Positions 1-64,000 of a stretch of DNA of 64,000 nucleotides are shown one piece after another; the stretch's first letter is position 1, and each line of letters opens with the position of its first letter. The notes below the pieces were generated by a model that saw only the letters and a program-made list of their open reading frames with translations, had not been told where the DNA came from and did no database searches. The DNA lies in NCBI GenBank assembly GCA_018806915.1, contig JAGKQI010000031.1:1411053-1475052 (forward strand), read 5' to 3'. The stretch comes from Phytophthora colocasiae. Lineage: Eukaryota > Oomycota > Peronosporomycetes > Peronosporales > Peronosporaceae. Made by a program: the position numbers and the translations under genes.

Positions 1-252
1 GAGAGGGGTTTATGCGCCGATATGGAGCTTCGCCGACAGCAATTTGAGCAGCAAATGCAATCGCAACTTAGGCAGCATGAAGATCACATCATAGTTGAGC
101 GAGAGGTGCGAGCTCAGAGAATGTAAATGGAGCAAGACAGCGCTCTTGCACAAGAGCGAGCTGAAGAGCAAGCTCTACAAGCTCGTCGTGAGTCGGAAGA
201 ACGGAACCGACAGCTTATTTTCGAGTGTGTGAAAGTGCTAAGTTATGCTTGA
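1..252 (+). pseudogene. Coiled-coil protein C-terminus, cut by window edge and by an in-frame stop
   Basis: Reading from base 1 gives about 83 codons rich in Glu, Gln, Arg and Leu, for example MELRRQQFEQQMQSQLRQ followed by further E/R/Q-rich heptad-like sequence, ending at TGA 250-252. This is the composition of a charged coiled coil. One TAA at 124-126 interrupts it in frame, so the piece is probably decayed. Similar Glu/Arg/Gln-rich tails are common on Myb/SANT-type accessory proteins of oomycete DNA transposons, which would fit the transposon-rich surroundings, but no DNA-binding domain lies inside the window, so that link is inference. The start is outside the window. Confidence 0.4.
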
Positions 253-534
253 CCAGCAAGAAGAAGTAACCTCGAGAGTTTCGGAAAGATAAATACCAAG
301 ATATGCTACAGTTTATTCGATCACTCTGTAAATAAGTTTTTAGACTTAGAGGCGACAGGCCAAAGTAGTCGTTTCCGCCACGAGAATAGGTGATGCGGAT
401 TGTGAAGAAGAGGCTCTCACGTAGCTGAGCTCCGTTTTTCGAACCAAGCACAATTAAAACGTGACAATAAAAAAGCACTTTTAATCTATTCGAATTGATT
501 GCAACCTTACTGTGACTTCAATATACCATCATGC
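253..534. other. Intergenic, nothing recognised
   Basis: AT-richer sequence after the coiled-coil fragment. An 87-codon minus-strand reading frame covers part of it but has no recognisable domain or codon bias. I see no repeat, RNA gene or promoter here. Confidence 0.4.
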
Positions 535-905
535 TTCCTCCTTCGGGTGGCAGATCTCTGCCTGCACTAGACCGCACATATACTCATCTGGCGATGCCCG
601 AGCAGTAAACAACCACGAGAGCCACATAAACTCATCACCAGGTACTTGTTTTTCATCCCGCGCATAGCCTTTATGTGACGCTTGATGTGCGTCTCCCACA
701 ACCCTTATATGGTATTGGTGTGGGTCCTTGTCATGGGGTCAACGAAATTCAGCGTGTGGTTTACCCAGCTGTGCTCGTAGTACATTCCTGCAAGCAACCG
801 ATATGTTGGCGAGCGTATTCACACGGGCTCCTCGCTCGGCCACGTAGGTAGCGAACATGTCAGAATGAATCCTAGTCCTAGTTTCCACAATCACTCTTGC
901 TTGTG
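535..905 (-). pseudogene. ISXO2-like DDE transposase catalytic fragment, frameshifted
   Basis: On the minus strand the translation gives VETRTRIHSDMFATYV and, after a frameshift near 780, YEHSWVNHTLNFVDPMTRTH, then TNTI-stop-GLWETHIKRHIKAM. This order (Asp in a SD motif, a VNH block, FVDP, then HTNTIEGLW) is the signature of the ISXO2-like transposase catalytic domain (family knowledge: PF12762). The position that is normally the catalytic Glu in TNTIEG is here TAA, so the copy is doubly dead, by a frameshift and by a nonsense codon at the active site. The reading continues as a decaying Cys/His-rich tail to about 535. The zinc-ribbon N-terminus expected upstream is absent on this strand; a separate N-terminal piece lies at 1296-1630 on the other strand. 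Confidence 0.7.
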
Positions 906-1063
906 GTTTCCTTCCTGTTAAGTTTCCGCGCCGTGCGCTCGAGACGCACCTGCTCCAGAGTCCATTTGCCGTAGCGGTCCGAGATGGGAGCCTCCACGGG
1001 CCGCTTGCGCTTGTTCAGCAACGCCGGTGTTATCGTCCACTTTGTGCTGGTAGATTCCTCCAT
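878..1063 (-). other. Small basic reading frame next to the ISXO2 remnant
   Basis: An ATG-initiated 61-codon frame rich in Lys and Arg (contains NKRKRPVEAPISDRYGKW). I do not recognise a domain. It sits immediately upstream of, and slightly overlaps, the minus-strand transposase fragment in another frame. It may be a piece of the same element family or chance. Low confidence that it is a gene. Confidence 0.2.
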
Positions 1064-1295
1064 CTTCCAGTTTAGTTTTGCGTTGCTTGATTATGGTGAG
1101 CGTCAAAGGGAACATGCAAAGGAAACCCTGCGACCCGGTTCGGAACGACCAGAGCGTGGTATGATGGCAAATAGATGGTTACACCTAATCCACACGATCC
1201 AAGGGCCAAGCCGAACCTGGTTCGGAACGGCCCTTAGTAGGTGATTAACGTGTGGTCACTAGTCACTGCTCTTTCGTTTCCAAAGATTCTCCCTG

Positions 1296-1630
1296 TTGAT
1301 GTCCTGCGAGTACGACATTAGCACCGACGCAGACGCGTTCAGGTTTAAGGCCGTGGTCCTGGCGTGCTCCAATAAAAAGGGAGCCATGGAGTGGGCCAAG
1401 CGCGTTGGCTGGCATCAAGGCTTGACTGCCCCAAGTGTGGTGTCGCCATGGTGCAAGACGGCAAACGCTGGCGCTGCAACAGTGCCGGATGCAGGTTAGA
1501 AAAGAGCGTGCGCGCAGAGAGCTACTCACGCTCAAACGCACCACTCTCGAAGCTTATCAAGGTTGTGTTCTTCTGGGAAGCTGGCGCTCACGTGACCGAG
1601 GCTACCCAAGACGTGCAAGATCAAGGCTAG
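1296..1630 (+). pseudogene. ISXO2-like transposase N-terminal zinc-ribbon fragment
   Basis: The plus strand reads GAMEWAKRVGW in one frame and then, after a shift near 1415, RLDCPKCGVAMVQDGKRW followed by RCNSAGCRLEKSVRAES and a hydrophobic FFWEAGAHVTEATQD stretch. A CPKCG...RWRC...GC zinc ribbon followed by SVR and an FFW segment is the usual N-terminus of ISXO2-like transposases. It stops at 1630 without a catalytic domain. Orientation is opposite to the catalytic fragment at 535-905, so the two cannot be one simple element: either an inversion has occurred or they are parts of two insertions. The frameshift and truncation make it non-functional. Confidence 0.65.
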
Positions 1631-1745
1631 AATAAAAGTGAGCGTGGTGTGAAAAAAAAAAACTGTAGTCCCTAACTACATAGATGAATGTTTGTGGCGT
1701 TCGTGTTACTTTTCTAGAAGTTTACTAGCGGGTGCAGGGCATTAA

Positions 1746-2086
1746 CCCTTTCGCGCACATGGATGCATTCTGCTGCCAACGACAGTCTTGCAAACGTGGA
1801 TGATGTTTGAACCCACTCGAAGATAGCAGAATGCTACCATCGAGTCGAAGGGTCGCGTAAACACTACCGTGTATTGGTACTCGCAGATTAAAGTATTATT
1901 TTGGCCAATCGCAGAGCTTATTTAAAAGGCTTCGAAGGTAGCGTTTTGCTCCCATCTGTGTTGTAGCCATCTTAACGGTCGCCGACCCTTCGAAATGGCT
2001 ACACGTCGAAGGAGGCGTTTTGCTAACTTCCATTTTCAATTGTCTTGAGTTTGTATAGTATAAAAGTCACTGTGTTCGCGAAGGGG
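1746..2086. mobile_element. PiggyBac-type MITE, 341 bp, TTAA-flanked
   Basis: TTAA at 1742-1745 and 2087-2090 bracket a 341-bp non-coding segment. Its left end reads CCCTTTCGCG and the inverted right end reads CCCCTTCGCG, a 10-bp terminal inverted repeat with one mismatch, followed on both sides by related CACA/ACACA. TTAA target duplication with CCC-starting ends is characteristic of piggyBac elements. No transposase is inside, so it would be non-autonomous. Its ends differ from those of the larger piggyBac element at 6546-9082, so it belongs to another subfamily. Internal copies of a TCGAAGG/TCGAAGGGTCG motif hint at further inverted structure. Confidence 0.6.
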
Positions 2087-2230
2087 TTAATGAGAGAAAC
2101 TTATAACTGCGATAGCAACCTCCTCTATCTACATGCACAGCGCCAGCTCTCTCCTAGCACCTGAGATACATCCATCCATTCCTATGAATGCCATTACATC
2201 ATCAGCCTTATAACGTCGATTCCAGCATAC

Positions 2231-2515
2231 TCATCGTCCTGCCGTTCGATTTCGTTCTGACTGAGCGAGCCGATGAGTAACACCTCCGCAGCACCGCCCA
2301 CATCGGTTGGACCGGTCTCCAGCATCACCTCCCTGAGCTCGTCGTCTTGAGCTGAGTTCAGGGTAGTCCATCACCTTCCCAGGGACGTCTTTGAGTATCT
2401 CGGTGGCACGTTCCCACGAATCTTCGACATCTTCCAAGCTGACCCAGGCTACTTGCAGCTCCCAGTGATTCACCGCTGCATTAAAACAATGTGCCTTGAT
2501 CGCACGCACACCCAA
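2231..2515 (-). pseudogene. Chromodomain fragment of the gypsy element
   Basis: Contains WELQVAWVSLEDVEDSWE followed by ILKDVPG, which matches the pattern of chromodomains at the C-terminus of gypsy integrases (an aromatic/Leu cage region, then EDSWEP-like, then a helix ending in DVP). It would direct integration to marked chromatin. The distal Arg/Gly/Cys-rich 45 residues look out of frame. It follows the integrase C-terminal piece on the same strand, as expected. Confidence 0.6.
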
Positions 2516-2772
2516 AAAAGGCCCTAATTGGACGCCAGCTCCGAGGTCTCCTTAGTGATGTTCAAACTGGAGTCGCTGTAGAACTCTAGCCTGGACCGAT
2601 GAACCTCGCACTCGTTACCAGTCAGGAGATGCCGGATGGTGGACGCGTTAGGTAACAGCTTTACCACCTTGAATGGACCCACCCACCTTGCCAGTAGTTT
2701 GTTCGTAGTAAGGCGCTTGTCCACCCTTGACCAAAGAACGTAGTCACCCACATCAAAGTTGCATGGAGCATC

Positions 2773-3627
2773 TCAAGACTTGGTCATGGCACGTAGACGC
2801 TTGTGTTCCTTGCGGTCAGACACTTCGAAATGCATTCCGTGAAGCGTTGCCCGAAGCTTGTCCATGTACTGTAGCATATCACCAACATTGCCCAAAACCA
2901 CCTCAACTTTTTCGTTCACCCTGGCACACACTACATGTTGTGCAGAGGGGGAAGGTATACCTAGGAAGAAATCAATCGGTGAAAGTCCCCCAAGAGATTC
3001 CACGGGCGTATGATTGAGAATCGCCTGGACCACAGGCAGCAGGTACGGCCACTCCTTTGTATCCAACTGGTACTTGGTCAGCAGAGCTCGGGTCACTTGC
3101 AGGATGTCTTTGTTGACTCTCTCAACAGTCCCGTTAACCCAGGGAGAATACACAAGTGTGAACGTCTGCTGAACTTTGAGTCGGGCACAGAGGATCTTGA
3201 TCATCTCATTCCGAGAGTGGGATCCTTGATTTGACACGAAGATCTCTGGCTTACCGTACCGCATGCACCATGCAATTAGACCTTTAGCATCATCCCAAGT
3301 TGTAGTAACCGAGTAGGGTAAAAACTCACAGTAATGAGTCATGGCATCCTTCACAACCACTACGTACTGGTTACCGCCAAAACTCTCACCCAAGCTTAGA
3401 TAGTCCCAGTGAACCCCTTCGTTTCGGCGTTCAGCATCGAACGAAGGTCCCCACGGCCGCTGTACTAGTCGACCACGCTTCACATGTTTGCAGGCGGTTA
3501 ATCGCTTTAGTAACGTGGTCATTGGGCCCTCACCCCATTGTCCATGACTGCCACAGTGCGAAACGACCAGGGCTCGCGAACTGCTTTCGCGCCTCACGAC
3601 CGGGATCTTCCGTGCCTCCGTAATCAC
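2773..3627 (-). pseudogene. Ty3/gypsy integrase core, catalytic Asp replaced by Asn
   Basis: The 284-codon stretch carries the retroviral-type integrase core (rve fold). The first catalytic Asp is in HWDYLSLGE. The second motif, usually VSDQGSHF-like, reads VSNQGSHS, with Asn in place of the second catalytic Asp. The Glu is in NGTVERVNKD, 35 residues after that Asn, the standard D,D(35)E spacing. The mutation would abolish strand transfer, so the enzyme is inactive even though this stretch is open. The next downstream part (GDYVLWSRVDKR, 2751-2524) follows after a frame break, and the upstream pre-integrase part overlaps in another frame. Flanking MULE and MITE fragments show repeated insertion in this region. 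Confidence 0.8.
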
Positions 3628-3904
3628 ATCGTCGTGATTAACTCGTTAGCAAACTTCCGTAGCACTCGAGCAATGTCCTCGCGTCGCGGCCAGGCAAACT
3701 CAGGGTCTGTGATCGGCTGATCTGATGAGCAACACCTCTGCAACACCAACTCAGCATCACCAGAGCTTAAGTCGCCAGGCTGATAATCTTTCCCTTGGCC
3801 CAACTCGAGCATATGGCGCTGGAAATTCCGGTTCTTTAAATACTCGCGCTCGGTTTTCGCATATACGAGGAGATTTACAACTCCTTGTAGTTGTTGCTTC
3901 TTTC

Positions 3905-4530
3905 ACACAGTAAAATCATACTTGGCTGACGCGACTGCTTCCCATAAATACGTGATAGTATGAATTTGCACAATAGGATCACAACATCCTGAAACGCCGC
4001 TTTCAACACAGACATTTCCGTGAAATCTTTGTCGATAATGATGCACTACCAGACTCGGTTATTCAGCTTGAACTCTTCCAGTACAGTCAACAAGGTGGTA
4101 CAGCGCTCGTTCTGAACCACAGCATGCTGAACAAAGTCCTTTGCCAAAAACATGGGTCACTATTGAGAAGATCTTTAATAAATTAGTTCCATGGGTGGCA
4201 TCAATCGTTAACACCTCCGGAAACCGGTCAAAGAGGTCAAGCATGTGCTTGGCCTGCAATGTAGTACACGACATTCTAAAAATCACAGTGTCAACAATAC
4301 AGCAAACTACATAGGTCAACAATACATCTTCCGCTTTACCTCTCATGCTCAATATCGACGAATATCCGGCCGATATTGCCGGGTTCGCTGCGAATTCCAT
4401 CATTTATTGCCTCAAGAACTTTGCAGAAGGGATTCCATCTGTCTCCTGGCTCTTGTGAGGTTGTGAATGGGAGGGGGGGTACGTGGATACAAAGTGGACG
4501 GATACCGCTGCTCAGTACCCTCTTGGTCAT
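3905..4530 (-). pseudogene. MULE (Mutator-like) transposase remnant
   Basis: Minus strand: an N-terminal piece with GRIFVDIEHER (about 4370-4336), then LFDRFPEVLTIDATHGTN with a FSIVTHVFGKG continuation (about 4240-4130), then, in another frame, IIDKDFTEMSVLKAAFQDVV (about 4040-3980). These are the blocks around the first and second catalytic Asp of MULE/ZSWIM-type RNase H-like transposases: RFPEVL.IDATHGTN and IDKDFTE...LL..F. At least two frameshifts separate them. No terminal repeats were recognised. The piece lies between the gypsy remnant and the first piggyBac remnant, which is on the opposite strand. Confidence 0.7.
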
Positions 4531-4686
4531 ACAGGTCCGCAGCGGACCTCTAACCTTGGGAGGACCGTGAGAGCCTCAATTACGCGAGTGCATAAATTTC
4601 ACGTTTACAAATCTGTTCTGAATTATCCGTGCACCTTTGAATTTCGAGTAGTGGTGATGGACATCACGAGCCTGCTCAACTTTGAT

Positions 4687-5579
4687 ATGGTGACCGGGAC
4701 TTCGAGGATTCGGAGAATGAGTGTGGACAACAGGCCGTGGATACTGGTGAGGACGTTGACGAAGTGTCTAGCAACGAGGCCTCTCAATGAGCATTATTAC
4801 CTTGGCGCTTGATCGTGCGCTGATCAACGCTTTCTCGCTCTACAAAAAGATCGCTGGACCTGTCGCAGCACGCGTGAAGCTACGCGACTTCAAAAGGCAA
4901 GTGACAGAACAACTTACAAATGTACAGCGAGCCCGACTAGCCAAGGAACGCCACAGCCAACCAATGCCAAAAGTGTCACTACAAAATCTGCTTGGGGCTA
5001 AAAACTGAGTCCACGCTATTACACCAAACTCTAGACAACACTCGTCCGACAAACTGACGTGTTATTTGTGTACGTTGAGGGGGTTCTCCAAAAAGGCTCC
5101 CTTCGGTTGTACTGGATGCTATAGAGGATTTCACGTCGCATCCTTCACTGATTTGATTACTGTTCAGAAAATTGATAACGCAACTGCGTCGGTCTTGAAA
5201 GGAAAACTGCAATGTACATTTGCCCGGTGCGCCGCACCCTCCTTGAAGACCCTATATTCCAGCCTGGAAGCCGCTTCAAGATGTGCTGAGTTACTAGTCG
5301 ACAGCAAGAATTGCTTGCATGGAAACGCAGGTGTTTGTCAGCCCCAAACGCAGATTGTTATCATCGTCTGCGAACACTAGAATGAATTTGTTACCGCGAC
5401 GTGTGGTGACCAACGGTCCAATAGTGTCCACCACTAGTCATTACCGCAATGCGCTAATTTCAACGTCTCTCGGAGTTCAGACGGCACTCGATGCTGTATG
5501 TACAGCAGCAGCAGAAGATGCAGTAGTACACATGCGTCTAAAGAAAAACGAAACAAAAACATATCTAGATCAGCTATAG
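4687..5579 (+). pseudogene. PiggyBac transposase-derived remnant, copy 1
   Basis: An acidic stretch (DRDFEDSENECGQ, about 4692-4730) like the N-terminal region of piggyBac transposases runs almost directly into the C-terminal part (ITLALDRALINAFSLYKKIA, then VKLRDFKRQV), so the central catalytic core is missing, an internal deletion. A TGA at 5006 interrupts the frame. The Cys-rich tail follows (CYLCTLRGFSKKAPFGCTGC with RGFH). Compared with the copy at 8055-8618, about 290 bp are inserted near 5150-5440, before the final HYRNALISTSLGVQTALDAV block resumes in another frame. Terminal repeats were not identified. Assignment rests on similarity to the better-preserved second copy. Confidence 0.65.
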
Positions 5580-6189
5580 CTCCCGTAACCGCATACAAAT
5601 AGCAGACTGCATATACCTGTCGATGTCCTCCTCCTTCTGTACACACAGCGGAACGGTGATCTTCAGCCGTGCTCAATAGGGTTCGGCAAAACCCATCAGT
5701 TCTGCGTGGGTGGGTTTGGGTAATGGGGTTTTAAAGTTCACATGACGTCACTCAGCTTCCGAGTCACCGGGCAACCTAGTAAACTCTATTAACGTCTTTA
5801 TACGGGGGTTCGGCTCGGCTCTCCTCAGCCATTCGCGATTTTTCGCTTCCCAGTTTAGGTCTTCAGTCCATTGGCTAAGATAATTTTTGAAAATGTTTCT
5901 AGATAGTTTCAAAAATGATTATTACTTCGAATGTTACTCAGCGTAATCACTGTCACTATCGTCTTGATCGTCATCAGAACGATCGGATTCTTAAAGTCAC
6001 CACCAATTTTCATCCGCTGACCGAAGCCGAGATGGAGAAGGTGGTGGTTCTCGAGGGAAGACTGGGTGCTGGCATGTTGGACATGAGACATCCATACCTC
6101 GTGTGTCGATATGGGCTAAGATGCATCTGCGGCAAAATTGGTTACGGCATTGTCAGCAGGCATATGGGTCCACTACGCCCTCCTAGCAA
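5580..6189. other. Intergenic, nothing firm
   Basis: Between the first piggyBac remnant and the gag-like fragment. A 96-codon plus-strand frame and a minus-strand frame cover parts, but neither shows a recognisable domain. A GGGT-rich stretch (about 5707-5740) could belong to an element end, but no partner repeat was found. Confidence 0.35.
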
Positions 6190-6440
6190 TGGACATCGAT
6201 CCTAAGTGCTAGCCTCCAATTCGTTCACAAGAACCGCAGGCGCCAGCTGCACAACCGTTGAAGAGGGCGATGTCGTTCTCGCCTCATTTTGACGTTCCTG
6301 TCGGCGCTTTCTGCGGCGGTTGTTACGCTGGCGTCTGCGGTTCTCGTGGAAGGCCCTGGGGTCTAGCGACGGAGGCAGATTGTTGAACCGACATGCCGCC
6401 TAACGGATGCAGCGTGCTTGAAGGGATGCTGGCAGTTACG
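6190..6440 (-). pseudogene. Gag-like basic fragment
   Basis: On the minus strand a Pro/Asn/Arg-rich stretch reads RFNNLPPSLDPRAFHENRRR, then a very basic QRNNRRRKRRQERQNE run, and ends at a TAG near 6207. Upstream there are two Cys in a plausible but incomplete zinc-knuckle context (NCQHPFKH and RCIR in adjacent frames), with a stop between. The composition suits the nucleocapsid part of a retrotransposon gag. This is inference; no protease or other pol motif follows. Confidence 0.3.
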
Positions 6441-6545
6441 GAAGTTGAAGGCCATTCCGATTTTGGCATGGCCTTCAACTGCCCCGTTTGAGGAGTCTAT
6501 ATTTAAAATCTCGAAATCCTATTAGTGGGTGGGTGGGCCTTTTAA

Positions 6546-6562
6546 CCCCCCAACACTCAAGG
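6546..6562 (+). repeat. Left terminal inverted repeat of the piggyBac element
   Basis: CCCCCCAACACTCAAGG, preceded by TTAA (6542-6545). Exact inverted match to 9066-9082. Confidence 0.85.
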
Positions 6563-6923
6563 TAGTTAATTGCAACATCGCTTTTTGCACTCATTCCTAA
6601 CATGTTGTTAAATACAACATCAGATAACGGCATGATGGATCCCGACCGGGAACAGACAAAAGGGACATCCGCGGCGGGTCGCCACCGAACAGACGACGGA
6701 CCAAAAGGATGGCCTCCGACCCGGGGACACCGCAGCGACTCCAGCAGCACCGATCCGTGCTCCGTAGAGCAAATGTAACGGGGGTGAATCAAGTTGGGCT
6801 CAGGCAGGAATGGATCGCGACTTCAGTATCTCAGGCACCGACGATCAGTGGCAGTGGGGCGATGGTTGAAGGTGATCAAGGTATATGGAAGTGGTGACAA
6901 CACCCTTGGCGTTTCCAAAAGTG

Positions 6924-7214
6924 TGATCTGGGTTCTCCGGAAGATGACCAAGCGGGATCACTGAGTGATCGCCTCCGGATCGAGTTCAAGAATCGACTCC
7001 GGGCTAAGTTGGGCTTAAGATTCGACGTGGGCCCCTCTACGAGCTTGATCCTGGTTCTTCGGGTATCGACCAAGTGGGATCGCGCGGAGATCGCCTCCGA
7101 CTAAGTACGAGGTCGGTTCTCGATCGACTCACGGCTTAACCCGACGCTTTGGACACCTCCATCGGCCTGATCCTGACTCCCTAGACGAAAACCAAGCGGG
7201 ATCACGGGGCGATC
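6924..7214 (+). repeat. Three diverged tandem units of about 122 bp
   Basis: Units begin near 6924, 7046 and 7169 with TGATCTGGGTTCTCCGG, TGATCCTGGTTCTTCGG and TGATCCTGACTCCCTAG. Each then has a GACCAAGCGGGATCAC-like block and a GATCGCCTCCG-like block at the same offset. They lie inside the piggyBac element and replace its expected transposase core. No coding function seen. Confidence 0.6.
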
Positions 7215-7306
7215 GGCTCCCGATTAAGTACGAGATAGGTTCCCGATTAGGTACGATATCGGCTCCCGATTAAGTATCGCATCAGCTCCCGAATAAGTAT
7301 CGCATC
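7215..7306 (+). repeat. Four 23-bp tandem units
   Basis: Units start at 7215, 7238, 7261 and 7284, each like GGCTCCCGATTAAGTACGA with small changes. The unit resembles the end of the adjacent 122-bp repeat, from which it was probably amplified. Confidence 0.75.
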
Positions 7307-8054
7307 AGCTCCGGATCAGGGTTAGGGGAACCAGGTTAGCGATCGGCCATGTAGCCAGTGTCATGTGGTCGTAGGATAGTAAATCAGGATGGGACTTTTA
7401 GGCATAGGAATAACCATAAACAGAATCGAATTTGCCCTGAACCACTCAAGTGCCTTCACCCAAAGCCTGGAACCGGGAACTATATTGGCCCACCGGCATT
7501 AGGAAGGTAAGGAGACGAGATCTAGCATAGAGGTTAATACTGGATAATATATTGGCCAGTTTTACCCTATCTAGTGATCTATCCTTTAAGTGCGAACCCC
7601 AGATCGGAAGGAATTGGTTGTTTGGCCAGACGATCCCGTCGAATCTCACCCCTTCAAGACCCCCGCTAAAGGAAGCGGCAAGCAATGAAAAGGAAGGGAC
7701 CGAGTCCCGAACATTGGATTATTGGAAGACGTGGATCAAGGACCAGGCACCCGGATCAAGGCTCGAGAACCTCGCCTACGACCGGGATCAAGTACCCCGA
7801 GGTATAGTGAAGAACTCCCACGCTACCTCACACCCCTGTGTCCCACAAGACATTCTTCCCGCCTACAAGACATCCTCGGAAGTCACCTGGAAGAGCGTAA
7901 CCCGTCTTCGACGGGTACCCAAGGTGGAACTACACACACACACACAGATCACGGATCATCGGGGAACCCCCTCCGTTAGTCGGTGTCTGGGCACAAGTGG
8001 CGATCGCGATCGGCCTCAACGAGATTTTGGCAGATCCGCTCCACCACATCGGTT
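7307..8054. other. Element interior, no gene recognised
   Basis: Inside the piggyBac element. A 169-codon plus-strand frame spans much of it (7552-8061), but it is Pro/Arg/Ser/Thr-mixed without a recognisable domain. A short CA-rich microsatellite (about 7934-7946) is present. Confidence 0.4.
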
Positions 8055-8618
8055 ACGGTAGTTGCATACAACATCTTTATGAATGGTGTGGATAGAGTCG
8101 ACCAGCTGAGAAGTACCAACCCGATCTGCCGCAGGGAGAAGCGACTGTCAATGAGCTTGCTGACATGGGCTCTGGATCTTGCCTTGATCAATGCCTTCGC
8201 GCTATTCATAAAGGTGGCTGGATCAGCAGTATAACGTGTCACTCTACGTGATTTCAAACAGCGTGTTGCTGAAAAACTTACTGCTGTTCATCATACTCGG
8301 CGGGGGAGGGAACGCTGCCGTCGTCAGACTCAACCTAACGAGCCGCTAGAAGATTTAGTGGGGGCAGATCCAAGTTTACATGAAATTACACCAAACTCAA
8401 AGAAGCATTCAAGCGGTAAGCTGGCTTGCTACCTGTGCACGCTGCGTTTCTCGAAAAAAGCGGTCTATGGCTGCACTGGTTGTCAACGGGGATTCCACGT
8501 AGCCTGCTTTACCGCCTTCCACTACCGCGACGCCCTCACATCCAACTCACTTGGGGTCCGCTCCGCGCTAGACGCTGTCTGTGCTAAGGCGTCGATGGGC
8601 TTGTGCACACACGACTAA
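8055..8618 (+). pseudogene. PiggyBac transposase-derived C-terminal remnant, copy 2
   Basis: The frame reads VAYNIFMNGVDRVDQLRS, then REKRLSMSLLTWALDLALIN, matching the C-terminal part of the piggyBac transposase (YN..M.GVD..DQ..., then a helix with D.A..NA). A TAA at 8232 breaks the frame once; reading resumes in the same frame with RVTLRDFKQRVAEKL and a Cys-rich tail (CYLCTLRFSKKAVYGCTGC, QRGFHVAC), ending in a SNSLGVRSALDAVC block. The tail resembles the C-terminal Cys-rich domain of PGBD proteins. The catalytic Asp triad lies upstream in intact proteins and is absent here. The fragment sits inside an element with intact ends. Confidence 0.75.
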
Positions 8619-8656
8619 AGAAAAACAGAACCATCACGCATCTTAGTGAGATAGAG

Positions 8657-8935
8657 TTACCATAACAGTACCGTAATAAAGATCGTTGTGTACCTAACAG
8701 TGCCGTCGAGATGCCGAATGTCATTCTCTACACAATGTGGCAGGTAGATCAGCGACGGCTTGCTCAAGCGGCCGTTCCTTTTATAGTAGTACAGCTGGGA
8801 GAGCGCCGCCTTCACGCGCCGAGCGGTAAGACGCTTGTGGCCGCGGGCTACCATCCGCAGCCTGCTCCCAATGATCTCGTTCCGGTATAGCACCCACTCG
8901 CACGGGGCCTCTCCGCAGTTACTACACGCGATCAT
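8657..8935 (-). CDS. Small Cys-motif protein carried by the piggyBac element
   Basis: A 92-residue ATG-initiated frame starting MIACSNCGEAPCEWVLYRNE: two closely spaced cysteines (CSNC), then PCEW, followed by a basic helical stretch (RRVKAALSQLYYYKRNGRL) and a PHCVENDIRHL motif. I recognise the pattern (C..C...PC.W, then a helical part, then P.CV...IR) as a recurring small transposon-associated frame in Phytophthora-like genomes, but no function is known to me. It lies antisense to, and downstream of, the transposase remnant within the TIRs, so it is probably cargo or a second gene of the element. The last 15 residues diverge from the motif and may be element sequence read through. Confidence 0.45.
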   Translation of the reverse strand: MIACSNCGEAPCEWVLYRNEIIGSRLRMVARGHKRLTARRVKAALSQLYYYKRNGRLSKPSLIYLPHCVENDIRHLDGTVRYTTIFITVLLW

Positions 8936-9065
8936 CTTGGCCTTGGTTTCCAAATTTGGATTTGTAACAGTCCTGTCATTGGCGGAATTTAATGTTTCTC
9001 GGAAGCCTATTGGTCGAGTTACTGAGCGGTCCTCTAAAACACCTCTGGTAGTAAAGGGTTAACAG

Positions 9066-9082
9066 CCTTGAGTGTTGGGGGG
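9066..9082 (-). repeat. Right terminal inverted repeat of the piggyBac element
   Basis: CCTTGAGTGTTGGGGGG, followed by TTAA (9083-9086). Exact inverted match to 6546-6562. Confidence 0.85.
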
Positions 9083-9095
9083 TTAAACAATTAAA
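9081..9095 (+). repeat. Target-site duplication, left copy, of the LINE
   Basis: GGTTAAACAATTAAA, identical to 10666-10680. The first two G are also the last bases of the piggyBac right end, which dates the LINE as the later insertion. Confidence 0.7.
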
Positions 9096-10665
9096 GGGGG
9101 GGGAGAACTATTCGTGTTGAATGTTTATCAGTTGCCAACGGGGTTAGCAACCGGACTTCTCAAAAAGCTAGCGGCTACTGACTACGGCGGGTAGCAGTGG
9201 TGCGGGGACAGGGTGGGGCTTGGAGGCAACCATTTTCGTCAGCACAGAGTACCTTCCGTCGAAGTGAGAATAGTCGTGGGTGAGCTGTAGTGAAACGATG
9301 GAACCGGGAGCCAGGCGGGAACTGATGAAGACACCTTAAAAAAAAAAACGAGATCGCTCGTTCGCAGTAGAAGAACGTAGTATAGCCCGAAAGTGGCTGC
9401 TGAAAATCGAGTAAACTTGATAGATTGCATTCCGCGCTTCCAAAGGCGGCCGATTTTCAAAGTGGTGCTTGTTGCGGGCTGTCCAAACGCAGTGGAGTGT
9501 GACACTGCGGAGAATCGTCCAGAGAATCTTGAGTTCAGGCGCGTAAGAAATCTGTGAGCGCAGCCAGGTGGGTTCTAGCGGAACACAAACTATTTCCCAA
9601 GTAAGTGCAGGTAAGAAGAGTCTCCAGTCATCGGCAACAATGCCCCATAGCACGGCGACACGAGCACACTCGAAAAACAAGTGCTTCTCAGTCTCAACAG
9701 ACGTGCAGTCAGGGTACCCGCACTGCAAGAAAGTTTCTGACGTATGTTGAAGAAACCAAAACCGAGAGCGTGTTGGCAAAAGCTTCCAACACAAGCGGAA
9801 TTGTAGATCAGCGTACACAGGAAGGACCACCTGACGAAGGTCTTTGAGCGCCAGGAGGGTATCCACCAACTTCTCTCGAGTAAATCCAGCAAAATGATAA
9901 ACAAGGGGGTGGTTTTGCAGCTCCAGCGTACCATCCATGAAGATCCGGCGGATATTGCGCTTGGTTAGAGACGGAAAAGCACTGAGCCCACCGTTTTGAA
10001 ATACCCCAAACGGCGGAGCAAAGCACCCTAACGCATGACCGGCCCTTGTAGTAAACCATCGGGACGTACAACTTGGCCCACCAGTGTGGTTAAGTCGTCG
10101 TAAAGTCGGACAAGTTGCCGGATACGAGTGCGAAGGTTAATAGTCGGAAGAGTTAGGACAAAACGAGCCAAAAACTGCGTAACCATGGGCCACTCTCCCC
10201 GTGAAAAAAAATCCATCAAACAGCGACAGCCAGAAGCCTTAGCAAAAGCTGCGCGGAAATCTCGTACCGCGCCGGCCCGTACCATCAAGGAGCACCACTT
10301 GTCCGGGTAAATCTGTATCTGAAGGCAGGAATTGTGCCACACGTTTGCGTTGAGAAATCTGGTTTGGTGCTCGACACCGTCTTGAAACTGAGCTGAGAGC
10401 TGCGGTAGTTTGGACGCCACAAACCACGATGCGGCCCACCAACTTGGAATGGTTTTGAACGGTATTACAGTAGACCGCCTCGAAAAGGGGCAGGCTAGGA
10501 AATCAAATGGAGAGAGGAGCAATTCAGAGGGAAGGACACATCGAAGAAGCTCTGTGCTCGTTGCTTTCCATAGGTCACCTGGGTCCAACCAGAATAGTTG
10601 TTGTAGCACAATCACACGCTAGTGTCCGAAAGGCTTGGAATTTGCAGGCCACCTTGTCTGAACGT
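9096..10665 (-). mobile_element. 5'-truncated LINE (non-LTR retrotransposon)
   Basis: A 1,570-bp insertion flanked by the exact 15-bp repeat GGTTAAACAATTAAA (9081-9095 and 10666-10680). Minus-strand coding homology begins right at the 10665 boundary with FRQGGLQIPSLSDT, a motif in the C-terminal third of LINE reverse-transcriptase polyproteins, so the 5' part was lost at insertion, as is typical of target-primed reverse transcription. The 3' end has no poly(A): on the minus strand it finishes in eight C next to the duplication. About 240 bp between the coding end and the 3' end would be the 3' UTR. Confidence 0.7.
9336..10664 (-). pseudogene. LINE ORF2 C-terminal region with zf-RVT zinc motif
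   Basis: From 10664 the minus strand reads RQGGLQIPSLSDT, shifts frame near 10615, runs for 195 codons (LVRLYDDLTTLVG near its end), then after another break continues as GTLELQNHPLVYHFAGF and KLLPTRSRFWFLQ followed by a zinc-binding block CGYPDCTSVETEKHLFFEC and a WTARNKHHFE ending. CG.xxC.....ETEKHLFFEC with a trailing W..RN is the zf-RVT module after the reverse transcriptase in many LINEs. At least two frameshifts make it non-functional. Endonuclease and catalytic RT motifs are missing because of the 5' truncation. Confidence 0.75.
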
Positions 10666-10680
10666 GGTTAAACAATTAAA
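10666..10680 (+). repeat. Target-site duplication, right copy, of the LINE
   Basis: GGTTAAACAATTAAA, identical to 9081-9095. Confidence 0.7.
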
Positions 10681-10770
10681 CTTTGTGTATAATATACATA
10701 GTTGTACATCCGGTGCAGTATACAAATGCGGGCTTTCAAAGGGTTAATCTTCTCACTACCATGAACATTT

Positions 10771-10785
10771 GGCATTCTAATTTTG
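10771..10785 (+). promoter_or_regulatory. Candidate oomycete initiator upstream of the 456-aa gene
   Basis: GGCATTCTAATTTTG resembles the oomycete initiator (consensus around YCATTYYNCAWTTT). It lies 6 bp before the ATG at 10791, after another ATG at 10761, so if it is the start site the shorter protein is made, with an unusually short leader. Weak by itself. Confidence 0.3.
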
Positions 10786-10790
10786 GCAAC

Positions 10791-12161
10791 ATGACTGCGG
10801 CGGATGTGGAAGAATGGGACGAATGGGAAGATGGCGAGGCAGTCACCACTTCAAATACAAATATCCAAGAGGCAAAGGCACAGAATCAGTCAACCATCGT
10901 TGAGCCGCCTTCGGCCAACACTGGATCATGGGGTTTTGACTTGACCGAACTGGAGCACGAGATGTCGACTCTTGCGCCTTCTACCTATTTGGCACCATTC
11001 AGCGTCACTGGAGACTCCGTCTGCAGTGAAGAGAAGCTTTTATCGCTGCTAAATGATCTTCCTACAGCCTTACAATCTGGTAACAGGCAGTTGCACACCC
11101 TTCACGCCCTAGTGCTCGTCGCACGGGTCCACGTGGAGGCCGTACGTGGCAGCTTCGCGGAGTTACAGAGCTGCGAACAAGCTACTACAGAAGAATTAGA
11201 GGGATTTAAAAGGCAGTTACAAGAATTGGCGGGAGAATGGGGCGACAAGAAGCTGTTGGAATCGAAGTTGACGGTCTCTGAACGCCAACAACTTGAGGAG
11301 ATGTCAGGGCTGTTGCACAGTGCTTTAAGTACGGAAAACGAGGACTTGACGCTGTTCCAAGAGGTCATTGAGCAGTTATTTGCAGGTATGGAGGAGCACA
11401 AGGTGATATTATCCACGAACTGGTTGAGAGAGGACCATCAGGAAAATTCACGGGAGAAGACAGAGAGCTACTTGGATCAGATTTTAGCTATTCGCAGTGA
11501 GGAACCGGCCAACAGTAGCCGCATGCCAACACTTTCGGAGGCTGAAATCTTCCAAGATGCCAAGGATATTAAACGTGACGAGCTACTGATCAATGGAGTG
11601 AAGGTTGAAGGAACGAGAGGTTACGATGCCGTGGTGGATGCGCTACAACACGAGTTGGAGCATGTGCTAGCTCGTCAAGTGGGTAAAACACCAGAACAGA
11701 CGCCTATGGCGGTCAGCAACGCTTTGCAGTCAGTTGCGATGGCTGTACTGCACTCGAGCAATCGTACTGAGTCGGGTGGATGCTCCTATGAGCTTCTGAG
11801 CAAGTTTCTGAGCAACCACGAGATGCATCGAGTGATATTGCGACCTGATTCGGCTCGTGCTGCTCCGCTAGAAGTTCATATGGACGTGGGGCCTTACTTG
11901 GAAGCTGTTCCCGGCTCGAAAGAACCAACATGGGCCTTTGGCTTGCGTGTGAAACTCGTCGCTGTCACCTGGTACCTGGTGTGTGATGCTGAAGACCCAA
12001 CGAACGAGCTGTATGAGGTTGAAACTACGTTCTGCAACCGTCTTGCGTTCCCAGTCGGACTGACGCCGTTCCATTCGCTAGACATCATGCGAAAGGACCG
12101 TGGGGACGTTGCTGTACGCATAGTAGTCCCTACTCCAGATCCTAGACCAGCTCAAGAGTAA
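10791..12161 (+). CDS. Uncharacterised acidic, helical protein of 456 residues
   Basis: A single open frame without introns. Two ATGs are possible: 10761 (466 aa) and 10791 (456 aa, preferred because an initiator-like motif lies between them). There is no signal peptide or membrane segment. The N-terminus is acidic with repeated Trp (DVEEWDEWEDGEA), the kind of short W/acidic motif often used for protein binding. A W-G-F-DLTELEHEM segment follows, then a Glu/Leu/Gln-rich helical region likely to form coiled coil (about residues 110-240), and a C-terminal globular part (about 330-450) with WAFGLRVKLVAVTWYLVC and a long beta-like tail. I do not recognise the family. It is convergent with the mucin-like gene, 138 bp apart, and the LINE/piggyBac nest ends only about 110 bp upstream of its start, so its promoter must be short or reshaped by those insertions. 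Confidence 0.8.
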   Translation: MTAADVEEWDEWEDGEAVTTSNTNIQEAKAQNQSTIVEPPSANTGSWGFDLTELEHEMSTLAPSTYLAPFSVTGDSVCSEEKLLSLLNDLPTALQSGNRQLHTLHALVLVARVHVEAVRGSFAELQSCEQATTEELEGFKRQLQELAGEWGDKKLLESKLTVSERQQLEEMSGLLHSALSTENEDLTLFQEVIEQLFAGMEEHKVILSTNWLREDHQENSREKTESYLDQILAIRSEEPANSSRMPTLSEAEIFQDAKDIKRDELLINGVKVEGTRGYDAVVDALQHELEHVLARQVGKTPEQTPMAVSNALQSVAMAVLHSSNRTESGGCSYELLSKFLSNHEMHRVILRPDSARAAPLEVHMDVGPYLEAVPGSKEPTWAFGLRVKLVAVTWYLVCDAEDPTNELYEVETTFCNRLAFPVGLTPFHSLDIMRKDRGDVAVRIVVPTPDPRPAQE

Positions 12162-12299
12162 GAAACTGTAGATTGGTAATTCACTCACTCGGCAACACAC
12201 TCGATTACTTAAGGTCAAAATCCCGAGGGAAGAAGCTATCAACATGTCGTTCAATTCACAATGCGCCGTCGCCCTCTATGGCACCTCTCACCGCGCTGA

Positions 12300-14660
12300 T
12301 TACAAAATGCACACGCCATCACCATTGGGGGTGATCATGACGATGCTGGAGTATCGCGTGCCCAACGGGTCGTTGTACACGCTGTCTTCGGAACTGCGTA
12401 CACCATCTGCCGTGGTCGCAGAACTGCGTGCGCCATCGGGACCGGTAGGTTCCTCGTGGTTCTGCTTCTTCATGTATGCAACAATGGCGACAATGGCAGC
12501 ACAGCCTGCAACACCAACCACACCGAACAGGGCCGAGGTTTCAGTGCTGGAATTGCCTGAAACTCTCTGAGCTTCCCTGGCCTGAGCCTCCTGGCTCGTG
12601 AGGCTGCCGCTTCCGGACGAAGAGGCGGACGGCGTCGCGGTTGTAGCTGCCGGAGCCGCGGGGGCAGGCGCTGCAGTGGTAGCAGTAGGTTCTGGACGCA
12701 GCGTCGTCTTCGGCTCGGGAGTCAAGACATCGCCCACGTCGGGACCTTCAATCGATCCCGAGTTAGACTGCGATCCAGCCGAAGCCGAAGCAGAGTCGTC
12801 CGGAACCTCAACCTCTTCGGAACTAGAGCCCGAGTTGCTGTCATCCGCCGAAGCAGAAGCACTCTTAGTCTCGGTAGTTTTCTTGGTCGAAGGCTTTTTG
12901 GTCGAAGGCTTCTTGGTCACGTCAGCCACGTCCGCCGATGAAGAAGACGAAGATGAAGACTTAGGAACAAACACAGACTCGTCACTGCTGTCGGACTCAT
13001 CGCCGGCAGATGTGTTCTTCTTGCTCTTGGAGGTAGATTTGCTAGAATCCGAGTCGCTCTGACCAGCGGTCGTCTCTGTTTTAGAGCCCGAAGAATCCTT
13101 AGCCGTCAAAGTGACCAGATGTGGGGTAGTTGGCTTGGTCTTTTCTTCTCCCTGCTTCGATGATGAAGTCTGCTTGGTCGTGGTAGTCGTACCACTCGTA
13201 CCAGTCTTAGTTGCGCCAGTCTTAGTGGGTGCCGACGTAGCAGGTGGGGTCGTAGCAGGCGGAGTCGTAGCAGGCACAGGTGTAGTTTTGGGCGGAATAC
13301 CTGCCTTTACGAGCGTTGTGCTGCCGATTGTCTGGGTAACGGTGTCAGTGGCCAAGGTCGCCGTTGGGGTAACAACGTTCTGGGTCGTCGTGCTGGCCAC
13401 GGTGTGCACAATGGGCGCTACAGTCTTAACTACCGTGTCGACTACAGGAGCCACAGTCTTCACAACAGTCGACGTGGTGTCTGCCCCAGTGTTGACAGTT
13501 GTTCCGGCCGTGTTAGCCACAGTCTGCACAACAGGGGCCACCGTCTTCACAACAGTGTCAGTCACAGTGTTAACCGTCTTTCCAGCCGTGTTAGCCACCG
13601 TCTGAACGACAGGCGCTACCGTCTTCACAACAGTGTCGGCAACAGTGTCAACCGTCGTTCCGGCCGTGTTAGCCACAGTCTGCACAACAGGAGCCACCGT
13701 CTTCACGACGGTGTCAGTGACTGTGTTGACACCATATCCAGCGACGTTAGTCACAGTCTGCACAACAGGGGCAACAGTGTCCCCCACAGTTTTTACAACA
13801 TCGGTCGCACCGCTGACCGTCGAGCCGAGAAGTGAGGAAGTAGTGTCCACGGTCGAGTCAACAGTCTGCGTGACTCCGTCAACGGTGGAGTCGACATTCT
13901 GCGTAACTCCATCGACAGTCGAGTCGACCGTCGTCGTAACATCATCCAGCGTCGAGCCAACCATGTAAGTGACGTCGCCCAGGGTCGAGCCAACCGTGTA
14001 AGTGACGTCGTCCAAAGTCGAACCAACCGTCTGCGTGACATCGTCCAAAGTCGAGCCGACGGTACCAGTAACATCATCCAGGGTCGAGCCCACGGTACCA
14101 GTAACATCATCCAGGGTCGAGCCCACCGTCTGCTTAACATCGTCCAATGTAGAACCCACGGTATCCGTAACACCGTTCAATGTTGATCCCGTCTTCTGAA
14201 CCACATCGCCCACCGTCGAGCTAACCGTCTTCGTGACTCCATTGAGCGTCGATCCTGCCGTCTGAGCCACATCATCCACCGTCGAAGTCGTCGTCTGAGC
14301 CACATCACTAGCCACCGAGCCGACAGTCGTCGTCACCTGTTTCACCGCACCGTCCACCGTCGAAGTGGTCGTGTCCACGACGTCCGTGGCGGAGTCGACA
14401 GTGCCGCTCACGGAGTTGGACAGCAACAAACCGAGACCCAGCGAAGGGCTGTAGAAGCTGGTGCTGGTCGGCGCTGTAGTGGTCGGAGCGATCGTCACGG
14501 GAGTCTGTTCCTGTTCCTGCTGCTGCGTCTCCTGCTGGACCGTTTCAACGCCCACGACGCCGTCAAGGCTGCCGCTGCCGCTCGTACTGCCCTCCTGTGC
14601 GTTCACCGCCGCCATAACGAGGCAGGCCGCCGTGATCACGCGAACCAATACACAACGCAT
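12300..14660 (-). CDS. Secreted mucin-like type I membrane protein, 786 residues
   Basis: The ATG at 14660 starts a clear signal peptide (MRCVLVRVITAACLVMAAVNA, cleavage predicted after residue 21). Residues 35-70 are Gln/Thr-rich. Residues about 85-285 are tandem 11-residue repeats of the type TVGSTLDDVTG. Residues about 294-400 hold four copies of a 26-residue repeat (VVKTVAPVVQTVANTAG core). Residues 430-700 are Ser/Thr/Pro/Lys-rich, likely O-glycosylated. A membrane segment (ALFGVVGVAGCAAIVAIVAYM, about 710-730) is followed by KK and a 56-residue cytoplasmic tail ending DPLGTRYSSIVMITPNG then DGVCIL. There are almost no cysteines outside the signal and membrane parts. It would sit in the plasma membrane with an extended glycosylated ectodomain, suggesting a wall or adhesion role (inference). 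No enzyme or lectin domain is visible. Confidence 0.85.
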   Translation of the reverse strand: MRCVLVRVITAACLVMAAVNAQEGSTSGSGSLDGVVGVETVQQETQQQEQEQTPVTIAPTTTAPTSTSFYSPSLGLGLLLSNSVSGTVDSATDVVDTTTSTVDGAVKQVTTTVGSVASDVAQTTTSTVDDVAQTAGSTLNGVTKTVSSTVGDVVQKTGSTLNGVTDTVGSTLDDVKQTVGSTLDDVTGTVGSTLDDVTGTVGSTLDDVTQTVGSTLDDVTYTVGSTLGDVTYMVGSTLDDVTTTVDSTVDGVTQNVDSTVDGVTQTVDSTVDTTSSLLGSTVSGATDVVKTVGDTVAPVVQTVTNVAGYGVNTVTDTVVKTVAPVVQTVANTAGTTVDTVADTVVKTVAPVVQTVANTAGKTVNTVTDTVVKTVAPVVQTVANTAGTTVNTGADTTSTVVKTVAPVVDTVVKTVAPIVHTVASTTTQNVVTPTATLATDTVTQTIGSTTLVKAGIPPKTTPVPATTPPATTPPATSAPTKTGATKTGTSGTTTTTKQTSSSKQGEEKTKPTTPHLVTLTAKDSSGSKTETTAGQSDSDSSKSTSKSKKNTSAGDESDSSDESVFVPKSSSSSSSSADVADVTKKPSTKKPSTKKTTETKSASASADDSNSGSSSEEVEVPDDSASASAGSQSNSGSIEGPDVGDVLTPEPKTTLRPEPTATTAAPAPAAPAATTATPSASSSGSGSLTSQEAQAREAQRVSGNSSTETSALFGVVGVAGCAAIVAIVAYMKKQNHEEPTGPDGARSSATTADGVRSSEDSVYNDPLGTRYSSIVMITPNGDGVCIL
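13461..13781 (-). repeat. 78-bp coding tandem repeats in the mucin-like gene
   Basis: Four units of 26 codons containing VVKTVAPVVQTVANTAG. The unit boundary GTGTTAGCCAC recurs about every 78 bp (near 13510, 13588, 13666). Confidence 0.75.
13806..14408 (-). repeat. 33-bp coding tandem repeats in the mucin-like gene
   Basis: About 18 units of 11 codons, consensus TVGSTLDDVTG, the best conserved being residues 168-245 of the protein. Divergence rises at both ends. Val/Leu positions repeat every 3-4 residues. Confidence 0.75.
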
Positions 14661-14713
14661 CGTCCTATCGAGCTATTGTCGCTCTTGAGTCCGTCCGCTG
14701 TGTCGATGTGTCA

Positions 14714-14734
14714 AATGCGTGCAAAATGCTGAGA
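14714..14734 (-). promoter_or_regulatory. Candidate initiator of the mucin-like gene
   Basis: On the minus strand CTCAGCATTTTGCACGCATTT resembles the oomycete initiator with its trailing flanking promoter region. It is about 54 bp upstream of the ATG at 14660, a normal leader length for oomycetes. Confidence 0.35.
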
Positions 14735-16022
14735 CCTGTGCAGTCGCTTCGGCGTTCAATCAACTGCTGGATCCTCGTCACGATCCGACAAGGAGCACCA
14801 GAGAGCGAAAGGAAGCGTGCGTGGGCCGGTACTTGCGGTTGCGAGGCCGAAGTGGAAATGCCGGGCACAGGCCGCCGGGCGCTAAATGCAGCGCCGATCG
14901 TTCTGACTATCGGTCGTCTGACTCGCGTACCCACACAAAAAGACGACAGTGCAAATTGACTGTTTCAAGAATGAATACACTTTCATATTCAGTATTTCTA
15001 ATTATAGAAATTTATATAATGAAGGTAATTCCTCACTTGAGAAAATACATGAACCTGTAGTATTTTATTTTATTGAATCTGTAATTGTGTATTGCGCGTT
15101 ACTGTTAGGTTGGGGCAAAAAGTAATGTTTTTCTAGCACAGAAACTAGGATGCGCCGGTCACTGTCAGTTCAAGGGGGGACCACCGCTGCATAGTTTACG
15201 CCAGTTAAGCCATTGCCTGCACGCTCGGATTGTCCACGTGCTGTGTGCGTGCTGAATTGCCTGCTTTTTGAACGCCTTGTTCAGCGTGGCACGAATTCTC
15301 TCCACTGCCGATTGCTTGGTCAGCATGGCATGCAACACCAATAATTGCCAGTGGACGCAACCGTGAAGTCCGGCCGTTGGGCCCACCTCAAGTCCGAACG
15401 CTGCATTTTCTCAAGTGCATTGCTGCTGGAAGGCAATTAGGTGACCTATACGCACGTGTCAAACTAGCGATACCGGTACATGTCTTGGAGGCTCCCGACC
15501 TCACGTCACTTCGGCTGTCTTTGTGGACATGAAGTGTTGCGCCGTGGCGTTACTTTGCAGGTTACGCGTTTCGAAACGACTTTGGCATCGCACCGAAGGT
15601 CAGCACGCCGCCACGGTCTCCAATCTGTAGAACGTTGAGCGCCGATGAGAGACCTTTCGAAGGCAGCCACATGATCTCAGATGTGTGGCTTTAGCCGCCA
15701 CTTTTGCCCAGCTTGCAGGAAACTGACGACGACGTGCTTGAATTGCGTCGCCAATTGTGCAAGTCGTAGGAATTGTTCAGCTTATTCTTTGCAGATGAAG
15801 AAGAAGAGTGTACTCGTGCTAGTCCAAAGAATTCGTCATTTGTCCCAAGTAGCTGCCTAGTGTACTCAAAGTATCTCCAAGCGTTCTACCCACCTATCCG
15901 GCGGCGAAACTTGAGATGTTTGCAAGCTCCAGTAGCACGGCAAAAGGGGCGGCGCTAGTACTGATCGCTTATCCTACATAAGCTATATGAATTCATACAT
16001 GTAGTACATATTAATAATAAAT
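14735..16022. other. Intergenic between two divergent genes; no gene recognised
   Basis: The first part is AT-rich (about 14960-15130); the middle (15150-15960) is mixed, with short frames up to 73 codons that show no domain or signal. A single 15106-15134 segment resembles a mariner end but has no partner. It contains the promoters of the mucin-like gene (left) and of the SART3 homologue (right). Confidence 0.4.
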
Positions 16023-16094
16023 ATTACCTTTGATATAGAAAAGAGTACTACTAGTATATATTATAAACACGGTATATTCAATATCAAAGGTAAT
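16023..16094. repeat. 14-bp perfect inverted repeat in the SART3 promoter region
   Basis: ATTACCTTTGATAT (16023-16036) and ATATCAAAGGTAAT (16081-16094), separated by 44 AT-rich bases containing short palindromes. It lies 51 bp before the start codon. It could be a regulatory palindrome or a very small MITE. Confidence 0.6.
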
Positions 16095-16132
16095 GTTTAT
16101 GTTATTTCATAGGTCCGATATATTTGATCCAG

Positions 16133-16140
16133 CCATTCCG
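16133..16140 (+). promoter_or_regulatory. Candidate initiator-like motif before the SART3 homologue
   Basis: CCATTCC fits YCAYTYY but ends only a few bases from the ATG at 16145, so it may be coincidence. The upstream TTTCATAGG (16105-16113) is a weaker alternative. Confidence 0.2.
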
Positions 16141-16144
16141 CAAT

Positions 16145-18973
16145 ATGGCTCGAGACGACAGCTCTTCCTCGGGTTTCTCCAGCGACGAGGACATGGCGGA
16201 CGTGTCGGACCTGCCGTCCGCCTCGTATGTCCCAAACGTTCAAGTCGAAGTGCTGGAGGACGATACAGACGCGTCTCCCGTCCTCCCGTGCTGTCAAGAA
16301 GCTGCCAACCCCATTCAACAGGTTAAAAATCCTTTAGATCTTCAGTACGAGCAGTATACGACTGCCATTGGCCATTTAACGTGGCATTGGCCTGCAGAGG
16401 ATGAGAACAGGCTTAAAAGCTACTATTCGCTGCGTGCGGAGCTCTATAAGACGTTCCAGAAGGCTTTTCCTCTTACTGAAGCCATGTACATTCAATGGAT
16501 AAGTGATGCCAGTGCTGATGAAGCTTCTGTAGAAGAGATTCAGGAGCTATTTGAGTTATCTCAGACAGACTATTGGTCAGTTCCGTTGACATTACAGTAC
16601 CTGAGGTTTATCAAGGACAATAAAGACGAGGAGGAGCTGTGTAGAGCTATGATCAAGGCTCAGAAGACACTGGGAATGCACTTTGGCCAGGGACACGAAG
16701 TCTGGGCACTTTGTAGAGAGCTGACAACGGAGAAATATGATGAAATGGAGACACCGGATGATCTGAAGAAGGAGAGAGAGCTTCGAGAACTCTTTGTCAA
16801 GCAGATGCAGCTCCCATTAGACCAAAATGACCTTGTCATGTCAGAATTTCGGGCTTGGAACGCGTACAACACGCTGGATGCTGAAGCTTCAAGTTCAGCT
16901 TTTGAAGAGGTGTCCAAGAAGCAGAGCAAGCTCTTTTCTCCGCTGATGAAGAAGCTGCGTGGATTTGAGGCGAGAATTAATGCAGCACCAGGGACAGAGG
17001 ATGCACCTGAACAGGCCTGGCAGCAGTATCTGAACTTTGTCAAACACCGCGTGGCTCCCCTGATGACAAGTGATGGGGGAAGGCAGCTGGTGGTGTGTCT
17101 GTACGAGCGTGCTATGGCCATTATGTGCTTAAGCTCAACATTGTGGGAAAGTTACTTGGAATATTTGGAACCTGACCAAGCCGATGCTGCGTCAAAGGAA
17201 ACAGACGGTAACAAGCTGGAAGTTGCTCGACGAGCTGTACGAAACGTCCCCTTCGACGCCTCTGTGTGGACCGAGTTGCTGATTGAGATGGAACGGCAGA
17301 ACAGGTCTATGGAAGATATTTCGCTTTTTGTACGGTTGAATTTGTTGGAGCGGTTAAGCTCGCCCATGGAGCAGTATAACTTGCTAAGTGTGCTGCTCGC
17401 GTGGTGTGACTCGGTGCGTCGCCATGGCTCTACTATTGAAGGCGAACATTTAGACGATGCCGCACAGCAAGTTGAAGTGCTGGTTGGAGGTGTCTTTACT
17501 CAATGTGAGCGCTTTATAGAGAAGGTATTTCCGGATTTCGTTGATGGTAAATTCCGACTGGCTGACTACAGAGCAAAATGCTACTGGGTGCTAATGCCAC
17601 CTGATGGACCGCCGAGGCGGACCCCTGCAATTGCCATGAAGGCATCGAAGGTTGACAAACTGTGGGAAAAGACGCTAGAGACCCCTCTTGGCGACCTGAC
17701 TGCTACTTGGATTGCGTATTTCGATGCACTTCGGCTAATGAATGTATTCTCAGTGCAAAGCATCCGCGCTATGGTATACGATAAGGCTGTGCAGCGTGTG
17801 AAAGATTCCCCCGTTGTCCTTGCTGAGTCGTGGCTGCTTTTTGAGCGTGAAAATGGCGATTTGTCGAACTACATTCGAGCACGGCGATATCATGTGAAGC
17901 ACCGTACGCCTGTACAAGCCGCTGCTGTTGTCCCCCCTACGAGCTCTGGAGGAGACAAGAAGGGCAAGAAGCGAAAGGCTAGCGCTGCCGATGGAAATCA
18001 GCGAGGTAAAAAAGTACAAAAGCAACCTGCAGCCAAGCGTACCAAGCCAGATGACGGTGGTGCTACAGCTATGGAAGTCGACAAGACGGAAAAGAAGAAG
18101 GTTCATGAAAGCCTGACGAATGAACACACACTTTTCTTGTGCAATGTGTCCAAGGAAGCAAGTAAGGACGACATCGAGGAGCTATTTGGGGATATTACGA
18201 GCCTGAAGGATGTTCGGCTGGTTGTTAAGACTCGCGGTGATCGCGTGAAATCGCGTGGAATGGCATACGTGCAGTTTACGGACGATGCTGGCGTTGAAGC
18301 AGGGCTTAAGAAGGACGGCTACCTTTTACACGGACACCCTCTACGTGTCGAGCGCTCGAAGCCACCACCAACCTCCGCATCTACACCGTCTGTTAAGGCT
18401 GAAAGCTTTTGGAAGACCGATCCATTGACTCTCTATGTTGGCGATTTGAACCGCGAAGGTTCCAAGCAGCAAGTGACGGAAGAACAGCTCCAAGTAGCTC
18501 TCCAGCAGTCCATGCAGTCGGCGGGCGAACTTGTAGTAGTGAATCGCGTGTCCATATTGAAGGATCGTCACGGGAAGTTGAAAAACTATGGCCTTGTGGA
18601 AGTGGCTGAGCCTTCACAAGTCGCGTTTTGCCTAGCCAACGTGACTGCTCTACAGGGACAGCTTGGCGAGCAAGTGACGATGAAACCTTCTCGATTTTCA
18701 ATCACGCATATCCTCGAGCAGCAGGAGAAGCAGCACAAGCAAAAACAGCAGCGGAAGGCAGGTGCAGCACCCAACAAAGGAACGAATGCACCGCATGCAC
18801 GACCTTCAACACGCTTAAACCTACCTTCGAGTGGGTCAGCGACCAGTTTGATGCCGAGAGCCCTTCGTCGGAAGCTAACTGCTGCTCCTAAGACGACTGA
18901 ACCGTCCGAAGCGGCAATTAAAGTGACGCCGAAGAGCAATGAGGACTTCCGCAAGATGCTGTTCAACAACTAG
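16145..18973 (+). CDS. SART3: SART3/Prp24-type U6 snRNP recycling factor, 942 residues
   Basis: The protein re-anneals U4 and U6 snRNAs after splicing, in the nucleus. Domains in order: an acidic Ser-rich N-terminus (DDSSSSGFSSDEDMADVSD); a long helical HAT-repeat array (about residues 60-590), with typical W..Y/W..L helices such as AWQQYLNFVKHRV, LWESYLEYLE, TWIAYFDALRLMN and ESWLLFERENGD; a Lys-rich nuclear localisation region (about 604-638, GKKRKAS and KKVQKQPAAKR); RRM1 (about 661-738) with RNP2 LFLCNV and RNP1 RGMAYVQF; RRM2 (about 760-855) with LYVGDL and KNYGLVEV; and a C-terminal Lsm-binding tail, SNEDFRKMLFNN, matching the Lsm-interaction motif of SART3 and Prp24. Length is close to that of human SART3 (about 960). 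The first ATG of the frame is 16145; codons before it have no ATG. No intron. The frame is intact, so it is probably functional. Confidence 0.92.
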   Translation: MARDDSSSSGFSSDEDMADVSDLPSASYVPNVQVEVLEDDTDASPVLPCCQEAANPIQQVKNPLDLQYEQYTTAIGHLTWHWPAEDENRLKSYYSLRAELYKTFQKAFPLTEAMYIQWISDASADEASVEEIQELFELSQTDYWSVPLTLQYLRFIKDNKDEEELCRAMIKAQKTLGMHFGQGHEVWALCRELTTEKYDEMETPDDLKKERELRELFVKQMQLPLDQNDLVMSEFRAWNAYNTLDAEASSSAFEEVSKKQSKLFSPLMKKLRGFEARINAAPGTEDAPEQAWQQYLNFVKHRVAPLMTSDGGRQLVVCLYERAMAIMCLSSTLWESYLEYLEPDQADAASKETDGNKLEVARRAVRNVPFDASVWTELLIEMERQNRSMEDISLFVRLNLLERLSSPMEQYNLLSVLLAWCDSVRRHGSTIEGEHLDDAAQQVEVLVGGVFTQCERFIEKVFPDFVDGKFRLADYRAKCYWVLMPPDGPPRRTPAIAMKASKVDKLWEKTLETPLGDLTATWIAYFDALRLMNVFSVQSIRAMVYDKAVQRVKDSPVVLAESWLLFERENGDLSNYIRARRYHVKHRTPVQAAAVVPPTSSGGDKKGKKRKASAADGNQRGKKVQKQPAAKRTKPDDGGATAMEVDKTEKKKVHESLTNEHTLFLCNVSKEASKDDIEELFGDITSLKDVRLVVKTRGDRVKSRGMAYVQFTDDAGVEAGLKKDGYLLHGHPLRVERSKPPPTSASTPSVKAESFWKTDPLTLYVGDLNREGSKQQVTEEQLQVALQQSMQSAGELVVVNRVSILKDRHGKLKNYGLVEVAEPSQVAFCLANVTALQGQLGEQVTMKPSRFSITHILEQQEKQHKQKQQRKAGAAPNKGTNAPHARPSTRLNLPSSGSATSLMPRALRRKLTAAPKTTEPSEAAIKVTPKSNEDFRKMLFNN

Positions 18974-19740
18974 GTTTGTATTTCCTGAAAGAACGTAGGT
19001 TTTGCAACGATTTTATAGTATTGACCTCGTTCTCTCCTTACACAGGGTCCTTTACGTTAATGCCCTTTTGCAGTGGGTCTAACGCAGCACCTATATTCAG
19101 TTTTGAGAGTCTCGGTTGTCAGGGGTGCTGCTACAATAGCAACAAGGTCGTAGTGAAGCTGGTCACGACTCGCACCTTTATTGACTAGAAGATGGATCTT
19201 GAAGCGAGTTGACGGACGGCTCAGAGGTACTGCTGCGTGACTGTTGGCTATGGATCGTGCCTAAGTGCCCAAGTGCCACGTTGCAAGATCCCGTTTGGAT
19301 TTCACGGTGATTTGGATCTCGAGTCAAGATGACGCTGCTGGCAATGCGTTGTGGGACTGCAACTTGAGGCGTCGAACAGGGTGCAAGCGCATGGAAACGT
19401 CCGTCGTGCTGACAGTGTCCGTTGTAGAATCTCAATGTGGATGTATGGAGGGTATCAGCGGCTGCGCTGTCGGAATCTGAAGTCGAGAATCCGCTGCCTA
19501 TGGTGATGTGGTTGTACCTGTCGCGATGCAACTGCAATAGTGCGAAGACGACGATGAGAACCTGCATGCGTGTCATTTCCGAGGTAAATCCAAGTTTGGT
19601 GCAAAACGGGAAGTGGAGTCTCGTTTCAAACAGGTAACGGCTGGCCATAATGAGCTGCAAGACGCAGTTCGTTCAATAACATTAGGGATAGTTACTTCAT
19701 ACCTTCACCAACTAGCTAGCTAAAGGACAGGGGTTCAAGA
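18974..19740. other. Intergenic; one doubtful minus-strand frame
   Basis: It contains the 3' ends of the SART3 homologue (+) and, beyond it, sequence downstream of the CBM1 gene (-). A minus-strand frame of 156 codons from ATG 19648 to 19178 has a short hydrophobic start at an internal Met (MQVLIVVFALLQL) but then lacks cysteines or domains and has no repeat or codon pattern like its neighbours. It may be a decayed secreted protein or chance. Confidence 0.3.
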
Positions 19741-20151
19741 CTAGAGCTCGAGCCTCATCACCTTCTCCGTGGGTCTGGACTCTGGGAAGCATACGGAGAT
19801 GAACTCGCTCAGCTTCTTGCAGAACGTGTGCTGTTGGCATTTTGTCTCGCCCAAGTAGTACAAACCACCACACTGCGCCCAAGCCTTCACGCCCGGTCCA
19901 CCAGCACTGGTGTCTTTCACACTGCTTTGTGCTTCAATGACGTTGTACTGTTCTGCTCCACTGGCACCTGAGTGTGCGTCACTAGGAGTCGAAGTGTTCG
20001 AGTCCTGCGTGATGTCGTCGGAACTGCCGGACGGACTTTGGTTCTGGTACGAACTGCGGAGGTTCGACGCTTGTACTGTACTCGCCAGTAGGAGGATCAA
20101 CGTAAATATGGAGACGAATCGTAGCGAAATCATAGCCAACCGAAGACCCAT
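19741..20151 (-). CDS. Small secreted protein with one C-terminal CBM1, 136 residues
   Basis: The ATG at 20151 begins a signal peptide (residues 1-28, hydrophobic FVSIFTLILLLASTVQA, cleavage before SNLRSS). A Ser/Thr/Asp/Gly-rich linker (30-85) leads to one fungal-type cellulose-binding module at 91-124: WAQCGGLYYLGETKC with cysteines 94, 105, 111 and 121 in the CBM1 order (QCGG...G.T.C....C........C). W91 and Y98/Y99 could provide stacking on cellulose; the third conserved aromatic pair before the last Cys (usually YYSQC) is replaced by FISVC, so binding may be weaker. It is exported and expected in the wall or apoplast. It is the first of three minus-strand CBM1 genes. An initiator-like CTCAGTCCCATC lies about 35 bp upstream. 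Confidence 0.85.
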   Translation of the reverse strand: MGLRLAMISLRFVSIFTLILLLASTVQASNLRSSYQNQSPSGSSDDITQDSNTSTPSDAHSGASGAEQYNVIEAQSSVKDTSAGGPGVKAWAQCGGLYYLGETKCQQHTFCKKLSEFISVCFPESRPTEKVMRLEL

Positions 20152-21307
20152 TTGACCACTTTGGCCACCAACCGCGTACTGATGGGACTGAGAATTTGAG
20201 ACTGACGTACAGCTAGCTATTGGAATCTCCCAAACTCAGGTGCGACCGTGCGATCCAAGTCACTTGGAATCGGATCCCGTTAGTAGTGTGGGCCACACTG
20301 GAAATTTCAAAATGAATACCGTTGGTTCTTTTGAAATTTATACAAAAATTGTTTATAAAATACCTTTGAGATAGTATTACCTTACGAATTAGGTGGATGT
20401 AGCCAACTAATTTGAACAACAGCCTCGTCTATGACACGAGTGGACAAGACCTGCAGGCAGCCCAATGTCGGCTGGATGTTTTGCTTGCTCCCAAGTTGAT
20501 TAACAAGTCATGCCAAGGGATGCAGCCACCTACCTAATAAGTTGATCGTAATGCACTTCGTGTGGATCAATTACGCTACAGCTAAAAACTGCAACACGTG
20601 GTCTTCATATTCATTCAAAAATAAAGCAGGCAAGAAGAGAGAGCGTGTCCTACGAATCCCATCGATCGACGACATCCGAGTACGATTTGCATCCGTGGTA
20701 AGGACAGTTGCCAACCAGCTTTGGCGCCACACGTTGCAGGACTCGGCGGTGCGTCCTTCCAAGGGTAGAGCACGTCTGGCTCGAAAACGTGCGCATTGTT
20801 GTTGCTATCTATTCATGCAAAACTTCACTGCTCGAGTCTAAAGGCGAGCATCAACATTCACCATTTCCCGTTTATCCGTGAGACGCCTCCGTCGCCCTTT
20901 TCGACTTCTGCTCTCCTCTCTCACCGCTGCCCTTCTCTGTTCATTTCCCATCACTCACAAGCTCTTCTCTAAGACATCGGGACCAATCAAGGCTCAACAA
21001 CACGGAGACAAGACTCAAGGAGTTGGCGCGGTCGCAGTACTCTACCCGGCCAGGCACCGGCTGGGGGCTCATCAACGGTGGCCCATTGGGCAAAATTCCC
21101 AAGAAATTCAAGCGTACCGGTCATAGACTAAGGGTAACCGAGTAGCCGTAGGAAATTAGTTAGGAGTCACCTTGCTTAGACGTCAATGCGCCTGTTTCGA
21201 ACAGGCTTCGAAATAAGTACCTAATATAAGGGGTTCGAGTCCTCCCTTCCCCCCCCCTAAAAAATTCCACTGCATATTACGGGGTACACAATGTGCGTCT
21301 CATAACT
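20152..21307. other. Intergenic, no gene recognised
   Basis: Between the first and second CBM1 genes. Several short frames (60-99 codons) lack domains or signals. An unusual stretch near 21165-21255 contains GGTTCGAGTCC, like a tRNA T-arm, but does not fold as a tRNA. A run of nine C (21250-21258) follows. Confidence 0.4.
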
Positions 21308-21751
21308 CTACGAGCTGGCAACAGGGAGGCAGCGCGGCTCGTATCGAGCAGGGTCGATGGTACACGCCGTGCCATCAATGCACTTGAAGAGCGTGTAGAA
21401 CAAATAGCCTCCACATTTGGCGTTTAGCGGCAACGCATATTGCTTGCACCAGAAGAGCGGGCTGGAGTTCTGCGCCTCGCAACGATATCCAGAAATGCAC
21501 TTCAATTTTGTCGCGTTCCCGTCCGGCATTGGTCCGACCCAGTAGCGAGAGTAGTTAAAGCCCTCGCCACCGCACGCTTGAGCCCCAGACAACTCAGCGA
21601 TCTGGTAACCGGACTTCACAACACCTGCGTCATCAATTGCAGAAGCGCTCCCGCTTGACCCATTTTGCACTGCGCCCGACATGCTCGAAGTTACATGGTC
21701 GACTGCCAACACCGCCATCATTGCAGCTGCTGCTAGGCTTCTCTTCACCAT
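21308..21751 (-). CDS. Secreted protein with tandem CBM1-like modules, 147 residues
   Basis: The first in-frame ATG is at 21751 (the frame is open a little further but without ATG). The signal peptide is MVKRSLAAAAMMAVLAVDHV. After a Gly/Ser-rich linker come two four-Cys modules. Module 1 has Cys 60, 85, 91 and 102, beginning ACGGEGFNYSRYWVGP, with an enlarged loop between the first and second Cys. Module 2 has Cys 113, 124, 130 and 141 (AKCGGYLFYTLFKC). Both follow the CBM1 spacing, but several stacking aromatics are changed (FWC and EPRC instead of YYSQC). The same enlarged-loop module followed by a normal module ends the giant protein that starts its stop only 136 bp away, so the two genes are probably tandem paralogues. 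Upstream there is a TATAAAA-like element and a CTTCACTGCAGCTTT initiator-like motif on the minus strand. Confidence 0.85.
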   Translation of the reverse strand: MVKRSLAAAAMMAVLAVDHVTSSMSGAVQNGSSGSASAIDDAGVVKSGYQIAELSGAQACGGEGFNYSRYWVGPMPDGNATKLKCISGYRCEAQNSSPLFWCKQYALPLNAKCGGYLFYTLFKCIDGTACTIDPARYEPRCLPVASS

Positions 21752-21887
21752 AGTGATAGGAAACTTGGTCAAAGCTGCAGTGAAGCGGTTTTATAACTGA
21801 GAGGAATGGAATTCTTATAATAGCGGGCAAGAATCGAAGCCTTTCAAGTAAAACGCGAACGCTTGGCTATCCGTATCTTCGTATGAT
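21752..21887 (-). promoter_or_regulatory. Short intergenic with promoter of the tandem-CBM1 gene
   Basis: 136 bp between two same-strand genes. On the minus strand it holds TATAAAACCG followed by CTTCACTGCAGCTTTG, about 20-45 bp before the ATG at 21751. It must also include the 3' end of the giant gene. Confidence 0.4.
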
Positions 21888-24800
21888 TTACGCTTGTGGG
21901 ACGCATTGTGAGTACCAGTCGTTGGCAAACCTGCACTCAGAGCCTTCAATGCAGTTGGTCAGTCCGTGGTAGTCTACACCGCCACATTGACCCCACATCT
22001 CCACTGCTTGAGGGTTTACAACTGGCTGACACTGGAAATACCAGGGGTTTACCACCTCGCACGAATAACCAGGAGTGCAAGATAGTTTTGTAGACCAGTT
22101 CGCCGAGAGACCATCAGCGAAGTACTTAGCGTAGTCAAAGTTCAGACCACCGCACTGTTGCCAGCCTTCGACAGGAGCAACCTGGTTAAGAACTCCAGGA
22201 GCACTTGTTACAACCGGAGTATCTAGAAACGCTAATACATCCGTGCCAGCAGGAACGTCAGTGGCCGGAGCGTCGGTGGCCGGAGCGTCGGTGGCCGGAG
22301 CGTCCGTAGCAGCAGAGGCGCTGGACGTGGAAGCCGATGAAGCGGTCGACGGCACCGTGGCAGCAGGCGCGTCAGTGGCGTCATCCGTCGTGGTCGTCGT
22401 GGTCGAGGCGGGAGCGTCCGTGGTGGCGTCTGTGGCGACGGTCGCATCGGGGGTTAGTACGTCAGTGGCCGGAGCGTCGGTGGCCGGAGTGTCGGTGGCC
22501 GGAGCGTCCGTAGCAGCAGAGGCGCTGGACGTGGAAGCCGATGAAGCGGTCGACGGCACCGTGGCAGCAGGCGCGCCAGTGGCGTCATCCGTCGTGGTCG
22601 TCGTGGTCGAGGCGGGAGCGTCCGTGGTGGCATCTGTGGCGACGGTCGCGTCGGTGGCCGGAGTGTCGGTGGCCGGAGCGTCCGTAGCAGCAGAGGCGCT
22701 GGACGTGGAAGCCGATGAAGCGGTCGACGGCACCGTGGCAGCAGGCGCGTCAGTGGCGGCATCCGTCGTGGTCGTCGTGGTGGAGGCGGGAGCGTCCGTG
22801 GTGGCGTCTGTGGCGACGGTCGCGTCGAGGGTTAGTACGTCAGTGGCCGAAGCGTCGGTGGCCGGAGCGTCGGTGGCCGGAGCGTCGGTAGCAGCAGAGG
22901 CGCTGGACGTGGAAGCCGATGAAGCGGTCGATGGCACCGTGGCAGCAGGCGCGTCAGTGGCGTCATCCGTCGTGGTCGTCGTGGTCGAGGCGGGAGCGTC
23001 CGTGGTGGCGTCTGTGGCGACGGTCGCATCGGGGGTTAGTACGTCAGTGGCCGGAGCGTCGGTGGCCGGAGTGTCGGTGGCCGGAGCGTCGGTAGCAGCA
23101 GAGGCGCTGGACGTGGAAGCCGATGAAGCGGTCGACGGCACCGTGGCAGCAGGCGCGTCAGTGGCGTCATCCGTCGTGGTCGTCGTGGTCGAGGCGGGAG
23201 CGTCCGTGGTGGCATCTGTGGCGACGGTCGCGTCGGTGGCCGGAGTGTCGGTGGCCGGAGCGTCCGTAGCAGCAGAGGCGCTGGACGTGGAAGCCGATGA
23301 AGCGGTCGACGGCACCGTGGCAGCAGGCGCGTCAGTGGCGGCATCCGTCGTGGTCGTCGTGGTGGAGGCGGGAGCGTCCGTGGTGGCGTCTGTGGCGACG
23401 GTCGCATCGGGGGTTAGTACGTCAGTGGCCGAAGCGTCGGTGGCCGGAGTGTCGGTGGCCGGAGCGTCGGTAGCAGCAGAGGCGCTGGACGTGGAAGCCG
23501 GTGAAGCGGTCGACGGCACCGTGGCAGCAGGCGCGTCAGTGGCGTCATCCGTCGTGGTCGTCGTGGTCGAGGCGGGAGCGTCCGTGGTGGCATCTGTGGC
23601 GACGGTCGCGTCGGTGGCCGGAGTGTCGGTGGCCGGAGCGTCCGTAGCAGCAGAGGCGCTGGACGTGGAAGCCGATGAAGCGGTCGACGGCACCGTGGCA
23701 GCAGGCGCGTCAGTGGCGTCATCCGTCGTGGTCGTCGTGGTCGAGGCGGGAGCGTCCGTGGTGGCGTCTGTGGCGACGGTCGCATCGGGGGTTAGTACGT
23801 CAGTGGCCGGAGCGTCGGTGGCCGGAGTGTCGGTGGCCGGAGCGTCCGTAGCAGCAGAGGCGCTGGACGTGGAAGCCGATGAAGCGGTCGACGGCACCGT
23901 GGCAGCAGGCGCGCCAGTGGCGTCATCCGTCGTGGTCGTCGTGGTCGAGGCGGGAGCGTCCGTGGTGGCATCTGTGGCGACGGTCGCGTCGGTGGCCGGA
24001 GTGTCGGTGGCCGGAGCGTCCGTAGCAGCAGAGGCGCTGGACGTGGAAGCCGATGAAGCGGTCGACGGCACCGTGGCAGCAGGCGCGTCAGTGGCGGCAT
24101 CCGTCGTGGTCGTCGTGGTGGAGGCGGGAGCGTCCGTGGTGGCGTCTGTGGCGACGGTCGCGTCGAGGGTTAGTACGTCAGTGGCCGAAGCGTCGGTGGC
24201 CGGAGCGTCGGTGGCCGGAGCGTCCGTAGCAGCAGAGGCGCTGGACGTGGAAGCCGATGAAGCGGTCGATGGCACCGTGGCAGCAGGCGCGTCAGTGGCG
24301 TCATCCGTCGTGGTCGTCGTGGTCGAGGCGGGAGCGTCCGTGGTGGCGTCTGTGGCGACGGTCGCATCGGGGGTTAGTACGTCAGTGGCCGGAGCGTCGG
24401 TGGCCGGAGTGTCGGTGGCCGGAGCGTCCGTAGCAGCAGAGGCGCTGGACGTGGAAGCCGATGAAGCGGTCGATGGCACCGTGGCAGCAGGCGCGTCAGT
24501 GGCGTCATCCGTCGTGGTCGTCGTGGTCGAGGCGGGAGCGTCCGTGGTGGCATCTGTGGCGACGGTCGCGTCGGTGGCCGGAGTGTCGGTGGCCGGAGCG
24601 TCGGTAGCAGCAGAGGCGCTGGACGTGGAAGCCGATGAAGCGGTCGACGGCACCGTGGCAGCAGGCGCGTCAGTGGCGTCATCCGTCGTGGTCGTCGTGG
24701 TCGAGGCGGGAGCGTCCGTGGTGGCATCTGTGGCGACGGTCGCGTCGGTGGCCGGAGCGTCGGTGGCCGGAGCGTCGGTAGCAGCAGAGGCGCTGGACGT

Positions 24801-27800
24801 GGAAGCCGATGAAGCGGTCGACGGCACCGTGGCAGCAGGCGCGTCAGTGGCGTCATCCGTCGTGGTCGTCGTGGTCGAGGCGGGAGCGTCCGTGGTGGCG
24901 TCTGTGGCGACGGTCGCATCGGGGGTTAGTACGTCAGTGGCCGGAGCGTCGGTGGCCGGAGTGTCGGTGGCCGGAGCGTCGGTAGCAGCAGAGGCGCTGG
25001 ACGTGGAAGCCGATGAAGCGGTCGACGGCACCGTGGCAGCAGGCGCGGCAGTGGCGTCATCCGTCGTGGTCGTCGTGGTCGAGGCGGGAGCGTCCGTGGT
25101 GGCGTCTGTGGCGACGGTCGCATCGGGGGTTAGTACGTCAGTGGCCGGAGCGTCGGTGGCCGGAGTGTCGGTGGCCGGAGCGTCGGTAGCAGCAGAGGCG
25201 CTGGACGTGGAAGCCGATGAAGCGGTCGACGGCACCGTGGCAGCAGGCGCGGCAGTGGCGTCATCCGTCGTGGTCGTCGTGGTCGAGGCGGGAGCGTCCG
25301 TGGTGGCGTCTGTGGCGACGGTCGCATCGGGGGTTAGTACGTCAGTGGCCGGAGCGTCGGTGGCCGGGTGTCGGTGGCCGGAGCGTCCGTAGCAGCAGAG
25401 GCGCTGGACGTGGAAGCCGATGAAGCGGTCGATGGCACCGTGGCAGCAGGCGCGTCAGTGGCGTCATCCGTCGTGGTCGTCGTGGTCGAGGCGGGAGCGT
25501 CCGTGGTGGCATCTGTGGCGACGGTCGCGTCGGTGGCCGGAGTGTCGGTGGCCGGAGCGTCGGTAGCAGCAGAGGCGCTGGACGTGGAAGCCGATGAAGC
25601 GGTCGACGGCACCGTGGCAGCAGGCGCGTCAGTGGCGTCATCCGTCGTGGTCGTCGTGGTCGAGGCGGGAGCGTCCGTGGTGGCATCTGTGGCGACGGTC
25701 GCGTCGGTGGCCGGAGCGTCGGTGGCCGGAGCGTCGGTAGCAGCAGAGGCGCTGGACGTGGAAGCCGATGAAGCGGTCGACGGCACCGTGGCAGCAGGCG
25801 CGTCAGTGGCGTCATCCGTCGTGGTCGTCGTGGTCGAGGCGGGAGCGTCCGTGGTGGCGTCTGTGGCGACGTTCGCAACGTCAGGGGCCGGAGCGTCGGT
25901 GGCCGGAGTGTCGGTGGCCGGAGCGTCGGTAGCAGCAGAGGCGCTGGACGTGGAAGCCGATGAAGCGGTCGACGGCACCGTGGCAGCAGGCGCGGCAGTG
26001 GCGTCATCCGTCGTGGTCGTCGTGGTCGAGGCGGGAGCGTCCGTGGTGGCGTCTGTGGCGACGGTCGCATCGGGGGTTAGTACGTCAGTGGCCGGAGCGT
26101 CGGTGGCCGGAGTGTCGGTGGCCGGAGCGTCGGTAGCAGCAGAGGCGCTGGACGTGGAAGCCGATGAAGCGGTCGACGGCACCGTGGCAGCAGGCGCGTC
26201 AGTGGCGGCATCCGTCGTGGTCGTCGTGGTGGAGGCGGGAGCGTCCGTGGTGGCGTCTGTGGCGACGGTCGCATCGGGGGTTAGTACGTCAGTGGCCGAA
26301 GCGTCGGTGGCCGGAGTGTCGGTGGCCGGAGCGTCGGTAGCAGCAGAGGCGCTGGACGTGGAAGCCGATGAAGCGGTCGACGGCACCGTGGCAGCAGGCG
26401 CGTCAGTGGCGGCATCCGTCGTGGTCGTCGTGGTGGAGGCGGAGCGTCCGTGGTGGCGTCTGTGGCGACGGTCGCATCGGGGTTAGTACGTCAGTGGCCG
26501 GAAGCGTCGGTGGCCGGAGTGTCGGTGGCCGGAGCGTCCGTAGCAGCAGAGGCGCTGGACGTGGAAGCCGATGAAGCGGTCGACGGCACCGGGGCAGCAG
26601 GCGCGACGGATGAGAACACCGGAGGGGTCGTCGTGGGCGAGGCGGGAGCGTCCGTGGTGGCGTCGGTGGCGACGGTCGCATCGGGGTTAGTACGTCAGCG
26701 GCCGCAGCGTCGGTGGCCGGAGCGTCGGTGGCCGGAGCGTCCGCAGCCGCAGAGGCGCTGGCAGTGGAAGCCGATGAAGCGGTCGACGGCACCGTGGCAG
26801 CAGGCGCGTCAGTGGCGTCATCCGTCGTGGTCGTCGTGGTCGAGGCGGGAGCGTCCGTGGTGGCGTCTGTGGCGACGGTCGCATCGGGGTTAGTACGTCA
26901 GTGGCCGGAGCGTCGGTGGCCGGAGTGTCGGTGGCCGGAGCGTCCGTAGCAGCAGAGGCGCTGGACGTGGAAGCCGATGAAGCGGTCGAGGGCCCCGGGG
27001 CGGCCGGCGCGTCCGTGGCGGCATCCGTCGTGGTCGTCGTGGTCGAGGCGGGAGCGTCCGTGGTGGCATCTGTGGCGACGGTCGCATCGGGGTTAGTACG
27101 TCAGTGGCCGAAGCGTCGGTGGCCGGAGTGTCGGTGGCCGGAGTGTCGGTAGCAGCAGGCGCTGGACAGTGGCGGCATCCGTCGTGGTCGTCGTGGTCGA
27201 GGCAGGAGCGTCCGTGGTGGCGTCTGTGGCGACGGTCGCATCGGGGGTTAGTACGTCAGTGGCCGAAGCGTCGGTGGCCGGAGTGTCGGTGGCCGGAGCG
27301 TCGGTAGCAGCAGAGGCGCTGGACGTGGAAGCCGATGAAGCGGTCGACGGCACCGTGGCAGCAGGCGCGTCAGTGGCGTCATCCGTCGTGGTCGTCGTGG
27401 TCGAGGCAGGAGCGTCCGTGGTGGCGTCTGTGGCGACGGTCGCATCGGGGGTTAGTACGTCAGTGGCCGGAGCGTCGGTGGCCGGAGTGTCGGTGGCCGG
27501 AGCGTCCGTAGCAGCAGAGGCGCTGGACGTGGAAGCCGATGAAGCGGTCGACGGCACCGTGGCAGCAGGCGCGTCAGTGGCGGCATCCGTCGTGGTCGTC
27601 GTGGTCGAGGCGGGAGCGTCCGTGGTGGCGTCTGTGGCGACGGTCGCATCGGGGTTAGTACGTCAGTGGCCGAAGCGTCGGTGGCCGGAGTGTCGGTGGC
27701 CGGAGCGTCGGTAGCAGCAGAGGCGCTGGACGTGGAAGCCGATGAAGCGGTCGACGGCACCGTGGCAGCAGGCGCGTCAGTGGCGGCATCCGTCGTGGTC

Positions 27801-30800
27801 GTCGTGGTCGAGGCGGGAGCGTCCGTGGTGGCGTCTGTGGCGACGGTCGCATCGGGGGTTAGTACGTCAGTGGCCGAAGCGTCGGTGGCCGGAGTGTTGG
27901 TGGCCGGAGCGTCGGTAGCAGCAGAGGCGCTGGACGTGGAAGCCGATGAAGCGGTCGACGGCACCGTGGCAGCAGGCGCGTCAGTGGCGTCATCCGTCGT
28001 GGTCGTCGTGGTCGAGGCAGGAGCGTCCGTGGTGGCGTCTGTGGCGACGGTCGCATCGGGGGTTAGTACGTCAGTGGCCGGAGCGTCGGTGGCCGGAGTG
28101 TCGGTGGCCGGAGCGTCGGTAGCAGCAGAGGCGCTGGACGTGGAAGCCGATGAAGCGGTCGACGGCACCGTGGCAGCAGGCGCGTCAGTGGCGGCATCCG
28201 TCGTGGTCGTCGTGGTGGAGGCGGGAGCGTCCGTGGTGGCGTCTGTGGCGACGGTCGCGTCGAGGGTTAGTACGTCAGTGGCCGAAGCGTCGGTGGCCGG
28301 AGCGTCGGTGGCCGGAGCGTCGGTAGCAGCAGAGGCGCTGGACGTGGAAGCCGATGAAGCGGTCGATGGCACCGTGGCAGCAGGCGCGTCAGTGGCGTCA
28401 TCCGTCGTGGTCGTCGTGGTCGAGGCGGGAGCGTCCGTGGTGGCATCTGTGGCGACGGTCGCATCGGGGTTAGTACGTCAGTGGCCGGAGCGTCGGTGGC
28501 CGGAGTGTCGGTGGCCGGAGCGTCCGTAGCAGCAGAGGCGCTGGACGTGGAAGCCGATGAAGCGGTCGACGGCACCGTGGCAGCAGGCGCGTCAGTGGCG
28601 GCATCCGTCGTGGTCGTCGTGGTGGAGGCGGGAGCGTCCGTGGTGGCGTCTGTGGCGACGGTCGCATCGGGGGTTAGTACGTCAGTGGCCGAAGCGTCGG
28701 TGGCCGGAGTGTAGGTGGCCGGAGCGTCGGTAGCAGCAGAGGCGCTGGACGTGGAAGCCGGTGAAGCGGTCGACGGCACCGTGGCAGCAGGCGCGTCAGT
28801 GGCGTCATCCGTCGTGGTCGTCGTGGTCGAGGCGGGAGCGTCCGTGGTGGCATCTGTGGCGACGGTCGCGTCGGTGGCCGGAGTGTCGGTGGCCGGAGCG
28901 TCCGTAGCAGCAGAGGCGCTGGACGTGGAAGCCGATGAAGCGGTCGACGGCACCGTGGCAGCAGGCGCGTCAGTGGCGTCATCCGTCGTGGTCGTCGTGG
29001 TCGAGGCGGGAGCGTCCGTGGTGGCGTCTGTGGCGACGGTCGCATCGGGGGTTAGTACGTCAGTGGCCGGAGCGTCGGTGGCCGGAGTGTCGGTGGCCGG
29101 ATCGTCGGTAGCAGCAGAGGCGCTGGACGTGGAAGCCGATGAAGCGGTCGACGGCACCGTGGCAGCAGGCGCGTCAGTGGCGGCATCCGTCGTGGTCGTC
29201 GTGGTCGAGGCGGGAGCGTCCGTGGTGGCGTATGTGGCGACGGTCGCATAGGGCGGAAGTACGTCAGTGGCCGGAGCGTCGGTGGCCGGAGTGTCGGTGG
29301 CCGGAGCGTCCGTAGCAGCAGAGGCGCTGGACGTGGAAGCCGATGAAGCGGTCGATGGCACCGTGGCAGCAGGCGCGTCAGTGGCGGCATCCGTCGTGGT
29401 CGTCGTGGTCGAGGCGGGAGCGTCCGTGGTGGCGTCTGTGGCGACGGTCGCATCGGGGGAACGAACGTCAGTGGCCGAAGCGTCGGTGGCCGGAGTGTCG
29501 GTGGCCGGAGCGTCCGTAGCAGCAGAGGCGCTGGACGTGGAAGCCGATGAAGCGGTCGAAGGCACCGTGGCAGCAGGCCCGTCGGAGGCGACTAGCGTCG
29601 GGGTCGTGGTGGTGGAGGCGGGAGCGTCGGGGGTGGCGTCTGTGGCGACGGTCGCATCGGGGTTAGTACGTCAGTGGCCGAAGCGTCGGTGGCCGGAGTG
29701 TTGGTGGCCGGAGCGTCGGTAGCAGCAGAGGCGCTGGACGTGGAAGCCGATGAAGCGGTCGACGGCACCGTGGCAGCAGGCGCGTCAGTGGCGGCATCCG
29801 TCGTGGTCGTCGTGGTCGAGGCAGGAGCGTCCGTGGTGGCGTCTGTGGCGACGGTCGCATCGGGGGTTAGTACGTCAGTGGCCGAAGCGTCGGTGGCCGG
29901 AGTGTCGGTGGCCGGAGCGTCGGTAGCAGCAGAGGCGCTGGACGTGGAAGCCGATGAAGCGGTCGACGGCACCGTGGCAGCAGGCGCGTCAGTGGCGTCA
30001 TCCGTCGTGGTCGTCATGGTCGAGGCAGGAGCGTCCGTGGTGGCGTCTGTGGCGACGGTCGCATCGGGGGTTAGTACGTCAGTGGCCGGAGCGTCGGTGG
30101 CCGGAGTGTCGGTGGCCGGAGCGTCGGTAGCAGCAGAGGCGCTGGACGTGGAAGCCGATGAAGCGGTCGACGGCACCGTGGCAGCAGGCGCGTCAGTGGC
30201 GTCATCCGTCGTGGTCGTCGTGGTCGAGGCGGGAGCGTCCGTGGTGGCGTCTGTGGCGACGGTCGCATCGGGGGTTAGTACGTCAGTGGCCGGAGCGTCG
30301 GTGGCCGGAGTGTCGGTGGCCGGAGCGTCCGTAGCAGCAGAGGCGCTGGACGTGGAAGCCGATGAAGCGGTCGACGGCACCGTGGCAGCAGGCGCGTCAG
30401 TGGCGGCATCCGTCGTGGTCGTCGTGGTCGAGGCGGGAGCGTCCGTGGTGGCGTCTGTGGCGACGGTCGCATCGGGGTTAGTACGTCAGTGGCCGAAGCG
30501 TCGGTGGCCGGAGTGTTGGTGGCCGGAGCGTCGGTAGCAGCAGAGGCGCTGGACGTGGAAGCCGATGAAGCGGTCGACGGCACCGTGGCAGCAGGCGCGT
30601 CAGTGGCGGCATCCGTCGTGGTCGTCGTGGTCGAGGCGGGAGCGTCCGTGGTGGCGTCTGTGGCGACGGTCGCATCGGGGTTAGTACGTCAGTGGCCGAA
30701 GCGTCGGTGGCCGGAGTGTTGGTGGCCGGAGCGTCGGTAGCAGCAGAGGCGCTGGACGTGGAAGCCGATGAAGCGGTCGACGGCACCGTGGCAGCAGGCG

Positions 30801-33800
30801 CGTCAGTGGCGTCATCCGTCGTGGTCGTCGTGGTCGAGGCAGGAGCGTCCGTGGTGGCGTCTGTGGCGACGGTCGCATCGGGGGTTAGTACGTCAGTGGC
30901 CGAAGCGTCGGTGGCCGGAGTGTCGGTGGCCGGAGCGTCCGTAGCAGCAGAGGCGCTGGACGTGGAAGCCGATGAAGCGGTCGACGGCACCGTGGCAGCA
31001 GGCGCGTCAGTGGCGGCATCCGTCGTGGTCGACGTGGTCGAGGCGGGAGCGTCCGTGGTGGCATCTGTGGCGACGGTCGCGTCGGTGGCCGGAGTGTCGG
31101 TGGCCGGAGCGTCCGTAGCAGCAGAGGCGCTGGACGTGGAAGCCGATGAAGCGGTCGACGGCACCGTGGCAGCAGGCGCGTCAGTGGCGTCATCCGTCGT
31201 GGTCGTCGTGGTCGAGGCGGGAGCGTCCGTGGTGGCGTCTGTGGCGACGGTCGCTTCGGGGGTGTGTTCGTCTGTGGCCGGAGCGTCGGTGGCCGGAGTG
31301 TCGGTGGCCGGAGCGTCGGTAGCAGCAGAGGCGCTGGACGTGGAAGCCGATGAAGCGGTCGATGGCACCGTGGCAGCAGGCGCGTCAGTGGCGTCATCCG
31401 TCGTGGTCGTCGTGGTCGAGGCGGGAGCGTCCGTGGTGGCATCTGTGGCGACGGTCGCGTCGGTGGCCGGAGCGTCGGTGGCCGGAGCGTCGGTAGCAGC
31501 AGAGGCGCTGGACGTGGAAGCCGATGAAGCGGTCGACGGCACCGTGGCAGCAGGCGCGTCAGTGGCGTCATCCGTCGTGGTCGTCGTGGTCGAGGCGGGA
31601 GCGTCCGTGGTGGCGTCTGTGGCGACGGTCGCATCGGGGGTTAGTACGTCAGTGGCCGGAGCGTCGGTGGCCGGAGTGTCGGTGGCCGGAGCGTCGGTAG
31701 CAGCAGAGGCGCTGGACGTGGAAGCCGATGAAGCGGTCGACGGCACCGTGGCAGCAGGCGCGGCAGTGGCGTCATCCGTCGTGGTCGTCGTGGTCGAGGC
31801 GGGAGCGTCCGTGGTGGCGTCTGTGGCGACGGTCGCATCGGGGGTTAGTACGTCAGTGGCCGGAGCGTCGGTGGCCGGAGTGTCGGTGGCCGGAGCGTCC
31901 GTAGCAGCAGAGGCGCTGGACGTGGAAGCCGATGAAGCGGTCAACGGCACCGTGGCAGCAGGCGCGTCAGTGGCGTCATCCGTCGTGGTCGTCGTGGTCG
32001 AGGCGGGAGCGTCCGTGGTGGCGTCTGTGGCGACGGTCGCATCGGTGGCCGGAGCTTCGGTGGCCGGAGCGTCGGTAGCAGCAGAGGCGCTGGACGTGGA
32101 AGCCGATGAAGCGGTCGATGGCACCGTGGCAGCAGGCGCGTCAGTGGCGTCATCCGTCGTGGTCGTCGTGGTCGAGGCGGGAGCGTCCGTGGTGGCGTCT
32201 GTGGCGACGGTCGCATCGGGGTTAGTACGTCAGGGGCCGAAGCGTCGGTGGCCGGAGTGTCGGTGGCCGGAGCGTCCGTAGCAGCAGAGGCGCTGGACGT
32301 GGAAGCCGATGAAGCGGTCGACGGCACCGTGGCAGCAGGCGCGTCAGTGGCGTCATCCGTCGTGGTCGTCGTGGTCGAGGCGGGAGCGTCCGTGGTGGCG
32401 TCTGTGGCGACGGTCGCAGCGTCGGTGGCCGGAGTGTCGGTGGCCGGAGCGTCGGTAGCAGCAGAGGCGCTGGACGTGGAAGCCGATGAAGCGGTCGACG
32501 GCACCGTGGCAGCAGGCGCGTCAGTGGCGGCATCCGTCGTGGTCGTCGTGGTGGAGGCGGGAGCGTCCGTGGTGGCGTCTGTGGCGACGGTCGCATCGGG
32601 GGTTAGTACGTCAGTGGCCGGAGCGTCGGTGGCCGGAGTGTCGGTGGCCGGAGCGTCCGTAGCAGCAGAGGCGCTGGACGTGGAAGCCGATGAAGCGGTC
32701 GACGGCACCGTGGCAGCAGGCGCGTCAGTGGCGGCATCCGTCGTGGTCGTCGTGGTCGAGGCAGGAGCGTCCGTGGTGGCGTCTGTGGCGACGGTCGCAT
32801 CGGGGGTTAGTACGTCAGTGGCCGGAGCGTCGGTGGCCGGAGTGTCGGTGGCCGGATCGTCGGTAGCAGCAGAGGCGCTGGACGTGGAAGCCGATGAAGC
32901 GGTCGACGGCACCGTGGCAGCAGGCGCGTCAGTGGCGGCATCCGTCGTGGTCGTCGTGGTCGAGGCGGGAGCGTCCGTGGTGGCGTCTGTGGCGACGGTC
33001 GCATCGGGTTAGTACGTCAGTGGCCGAAGCGTCGGTGGCCGGAGTGTCGGTGGCCGGAGCGTCGGTAGCAGCAGAGGCGCTGGACGTGGAAGCCGATGAA
33101 GCGGTCGACGGCACCGTGGCAGCAGGCGCGTCAGTGGCGGCATCCGTCGTGGTCGTCGTGGTCGAGGCGGGAGCTACGGTGGGGGCGACTGTGTCGACGG
33201 TCGCATATGGGTGTAGTACGTAAGTGGCCGGAGCGTCGGTGGCCGGAGTGTCGGTGGCCGGAGCGTCCGTAGCAGCAGAGGCGCTGGACGTGGAAGCCGA
33301 TGAAGCGGTCGACGGCACCGTGGCAGCAGGCGCGTCAGTGGCGTCATCCGTCGTGGTCGTCGTGGTCGAGGCAGGAGCGTCCGTGGTGGCGTCTGTGGCG
33401 ACGGTCGCATCGGGGGTTAGTACGTCAGTGGCCGAAGCGTCGGTGGCCGGAGTGTCGGTGGCCGGAGCGTCCGTAGCAGCAGAGGCGCTGGACGTGGAAG
33501 CCGATGAAGCGGTCGACGGCACCGTGGCAGCAGGCGCGTCAGTGGCGGCATCCGTCGTTGTCGTCGTGGTGGAGGCGGGAGCGTCCGTGGTGGCGTCTGT
33601 GGCGACGGTCGCATCGGGGGTTAGTACGTCAGTGGCCGGAGCGTCGGTGGCCGGAGTGTCGGTGGCCGGATCGTCGGTAGCAGCAGAGGCGCTGGACGTG
33701 GAAGCCGATGAAGCGGTCGACGGCACCGTGGCAGCAGGCGCGTCAGTGGCGGCATCCGTCGTGGTCGTCGTGGTGGAGACGGGAGCGTCCGTGGTGGCGT

Positions 33801-36800
33801 CTGTGGCGACGGTCGCATCGGGGGTTAGTACGTCAGTGGCCGGAGCGTCGGTGGCCGGAGTGTCGGTGGCCGGAGCGTCCGTAGCAGCAGAGGCGCTGGA
33901 CGTGGAAGCCGATGAAGCGGTCGATGGCACCGTGGCAGCAGGCGCGTCAGTGGCGGCATCCGTCGTGGTCGTCGTGGTCGAGGCGGGAGCGTCCGTGGTG
34001 GCGTCTGTGGCGACGGTCGCATCGGGGGTTAGTACGTCAGTGGCCGAAGCGTCGGTGGCCGGAGTGTTGGTGGCCGGAGCGTCGGTAGCAGCAGAGGCGC
34101 TGGACGTGGAAGCCGATGAAGCGGTCGACGGCACCGTGGCAGCAGGCGCGTCAGTGGCGGCATCCGTCGTGGTCGTCGTGGTCGAGGCAGGAGCGTCCGT
34201 GGTGGCGTCTGTGGCGACGGTCGCATCGGGGTTAGTACGTCAGTGGCCGAAGCGTCGGTGGCCGGAGTGTCGGTGGCCGGAGCGTCGGTAGCAGCAGAGG
34301 CGCTGGACGTGGAAGCCGATGAAGCGGTCGACGGCACCGTGGCAGCAGGCGCGTCAGTGGCGTCATCCGTCGTGGTCGTCGTGGTCGAGGCAGGAGCGTC
34401 CGTGGTGGCGTCTGTGGCGACGGTCGCATCGGGGGTTAGTACGTCAGTGGCCGGAGCGTCGGTGGCCGGAGTGTCGGTGGCCGGAGCGTCGGTAGCAGCA
34501 GAGGCGCTGGACGTGGAAGCCGATGAAGCGGTCGACGGCACCGTGGCAGCAGGCGCGTCAGTGGCGGCATCCGTCGTGGTCGTCGTGGTCGAGGCAGGAG
34601 CGTCCGTGGTGGCGTCTGTGGCGACGGTCGCATCGGGGGTTAGTACGTCAGTGGCCGAAGCGTCGGTGGCCGGAGTGTCGGTGGCCGGAGCGTCGGTAGC
34701 AGCAGAGGCGCTGGACGTGGAAGCCGATGAAGCGGTCGACGGCACCGTGGCAGCAGGCGCGTCAGTGGCGGCATCCGTCGTGGTCGTCGTGGTCGAGGCG
34801 GGAGCGTCCGTGGTGGCGTCTGTGGCGACGGTCGCATCGGGGTTATTACGTCAGTGGCCGAAGCGTCGGTGGCCGGAGTGTTGGTGGCCGGAGCGTCGGT
34901 AGCAGCAGAGGCGCTGGACGTGGAAGCCGATGAAGCGGTCGACGGCACCGTGGCAGCAGGCGCGTCAGTGGCGGCATCCGTCGTGGTCGTCGTGGTCGAG
35001 GCGGGAGCGTCCGTGGTGGCGTCTGTGGCGACGGTCGCATCGGGGTTAGTACGTCAGTGGCCGAAGCGTCGGTGGCCGGGTGTCGGTGGCCGGAGCGTCG
35101 GTAGCAGCAGAGGCGCTGGACGTGGAAGCCGATGAAGCGGTCGACGGCACCGTGGCAGCAGGCGCGTCAGTGGCGGCATCCGTCGTGGTCGTCGTGGTCG
35201 AGGCAGGAGCGTCCGTGGTGGCGTCTGTGGCGACGTACGCATCGGGGGTTAGTACGTCAGTGGCCGAAGCGTCGGTGGCCGGAGTGTCGGTGGCCGGAGC
35301 GTCGGTAGCAGCAGAGGCGCTGGACGTGGAAGCCGATGAAGCGGTCGACGGCACCGTGGCAGCAGGCGCGTCAGTGGCGGCATCCGTCGTGGTCGTCGTG
35401 GTCGAGGCGGGAGCGTCCGTGGTGGCGTCTGTGGCGACGGTCGCATCGGGGGTTAATACGTCAGTGGCCGAAGCGTCGGTGGCCGGAGTGTTGGTGGCCG
35501 GAGCGTCGGTAGCAGCAGAGGCGCTGGACGTGGAAGCCGATGAAGCGGTCGACGGCACCGTGGCAGCAGGCGCGTCAGTGGCGGCATCCGTCGTGGTCGT
35601 CGTGGTCGAGGCAGGAGCGTCCGTGGTGGCGTCTGTGGCGACGGTCGCATCGGGGGTTAGTACGTCAGTGGCCGAAGCGTCGGTGGCCGGAGTGTCGGTG
35701 GCCGGAGCGTCGGTAGCAGCAGAGGCGCTGGACGTGGAAGCCGATGAAGCGGTCGACGGCACCGTGGCAGCAGGCGCGTCAGTGGCGTCATCCGTCGTGG
35801 TCGTCGTGGTCGAGGCAGGAGCGTCCGTGGTGGCGTCTGTGGCGACGGTCGCATCGGGGTTAGTACGTCAGTGGCCGGAGCGTCGGTGGCCGGAGTGTCG
35901 GTGGCCGGAGCGTCCGTAGCAGCAGAGGCGCTGGACGTGGAAGCCGATGAAGCGGTCGACGGCACCGTGGCAGCAGGCGCGTCAGTGGCGTCATCCGTCG
36001 TGGTCGTCGTGGTCGAGGCAGGAGCGTCCGTGGTGGCGTCTGTGGCGACGGTCGCATCGGGGGTTAGTACGTCAGTGGCCGAAGCGTCGGTGGCCGGAGT
36101 GTTGGTGGCCGGAGCGTCCGTAGCAGCAGAGGCGCTGGACGTGGAAGCCGATGAAGCGGTCGACGGCACCGTGGCAGCAGGCGCGTCAGTGGCGGCATCC
36201 GTCGTGGTCGTCGTGGTCGAGGCGGGAGCGTCCGTGGTGGCGTCTGTGGCGACGGTCGCATCGGGGGTTAGTACGTCAGTGGCCGAAGCGTCGGTGGCCG
36301 GAGTGTTGGTGGCCGGAGCGTCGGTAGCAGCAGAGGCGCTGGACGTGGAAGCCGATGAAGCGGTCGACGGCACCGTGGCAGCAGGCGCGTCAGTGGCGTC
36401 ATCCGTCGTGGTCGTCGTGGTGGAGGCGGGAGCGTCCGTGGTGGCGTCTGTGGCGACGGTCGCATCGGGGGTTAGTACGTCAGTGGCCGGAGCGTCGGTG
36501 GCCGGAGTGTCGGTGGCCGGAGCGTCCGTAGCAGCAGAGGCGCTGGACGTGGAAGCCGATGAAGCGGTCGACGGCACCGTGGCAGCAGGCGCGTCAGTGG
36601 CGGCATCCGTCGTGGTCGTCGTGGTCGAGGCGGGAGCGTCCGTGGTGGCGTCTGTGGCGACGGTCGCATCGGGGGTTAGTACGTCAGTGGCCGAAGCGTC
36701 GGTGGCCGGAGTGTTGGTGGCCGGAGCGTCGGTAGCAGCAGAGGCGCTGGACGTGGAAGCCGATGAAGCGGTCGACGGCACCGTGGCAGCAGGCGCGTCA

Positions 36801-39800
36801 GTGGCGGCATCCGTCGTGGTCGTCGTGGTCGAGGCGGGAGCGTCCGTGGTGGCGTCTGTGGCGACGGTCGCATCGGGGGTTAGTACGTCAGTGGCCGGAG
36901 CGTCGGTGGCCGGAGTGTCGGTGGCCGGAGCGTCCGTAGCAGCAGAGGCGCTGGACGTGGAAGCCGATGAAGCGGTCGACGGCACCGTGGCAGCAGGCGC
37001 GTCAGTGGCGGCATCCGTCGTGGTCGTCGTGGTGGAGGCGGGAGCGTCCGTGGTGGCGTCTGTGGCGACGGTCGCATCGGGGGTTAGTACGTCAGTGGCC
37101 GGAGCGTCGGTGGCCGGAGTGTCGGTGGCCGGAGCGTCCGTAGCAGCAGAGGCGCTGGACGTGGAAGCCGATGAAGCGGTCGACGGCACCGTGGCAGCAG
37201 GCGCGTCAGTGGCGGCATCCGTCGTGGTCGACGTGGTCGAGGCGGGAGCGTCCGTGGTGGCATCTGTGGCGACGGTCGCGTCGGTGGCCGGAGCGTCGGT
37301 GGCCGGAGCGTCGGTAGCAGCAGGGGCGCTGGACGTGGAAGCCGATGAAGCGGTCGACGGCACCGTGGCAGCAGGCGCGTCAGTGGCGTCATCCGTCGTG
37401 GTCGTCGTGGTGGAGGCGGGAGCGTCCGTGGTGGCGTCTGTGGCGACGGTCGCATCGGGGGTTAGTACGTCAGTGGCCGAAGCGTCGGTGGCCGGAGCGT
37501 CGGTGGCCGGAGCGTCCGTAGCAGCAGAGGCGCTGGACGTGGAAGCCGATGAAGCGGTCGACGGCACCGTGGCAGCAGGCGCGTCAGTGGCGGCATCCGT
37601 CGTGGTCGTCGTGGTGGAGGCGGGAGCGTCCGTGGTGGCGTCTGTGGCGACGGTCGCATCGGGGGTTAGTACGTCAGTGGCCGGAGCGTCGGTGGCCGGA
37701 GTGTCGGTGGCCGGAGCGTCCGTAGCAGCAGAGGCGCTGGACGTGGAAGCCGATGAAGCGGTCGACGGCACCGTGGCAGCAGGCGCGTCAGTGGCGTCAT
37801 CCGTCGTGGTCGTCGTGGTCGAGGCGGAGCGTCCGTGGTGGCGTCTGTGGCGACGGTCGCATCGGGGTTAGTACGTCAGTGGCCGGAGCGTCGGTGGCCG
37901 GAGTGTCGGTGGCCGGAGCGTCCGTAGCAGCAGAGGCGCTGGACGTGGAAGCCGATGAAGCGGTCGACGGCACCGTGGCAGCAGGCGCGTCAGTGGCGTC
38001 ATCCGTCGTGGTCGTCGTGGTGGAGGCGGGAGCGTCCGTGGTGGCGTCTGTGGCGACGGTCGCATCGGGGGTTAGTACGTCAGTGGCCGAAGCGTCGGTG
38101 GCCGGAGTGTCGGTGGCCGGAGCGTCCGTAGCAGCAGAGGCGCTGGACGTGGAAGCCGATGAAGCGGTCGACGGCACCGTGGCAGCAGGCGCGTCAGTGG
38201 CGGCATCCGTCGTGGTCGTCGTGGTCGAGGCGGGAGCGTCCGTGGTGGCGTCTGTGGCGACGGTCGCATCGGGGTTAGTACGTCAGTGGCCGAAGCGTCG
38301 GTGGCCGGGTGTCGGTGGCCGGAGCGTCCGTAGCAGCAGAGGCGCTGGACGTGGAAGCCGATGAAGCGGTCGACGGCACCGTGGCAGCAGGCGCGTCAGT
38401 GGCGGCATCCGTCGTGGTCGACGTGGTCGAGGCGGGAGCGTCCGTGGTGGCATCTGTGGCGACGGTCGCGTCGGTGGCCGGAGTGTCGGTGGCCGGAGCG
38501 TCCGTAGCAGCAGAGGCGCTGGACGTGGAAGCCGATGAAGCGGTCGACGGCACCGTGGCAGCAGGCGCGTCAGTGGCGGCATCCGTCGTGGTCGTCGTGG
38601 TCGAGGCGGGAGCGTCCGTGGTGGCGTCTGTGGCGACGGTCGCATCGGGGGTTAGTACGTCAGTGGCCGGAGCGTCGGTGGCCGGGTGTCGGTGGCCGGA
38701 GCGTCCGTAGCAGCAGAGGCGCTGGACGTGAAGCCGATGAAGCGGTCGACGGCACCGTGGCAGCAGGCGCGTCAGTGGCGGCATCCGTCGTGGTCGACGT
38801 GGTCGAGGCGGGAGCGTCCGTGGTGGCATCTGTGGCGACGGTCGCGTCGGTGGCCGGAGTGTCGGTGGCCGGAGCGTCCGTAGCAGCAGAGGCGCTGGAC
38901 GTGGAAGCCGATGAAGCGGTCGACGGCACCGTGGCAGCAGGCGCGTCAGTGGCGGCATCCGTCGTGGTCGTCGTGGTCGAGGCGGGAGCGTCCGTGGTGG
39001 CGTCTGTGGCGACGGTCGCATCGGGGGTTAGTACGTCAGTGGCCGGAGCGTCGGTGGCCGGAGTGTCGGTGGCCGGAGCGTCCGTAGCAGCAGAGGCGCT
39101 GGACGTGGAAGCCGATGAAGCGGTCGACGGCACCGTGGCAGCAGGCGCGTCAGTGGCGGCATCCGTCGTGGTCGTCGTGGTCGAGGCGGGAGCGTCCGTG
39201 GTGGCGTCTGTGGCGACGGTCGCATCGGGGGTTAGTACGTCAGTGGCCGAAGCGTCGGTGGCCGGAGTGTTGGTGGCCGGAGCGTCGGTAGCAGCAGAGG
39301 CGCTGGACGTGGAAGCCGATGAAGCGGTCGACGGCACCGTGGCAGCAGGCGCGTCAGTGGCGTCATCCGTCGTGGTCGTCGTGGTCGAGGCAGGAGCGTC
39401 CGTGGTGGCGTCTGTGGCGACGGTCGCATCGGGGGTTAGTACGTCAGTGGCCGGAGCGTCGGTGGCCGGAGTGTCGGTGGCCGGAGCGTCCGTAGCAGCA
39501 GAGGCGCTGGACGTGGAAGCCGATGAAGCGGTCGACGGCACCGTGGCAGCAGGCGCGTCAGTGGCGTCATCCGTCGTGGTCGTCGTGGTCGAGGCGGGAG
39601 CGTCCGTGGTGGCGTCTGTGGCGACGGTCGCATCGGGGGTTAGTACGTCAGTGGCCGGAGCGTCGGTGGCCGGAGTGTCGGTGGCCGGAGCGTCCGTAGC
39701 AGCAGAGGCGCTGGACGTGGAAGCCGATGAAGCGGTCGATGGCACCGTGGCAGCAGGCGCGTCAGTGGCGGCATCCGTCGTGGTCGTCGTGGTGGAGGCG

Positions 39801-42800
39801 GGAGCGTCCGTGGTGGCGTCTGTGGCGACGGTCGCATCGGGGGTTAGTACGTCAGTGGCCGGAGCGTCGGTGGCCGGAGTGTCGGTGGCCGGAGCGTCCG
39901 TAGCAGCAGAGGCGCTGGACGTGGAAGCCGATGAAGCGGTCAACGGCACCGTGGCAGCAGGCGCGTCAGTGGCGTCATCCGTCGTGGTCGTCGTGGTCGA
40001 GGCGGGAGCGTCCGTGGTGGCATCTGTGGCGACGGTCGCGTCGGTGGCCGGAGTGTCGGTGGCCGGAGCGTCCGTAGCAGCAGAGGCGCTGGACGTGGAA
40101 GCCGATGAAGCGGTCGACGGCACCGTGGCAGCAGGCGCGTCAGTGGCGTCATCCGTCGTGGTCGTCGTGGTCGAGGCGGGAGCGTCCGTGGTGGCGTCTG
40201 TGGCGACGGTCGCATCGGGGGTGCGTACTTCTGTGGCCGGAGCGTCGGTGGCCGGAGTGTCGGTGGCCGGAGCGTCCGTAGCAGCAGAGGCGCTGGACGT
40301 GGAAGCCGATGAAGCGGTCGATGGCACCGTGGCAGCAGGCGCGTCAGTGGCGGCATCCGTCGTGGTCGTCGTGGTGGAGGCGGGAGCGTCCGTGGTGGCG
40401 TCTGTGGCGACGGTCGCATCGGGGGTTAGTACGTCAGTGGCCGGAGCGTCCGTAGCAGCAGAGGCGCTGGACGTGGAAGCCGATGAAGCGGTCGACGGCA
40501 CCGTGGCAGCAGGCGCGTCAGTGGCGTCATCCGTCGTGGTCGTCGTGGTCGAGGCGGGAGCGTCCGTGGTGGCATCTGTGGCGACGGTCGCGTCGGTGGC
40601 CGGAGTGTCGGTGGCCGGAGCGTCGGTAGCAGCAGAGGCGCTGGACGTGGAAGCCGATGAAGCGGTCGACGGCACCGTGGCAGCAGGCGCGTCAGTGGCG
40701 TCATCCGTCGTGGTCGTCGTGGTCGAGGCGGGAGCGTCCGTGGTGGCGTCTGTGGCGACGGTCGCATCGGGGGTTAGTACGTCAGTGGCCGGAGCGTCGG
40801 TGGCCGGAGTGTCGGTGGCCGGAGCGTCGGTAGCAGCAGAGGCGCTGGACGTGGAAGCCGATGAAGCGGTCGACGGCACCGTGGCAGCAGGCGCGTCAGT
40901 GGCGTCATCCGTCGTGGTCGTCGTGGTCGAGGCGGGAGCGTCCGTGGTGGCATCTGTGGCGACGGTCGCGTCGGTGGCCGGAGTGTCGGTGGCCGGAGCG
41001 TCGGTAGCAGCAGGGGCGCTGGACGTGGAAGCTGATGAAGCGGTCGACGGCACCGTGGCAGCAGGCGCGTCAGTGGCGGCATCCGTCGTGGTCGTCGTGG
41101 TCGAGGCGGGAGCGTCCGTGGTGGCGTCTGTGGCGACGGTCGCATCGGGGGTTAGTACGTCAGTGGCCGGAGCGTCGGTGGCCGGAGTGTCGGTGGCCGG
41201 AGCGTCCGTAGCAGCAGAGGCGCTGGACGTGGAAGCCGTGGACGCGGTCACCGGCCCCGTGGCAGCACGCGCGTCAGAGGCGTCCTCCGTCGTGGTCGTC
41301 GTGGTCGAGGCGGGAGCGTCCGTGGTGGCGTCTGTGGCGACGCTCGCATCTCGGGTTAGTACGTCAGTGGCCGAAGCGTCGGTGGCCGGAGTGTCGGTGG
41401 CCGGATCGTCCGTAGCAGCAGAGGCGCTGGACGTGGAAGCCGATGAAGCGGTCAACGGCACCGTGGCAGCAGGCGCGTCAGTGGCGTCATCCGTCGTGGT
41501 CGTCGTGGTCGAGGCGGGAGCGTCCGTGGTGGCGTCTGTGGCGACGGTCGCATCGGGGGTTAGTACGTCAGTGGCCGGAGCGTCGGTGGCCGGAGTGTCG
41601 GTGGCCGGAGCGTCCGTAGCAGCAGAGGCGCTGGACGTGGAAGCCGATGAAGCGGTCGACGGCACCGTGGCAGCAGGCGCGTCAGTGGCGTCATCCGTCG
41701 TGGTCGTCGTGGTCGAGGCGGGAGCGTCCGTGGTGGCGTCTGTGGCGACGGTCGCATCGGGGGTTAGTACGTCAGTGGCCGAAGCGTCGGTGGCCGGAGT
41801 GTCGGTGGCCGGATCGTCGGTAGCAGCAGAGGCGCTGGACGTGAAGCCGATGAAGCGGTCGACGGCACCGTGGCAGCAGGCGCGTCAGTGGCGGCATCCG
41901 TCGTGGTCGTCGTGGTGGAGGCGGGAGCGTCCGTGGTGGCATCTGTGGCGACGGTCGCGTCGGTGGCCGGAGTGTCGGTGGCCGGAGCGTCGGTAGCAGC
42001 AGGGGCGCTGGACGTGGAAGCCGATGAAGCGGTCGACGGCACCGTGGCAGCAGGCGCGTCAGTGGCGTCATCCGTCGTGGTCGTCGTGGTCGAGGCGGGA
42101 GCGTCCGTGGTGGCGTCTGTGGCGACGGTCGCATCGGGGGTTAGTACGTCAGTGGCCGAAGCGTCGGTGGCCGGAGTGTCGGTGGCCGGATCGTCGGTAG
42201 CAGCAGAGGCGCTGGACGTGGAAGCCGATGAAGCGGTCGACGGCACCGTGGCAGCAGGCGCGTCAGTGGCGGCATCCGTCGTGGTCGTCGTGGTCGAGGC
42301 GGGAGCGTCCGTGGTGGCATCTGTGGCGACGGTCGCATCGGGGTTGTGTACGTCAGTGGCCGGAGCGTCGGTGGCCGGAGTGTCGGTGGCCGGAGCGTCG
42401 GTAGCAGCAGAGGCGCTGGACGTGGAAGCCGATGAAGCGGTCGACGGCACCGTGGCAGCAGGCGCGTCAGTGGCGTCATCCGTCGTGGTCGTCGTGGTCG
42501 AGGCAGGAGCGTCGGTGGTCGCGACTGTGGACTCGGTCGCATCGGGCTGTAGTACGTCAGTGGCCGAAGCGTCGGTGGCCGGAGTGTCGGTGGCCGGAGC
42601 GTCGGTAGCAGCAGAGGCGCTGGACGTGGAAGCCGATGAAGCGGTCGACGGCACCGTGGCAGCAGGCGCGTCAGTGGCGTCATCCGTCGTGGTCGTCGTG
42701 GTCGAGGCGGGAGCGTCCGTGGTGGCGTCTGTGGCGACGGTCGCATCGGGGGTTAGTACGTCAGTGGCCGAAGCGTCGGTGGCCGGAGTGTCGGTGGCCG

Positions 42801-45800
42801 GATCGTCGGTAGCAGCAGAGGCGCTGGACGTGGAAGCCGATGAAGCGGTCGACGGCACCGTGGCAGCAGGCGCGTCAGTGGCGGCATCCGTCGTGGTCGT
42901 CGTGGTGGAGGCGGGAGCGTCCGTGGTGGCATCTGTGGCGACGGTCGCATCAGGGTTAAGGTACGTCAGTGGCCGTAGCGTCGGTGGCCGGAGTGTCGGT
43001 GGCCGGAGCGTCGGTAGCAGCAGAGGCGCTGGACGTGGAAGCTGATGAAGCGGTCGACGGCACCGTGGCAGCAGGCGCGTCAGTGGCGTCATCCGTCGTG
43101 GTCGTCGTGGTCGAGGCGGGAGCGTCCGTGGTGGCGTCTGTGGCGACGGTCGCATCGTCGGTTAGTACGACAGTGGCCGAAGCGTCGGTGGCCGGAGTGT
43201 CGGTGGCCGGAGCGTCGGTAGCAGCAGAGGCGCTGGACGTGGAAGCCGATGAAGCGGTCGACGGCACCGTGGCAGCAGGCGCGTCAGTGGCGGCATCCGT
43301 CGTGGTCGTCGTGGTCGAGGCGGGAGCGTCCGTGGTGGCGTCTGTGGCGACGGTCGCATCGGGGGTTAGTACGTCAGTGGCCGAAGCGTCGGTGGCCGGA
43401 GTGTTGGTGGCCGGAGCGTCGGTAGCAGCAGAGGCGCTGGACGTGGAAGCCGATGAAGCGGTCGACGGCACCGTGGCAGCAGGCGCGTCAGTGGCGTCAT
43501 CCGTCGTGGTCGTCGTGGTCGAGGCGGGAGCGTCCGTGGTGGCATCTGTGGCGACGGTCGCGTCGGTGGCCGGAGTGTCGGTGGCCGGAGCGTCGGTAGC
43601 AGCAGAGGCGCTGGACGTGGAAGCCGATGAAGCGGTCGACGGCACCGTGGCAGCAGGCGCGTCAGTGGCGTCATCCGTCGTGGTCGTCGTGGTCGAGGCG
43701 GGAGCGTCCGTGGTGGCATCTGTGGCGACGGTCGCGTCGGTGGCCGGAGCGTCGGTGGCCGGAGCGTCGGTAGCAGCAGAGGCGCTGGACGTGGAAGCCG
43801 ATGAAGCGGTCGACGGCACCGTGGCAGCAGGCGCGTCAGTGGCGGCATCCGTCGTGGTCGTCGTGGTGGAGGCGGGAGCGTCCGTGGTGGCGTCTGTGGC
43901 GACGGTCGCATCGAGTTAGTACGTCAGTTGCCGGAGCGTCGGTGGCCGGAGTGTCGGTGGCCGGAGCGTCGGTAGCAGCAGAGGCGCTGGACGTGGAAGC
44001 CGATGAAGCGGTCGACGGCACCGTGGCAGCAGGCGCGTCAGTGGCGTCATCCGTCGTGGTCGTCGTGGTCGAGGCGGGAGCGTCCGTGGTGGCATCTGTG
44101 GCGACGGTCGCGTCGGTGGCCGGAGCGTCGGTGGCCGGAGCGTCGGTGGCCGGAGCGTCGGTAGCAGCAGAGGCGCTGGACGTGGAAGCCGATGAAGCGG
44201 TCGACGGCACCGTGGCAGCAGGCGCGTCAGTGGCGTCATCCGTCGTGGTCGTCGTGGTCGAGGCGGGAGCGTCCGTGGTGGCGTCTGTGGCGACGGTCGC
44301 GTCGGTGGGGAGTACGTCAGTGGCCGGAGCGTCGGTGGCCGGAGTGTCGGTGGCCGGAGCGTCCGTAGCAGCAGAGGCGCTGGACGTGGAAGCCGATGAA
44401 GCGGTCGACGGCACCGTGGCAGCAGGCGCGTCAGTGGCGTCATCCGTCGTGGTCGTCGTGGTCGAGGCAGGAGCGTCCGTGGTGGCGTCTGGCGCGACTG
44501 TCGCAGCGGTGGTTAGTACGTCAGTGGCCGGAGCGTCGGTGGCCGGAGTGTCGGTGGCCGGAGCGTCCGTAGCAGCAGAGGCGCTGGACGTGGAAGCCGA
44601 TGAAGCGGTCGACGGCACCGTGGCAGCAGGCGCGTCAGTGGCGTCATCCGTCGTGGTCGTCGTGGTCGAGGCGGGAGCGTCCGTGGTGGCGTCTGTGGCG
44701 ACGGTCGCATCGGGGGTTAGTACGTCAGTGGCCGGAGCGTCGGTGGCCGGAGTGTCGGTGGCCGGAGCGTCGGTAGCAGCAGAGGCGCTGGACGTGGAAG
44801 CCGATGAAGCGGTCGACGGCACCGTGGCAGCAGGCGCGTCAGTGGCGTCATCCGTCGTGGTCGTCGTGGTCGAGGCGGGAGCGTCCGTGGTGGCGTCTGT
44901 GGCGACGGTCGCATCGGGGTTAGTACGTCAGTGGCCGAAGCGTCGGTGGCCGGAGTGTCGGTGGCCGGAGCGTCCGTAGCAGCAGAGGCGCTGGACGTGG
45001 AAGCCGATGAAGCGGTCGACGGCACCGTGGCAGCAGGCGCGTCAGTGGCGTCATCCGTCGTGGTCGTCGTGGTGGAGGCGGGAGCGTCCGTGGTGGCGTC
45101 TGTGGCGACGGTCGCATCGGGGGTTAGTACGTCAGTGGCCGAAGCGTCGGTGGCCGGAGTGTCGGTGGCCGGAGCGTCCGTAGCAGCAGAGGCGCTGGAC
45201 GTGGAAGCCGATGAAGCGGTCGACGGCACCGTGGCAGCAGGCGCGTCAGTGGCGTCATCCGTCGTGGTCGTCGTGGTCGAGGCGGGAGCGTCCGTGGTGG
45301 CGTCTGTGGCGACGGTCGCATCGGGGGTTAGTACGTCAGTGGCCGGAGCGTCGGTGGCCGGAGTGTCGGTGGCCGGAGCGTCGGTAGCAGCAGAGGCGCT
45401 GGACGTGGAAGCCGATGAAGCGGTCGACGGCACCGTGGCAGCAGGCGCGTCAGTGGCGTCATCCGTCGTGGTCGTCGTGGTCGAGGCGGGAGCGTCCGTG
45501 GTGGCGTCTGTGGCGACGGTCGCATCGGGGGTTAGTACGTCAGTGGCCGAAGCGTCGGTGGCCGGAGTGTCGGTGGCCGGAGCGTCCGTAGCAGCAGAGG
45601 CGCTGGACGTGGAAGCCGATGAAGCGGTCGATGGCACCGTGGCAGCAGGCGCGTCAGTGGCGGCATCCGTCGTGGTCGTCGTGGTCGAGGCGGGAGCGTC
45701 CGTGGTGGCGTCTGTGGCGACGGTCGCATCGGGGGTTAGTACGTCAGTGGCCGGAGCGTCGGTGGCCGGAGTGTCGGTGGCCGGAGCGTCCGTAGCAGCA

Positions 45801-48800
45801 GAGGCGCTGGACGTGGAAGCCGATGAAGCGGTCGACGGCACCGTGGCAGCAGGCGCGTCAGTGGCGGCATCCGTCGTGGTCGTCGTGGTCGAGGCGGGAG
45901 CGTCCGTGGTGGCGTCTGTGGCGACGGTCGCTTCGGGGTCTAGTCCGTCAGTGGCCGGAGCGTCGGTGGCCGGAGTGTCGGTGGCCGGAGCGTCCGTAGC
46001 AGCAGAGGCGCTGGACGTGGAAGCCGATGAAGCGGTCGATGGCACCGTGGCAGCAGGCGCGTCAGTGGCGGCATCCGTCGTTGTCGTCGTGGTGGAGGCG
46101 GGAGCGTCCGTGGTGGCGTCTGTGGCGACGGTCGCATCGGGGGTTAGTACGTCAGTGGCCGGAGCGTCGGTGGCCGGAGTGTCGGTGGCCGGAGCGTCCG
46201 GTAGCAGCAGAGGCGCTGGACGTGGAAGCCGATGAAGCGGTCGACGGCACCGTGGCAGCAGGCGCGTCAGTGGCGTCATCCGTCGTGGTCGTCGTGGTCG
46301 AGGCGGGAGCGTCCGTGGTGGCGTCTGTGGCGACGGTCGCATCGGGGGTTAGTACGTCAGTGGCCGAAGCGTCGGTGGCCGGAGTGTCGGTGGCCGGAGC
46401 GTCCGTAGCAGCAGAGGCGCTGGACGTGGAAGCCGATGAAGCGGTCGACGGCACCGTGGCAGCAGGCGCGTCAGTGGCGGCATCCGTCGTGGTCGTCGTG
46501 GTCGAGGCGGGAGCGTCCGTGGTGGCGTCTGTGGCGACGGTCGCATCGGGGGTTAGTACGTCAGTGGCCGGAGCGTCGGTGGCCGGAGTGTCGGTGGCCG
46601 GAGCGTCCGTAGCAGCAGAGGCGCTGGACGTGGAAGCCGATGAAGCGGTCGACGGCACCGTGGCAGCAGGCGCGTCAGTGGCGGCATCCGTCGAGGTCGT
46701 CGCTCCCGCCCGCGCTGCCGCCGTGGTGGCGTCTGTGGCGACGGTCGCATCGGGGGTTAGTACGTCAGTGGCCGGAGCGTCGGTGGCCGGAGTGTCGGTG
46801 GCCGGAGCGTCCGTAGCAGCAGAGGCGCTGGACGTGGAAGCCGATGAAGCGGTCGACGGCACCGTGGCAGCAGGCGCGTCAGTGGCGTCATCCGTCGTGG
46901 TCGTCGTGGTCGAGGCAGGAGCGTCCGTGGTGGCGTCTGTGGCGACGGTCGCATCGGGGGTTAGTACGTCAGTGGCCGGAGCGTCGGTGGCCGGAGTGTC
47001 GGTGGCCGGAGCGTCCGTAGCAGCAGAGGCGCTGGACGTGGAAGCCGATGAAGCGGTCGACGGCACCGTGGCAGCAGGCGCGTCAGTGGCGGCATCCGTC
47101 GTGGTCGTCGTGGTCGAGGCGGGAGCGTCCGGTCTGTGGCGACGGTCGCATCGGGGGTTAGTACGTCAGTGGCCGAAGCGTCGGTGGCCGGAGTGTCGGT
47201 GGCCGGAGCGTCGGTAGCAGCAGAGGCGCTGGACGTGGAAGCCGATGAAGCGGTCGACGGCACCGTGGCAGCAGGCGCGTCAGTGGCGTCATCCGTCGTG
47301 GTCGTCGTGGTCGAGGCGGGAGCGTCCGTGGTGGCGTCTGTGGCGACGGTCGCATCGGGGGTTAGTACGTCAGTGGCCGAAGCGTCGGTGGCCGGAGTGT
47401 CGGTGGCCGGAGCGTCCGTAGCAGCAGAGGCGCTGGACGTGGAAGCCGATGAAGCGGTCGACGGCACCGTGGCAGCAGGCGCGTCAGTGGCGTCATCCGT
47501 CGTGGTCGTCGTGGTCGAGGCAGGAGCGTCCGTGGTGGCGTCTGTGGCGACGGTCGCATCGGGGGTTAGTACGTCAGTGGCCGGAGCGTCGGTGGCCGGA
47601 GTGTCGGTGGCCGGAGCGTCCGTAGCAGCAGAGGCGCTGGACGTGGAAGCCGATGACGCGGTCGACGGCACCGTGGCAGCAGGCGCGTCAGTGGCGGCAT
47701 CCGTCGTGGTCGTCGTGGTCGAGGCGGGAGCGTCCGTGGTGGCGTCTGTGGCGACGGTCGCATCGGGGGTTAGTACGTCAGTGGCCGAAGCGTCGGTGGC
47801 CGGAGTGTCGGTGGCCGGAGCGTCGGTAGCAGCAGAGACGCTGGACGTGGAAGCCGATGAAGCGGTCGACGGCACCGTGGCAGCAGGCGCGTCAGTGGCG
47901 TCATCCGTCGTGGTCGTCGTGGTCGAGGCGGGAGCGTCCGTGGTGGCGTCTGTGGCGACGGTCGCATCGGGGGTTAGTACGTCAGTGGCCGAAGCGTCGG
48001 TGGCCGGAGTGTTGGTGGCCGGAGCGTCGGTAGCAGCAGAGGCGCTGGACGTGGAAGCCGATGAAGCGGTCGACGGCACCGTGGCAGCAGGCGCGTCAGT
48101 GGCGTCATCCGTCGTGGTCGTCGTGGTCGAGGCAGGAGCGTCCGTGGTGGCGTCTGTGGCGACGGTCGCATCGGGGGTTAGTACGTCAGTGGCCGAAGCG
48201 TCGGTGGCCGGAGTGTCGGTGGCCGGAGCGTCGGTAGCAGCAGAGGCGCTGGACGTGGAAGCCGATGAAGCGGTCGACGGCACCGTGGCAGCAGGCGCGT
48301 CAGTGGCGTCATCCGTCGTGGTCGTCGTGGTCGAGGCAGGAGCGTCCGTGGTGGCGTCTGTGGCGACGGTCGCGTCGAGGGTTAGTACGTCAGTGGCCGA
48401 AGCGTCGGTGGCCGGAGCGTCGGTGGCCGGAGCGTCCGTAGCAGCAGAGGCGCTGGACGTGGAAGCCGATGAAGCGGTCGATGGCACCGTGGCAGCAGGC
48501 GCGTCAGTGGCGTCATCCGTCGTGGTCGTCGTGGTCGAGGCGGGAGCGTCCGTGGTGGCGTCTGTGGCGACGGTCGCATCGGGGGTTAGTACGTCAGTGG
48601 CCGGAGCGTCGGTGGCCGGAGTGTCGGTGGCCGGAGCGTCGGTAGCAGCAGAGGCGCTGGACGTGGAAGCCGATGAAGCGGTCGATGGCACCGTGGCAGC
48701 AGGCGCGTCAGTGGCGTCATCCGTCGTGGTCGTCGTGGTCGAGGCGGGAGCGTCCGTGGTGGCATCTGTGGCGACGGTCGCGTCGGTGGGTAGTAAGTCA

Positions 48801-51800
48801 GTGGCCGGAGCGTCGGTGGCCGGAGTGTCGGTGGCCGGAGCGTCCGTAGCAGCAGAGGCGCGGGACGTGGAAGCCGATGAAGCGGTCGACGGCACCGTGG
48901 CAGCAGGCGCGTCAGTGGCGGCATCCGTAGTGGTCGTCGTGGTGGCGGCTGGAGCGTCGGTGGTGGCGTCTGTGGCGACGGTCGCATCGGGGGTTAGTAC
49001 GTCAGTGGCCGGAGCGTCGGTGGCCGGAGTGTCGGTGGCCGGAGCGTCCGTAGCAGCAGAGGCGCTGGACGTGGAAGCCGATGAAGCGGTCGACGGCACC
49101 GTGGCAGCAGGCGCGTCAGTGGCGTCATCCGTCGTGGTCGTCGTGGTCGAGGCGGGAGCGTCCGTGGTGGCGTCTGTGGCGACGGTCGCATCGGGGTTAG
49201 TACGTCAGTGGCCGGCGTCGGTGGCCGGAGTGTCGGTGGCCGGAGCGTCCGTAGCAGCAGAGGCGCTGGACGTGGAAGCCGATGAAGCGGTCGACGGCAC
49301 CGTGGCAGCAGGCGCGTCAGTGGCGTCATCCGTCGTGGTCGTCGTGGTCGAGGCGGGAGCGTCCGTGGTGGCGTCTGTGGCGACGGTCGCATCGGGGGTT
49401 AGTACGTCAGTGGCCGGAGCGTCGGTGGCCGGAGTGTCGGTGGCCGGAGCGTCCGTAGCAGCAGAGGCGCTGGACGTGGAAGCCGATGAAGCGGTCGACG
49501 GCACCGTGGCAGCAGGCGCGTCAGTGGCGTCATCCGTCGTGGTCGTCGTGGTCGAGGCGGGAGCGTCCGTGGTGGCATCTGTGGCGACGGTCGCATCGGG
49601 GGTTAGTACGTCAGTGGCCGAAGCGTCGGTGGCCGGGTGTCGGTGGCCGGAGCGTCGGTAGCAGCAGAGGCGCTGGACGTGGAAGCCGATGAAGCGGTCG
49701 ACGGCACCGTGGCAGCAGGCGCGTCAGTGGCGTCATCCGTCGTGGTCGTCGTGGTCGAGGCGGGAGCGTCCGTGGTGGCGTCTGTGGCGACGGTCGCGTC
49801 GGTGGCCGGAGTGTCGGTGGCCGGAGCGTCGGTAGCAGCAGAGGCGCTGGACGTGGAAGCCGATGAAGCGGTCGACGGCACCGTGGCAGCAGGCGCGTCA
49901 GTGGCGTCATCCGTCGTGGTCGTCGTGGTCGAGGCGGGAGCGTCCGTGGTGGCGTCTGTGGCGACGGTCGCATCGGGGGTTAGTACGTCAGTGGCCGGAG
50001 CGTCGGTGGCCGGAGTGTCGGTGGCCGGAGCGTCGGTAGCAGCAGAGGCGCTGGACGTGGAAGCCGATGAAGCGGTCGACGGCACCGTGGCAGCAGGCGC
50101 GTCAGTGGCGTCATCCGTCGTGGTCGTCGTGGTCGAGGCAGGAGCGTCCGTGGTGGCGTCTGTGGCGACGGTCGCATCGGGGTTAGTAGGTAAGTGGCCG
50201 GAGAGTCGGTGTCCGGAGTTTCGTTGTCCGGAGCGTCCGTCGCAGCAGAGGCGCTGGACGTGGAAGCCGATGAAGCGGTCGACGGCACCGTGGCAGCAGG
50301 CGCGTCAGTGGCGTCATCCGTCGTGGTCGTCGTGGTCGAGGCGGGAGCGTCTGTGGTGGCGTCTGTGGCGACGGTCGCATCGGGGTTAGTACGTCAGTGG
50401 CCGAAGCGTCGGTGGCCGGTGTCGGTGGCCGGAGCGTCCGTAGCAGCAGAGGCGCTGGACGTGGAAGCCGATGAAGCGGTCGATGGCACAGTGGCAGCAG
50501 GCGCGTCAGTGGCGTCATCCGTCGTGGTCGTCGTGGTCGAGGCAGGAGCGTCCGTGGTGGCGTCTGTGGCGACGGTCGCATCGGGGTTTAGTACGTCAGT
50601 GGCCGAAGCGTCGGTGGCCGGAGTGTCGGTGGCCGGAGCGTCCGTAGCAGCAGAGGCGCTGGACGTGGAAGCCGATGAAGCGGTCGACGGCACCGTGGCA
50701 GCAGGCGCGTCAGTGGCGGCATCCGTCGTGGTCGTCGTGGTCGAGGCGGGAGCGTCGGTGGTGGCGTCTGTGGCGACGGTCGCATCGGGGGTTAGTACGT
50801 CAGTGGCCGGAGCGTCGGTGGCCGGAGTGTCGGTGGCCGGAGCGTCCGTAGCAGCAGAGGCGCTGGACGTGGAAGCCGATGAAGCGGTCGATGGCACCGT
50901 GGCAGCAGGCGCGTCAGTGGCGGCATCCGTCGTGGTCGTCGTGGTCGAGGCGGGAGCGTCCGTGGTGGCGTCTGTGGCGACGGTCGCATCGGGGTTAGTA
51001 CGTCAGTGGCCGAAGCGTCGGTGGCCGGAGTGTCGGTGGCCGGATCGTCGGTAGCAGCAGAGGCGCTGGACGTGGAAGCCGATGAAGCGGTCGACGGCAC
51101 CGTGGCAGCAGGCGCGTCAGTGGCGGCATCCGTCGTGGTCGTCGTGGTCGAGGCGGGAGCGTCCGTGGTGGCGTCTGTGGCGACGGTCGCATCGGGGTTA
51201 GTACGTCAGTGGCCGAAGCGTCGGTGGCCGGAGTGTCGGTGGCCGGAGCGTCGGTAGCAGCAGAGGCGCTGGACGTGAAGCCGATGAAGCGGTCGACGGC
51301 ACCGTGGCAGCAGGCGCGTCAGTGGCGGCATCCGTCGTGGTCGTCGTGGTCGAGGCGGGAGCGTCCGTGGTGGCGTCTGTGGCGACGGTCGTACGTCAGT
51401 GGCCGGAGCGTCGGTGGCCGGAGTGTCGGTGGCCGGAGCGTCCGTAGCAGCAGAGGCGCTGGACGTGGAAGCCGATGAAGCGGTCGACGGCACCGTGGCA
51501 GCAGGCGCGTCAGTGGCGTCATCCGTCGTGGTCGTCGTGGTCGAGGCGGGAGCGTCCGTGGTGGCGTCTGTGGCGACGGTCGCATCGGGGTTAGTACGTC
51601 AGAGGCCGGAGCGTCGGTGGCCGGAGTGTCGGTGGCCGGAGCGTCCGTAGCAGCAGAGGCGCTGGACGTGGAAGCCGATGAAGCGGTCGACGGCACCGTG
51701 GCAGCAGGCGCGTCAGTGGCGTCATCCGTCGTGGTCGTCGTGGTCGAGGCGGGAGCGTCCGTGGTGGCGTCTGTGGCGACGGTCGCATCGGGGTTAGTAC

Positions 51801-54800
51801 GTCAGTGGCCGAAGCGTCGGTGGCCGGAGTGTCGGTGGCCGGAGCGTCCGTAGCAGCAGAGGCGCTGGACGTGGAAGCCGATGAAGCGGTCGACGGCACC
51901 GTGGCAGCAGGCGCGTCAGTGGCGGCATCCGTCGTGGTCGTCGTGGTGGAGGCGGGAGCGTCCGTGGTGGAGTCTGTGGAGAAGGTCGCATCGGTGGTTA
52001 GTACGTCAGTGGCCGGAGCGTCGGTGGCCGGAGTGTCGGTGGCCGGAGCGTCGGTAGCAGCAGAGGCGCTGGACGTGGAAGCCGATGAAGCGGTCGACGG
52101 CACCGTGGCAGCAGGCGCGTCAGTGGCGGCATCCGTCGTGGTCGTCGTGGTCGAGGCGGGAGCGTCCGTGGTGGCGTCTGTGGCGACGGTCGCAGTACGT
52201 CAGTGGCCGGAGCGTCGGTGGCCGGAGTGTCGGTGGCCGGAGCGTCCGTAGCAGCAGAGGCGCTGGACGTGGAAGCCGATGAAGCGGTCGACGGCACCGT
52301 GGCAGCAGGCGCGTCAGTGGCGGCATCCGTCGTGGTCGTCGTGGTCGAGGCGGGAGCGTCCGTGGTGGCGTCTGTGGCGACGGTCGCATCGGGGGTTAGT
52401 ACGTCAGTGGCCGGAGCGTCGGTGGCCGGAGTGTCGGTGGCCGGAGCGTCCGTAGCAGCAGAGGCGCTGGACGTGGAAGCCGATGAAGCGGTCGACGGCA
52501 CCGTGGCAGCAGGCGCGTCAGTGGCGTCATCCGTCGTGGTCGTCGTGGTCGAGGCGGGAGCGTCCGTGGTGGCGTCTGTGGCGACGGTCGCATCGGGGGT
52601 TAGTACGTCAGTGGCCGAAGCGTCGGTGGCCGGAGTGTTGGTGGCCGGAGCGTCGGTAGCAGCAGAGGCGCTGGACGTGGAAGCCGATGAAGCGGTCGAC
52701 GGCACCGTGGCAGCAGGCGCGTCAGTGGCGGCATCCGTCGTGGTCGTCGTGGTCGAGGCAGGAGCGTCCGTGGTGGCGTCTGTGGCGACGGTCGCATCGG
52801 GGGTTAGTACGTCAGTGGCCGAAGCGTCGGTGGCCGGAGTGTCGGTGGCCGGAGCGTCGGTAGCAGCAGAGGCGCTGGACGTGGAAGCCGATGAAGCGGT
52901 CGACGGCACCGTGGCAGCAGAGCGCGTCAGTGGCGTCATCCGTCGTGGTCGTCGTGGTCGAGGCAGGAGCGTCCGTGGTGGCGTCTGTGGCGACGGTCGC
53001 ATCGGGGTTAGTACGTCAGTGGCCGGAGCGTCGGTGGCCGGAGTGTCGGTGGCCGGAGCGTCCGTAGCAGCAGAGGCGCTGGACGTGGAAGCCGATGAAG
53101 CGGTCGACGGCACCGTGGCAGCAGGCGCGTCAGTGGCGGCATCCGTCGTGGTCGTCGTGGTCGAGGCAGGAGCGTCCGTGGTGGCGTCTGTGGCGACGGT
53201 CCCATCGGGGTTAGTACGTCAGTGGCCGAAGCGTCGGTGGCCGGAGTGTCGGTGGCCGGAGCGTCGGTAGCAGCAGAGGCGCTGGACGTGGAAGCCGATG
53301 AAGCGGTCGACGGCACCGTGGCAGCAGGCGCGTCAGTGGCGGCATCCGTCGTGGTCGTCGTGGTCGAGGCAGGAGCGTCCGTGGTGGCGTCTGTGGCGAC
53401 GGTCGCATCGGGGGTTAGTACGTCAGTGGCCGGAGCGTCGGTGGCCGGAGTGTCGGTGGCCGGAGCGGCCGTAGCAGCAGAGGCGCTGGACGTGGGAAGC
53501 CGATGAAGCGGTCGACGGCACCGTGGCAGCAGGCGCGTCAGTGGCGGCATCCGTCGTGGTCGTCGTGGTCGAGGCGGAGCGTCCGTGGTGGCGTCTGTGG
53601 CGACGGTCGCATCGGGGGTTAGTACGTCAGTGGCCGGAAGCGTCGGTGGCCGGAGTGTCGGTGGCCGGAGCGTCGGTAGCAGCAGAGGCGCTGGACGTGG
53701 AAGCCGATGAAGCGGTCGACGGCACCGTGGCAGCAGGCGCGTCAGTGGCGGCATCCGTCGTGGTCGTCGTGGTCGAGGCGGGAGCGTCCGTGGTGGCGTC
53801 TGTGGCGACGGTCGCATCGGGGGTTAGTACGTCAGTGGCCGAAGCGTCGGTGGCCGGAGTGTCGGTGGCCGGAGCGTCGGTAGCAGCAGAGGCGCTGGAC
53901 GTGGAAGCCGATGAAGCGGTCGACGGCACCGTGGCAGCAGGCGCGTCAGTGGCGGCATCCGTCGTGGTCGTCGTGGTCGAGGCGGGAGCGTCCGTGGTGG
54001 CGTCTGTGGCGACGGTCGCATCGGGGGTTAGTACGTCAGTGGCCGAAGCGTCGGTGGCCGGAGTGTCGGTGGCCGGAGCGTCGGTAGCAGCAGAGGCGCT
54101 GGACGTGGAAGCCGATGAAGCGGTCGACGGCACCGTGGCAGCAGGCGCGTCAGTGGCGTCATCCGTCGTGGTCGTCGTGGTCGAGGCAGGAGCGTCCGTG
54201 GTGGCGTCTGTGGCGACGGTCGCATCGGGGGTTAGTACGTCAGTGGCCGGAGCGTCGGTGGCCGGAGTGTCGGTGGCCGGAGCGTCCGTAGCAGCAGAGG
54301 CGCTGGACGTGGAAGCCGATGAAGCGGTCGACGGCACCGTGGCAGCAGGCGCGTCAGTGGCGTCATCCGTCGTGGTCGTCGTGGTCGAGGCAGGAGCGTC
54401 CGTGGTGGCGTCTGTGGCGACGGTCGCATCGGGGGTTAGTACGTCAGTGGCCGAAGCGTCGGTGGCCGGAGTGTCGGTGGCCGGAGCGTCCGTAGCAGCA
54501 GAGGCGCTGGACGTGGAAGCCGATGAAGCGGTCGACGGCACCGTGGCAGCAGGCGCGTCAGTGGCGGCATCCGTCGTGGTCGTCGTGGTCGAGGCGGGAG
54601 CGTCCGTGGTGGCGTCTGTGGCGACGGTCGCATCGGGGGGTTAGTACGTCAGTGGCCGAAGCGTCGGTGGCCGGAGTGTCGGTGGCCGGAGCGTCGGTAG
54701 CAGCAGAGGCGCTGGACGTGGAAGCCGATGAAGCGGTCGACGGCACCGTGGCAGCAGGCGCGTCAGTGGCGTCATCCGTCGTGGTCGTCGTGGTCGAGGC

Positions 54801-57800
54801 GGGAGCGTCCGTGGTGGCGTCTGTGGCGACGGTCGCATCGGGGGTTAGTACGTCAGTGGCCGGAGCGTCGGTGGCCGGAGTGTCGGTGGCCGGAGCGTCC
54901 GTAGCAGCAGAGGCGCTGGACGTGGAAGCCGATGAAGCGGTCGACGGCACCGTGGCAGCAGGCGCGTCAGTGGCGGCATCCGTCGTGGTCGTCGTGGTCG
55001 AGGCGGGAGCGTCCGTGGTGGCGTCTGTGGCGACGGTCGCATCGGGGTTAGTACGTCAGTGGCCGGAGCGTCGGTGGCCGGAGTGTCGGTGGCCGGAGCG
55101 TCGGTAGCAGCAGAGGCGCTGGACGTGGAAGCCGATGAAGCGGTCGACGGCACCGTGGCAGCAGGCGCGTCAGTGGCGGCATCCGTCGTGGTCGTCGTGG
55201 TCGAGGCAGGAGCGTCCGTGGTGGCGTCTGTGGCGACGGTCGCATCGGGGTTAGTACGTCAGTGGCCGGAGCGTCGGTGGCCGGAGTGTCGGTGGCCGGA
55301 GCGTCCGTAGCAGCAGAGGCGCTGGACGTGGAAGCCGATGAAGCGGTCGACGGCACCGTGGCAGCAGGCGCGTCAGTGGCGGCATCCGTCGTGGTCGTCG
55401 TGGTCGAGGCAGGAGCGTCCGTGGTGGCGTCTGTGGCGACGGTCGCATCGGGGTTAGTACGTCAGTGGCCGGAGCGTCGGTGGCCGGAGTGTCGGTGGCC
55501 GGAGCGTCCGTAGCAGCAGAGGCGCTGGACGTGGAAGCCGATGAAGCGGTCGACGGCACCGTGGCAGCAGGCGCGTCAGTGGCGGCATCCGTCGTGGTCG
55601 TCGTGGTCGAGGCGGGAGCGTCCGTGGTGGCATCTGTGGCGACGGTCGCGTCGGTGGCCGGAGCGTCGGTGGCCGGAGCGTCGGTAGCAGCAGAGGCGCT
55701 GGACGTGGAAGCCGATGAAGCGGTCGACGGCACCGTGGCAGCAGGCGCGTCGGTGGCGGCATCCGTCGTGGTCGTCGTGGTCGAGGCGGGAGCGTCCGTG
55801 GTGGCGTCTGTGGCGACGGTCGCATCGGGGGTTAGTACGTCAGTGGCCGGAGCGTCGGTGGCCGGAGTGTCGGTGGCCGGATCGTCGGTAGCAGCAGAGG
55901 CGCTGGACGTGGAAGCCGATGAAGCGGTCGACGGCACCGTGGCAGCAGGCGCGTCAGTGGCGTCATCCGTCGTGGTCGTCGTGGTCGAGGCAGGAGCGTC
56001 CGTGGTGGCGTCTGTGGCGACGGTCGCATCGGGGGTTAGTACGTCAGTGGCCGGAGCGTCGGTGGCCGGAGTGTCGGTGGCCGGAGCGTCCGTAGCAGCA
56101 GAGGCGCTGGACGTGGAAGCCGATGAAGCGGTCGACGGCACCGTGGCAGCAGGCGCGTCAGTGGCGTCATCCGTCGTGGTCGTCGTGGTCGAGGCAGGAG
56201 CGTCCGTGGTGGCGTCTGTGGCGACGGTCGCATCGGGGGTTAGTACGTCAGTGGCCGGAGCGTCGGTGGCCGGAGTGTCGGTGGCCGGAGCGTCCGTAGC
56301 AGCAGAGGCGCTGGACGTGGAAGCCGATGAAGCGGTCGACGGCACCGTGGCAGCAGGCGCGTCAGTGGCGGCATCCGTCGTGGTCGTCGTGGTCGAGGCG
56401 GGAGCGTCCGTGGTGGCGTCTGTGGCGACGGTCGCATCGGGGGTTAGTACGTCAGTGGCCGAAGCGTCGGTGGCCGGAGTGTCGGTGGCCGGAGCGTCCG
56501 TAGCAGCAGAGGCGCTGGACGTGGAAGCCGATGAAGCGGTCGACGGCACCGTGGCAGCAGGCGCGTCAGTGGCGTCATCCGTCGTGGTCGTCGTGGTCGA
56601 GGCGGGAGCGTCCGTGGTGGCGTCTGTGGCGACGGTCGCATCGGGGTTAGTACGTCAGTGGCCGGGCGTCGGTGGCCGGAGTGTCGGTGGCCGGAGCGTC
56701 CGTAGCAGCAGAGGCGCTGGACGTGGAAGCCGATGAAGCGGTCGACGGCACCGTGGCAGCAGGCGCGTCAGTGGCGTCATCCGTCGTGGTCGTCGTGGTC
56801 GAGGCGGGAGCGTCCGTGGTGGCGTCTGTGGCGACGGTCGCATCGGGGTTAGTACGTCAGTGGCCGAAGCGTCGGTGGCCGGAGTGTCGGTGGCCGGAGC
56901 GTCCGTAGCAGCAGAGGCGCTGGACGTGGAAGCCGATGAAGCGGTCGACGGCACCGTGGCAGCAGGCGCGTCAGTGGCGGCATCCGTCGTGGTCGTCGTG
57001 GTCGAGGCGGGAGCGTCCGTGGTGGCGTCTGTGGCGACGGTCGCATCGGGGGTTAGTACGTCAGTGGCCGGAGCGTCGGTGGCCGGAGTGTCGGTGGCCG
57101 GAGCGTCCGTAGCAGCAGAGGCGCTGGACGTGGAAGCCGATGAAGCGGTCGACGGCACCGTGGCAGCAGGCGCGTCAGTGGCGGCATCCGTCGTGGTCGT
57201 CGTGGTCGAGGCAGGAGCGTCCGTGGTGGCGTCTGTGGCGACGGTCGCATCGAGTTAGTACGTCAGTGGCCGAGGCGTCGGTGGCCGGAGTGTCGGTGGC
57301 CGGAGCGTCGGTAGCAGAGGCGCTGGACGTGGAAGCCGATGAAGCGGTCGACGGCACCGTGGCAGCAGGCGCGTCAGTGGCGTCATCCGTCGTGGTCGTC
57401 GTGGTCGAGGCGGGAGCGTCCGTGGTGGCGTCTGTGGCGACGGTCGCATCGTCAGTGGCCGAAGCGTCGGTGGCCGGAGCGTACGTAGCAGCAGAGGCGC
57501 TGGACGTGGAAGCCGATGAAGCGGTCGACGGCACCGTGGCAGCAGGCGCGTCAGTGGCGGCATCCGTCGTGGTCGTCGTGGTCGAGGCGGGAGCGTCCGT
57601 GGTGGCGTCTGTGGCGACGGTCGCATCGGGGGTTAGTACGTCAGTGGCCGGAGCGTCGGTGGCCGGAGTGTCGGTGGCCGGAGCGTCGGTAGCAGCAGAG
57701 GCGCTGGACGTGGAAGCCGATGAAGCGGTCGACGGCACCGTGGCAGCAGGCGCGTCAGTGGCGTCATCCGTCGTGGTCGTCGTGGTCGAGGCGGGAGCGT

Positions 57801-60800
57801 CCGTGGTGGCGTCTGTGGCGACGGTCGCATCGGGGTTAGTACGTCAGTGGCCGAAGCGTCGGTGGCCGGAGTGTCGGTGGCCGGAGCGTCCGTAGCAGCA
57901 GAGGCGCTGGACGTGGAAGCCGATGAAGCGGTCGACGGCACCGTGGCAGCAGGCGCGTCAGTGGCGGCATCCGTCGTGGTCGTCGTGGTCGAGGCGGGAG
58001 CGTCCGTGGTGGCGTCTGTGGCGACGGTCGCATCGGGGTTAGTACGTCAGTGGCCGAAGCGTCGGTGGCCGGAGTGTCGGTGGCCGGAGCGTCCGTAGCA
58101 GCAGAGGCGCTGGACGTGGAAGCCGATGAAGCGGTCGACGGCACCGTGGCAGCAGGCGCGTCAGTGGCGGCATCCGTCGTGGTCGTCGTGGTCGAGGCGG
58201 GAGCGTCCGTGGTGGCGTCTGTGGCGACGGTCGCATCGGGGTTAGTACGTCAGTGGCCGGAGCGTCGGTGGCCGGAGTGTCGGTGGCCGGAGCGTCCGTA
58301 GCAGCAGAGGCGCTGGACGTGGAAGCCGATGAAGCGGTCGACGGCACCGTGGCAGCAGGCGCGTCGGTGGCGGCATCCGTCGTGGTCGTCGTGGTCGAGG
58401 CGGGAGCGTCCGTGGCTGCGTCTGTGGCGACGTTCGCATCGGGGTCTAGTTCGTGATTTGCCGTAGCGTCGGTGGCCGGAGTGTCGGTGGCCGGAGCGTC
58501 CGTAGCAGCAGAGGCGCTGGACGTGGAAGCCGATGAAGCGGTCGACGGCACCGTGGCAGCAGGCGCGTCAGTGGCGGCATCCGTCGTGGTCGTCGTGGTC
58601 GAGGCGGGAGCGTCCGTGGTGGCGTCTGTGGCGACGGTCGCATCAGGGGTTAGTACGTCAGTGGCCGAAGCGTCGGTGGCCGGAGTGTCGGTGGCCGGAG
58701 CGTCCGGTAGCAGCAGAGGCGCTGGACGTGGAAGCCGCTGAAGCGGTCGACGGCACCGTGGCAGCAGGCGCGTCGGTGGCGGCATCCGTCGTGGTCGTCG
58801 TGGTCGAGGCGGGAGCGTCCGTGGTGGCGTCTGTGGCGACGGTCGCATCGGGGTTGAAGTACGTCAGTGGCCGTAGTGTCGGTGGCCGGAGTGTCGGTGG
58901 CCGGAGCGTCGGTAGCAGCAGGCGCTGGACGTGGAAGCCGATGAAGCGGTCGACGGCACCGTGGCAGCAGGCGCGTCAGTGGCGGCATCCGTCGTGGTCG
59001 TCGTGGTCGAGGCAGGAGCGTCCGTGGTGGCGTCTGTGGCGACGGTCGCATCGGGGTTAGTACGTCAGTGGCCGGAGCGTCGGTGGCCGGAGTGTCGGTG
59101 GCCGGAGCGTCCGTAGCAGCAGAGGCGCTGGACGTGGAAGCCGATGAAGCGGTCGACGGCACCGTGGCAGCAGGCGCGTCAGTGGCGTCATCCGTCGTGG
59201 TCGTCGTGGTCGAGGCGGGAGCGTCCGTGGTGGCGTCTGTGGCGACGGTCGCATCGGGGTTAGTACGTCAGTGGCCGGAGCGTCGGTGGCCGGAGTGTCG
59301 GTGGCCGGAGCGTCCGTAGCAGCAGAGGCGCTGGACGTGGAAGCCGATGAAGCGGTCGACGGCACCGTGGCAGCAGGCGCGTCAGTGGCGGCATCCGTCG
59401 TGGTCGTCGTGGTCGAGGCGGGAGCGTCCGTGGTGGCGTCTGTGGCGACGGTCGCATCGGGGGTTCGTACGTCAGCTCCCGTAGCGACGTTGTCCTGTGT
59501 GTCGCTGTCCGGAGCGTCCGTAGCAGCAGAGGCGCTGGACGTGGAAGCCGATGAAGCGGTCGACGGCACCGTGGCAGCAGGCGCGTCGAGTGGCGGCATC
59601 CGTCGTGGTCGTCGTGGTCGAGGCGGGAGCGTCCGTGGTGGCGTCTGTGGCGACGGTCGCATCGGGGGTTAGTACGTCAGTGGCCGAAGCGTCGGTGGCC
59701 GGAGTGTCGGTGGCCGGAGCGTCGGTAGCAGCAGAGGCGCTGGACGTGGAAGCCGATGAAGCGGTCGACGGCACCGTGGCAGCAGGCGCGTCAGTGGCGG
59801 CATCCGTCGTGGTCGTCGTGGTCGAGGCGGGAGCGTCCGTGGTGGCGTCTGTGGCGACGGTCGCATCGGGGGTTAGTACGTCAGTGGCCGGAGCGTCGGT
59901 GGCCGGGTGTCGGTGGCCGGAGCGTCCGTAGCAGCAGAGGCGCTGGACGTGAAGCCGATGAAGCGGTCGACGGCACCGTGGCAGCAGGCGCGTCAGTGGC
60001 GTCAGCCTTCGTGGTTGTCGTGGTCGTTGGTGGTGCGTGCGGGGTGGCGTCTGTGGCGACGGTCGCATCGGGGGTTAGTACGTCAGTGGCCGGAGCGTCG
60101 GTGGCCGGAGTGTCGGTGGCCGGAGCGTCCGTAGCAGCAGAGGCGCTGGACGTGGAAGCCGATGAAGCGGTCGACGGCACCGTGGCAGCAGGCGCGTCAG
60201 TGGCGTCATCCGTCGTGGTCGTCGTGGTCGAGGCGGGAGCGTCCGTGGTGGCGTCTGTGGCGACGGTAGCATCGTGGTTTACTACCGCAGTGGCCGCAGC
60301 GTCTGTGGCCGGAGTCCGGGTGGCCGGAGCGTCGGTAGCAGCAGAGGCGCTGGACGTGGAAGCCGATGAAGCGGTCGACGGCACCGTGGCAGCAGGCGCG
60401 TCAGTGGCGGCATCCGTCGTGGTCGTCGTGGTCGAGGCGGGAGCGTCCGTGGTGGCGTCTGTGGCGACGGTCGCATCGGGGTTAGTACGTCAGTGGCCGA
60501 AGCGTCGGTGGCCGGAGTGTCGGTGGCCGGAGCGTCGGTAGCAGCAGAGGCGCTGGACGTGGAAGCCGATGAAGCGGTCGACGGCACCGTGGCAGCAGGC
60601 GCGTCAGTGGCGTCATCCGTCGTGGTCGTCGTGGTCGAGGCAGGAGCGTCCGTGGTGGCGTCTGTGGCGACGGTCGCATCGAAGGGTTAGTACGTCAGTG
60701 GCCGGAGCGTCGGTGGCCGGAGTGTCGGTGGCCGGAGCGTCCGTAGCAGCAGAGGCGCTGGACGTGGAAGCCGATGAAGCGGTCGACGGCACCGTGGCAG

Positions 60801-63800
60801 CAGGCGCGTCAGTGGCGGCATCCGTCGTGGTCGTCGTGGTCGAGGCGGGAGCGTCCGTGGTGGCGTCTGTGGCGACGGTCGCATCGGGGTTAGTACGTCA
60901 GTGGCCGAAGCGTCGGTGGCCGGAGTGTCGGTGGCCGGAGCGTCCGTAGCAGCAGAGGCGCTGGACGTGGAAGCCGATGAAGCGGTCGACGGCACCGTGG
61001 CAGCAGGCGCGTCAGTGGCGGCATCCGTCGTGGTCGTCGTGGTCGAGGCGGGAGCGTCCGTGGTGGCGTCTGTGGCGACGGTCGCATCGGGGTTAGTACG
61101 TCAGTGGCCGGAGCGTCGGTGGCCGGAGTGTCGGTGGCCGGAGCGTCGGTAGCAGCAGAGGCGCTGGACGTGGAAGCCGATGAAGCGGTCGACGGCACCG
61201 TGGCAGCAGGCGCGTCAGTGGCGGCATCCGTCGTGGTCGTCGTGGTCGAGGCGGGAGCGTCCGTGGTGGCGTCTGTGGCGACGGTCGCATCGGGGGTTAG
61301 TACGTCAGTGGCCGGAGCGTCGGTGGCCGGAGTGTCGGTGGCCGGAGCGTCGGTAGCAGCAGAGGCGCTGGACGTGGAAGCCGATGAAGCGGTCGACGGC
61401 ACCGTGGCAGCAGGCGCGTCAGTGGCGTCATCCGTCGTGGTCGTCGTGGTCGAGGCGGGAGCGTCCGTGGTGGCGTCTGTGGCGACGGTCGCATCGGGGG
61501 TTAGTACGTCAGTGGCCGGAGCGTCGGTGGCCGGAGTGTCGGTGGCCGGAGCGTCCGTAGCAGCAGAGGCGCTGGACGTGGAAGCCGATGAAGCGGTCGA
61601 CGGCACCGTGGCAGCAGGCGCGTCAGTGGCGGCATCCGTCGTGGTCGTCGTGGTCGAGGCAGGAGCGTCCGTGGTGGCGTCTGTGGCGACGGTCGCATCG
61701 GGGGTTAGTACGTCAGTGGCCGAAGCGTCGGTGGCCGGAGTGTCGGTGGCCGGAGCGTCCGTAGCTGATTAGGGTGCGGTGGTGTAAGCCGATGAAGCGG
61801 TCGACGGCACCGTGGCAGCAGGCGCGTCAGTGGCGTCATCCGTCGTGGTCGTCGTGGTCGAGGCGGGAGCGTCCGTGGTGGCGTCTGTGGCGACGGTCGC
61901 ATCAGGGGGTTAGTACGTCAGTGGCGGAGCGGCTCGGTGGCCGGGGTGTCGGTGGCCGGAGCGTCCGTAGCAGCAACAGAGGCGCTGGACGTGAAGCCGA
62001 TGAAGCGGTCGGACAGCACCGCAGCAGGCGCGGCGATGGCGTCAGTGCAGGTCGGTAGTGGTCGTGGATCCGTCGTGGTCGTCGTCGTGGCGAAGCGTCG
62101 GTCGTCCGTGGTGGCGTTCTGGCGACGGTCGCATCGGGGGGTTAGTACGTCAGTGGCCGGAGCGTCGGTGGCCGGAGTGTCGGTGGCCGGAGCGTCCGTA
62201 GCAGCAGAGGGCGCTGGACGTGGAAGCCGATGAAGCGGTCGACGGCACCGTGGCAGCAGGCGCGTCAGTGGCGGCATCCGTCGTGGTCGTCGTGGTCGAG
62301 GCGGGAGCGTCCGTGGTGGCGTCTGTGGCGACGGTCGCATCAGGGGTTAGTACGTCAGTGGCCCGAAGCGTCGGTGGCCGGAGTGTCGGTGGCCGGAGCG
62401 TCCGTAGCAGCAGAGGCGCTGGACGAGGAAGCCGAGGAAGCGGTCGACGGCACCGAGGCAGCAGGCGCGTCAGAGGCGGCATCCGGCGTGGTCGTCGTGG
62501 TCGAGGCGGGAGCGTCCGTGGTGGCGTCTGTGGCGACGGTCGCATCGGGGTTAGTACGTCAGTGGCCGGAGCGTCGGTGGCCCGGAGTGTCGGTGGCCGG
62601 AGCGTCCGTAGCAGCAGAGGCGCTGGACGTGGAAGCCGATGAAGCGGTCGACGGCACCGTGGCAGCAGGCGCGTCAGTGGCGGCATCCGTCGTGGTCGTC
62701 GTGGTCGAGGCGGAGCGTCCGTGGTGGCGTCTGTGGCGACGGTCGCATCGGGGTTAGTACGTCAGTGGCCGGAGCGTCGGTGGCCGGAGTGTCGGTGGCC
62801 GGAGCGTCCGGTAGCAAGAGGCGCTGGACGTGGAAGCCGATGAAGCGGTCGAGCGGCACCGTGGCAGCAGGCGCGTCAGTGGCGGCATCCGTCGTGGTCG
62901 TCGTGGTCGAGGCGGGAGCGTCCGTGGTGGCGTCTGTGGCGACGGTCGCATCGGGGTTAGTACGTCAGTGGCCGGAGCGTCGGTGGCCGGGTGTCGGTGG
63001 CCGGAGCGTCGGTAGCAGCAGAGGCGCTGGACGTGGAAGCCGATGAAGCGGTCGACGGCACCGTGGCAGCAGGCGCGTCAGTGGCGTCATCCGTCGTGGT
63101 CGTCGTGGTCGAGGCGGGAGCGTCCGTGGTGGCGTCTGTGGCGACGGTCGCATCGGGGTTAGTACGTCCGTGGCCGGAGCGTCGGTGGCCGGAGTGTCGG
63201 TGGCCGGAGCGGCCGGAGCTGCAGAGGCGCTGGACGTGGAAGCCGATGAAGCGGTCGACGGCACCGTGGCAGCAGGCGCGTCAGTGGCGTCATCCGTCGT
63301 GGTCGTCGTGGTCGAGGCGGGAGCGTCCGTGGTGGCGTCTGTGGCGACGGTCGCATCGGGGGTTAGTACGTCAGTGGCCGAAGCGTCGGTGGCCGGAGTG
63401 TCGGTGGCCGGAGCGTCCGTAGCAGCAGAGGCGCTGGACGTGGAAGCCGATGAAGCGGTCGACGGCACCGTGGCAGCGGCAGGCGCGTCAGTGGCGGCAT
63501 CCGTCGTGGTCGTCGTGGTCGGGCGGAGCGTCCGTGGTGGCGTCTGTGGCGACGGTCGCATCGGGGTTAGTACGTCAGTGGCCGGAGCGTCGGTGGCCCG
63601 GGTGTCGGTGGCCGGAGCGTCCGGTAGCAGCAGAGGCGCTGGACGTGGAAGCCGATGAAGCGGTCGGCGGCACCGTGGCAGCAGGCGCGTCAGTGGCGGC
63701 ATCCGTCGTGGTCGTCGTGGTCGAGGCGGGAGCGTCCGTGGTGGCGTCTGTGGCGACGGTCGCATCGGGGTTAGTACGTCAGTGGCCGGATGCGTCGGTG

Positions 63801-64000
63801 GCCGGAGTGTCGGTGGCCGGGCGTCCGTAGCAGCAGAGGCGCTGGACGTGGAAGCCGATGAAGCGGTCGACGGCACCGTGGCAGCAGGCGCGTCAGTGGC
63901 GTCATCCGTCGTGGCCGTCGTGGTCGAGGCGGGAGCGTCGTGGTGGCATCGTGGCGTGGTCGCGTCGGTGGCCGTGAAGTGGTCGATGGCCGGAGCGTCC
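21888..64000 (-). CDS. Giant secreted Thr/Ala-rich stalk protein ending in tandem CBM1, 5' end outside window
   Basis: The stop TAA is at 21888. The C-terminal 95 residues are two cellulose-binding modules; everything upstream to the window edge is a repeated stalk of 68- and 58-residue units containing PATDAPATD, VLTPDATVATDATTDAPAS, TTTTTTDDATDAPAATVPS and TASSASTSSASA. The stalk is acidic, rich in Thr/Ser/Ala/Pro, has no Cys and should be heavily O-glycosylated. Known secreted relatives suggest cell wall or cellulose attachment (inference). The start and signal peptide are beyond 64,000, since the repeat contains no ATG in this frame. The frame is open from 21888 to about 25365 and again in long blocks (for example about 38,690-41,840), but single-base indels break it repeatedly, often at the same sites. 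Any shift leads into an Arg/Pro frame that stops at the next long hinge. Either the assembly has indel errors or the gene is dead. Confidence 0.6.
21891..22172 (-). other. Tandem CBM1 modules at the C-terminus of the giant protein
   Basis: Module A (about 22172-22030): GWQQCGGLNFDYAKYFADG, then KLSCTPGYSCEVVNPWYFQC, with an enlarged loop between Cys 1 and Cys 2. Module B (about 22005-21891): MWGQCGGVDYHGLTNCIEG, SECRFANDWYSQCVP, a near-canonical CBM1 with W, Y and WYSQC aromatics intact. Four cysteines each, expected two disulfides. Module B is the best candidate in the window for real cellulose binding. Confidence 0.85.
22448..24740 (-). repeat. Higher-order duplication within the array, offset 1,338 bp
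   Basis: A run of hinges long-short-long(variant)-long-short beginning at 22448 recurs at 23786. A private variant GCGCCAGTGG (22572 and 23910) and the GTCGAGGGTTAG hinge (about 22826 and 24164) are shared at the same 1,338-bp offset, which equals four 204-bp plus three 174-bp units. After about 950 bp the two copies diverge in unit order. Confidence 0.75.
38307..39060 (-). repeat. Tandem duplication of a 378-bp dimer carrying the same indel
   Basis: GTGGCCGGGTGTCGG (an A missing relative to GGAGTG) occurs at about 38307 and 38685, exactly 378 bp (204+174) apart. Each is followed by the rare variant GTCGACGTGGTCGAGG (about 38415 and 38793) and a short hinge. The second copy additionally lacks a G in GACGTGAAGCC. 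Confidence 0.7.
61750..64000 (-). repeat. Degenerate right end of the array in this window
   Basis: Unlike the rest, units here carry many indels and substitutions: TAGCTGATTAGGGTGCGG (about 61763), a scrambled unit at 61985-62130, extra or missing bases in most hinges, and an aberrant final unit at 63930-64000. The stalk frame is broken in nearly every unit. Confidence 0.7.

Follow-up and report, generated by a model that had tools for sequence, protein, structure and literature searches.

What kind of gene gives rise to a minisatellite of more than 41 kb that runs into a tandem cellulose-binding module at one end and into a contig end at the other, and how far does its product extend? We addressed this question in a window of 64,000 nucleotides (C31:1411053-1475052) from the 92.5-Mb, 105-contig genome of Phytophthora colocasiae; contig C31 ends at window base 64000. 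The features of the window on which the argument turns are the following:

22248 to 64000, minus strand: repeat array with a putative linker- or stalk-coding role; 206 units, mostly 204 or 174 bp; truncated by the contig end and frame-broken as assembled.
21888 to 22247, minus strand: unique C-terminal tail, including the stop codon; one match in the genome.
22026 to 22163, minus strand: first CBM1 module, with an extra loop inserted and limits estimated from the alignment, recognized by Pfam CBM_1, by conserved C and W columns, and by model strands 31-33, 61-67, and 70-75.
21900 to 21998, minus strand: second CBM1 module, which aligns to Trichoderma CBM1s and is recognized by Pfam CBM_1 and by the model.
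21888 to 25454, minus strand: longest open part of the repeat frame that leads into CBM1; 1,188 aa, after which the frame breaks.

The tandem array that the initial annotation had proposed was recovered at ~22248-64000, with its coding sense on the minus strand, as 206 units between 207 anchors, the latter being located with up to two edits. The anchor spacings (n = 206; some possibly off by one) were 204 (114), 203 (38), 174 (22), 205 (9), and 202 (7), with 16 others, and cutting yielded 109 units of exactly 204 bp, 21 of exactly 174 bp, and 144 different unit sequences. The minus-strand unit sequence is SASTSSASAATDAPATDTPATDAPATDVLTPDATVATDATTDAPASTTTTTTDDATDAPAATVPSTAS (SASTSSASAATDAPATD...STAS), and the 174-bp form contains 10 codons fewer than the 204-bp form. 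Among the 40 units closest to the unique flanks (20 on C31 and 20 on contig C78, described below), mean identity was 98.0%, with a minimum of 94.5%. The unit comprises 41% S/T and 10% P, contains no K or R, and carries a net charge of about -10.5; the array thereby displays the mucin-type trait of a long S/T/P-rich tandem repeat. Odd unit lengths (e.g., 411, 358, and 231) occur at the noisy contig ends. Units of 68 or 58 codons, near-identical and in phase with CBM1, had been described at the outset; the 204/174-bp lengths hold for most units and the repeat passes in frame into the tail, whereas the frame itself breaks past 1,188 aa.

The tail into which the minus-strand repeat passes contains two CBM1 matches. 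A Pfam scan of P0001 returned CBM_1 (PF00734) in two stretches at 54.5 bits, compared with a curated cut-off of 20.6, and alignment of the second module with 4bmf and 1cbh revealed the CBM1 pattern of cysteines and aromatic residues. Moreover, an AlphaFold model of the tail (8 sequences) comprises two small three-stranded modules; the best of five models reached a pLDDT of 72.7 (moderate confidence), the others 44.8-62.5, and superposition of 1cbh on the tail model gave 0.7 A for 36 columns, with a TM of 0.93 by target. The tail is thus modeled to fold as CBM1, with cellulose binding as the predicted activity.

We then asked where else in the genome the repeat is found. A pattern search allowing up to three mismatches returned 197 reverse and 133 forward matches, of which the 197 lie on the minus strand of the window and the 133 in the final 70 kb of contig C78. 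Because these two sets account for every unit match, there are none elsewhere in the genome. The C78 locus can be described as follows:

C78:427541-455478: putative 5' half of the gene; ATG, hydrophobic leader, and head, followed by the repeat up to the contig end.

An in-frame stop stands 9 bases upstream of the ATG at 427541, and the array begins ~390 bases past this ATG and ends with the contig at 455478 (138 anchors). The head (MTKLRVVVGFAAAATAMIVIAQDMTAQHLRSNEETRML...), whose hydrophobic stretch scores 2.38 in an 11-residue Kyte-Doolittle window, joins the repeat in a frame identical to that at the tail. Across the 92.5 Mb, the head and the tail each have a single match.

To relate the two halves to each other, we turned to proteins of other species. 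Our tail search retrieved three proteins from 14 candidates, and each of them holds both the C78 head and the C31 tail; the head matched these three at 35-39% identity (E 1e-22 to 3e-20, searched without low-complexity filter or composition correction) and the tail at 57-68% identity, so that parts residing on two contigs here are joined in the orthologs. A profile search extended this set to at least 10 proteins, and in 7 of the 10 listed the head is accompanied by a complete or partial tail. The whole layout of head, linker, and tail is present in P0003, P0004, P0005, and P0008, and a head with an incomplete or run-on tail in P0006, P0007, and P0010; P0009 is a tail-only fragment, P0011 a CBM1 relative without the head, and P0012 a weak match. 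PHYPSEUDO_001851 (P. pseudosyringae), JG687_00002204 (P. cactorum), and JG688_00002863 (P. aleatoria) share the leader, the xHLR head, the S/T/A/P-rich linker, and the tandem CBM1 tail, as do proteins from P. lilii, P. fragariaefolia, and P. infestans (PInf_018325). All seven head-bearing proteins are small (254-536 aa), and the linkers of the six measured orthologs span 93-296 residues, compared with at least 13,900 repeat codons here; among 70 candidates of 654-2,079 aa, no relative was found at E ≤ 0.001.

The xHLR motif lies near the start in 7 of 7 heads examined (P0006 was left out) and is preceded by a strongly hydrophobic stretch in 6 of these 7; the P. infestans model seems to be without its first residues. 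We also considered an RXLR effector and rejected this assignment, as all 7 heads examined begin the motif with Q, D, or E rather than Arg and the Pfam scans returned no RXLR family.

Since the leader, head, linker type, and tail are common to both, we regard the locus as orthologous to these small Phytophthora CBM1 proteins, and in its architecture it corresponds, as judged from sequence, to a known small protein whose linker has become extreme. The single head and tail matches, the confinement of unit matches to two contig ends, and the short-linker orthologs together indicate that the linker of one gene has expanded, and they argue strongly for C78 and C31 as two halves of this one gene, split by the assembler inside the repeat. 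The acidic, S/T-rich, and probably secreted Phytophthora product with a C-terminal tandem CBM1 that had been envisaged at the outset is thus supported by the ortholog head, the linker composition, and the tail.

With both halves in hand, the array amounts to 41,754 bases on C31 and 27,549 on C78, that is, 69,303 bases or 23,101 codons. An extent of more than 41 kb, as originally stated, is indeed present in the window, but the window is incomplete, as 27.5 kb more of the array plus the gene start lie on C78. The proposed stalk of over 13,900 residues corresponds to 13,918 repeat codons on C31 and may be an underestimate (~23,100 codons with C78), but both figures presuppose a correct assembly and an open frame, and the frame is broken as assembled. 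We treat 13,918 as the safer lower figure, because a short overlap could escape notice in the noisy ends and because of possible differences between haplotypes. To compare the two contigs, each unit was given a barcode of nine variable sites plus unit length, which resolved 83 types among 343 units and revealed the array to be a mosaic. No suffix-prefix overlap of the C31 and C78 ends exceeded shuffled barcodes, in a test that recovered all artificial overlaps of 5, 8, and 20 units; the best local match between the contigs comprised 5 units (score 21.0, compared with a maximum of 16.5 in 20 shuffles) and lies away from the ends. The expanded linker spans at least 41.8 kb, and probably ~69 kb (~23,100 codons, if the contig ends do not overlap).

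Whether this linker can be translated throughout depends on its frame. The initial annotation held that all regular unit lengths are multiples of three and that the main frame is free of stops, neither of which is borne out by the assembly: of the 206 C31 spacings, 143 divide by three and 63 do not (38 of these 63 being 203), and the frame continuous with CBM1 breaks after the stretch listed above, while the frame from the head on C78 is open for 774 aa. Frame-broken units number 77 of 206 on C31 and 91 of 137 on C78, cutting jitter included. Their distribution is uneven, in that frame-breaking indels affect 1 of the 20 C31 units beside the tail versus 16 of 20 at the contig end (Fisher p 2e-6), and 6 of the 20 C78 units beside the head versus 19 of 20 at the contig end (p 4e-5). 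Further, a single CCCCC run, which occupies 5 of 204 bases, accounts for 60 of 79 one-base deletions in the 283 core units (30 contig-end units omitted per contig). Because the frameshifts rise to the contig ends and concentrate in this run, we suggest uncorrected read errors, and the frameshifts are probably for the most part homopolymer errors left where short reads cannot polish. Loss of a C from this run (C5 loss) showed no association with any of nine SNP sites on each contig (18 tests, smallest p 0.13), and within the 20 units closest to the tail, all 11 long ones are free of such a loss. Sharing of C5 loss by adjacent units did exceed shuffles (21 vs. 13.2, p 0.004; 24 vs. 17.8, p 0.016), although the frameshift gradient alone would yield part of this clustering. 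The fifths of the arrays next to the flanks already show such losses (8/35 and 6/24); given the clustering and the presence near the flanks, part of the C5 losses may be real.

A stop-free frame had also been taken as a sign of past selection for coding. We rejected it as proof of coding, since the opposite strand has one open frame in both the 204- and 174-bp units, and plus-strand stop-to-stop frames of 1,085 and 1,162 aa are present. Substitutions between units gave no significant synonymous excess: 12 of 26 common alleles were synonymous versus 31% expected (p = 0.07), a stricter allele cut gave 6 of 13 (p = 0.20), the 40 clean flank-side units gave 8 of 28, and the opposite open frame produced an equal count of 12 of 26. 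These counts do not demonstrate purifying selection or sequence constraint between units; at most, frame and composition are maintained. The case for coding derives instead from the junctions at head and tail and from the orthologs.

The repeat resembles the ortholog linkers. Aligned with the P. infestans linker, the unit scored 237, compared with a maximum of 172 in 300 shuffles, indicating a likeness beyond composition; for the P0003, P0005, and P0008 linkers, 0 of 300 shuffles reached the score, and for P0004 and P0007, which are less clear, 2 and 1 of 300 did, so that no shuffle reached the score in 4 of 6 ortholog linkers. P. infestans P0010 contains two copies of a longer linker repeat, as seen by reading and alignment (self-BLAST did not report a repeat). 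Within the array, neighboring units agree slightly better than shuffled ones (0.704 vs. 0.684, sd 0.008; 0.748 vs. 0.724, sd 0.009), and units 186-198 and 191-205, near the C31 tail, form a duplicated block (score 29.6 vs. 15.0 in a single shuffle), both of which fit local slippage or unequal exchange. Recurrent indels of at least 6 bp measure 30, 30, and 15 bp; single ones include 7, 10, and 13, which are not multiples of three.

Several other readings of the locus were weighed against a single split gene with an expanded linker. Many of the frameshifts could be real, in which case a genuine locus has become a runaway minisatellite that yields a shortened repeat protein lacking CBM1, or else is a pseudogene. 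The assembled frames that end after 774 aa (head) and 1,188 aa (tail), the clustered C5 losses near the flanks (8/35 and 6/24), and the lack of a significant synonymous excess all point this way, but the sharp climb of frame-breaking toward the contig ends, the independence of C5 loss from every SNP allele, the intact run in all 11 long units out of the 20 beside the tail, and the conservation of the unique tail with orthologs do not; we consider this reading unlikely, yet worth keeping in mind. Assemblers often misjudge tandem arrays, and this tendency, along with the noisy contig ends and their unit lengths of 411, 358, and 231, speaks for an array that is real but inflated or chimeric in length, or for contigs that are haplotypes of differing length, such that the true repeat falls far below 69 kb. 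The mosaic of 83 barcode types in 343 units, the absent suffix-prefix overlap, and a best inter-contig match of merely 5 units away from the ends render this improbable.

Two further readings concern the unity and the sense of the gene. As C78 and C31 are separate contigs that the assembly leaves unjoined, they might belong to two separate genes that each contain an array; with one head and one tail in 92.5 Mb, both facing open contig ends in compatible orientation, and with orthologs that carry head and tail on one protein, we give this very little credence. It appears just as far-fetched that the opposite strand of the array is the one read, or that the array is noncoding, and that its link to CBM1 is accidental. 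The opposite frame, open in both unit forms and with an equal synonymous count of 12 of 26, is compatible with such a view, but the minus-strand frame alone continues into the conserved leader and head and into CBM1, and it resembles the orthologous linkers.

The split ortholog gene thus remains the explanation that we believe to be probably correct, with a hugely expanded linker, a frame that is mostly or fully open, and an acidic, mucin-like, cellulose-tethered polymer as its product. The ancestral form would have been a small secreted protein with a hydrophobic leader, an xHLR head, an S/T/A/P-rich linker, and a C-terminal tandem CBM1, in which the 204/174-bp unit multiplied through slippage or unequal exchange into a linker of at least 41.8 kb, probably ~69 kb; the assembler would then have failed to cross the repeat, leaving the gene split over two contig ends, while the actual frame is probably uninterrupted over most of the array or its whole length. 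In the predicted product, the CBM1 pair would tether the polymer to cellulose of the organism's own wall or of the plant's, and the stalk, anionic and probably glycosylated, could function as an extended, hydrated brush, as a spacer, or as an adhesin. By analogy, the C-terminal pair would provide the hold on cellulose, with the stalk projecting from it. The array, its two halves, the orthology, and the CBM1 modules are shown by the sequence; that the frame is intact is inferred, as are secretion, glycosylation, location in the wall, and function, and a functional giant protein would be plausible. In its fullest form, the proposal is an uninterrupted gene with a coding repeat of at least ~69 kb, whose product, secreted, of mucin type, and anchored by CBM1, comprises ~23,000 or more residues, acts as a very long wall brush or tether, has its length set by repeat turnover, and descends within one genus from an ancestor a few hundred residues long; this we put forward as a possibility that falls somewhat short of probable. 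The computed ~23,000-residue product would have a mass of ~2.2 MDa before sugars, ~9,500 Ser/Thr, and a net charge of about -3,500.

Parts of this design have counterparts in known systems. P. infestans possesses CBM1 proteins without a catalytic domain, and its CBD1 is described as embedded in the hyphal wall (PMC3160888); CBEL is described as acting in adhesion to cellulose and in wall deposition (PMC4617103; PMC3532174). Both resemble the predicted product in being secreted, noncatalytic, and CBM1-bearing, with two CBM1 in CBEL (PMC3160888; PMC3532174; PMC4617103), whereas CBD1 is a 13-kD protein with one CBM1 and CBEL contains PAN/Apple domains, neither being described there with a repeat stalk. 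Membership in CBEL was rejected for our locus, as PAN/Apple was absent from the Pfam scan (P0001, CBM_1 alone; P0002, nothing). Human MUC16, described as the largest mucin at ~22,000 aa (PMC5039420), would be a likeness in working principle, namely a very long S/T-rich tandem-repeat polymer, with no homology claimed; it differs in its 156-aa repeat with SEA domains and in its membrane anchor. PnLpv, a zoospore vesicle glycoprotein of P. nicotianae above 400 kDa that is retained in vesicles (PMC3869178), is likewise a very large Phytophthora glycoprotein, likened here by description, and the excerpt of that source mentions no CBM1 for it. In yeast, intragenic tandem repeat expansion in the wall glycoprotein HPF1 alters cell-surface behavior (PMC7263189), which is again a likeness of mechanism (intragenic repeat growth in a wall glycoprotein), with no homology claimed. 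Among the open-licence papers listed by our searches, no published giant CBM1 or mucin protein of such a kind appeared, which is weak evidence of absence. The Car proteins of P. infestans cysts are mucin-like, with S/T-rich tandem octapeptide repeats, and are not known to carry CBM1; by this description they share with our locus the S/T-rich tandem repeats of a Phytophthora surface protein.

If intact, the product would, to our knowledge, be the largest secreted protein of an oomycete, and in any organism few secreted proteins would rival it in size. At roughly 14,000 to 23,000 residues it would fall within the range of the largest animal mucin, and at ~23,000 or more it would match or exceed MUC16. 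The linker of a surface protein would then have grown ~fifty-fold or more within one genus (at least 13,918 codons, compared with 93-296 residues in six orthologs), and the short-form relatives would offer a natural test of the effect of stalk length on wall structure and adhesion. If intact, the locus would also show how giant genes stay hidden, the gene here being probably the cause of two contig ends.

Finally, we examined the surroundings of the two halves. A search for the oomycete core promoter motif in 10 kb, allowing up to three mismatches to the consensus, gave 19 matches versus 11.0 expected (4 of 200 shuffles reached 19); we place no weight on the match upstream of the ATG, because it has three mismatches. 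Two genes lie downstream of the tail:

21308 to 21751, minus strand: downstream neighbor, a 147-aa protein with degenerate CBM1-like repeats (CBM_1 at 16.4 bits, below the 20.6 cut-off); 83% identity over 103 aa to P0010 426-528.
19741 to 20151, minus strand: second downstream neighbor, a 136-aa protein with one CBM1; layout like that of P. infestans CBD1 by published description, without alignment.

The P. infestans P0010 model runs on into the homolog of the 21308-21751 gene, and the gene order is therefore common to P. infestans and the window. At least 11 CBM1 matches were found genome-wide, of which at least 8 are on C31 and C78, and CBM1 genes flank the contig break on both sides.

The N-terminal part (head) of the putative giant linker-tandem-CBM1 protein, encoded at the end of contig C78, carries an xHLR-x4-x-R-x-L motif (L026:2541-2660; C78:427541-427660), which was kept in all seven heads examined. 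This motif is reminiscent of an RXLR-dEER leader, but differs from it in having Q, D, or E at the first residue. In the public gene model of the P. infestans ortholog, PInf_018325 (P0010), the protein's own leader seems to be absent, and the ortholog appears to be fused with the homolog of the downstream neighbour (window 21308-21751, minus strand).

Elsewhere on C78, two genes are duplicated in inverted orientation at C78:397712-402589 (L023:2712-7589), namely:

Within C78:397712-402589, gene 1: apparently secreted protein of 328 and 334 aa, in which an APTEAPT-type linker is combined with a CBM1 tail
Within C78:397712-402589, gene 2: protein with 'DRFL' repeats, 268 aa

The 328- and 334-aa proteins are laid out like the giant protein, but their stalk is short. 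Several CBM1 modules also occur in a 241-aa secreted-looking protein (C78:413917-414642; L024:8917-9642), which, as judged by eye, resembles P. fragariae P0011, a CBM1 relative without the giant protein's head; a second CBM1 frame immediately adjoins this locus.

The window itself contains two further features:

12300-14660, minus strand: secreted-looking protein, 786 aa
7211-7316: short 23-bp tandem repeat, ∼4 copies

The 786-aa protein contains 'STLDDVT.TVG' repeats and a hydrophobic stretch close to its C-terminus, and it matched the Apolipoprotein profile with an E-value of 7.7e-14, yet below Pfam's cut-off.
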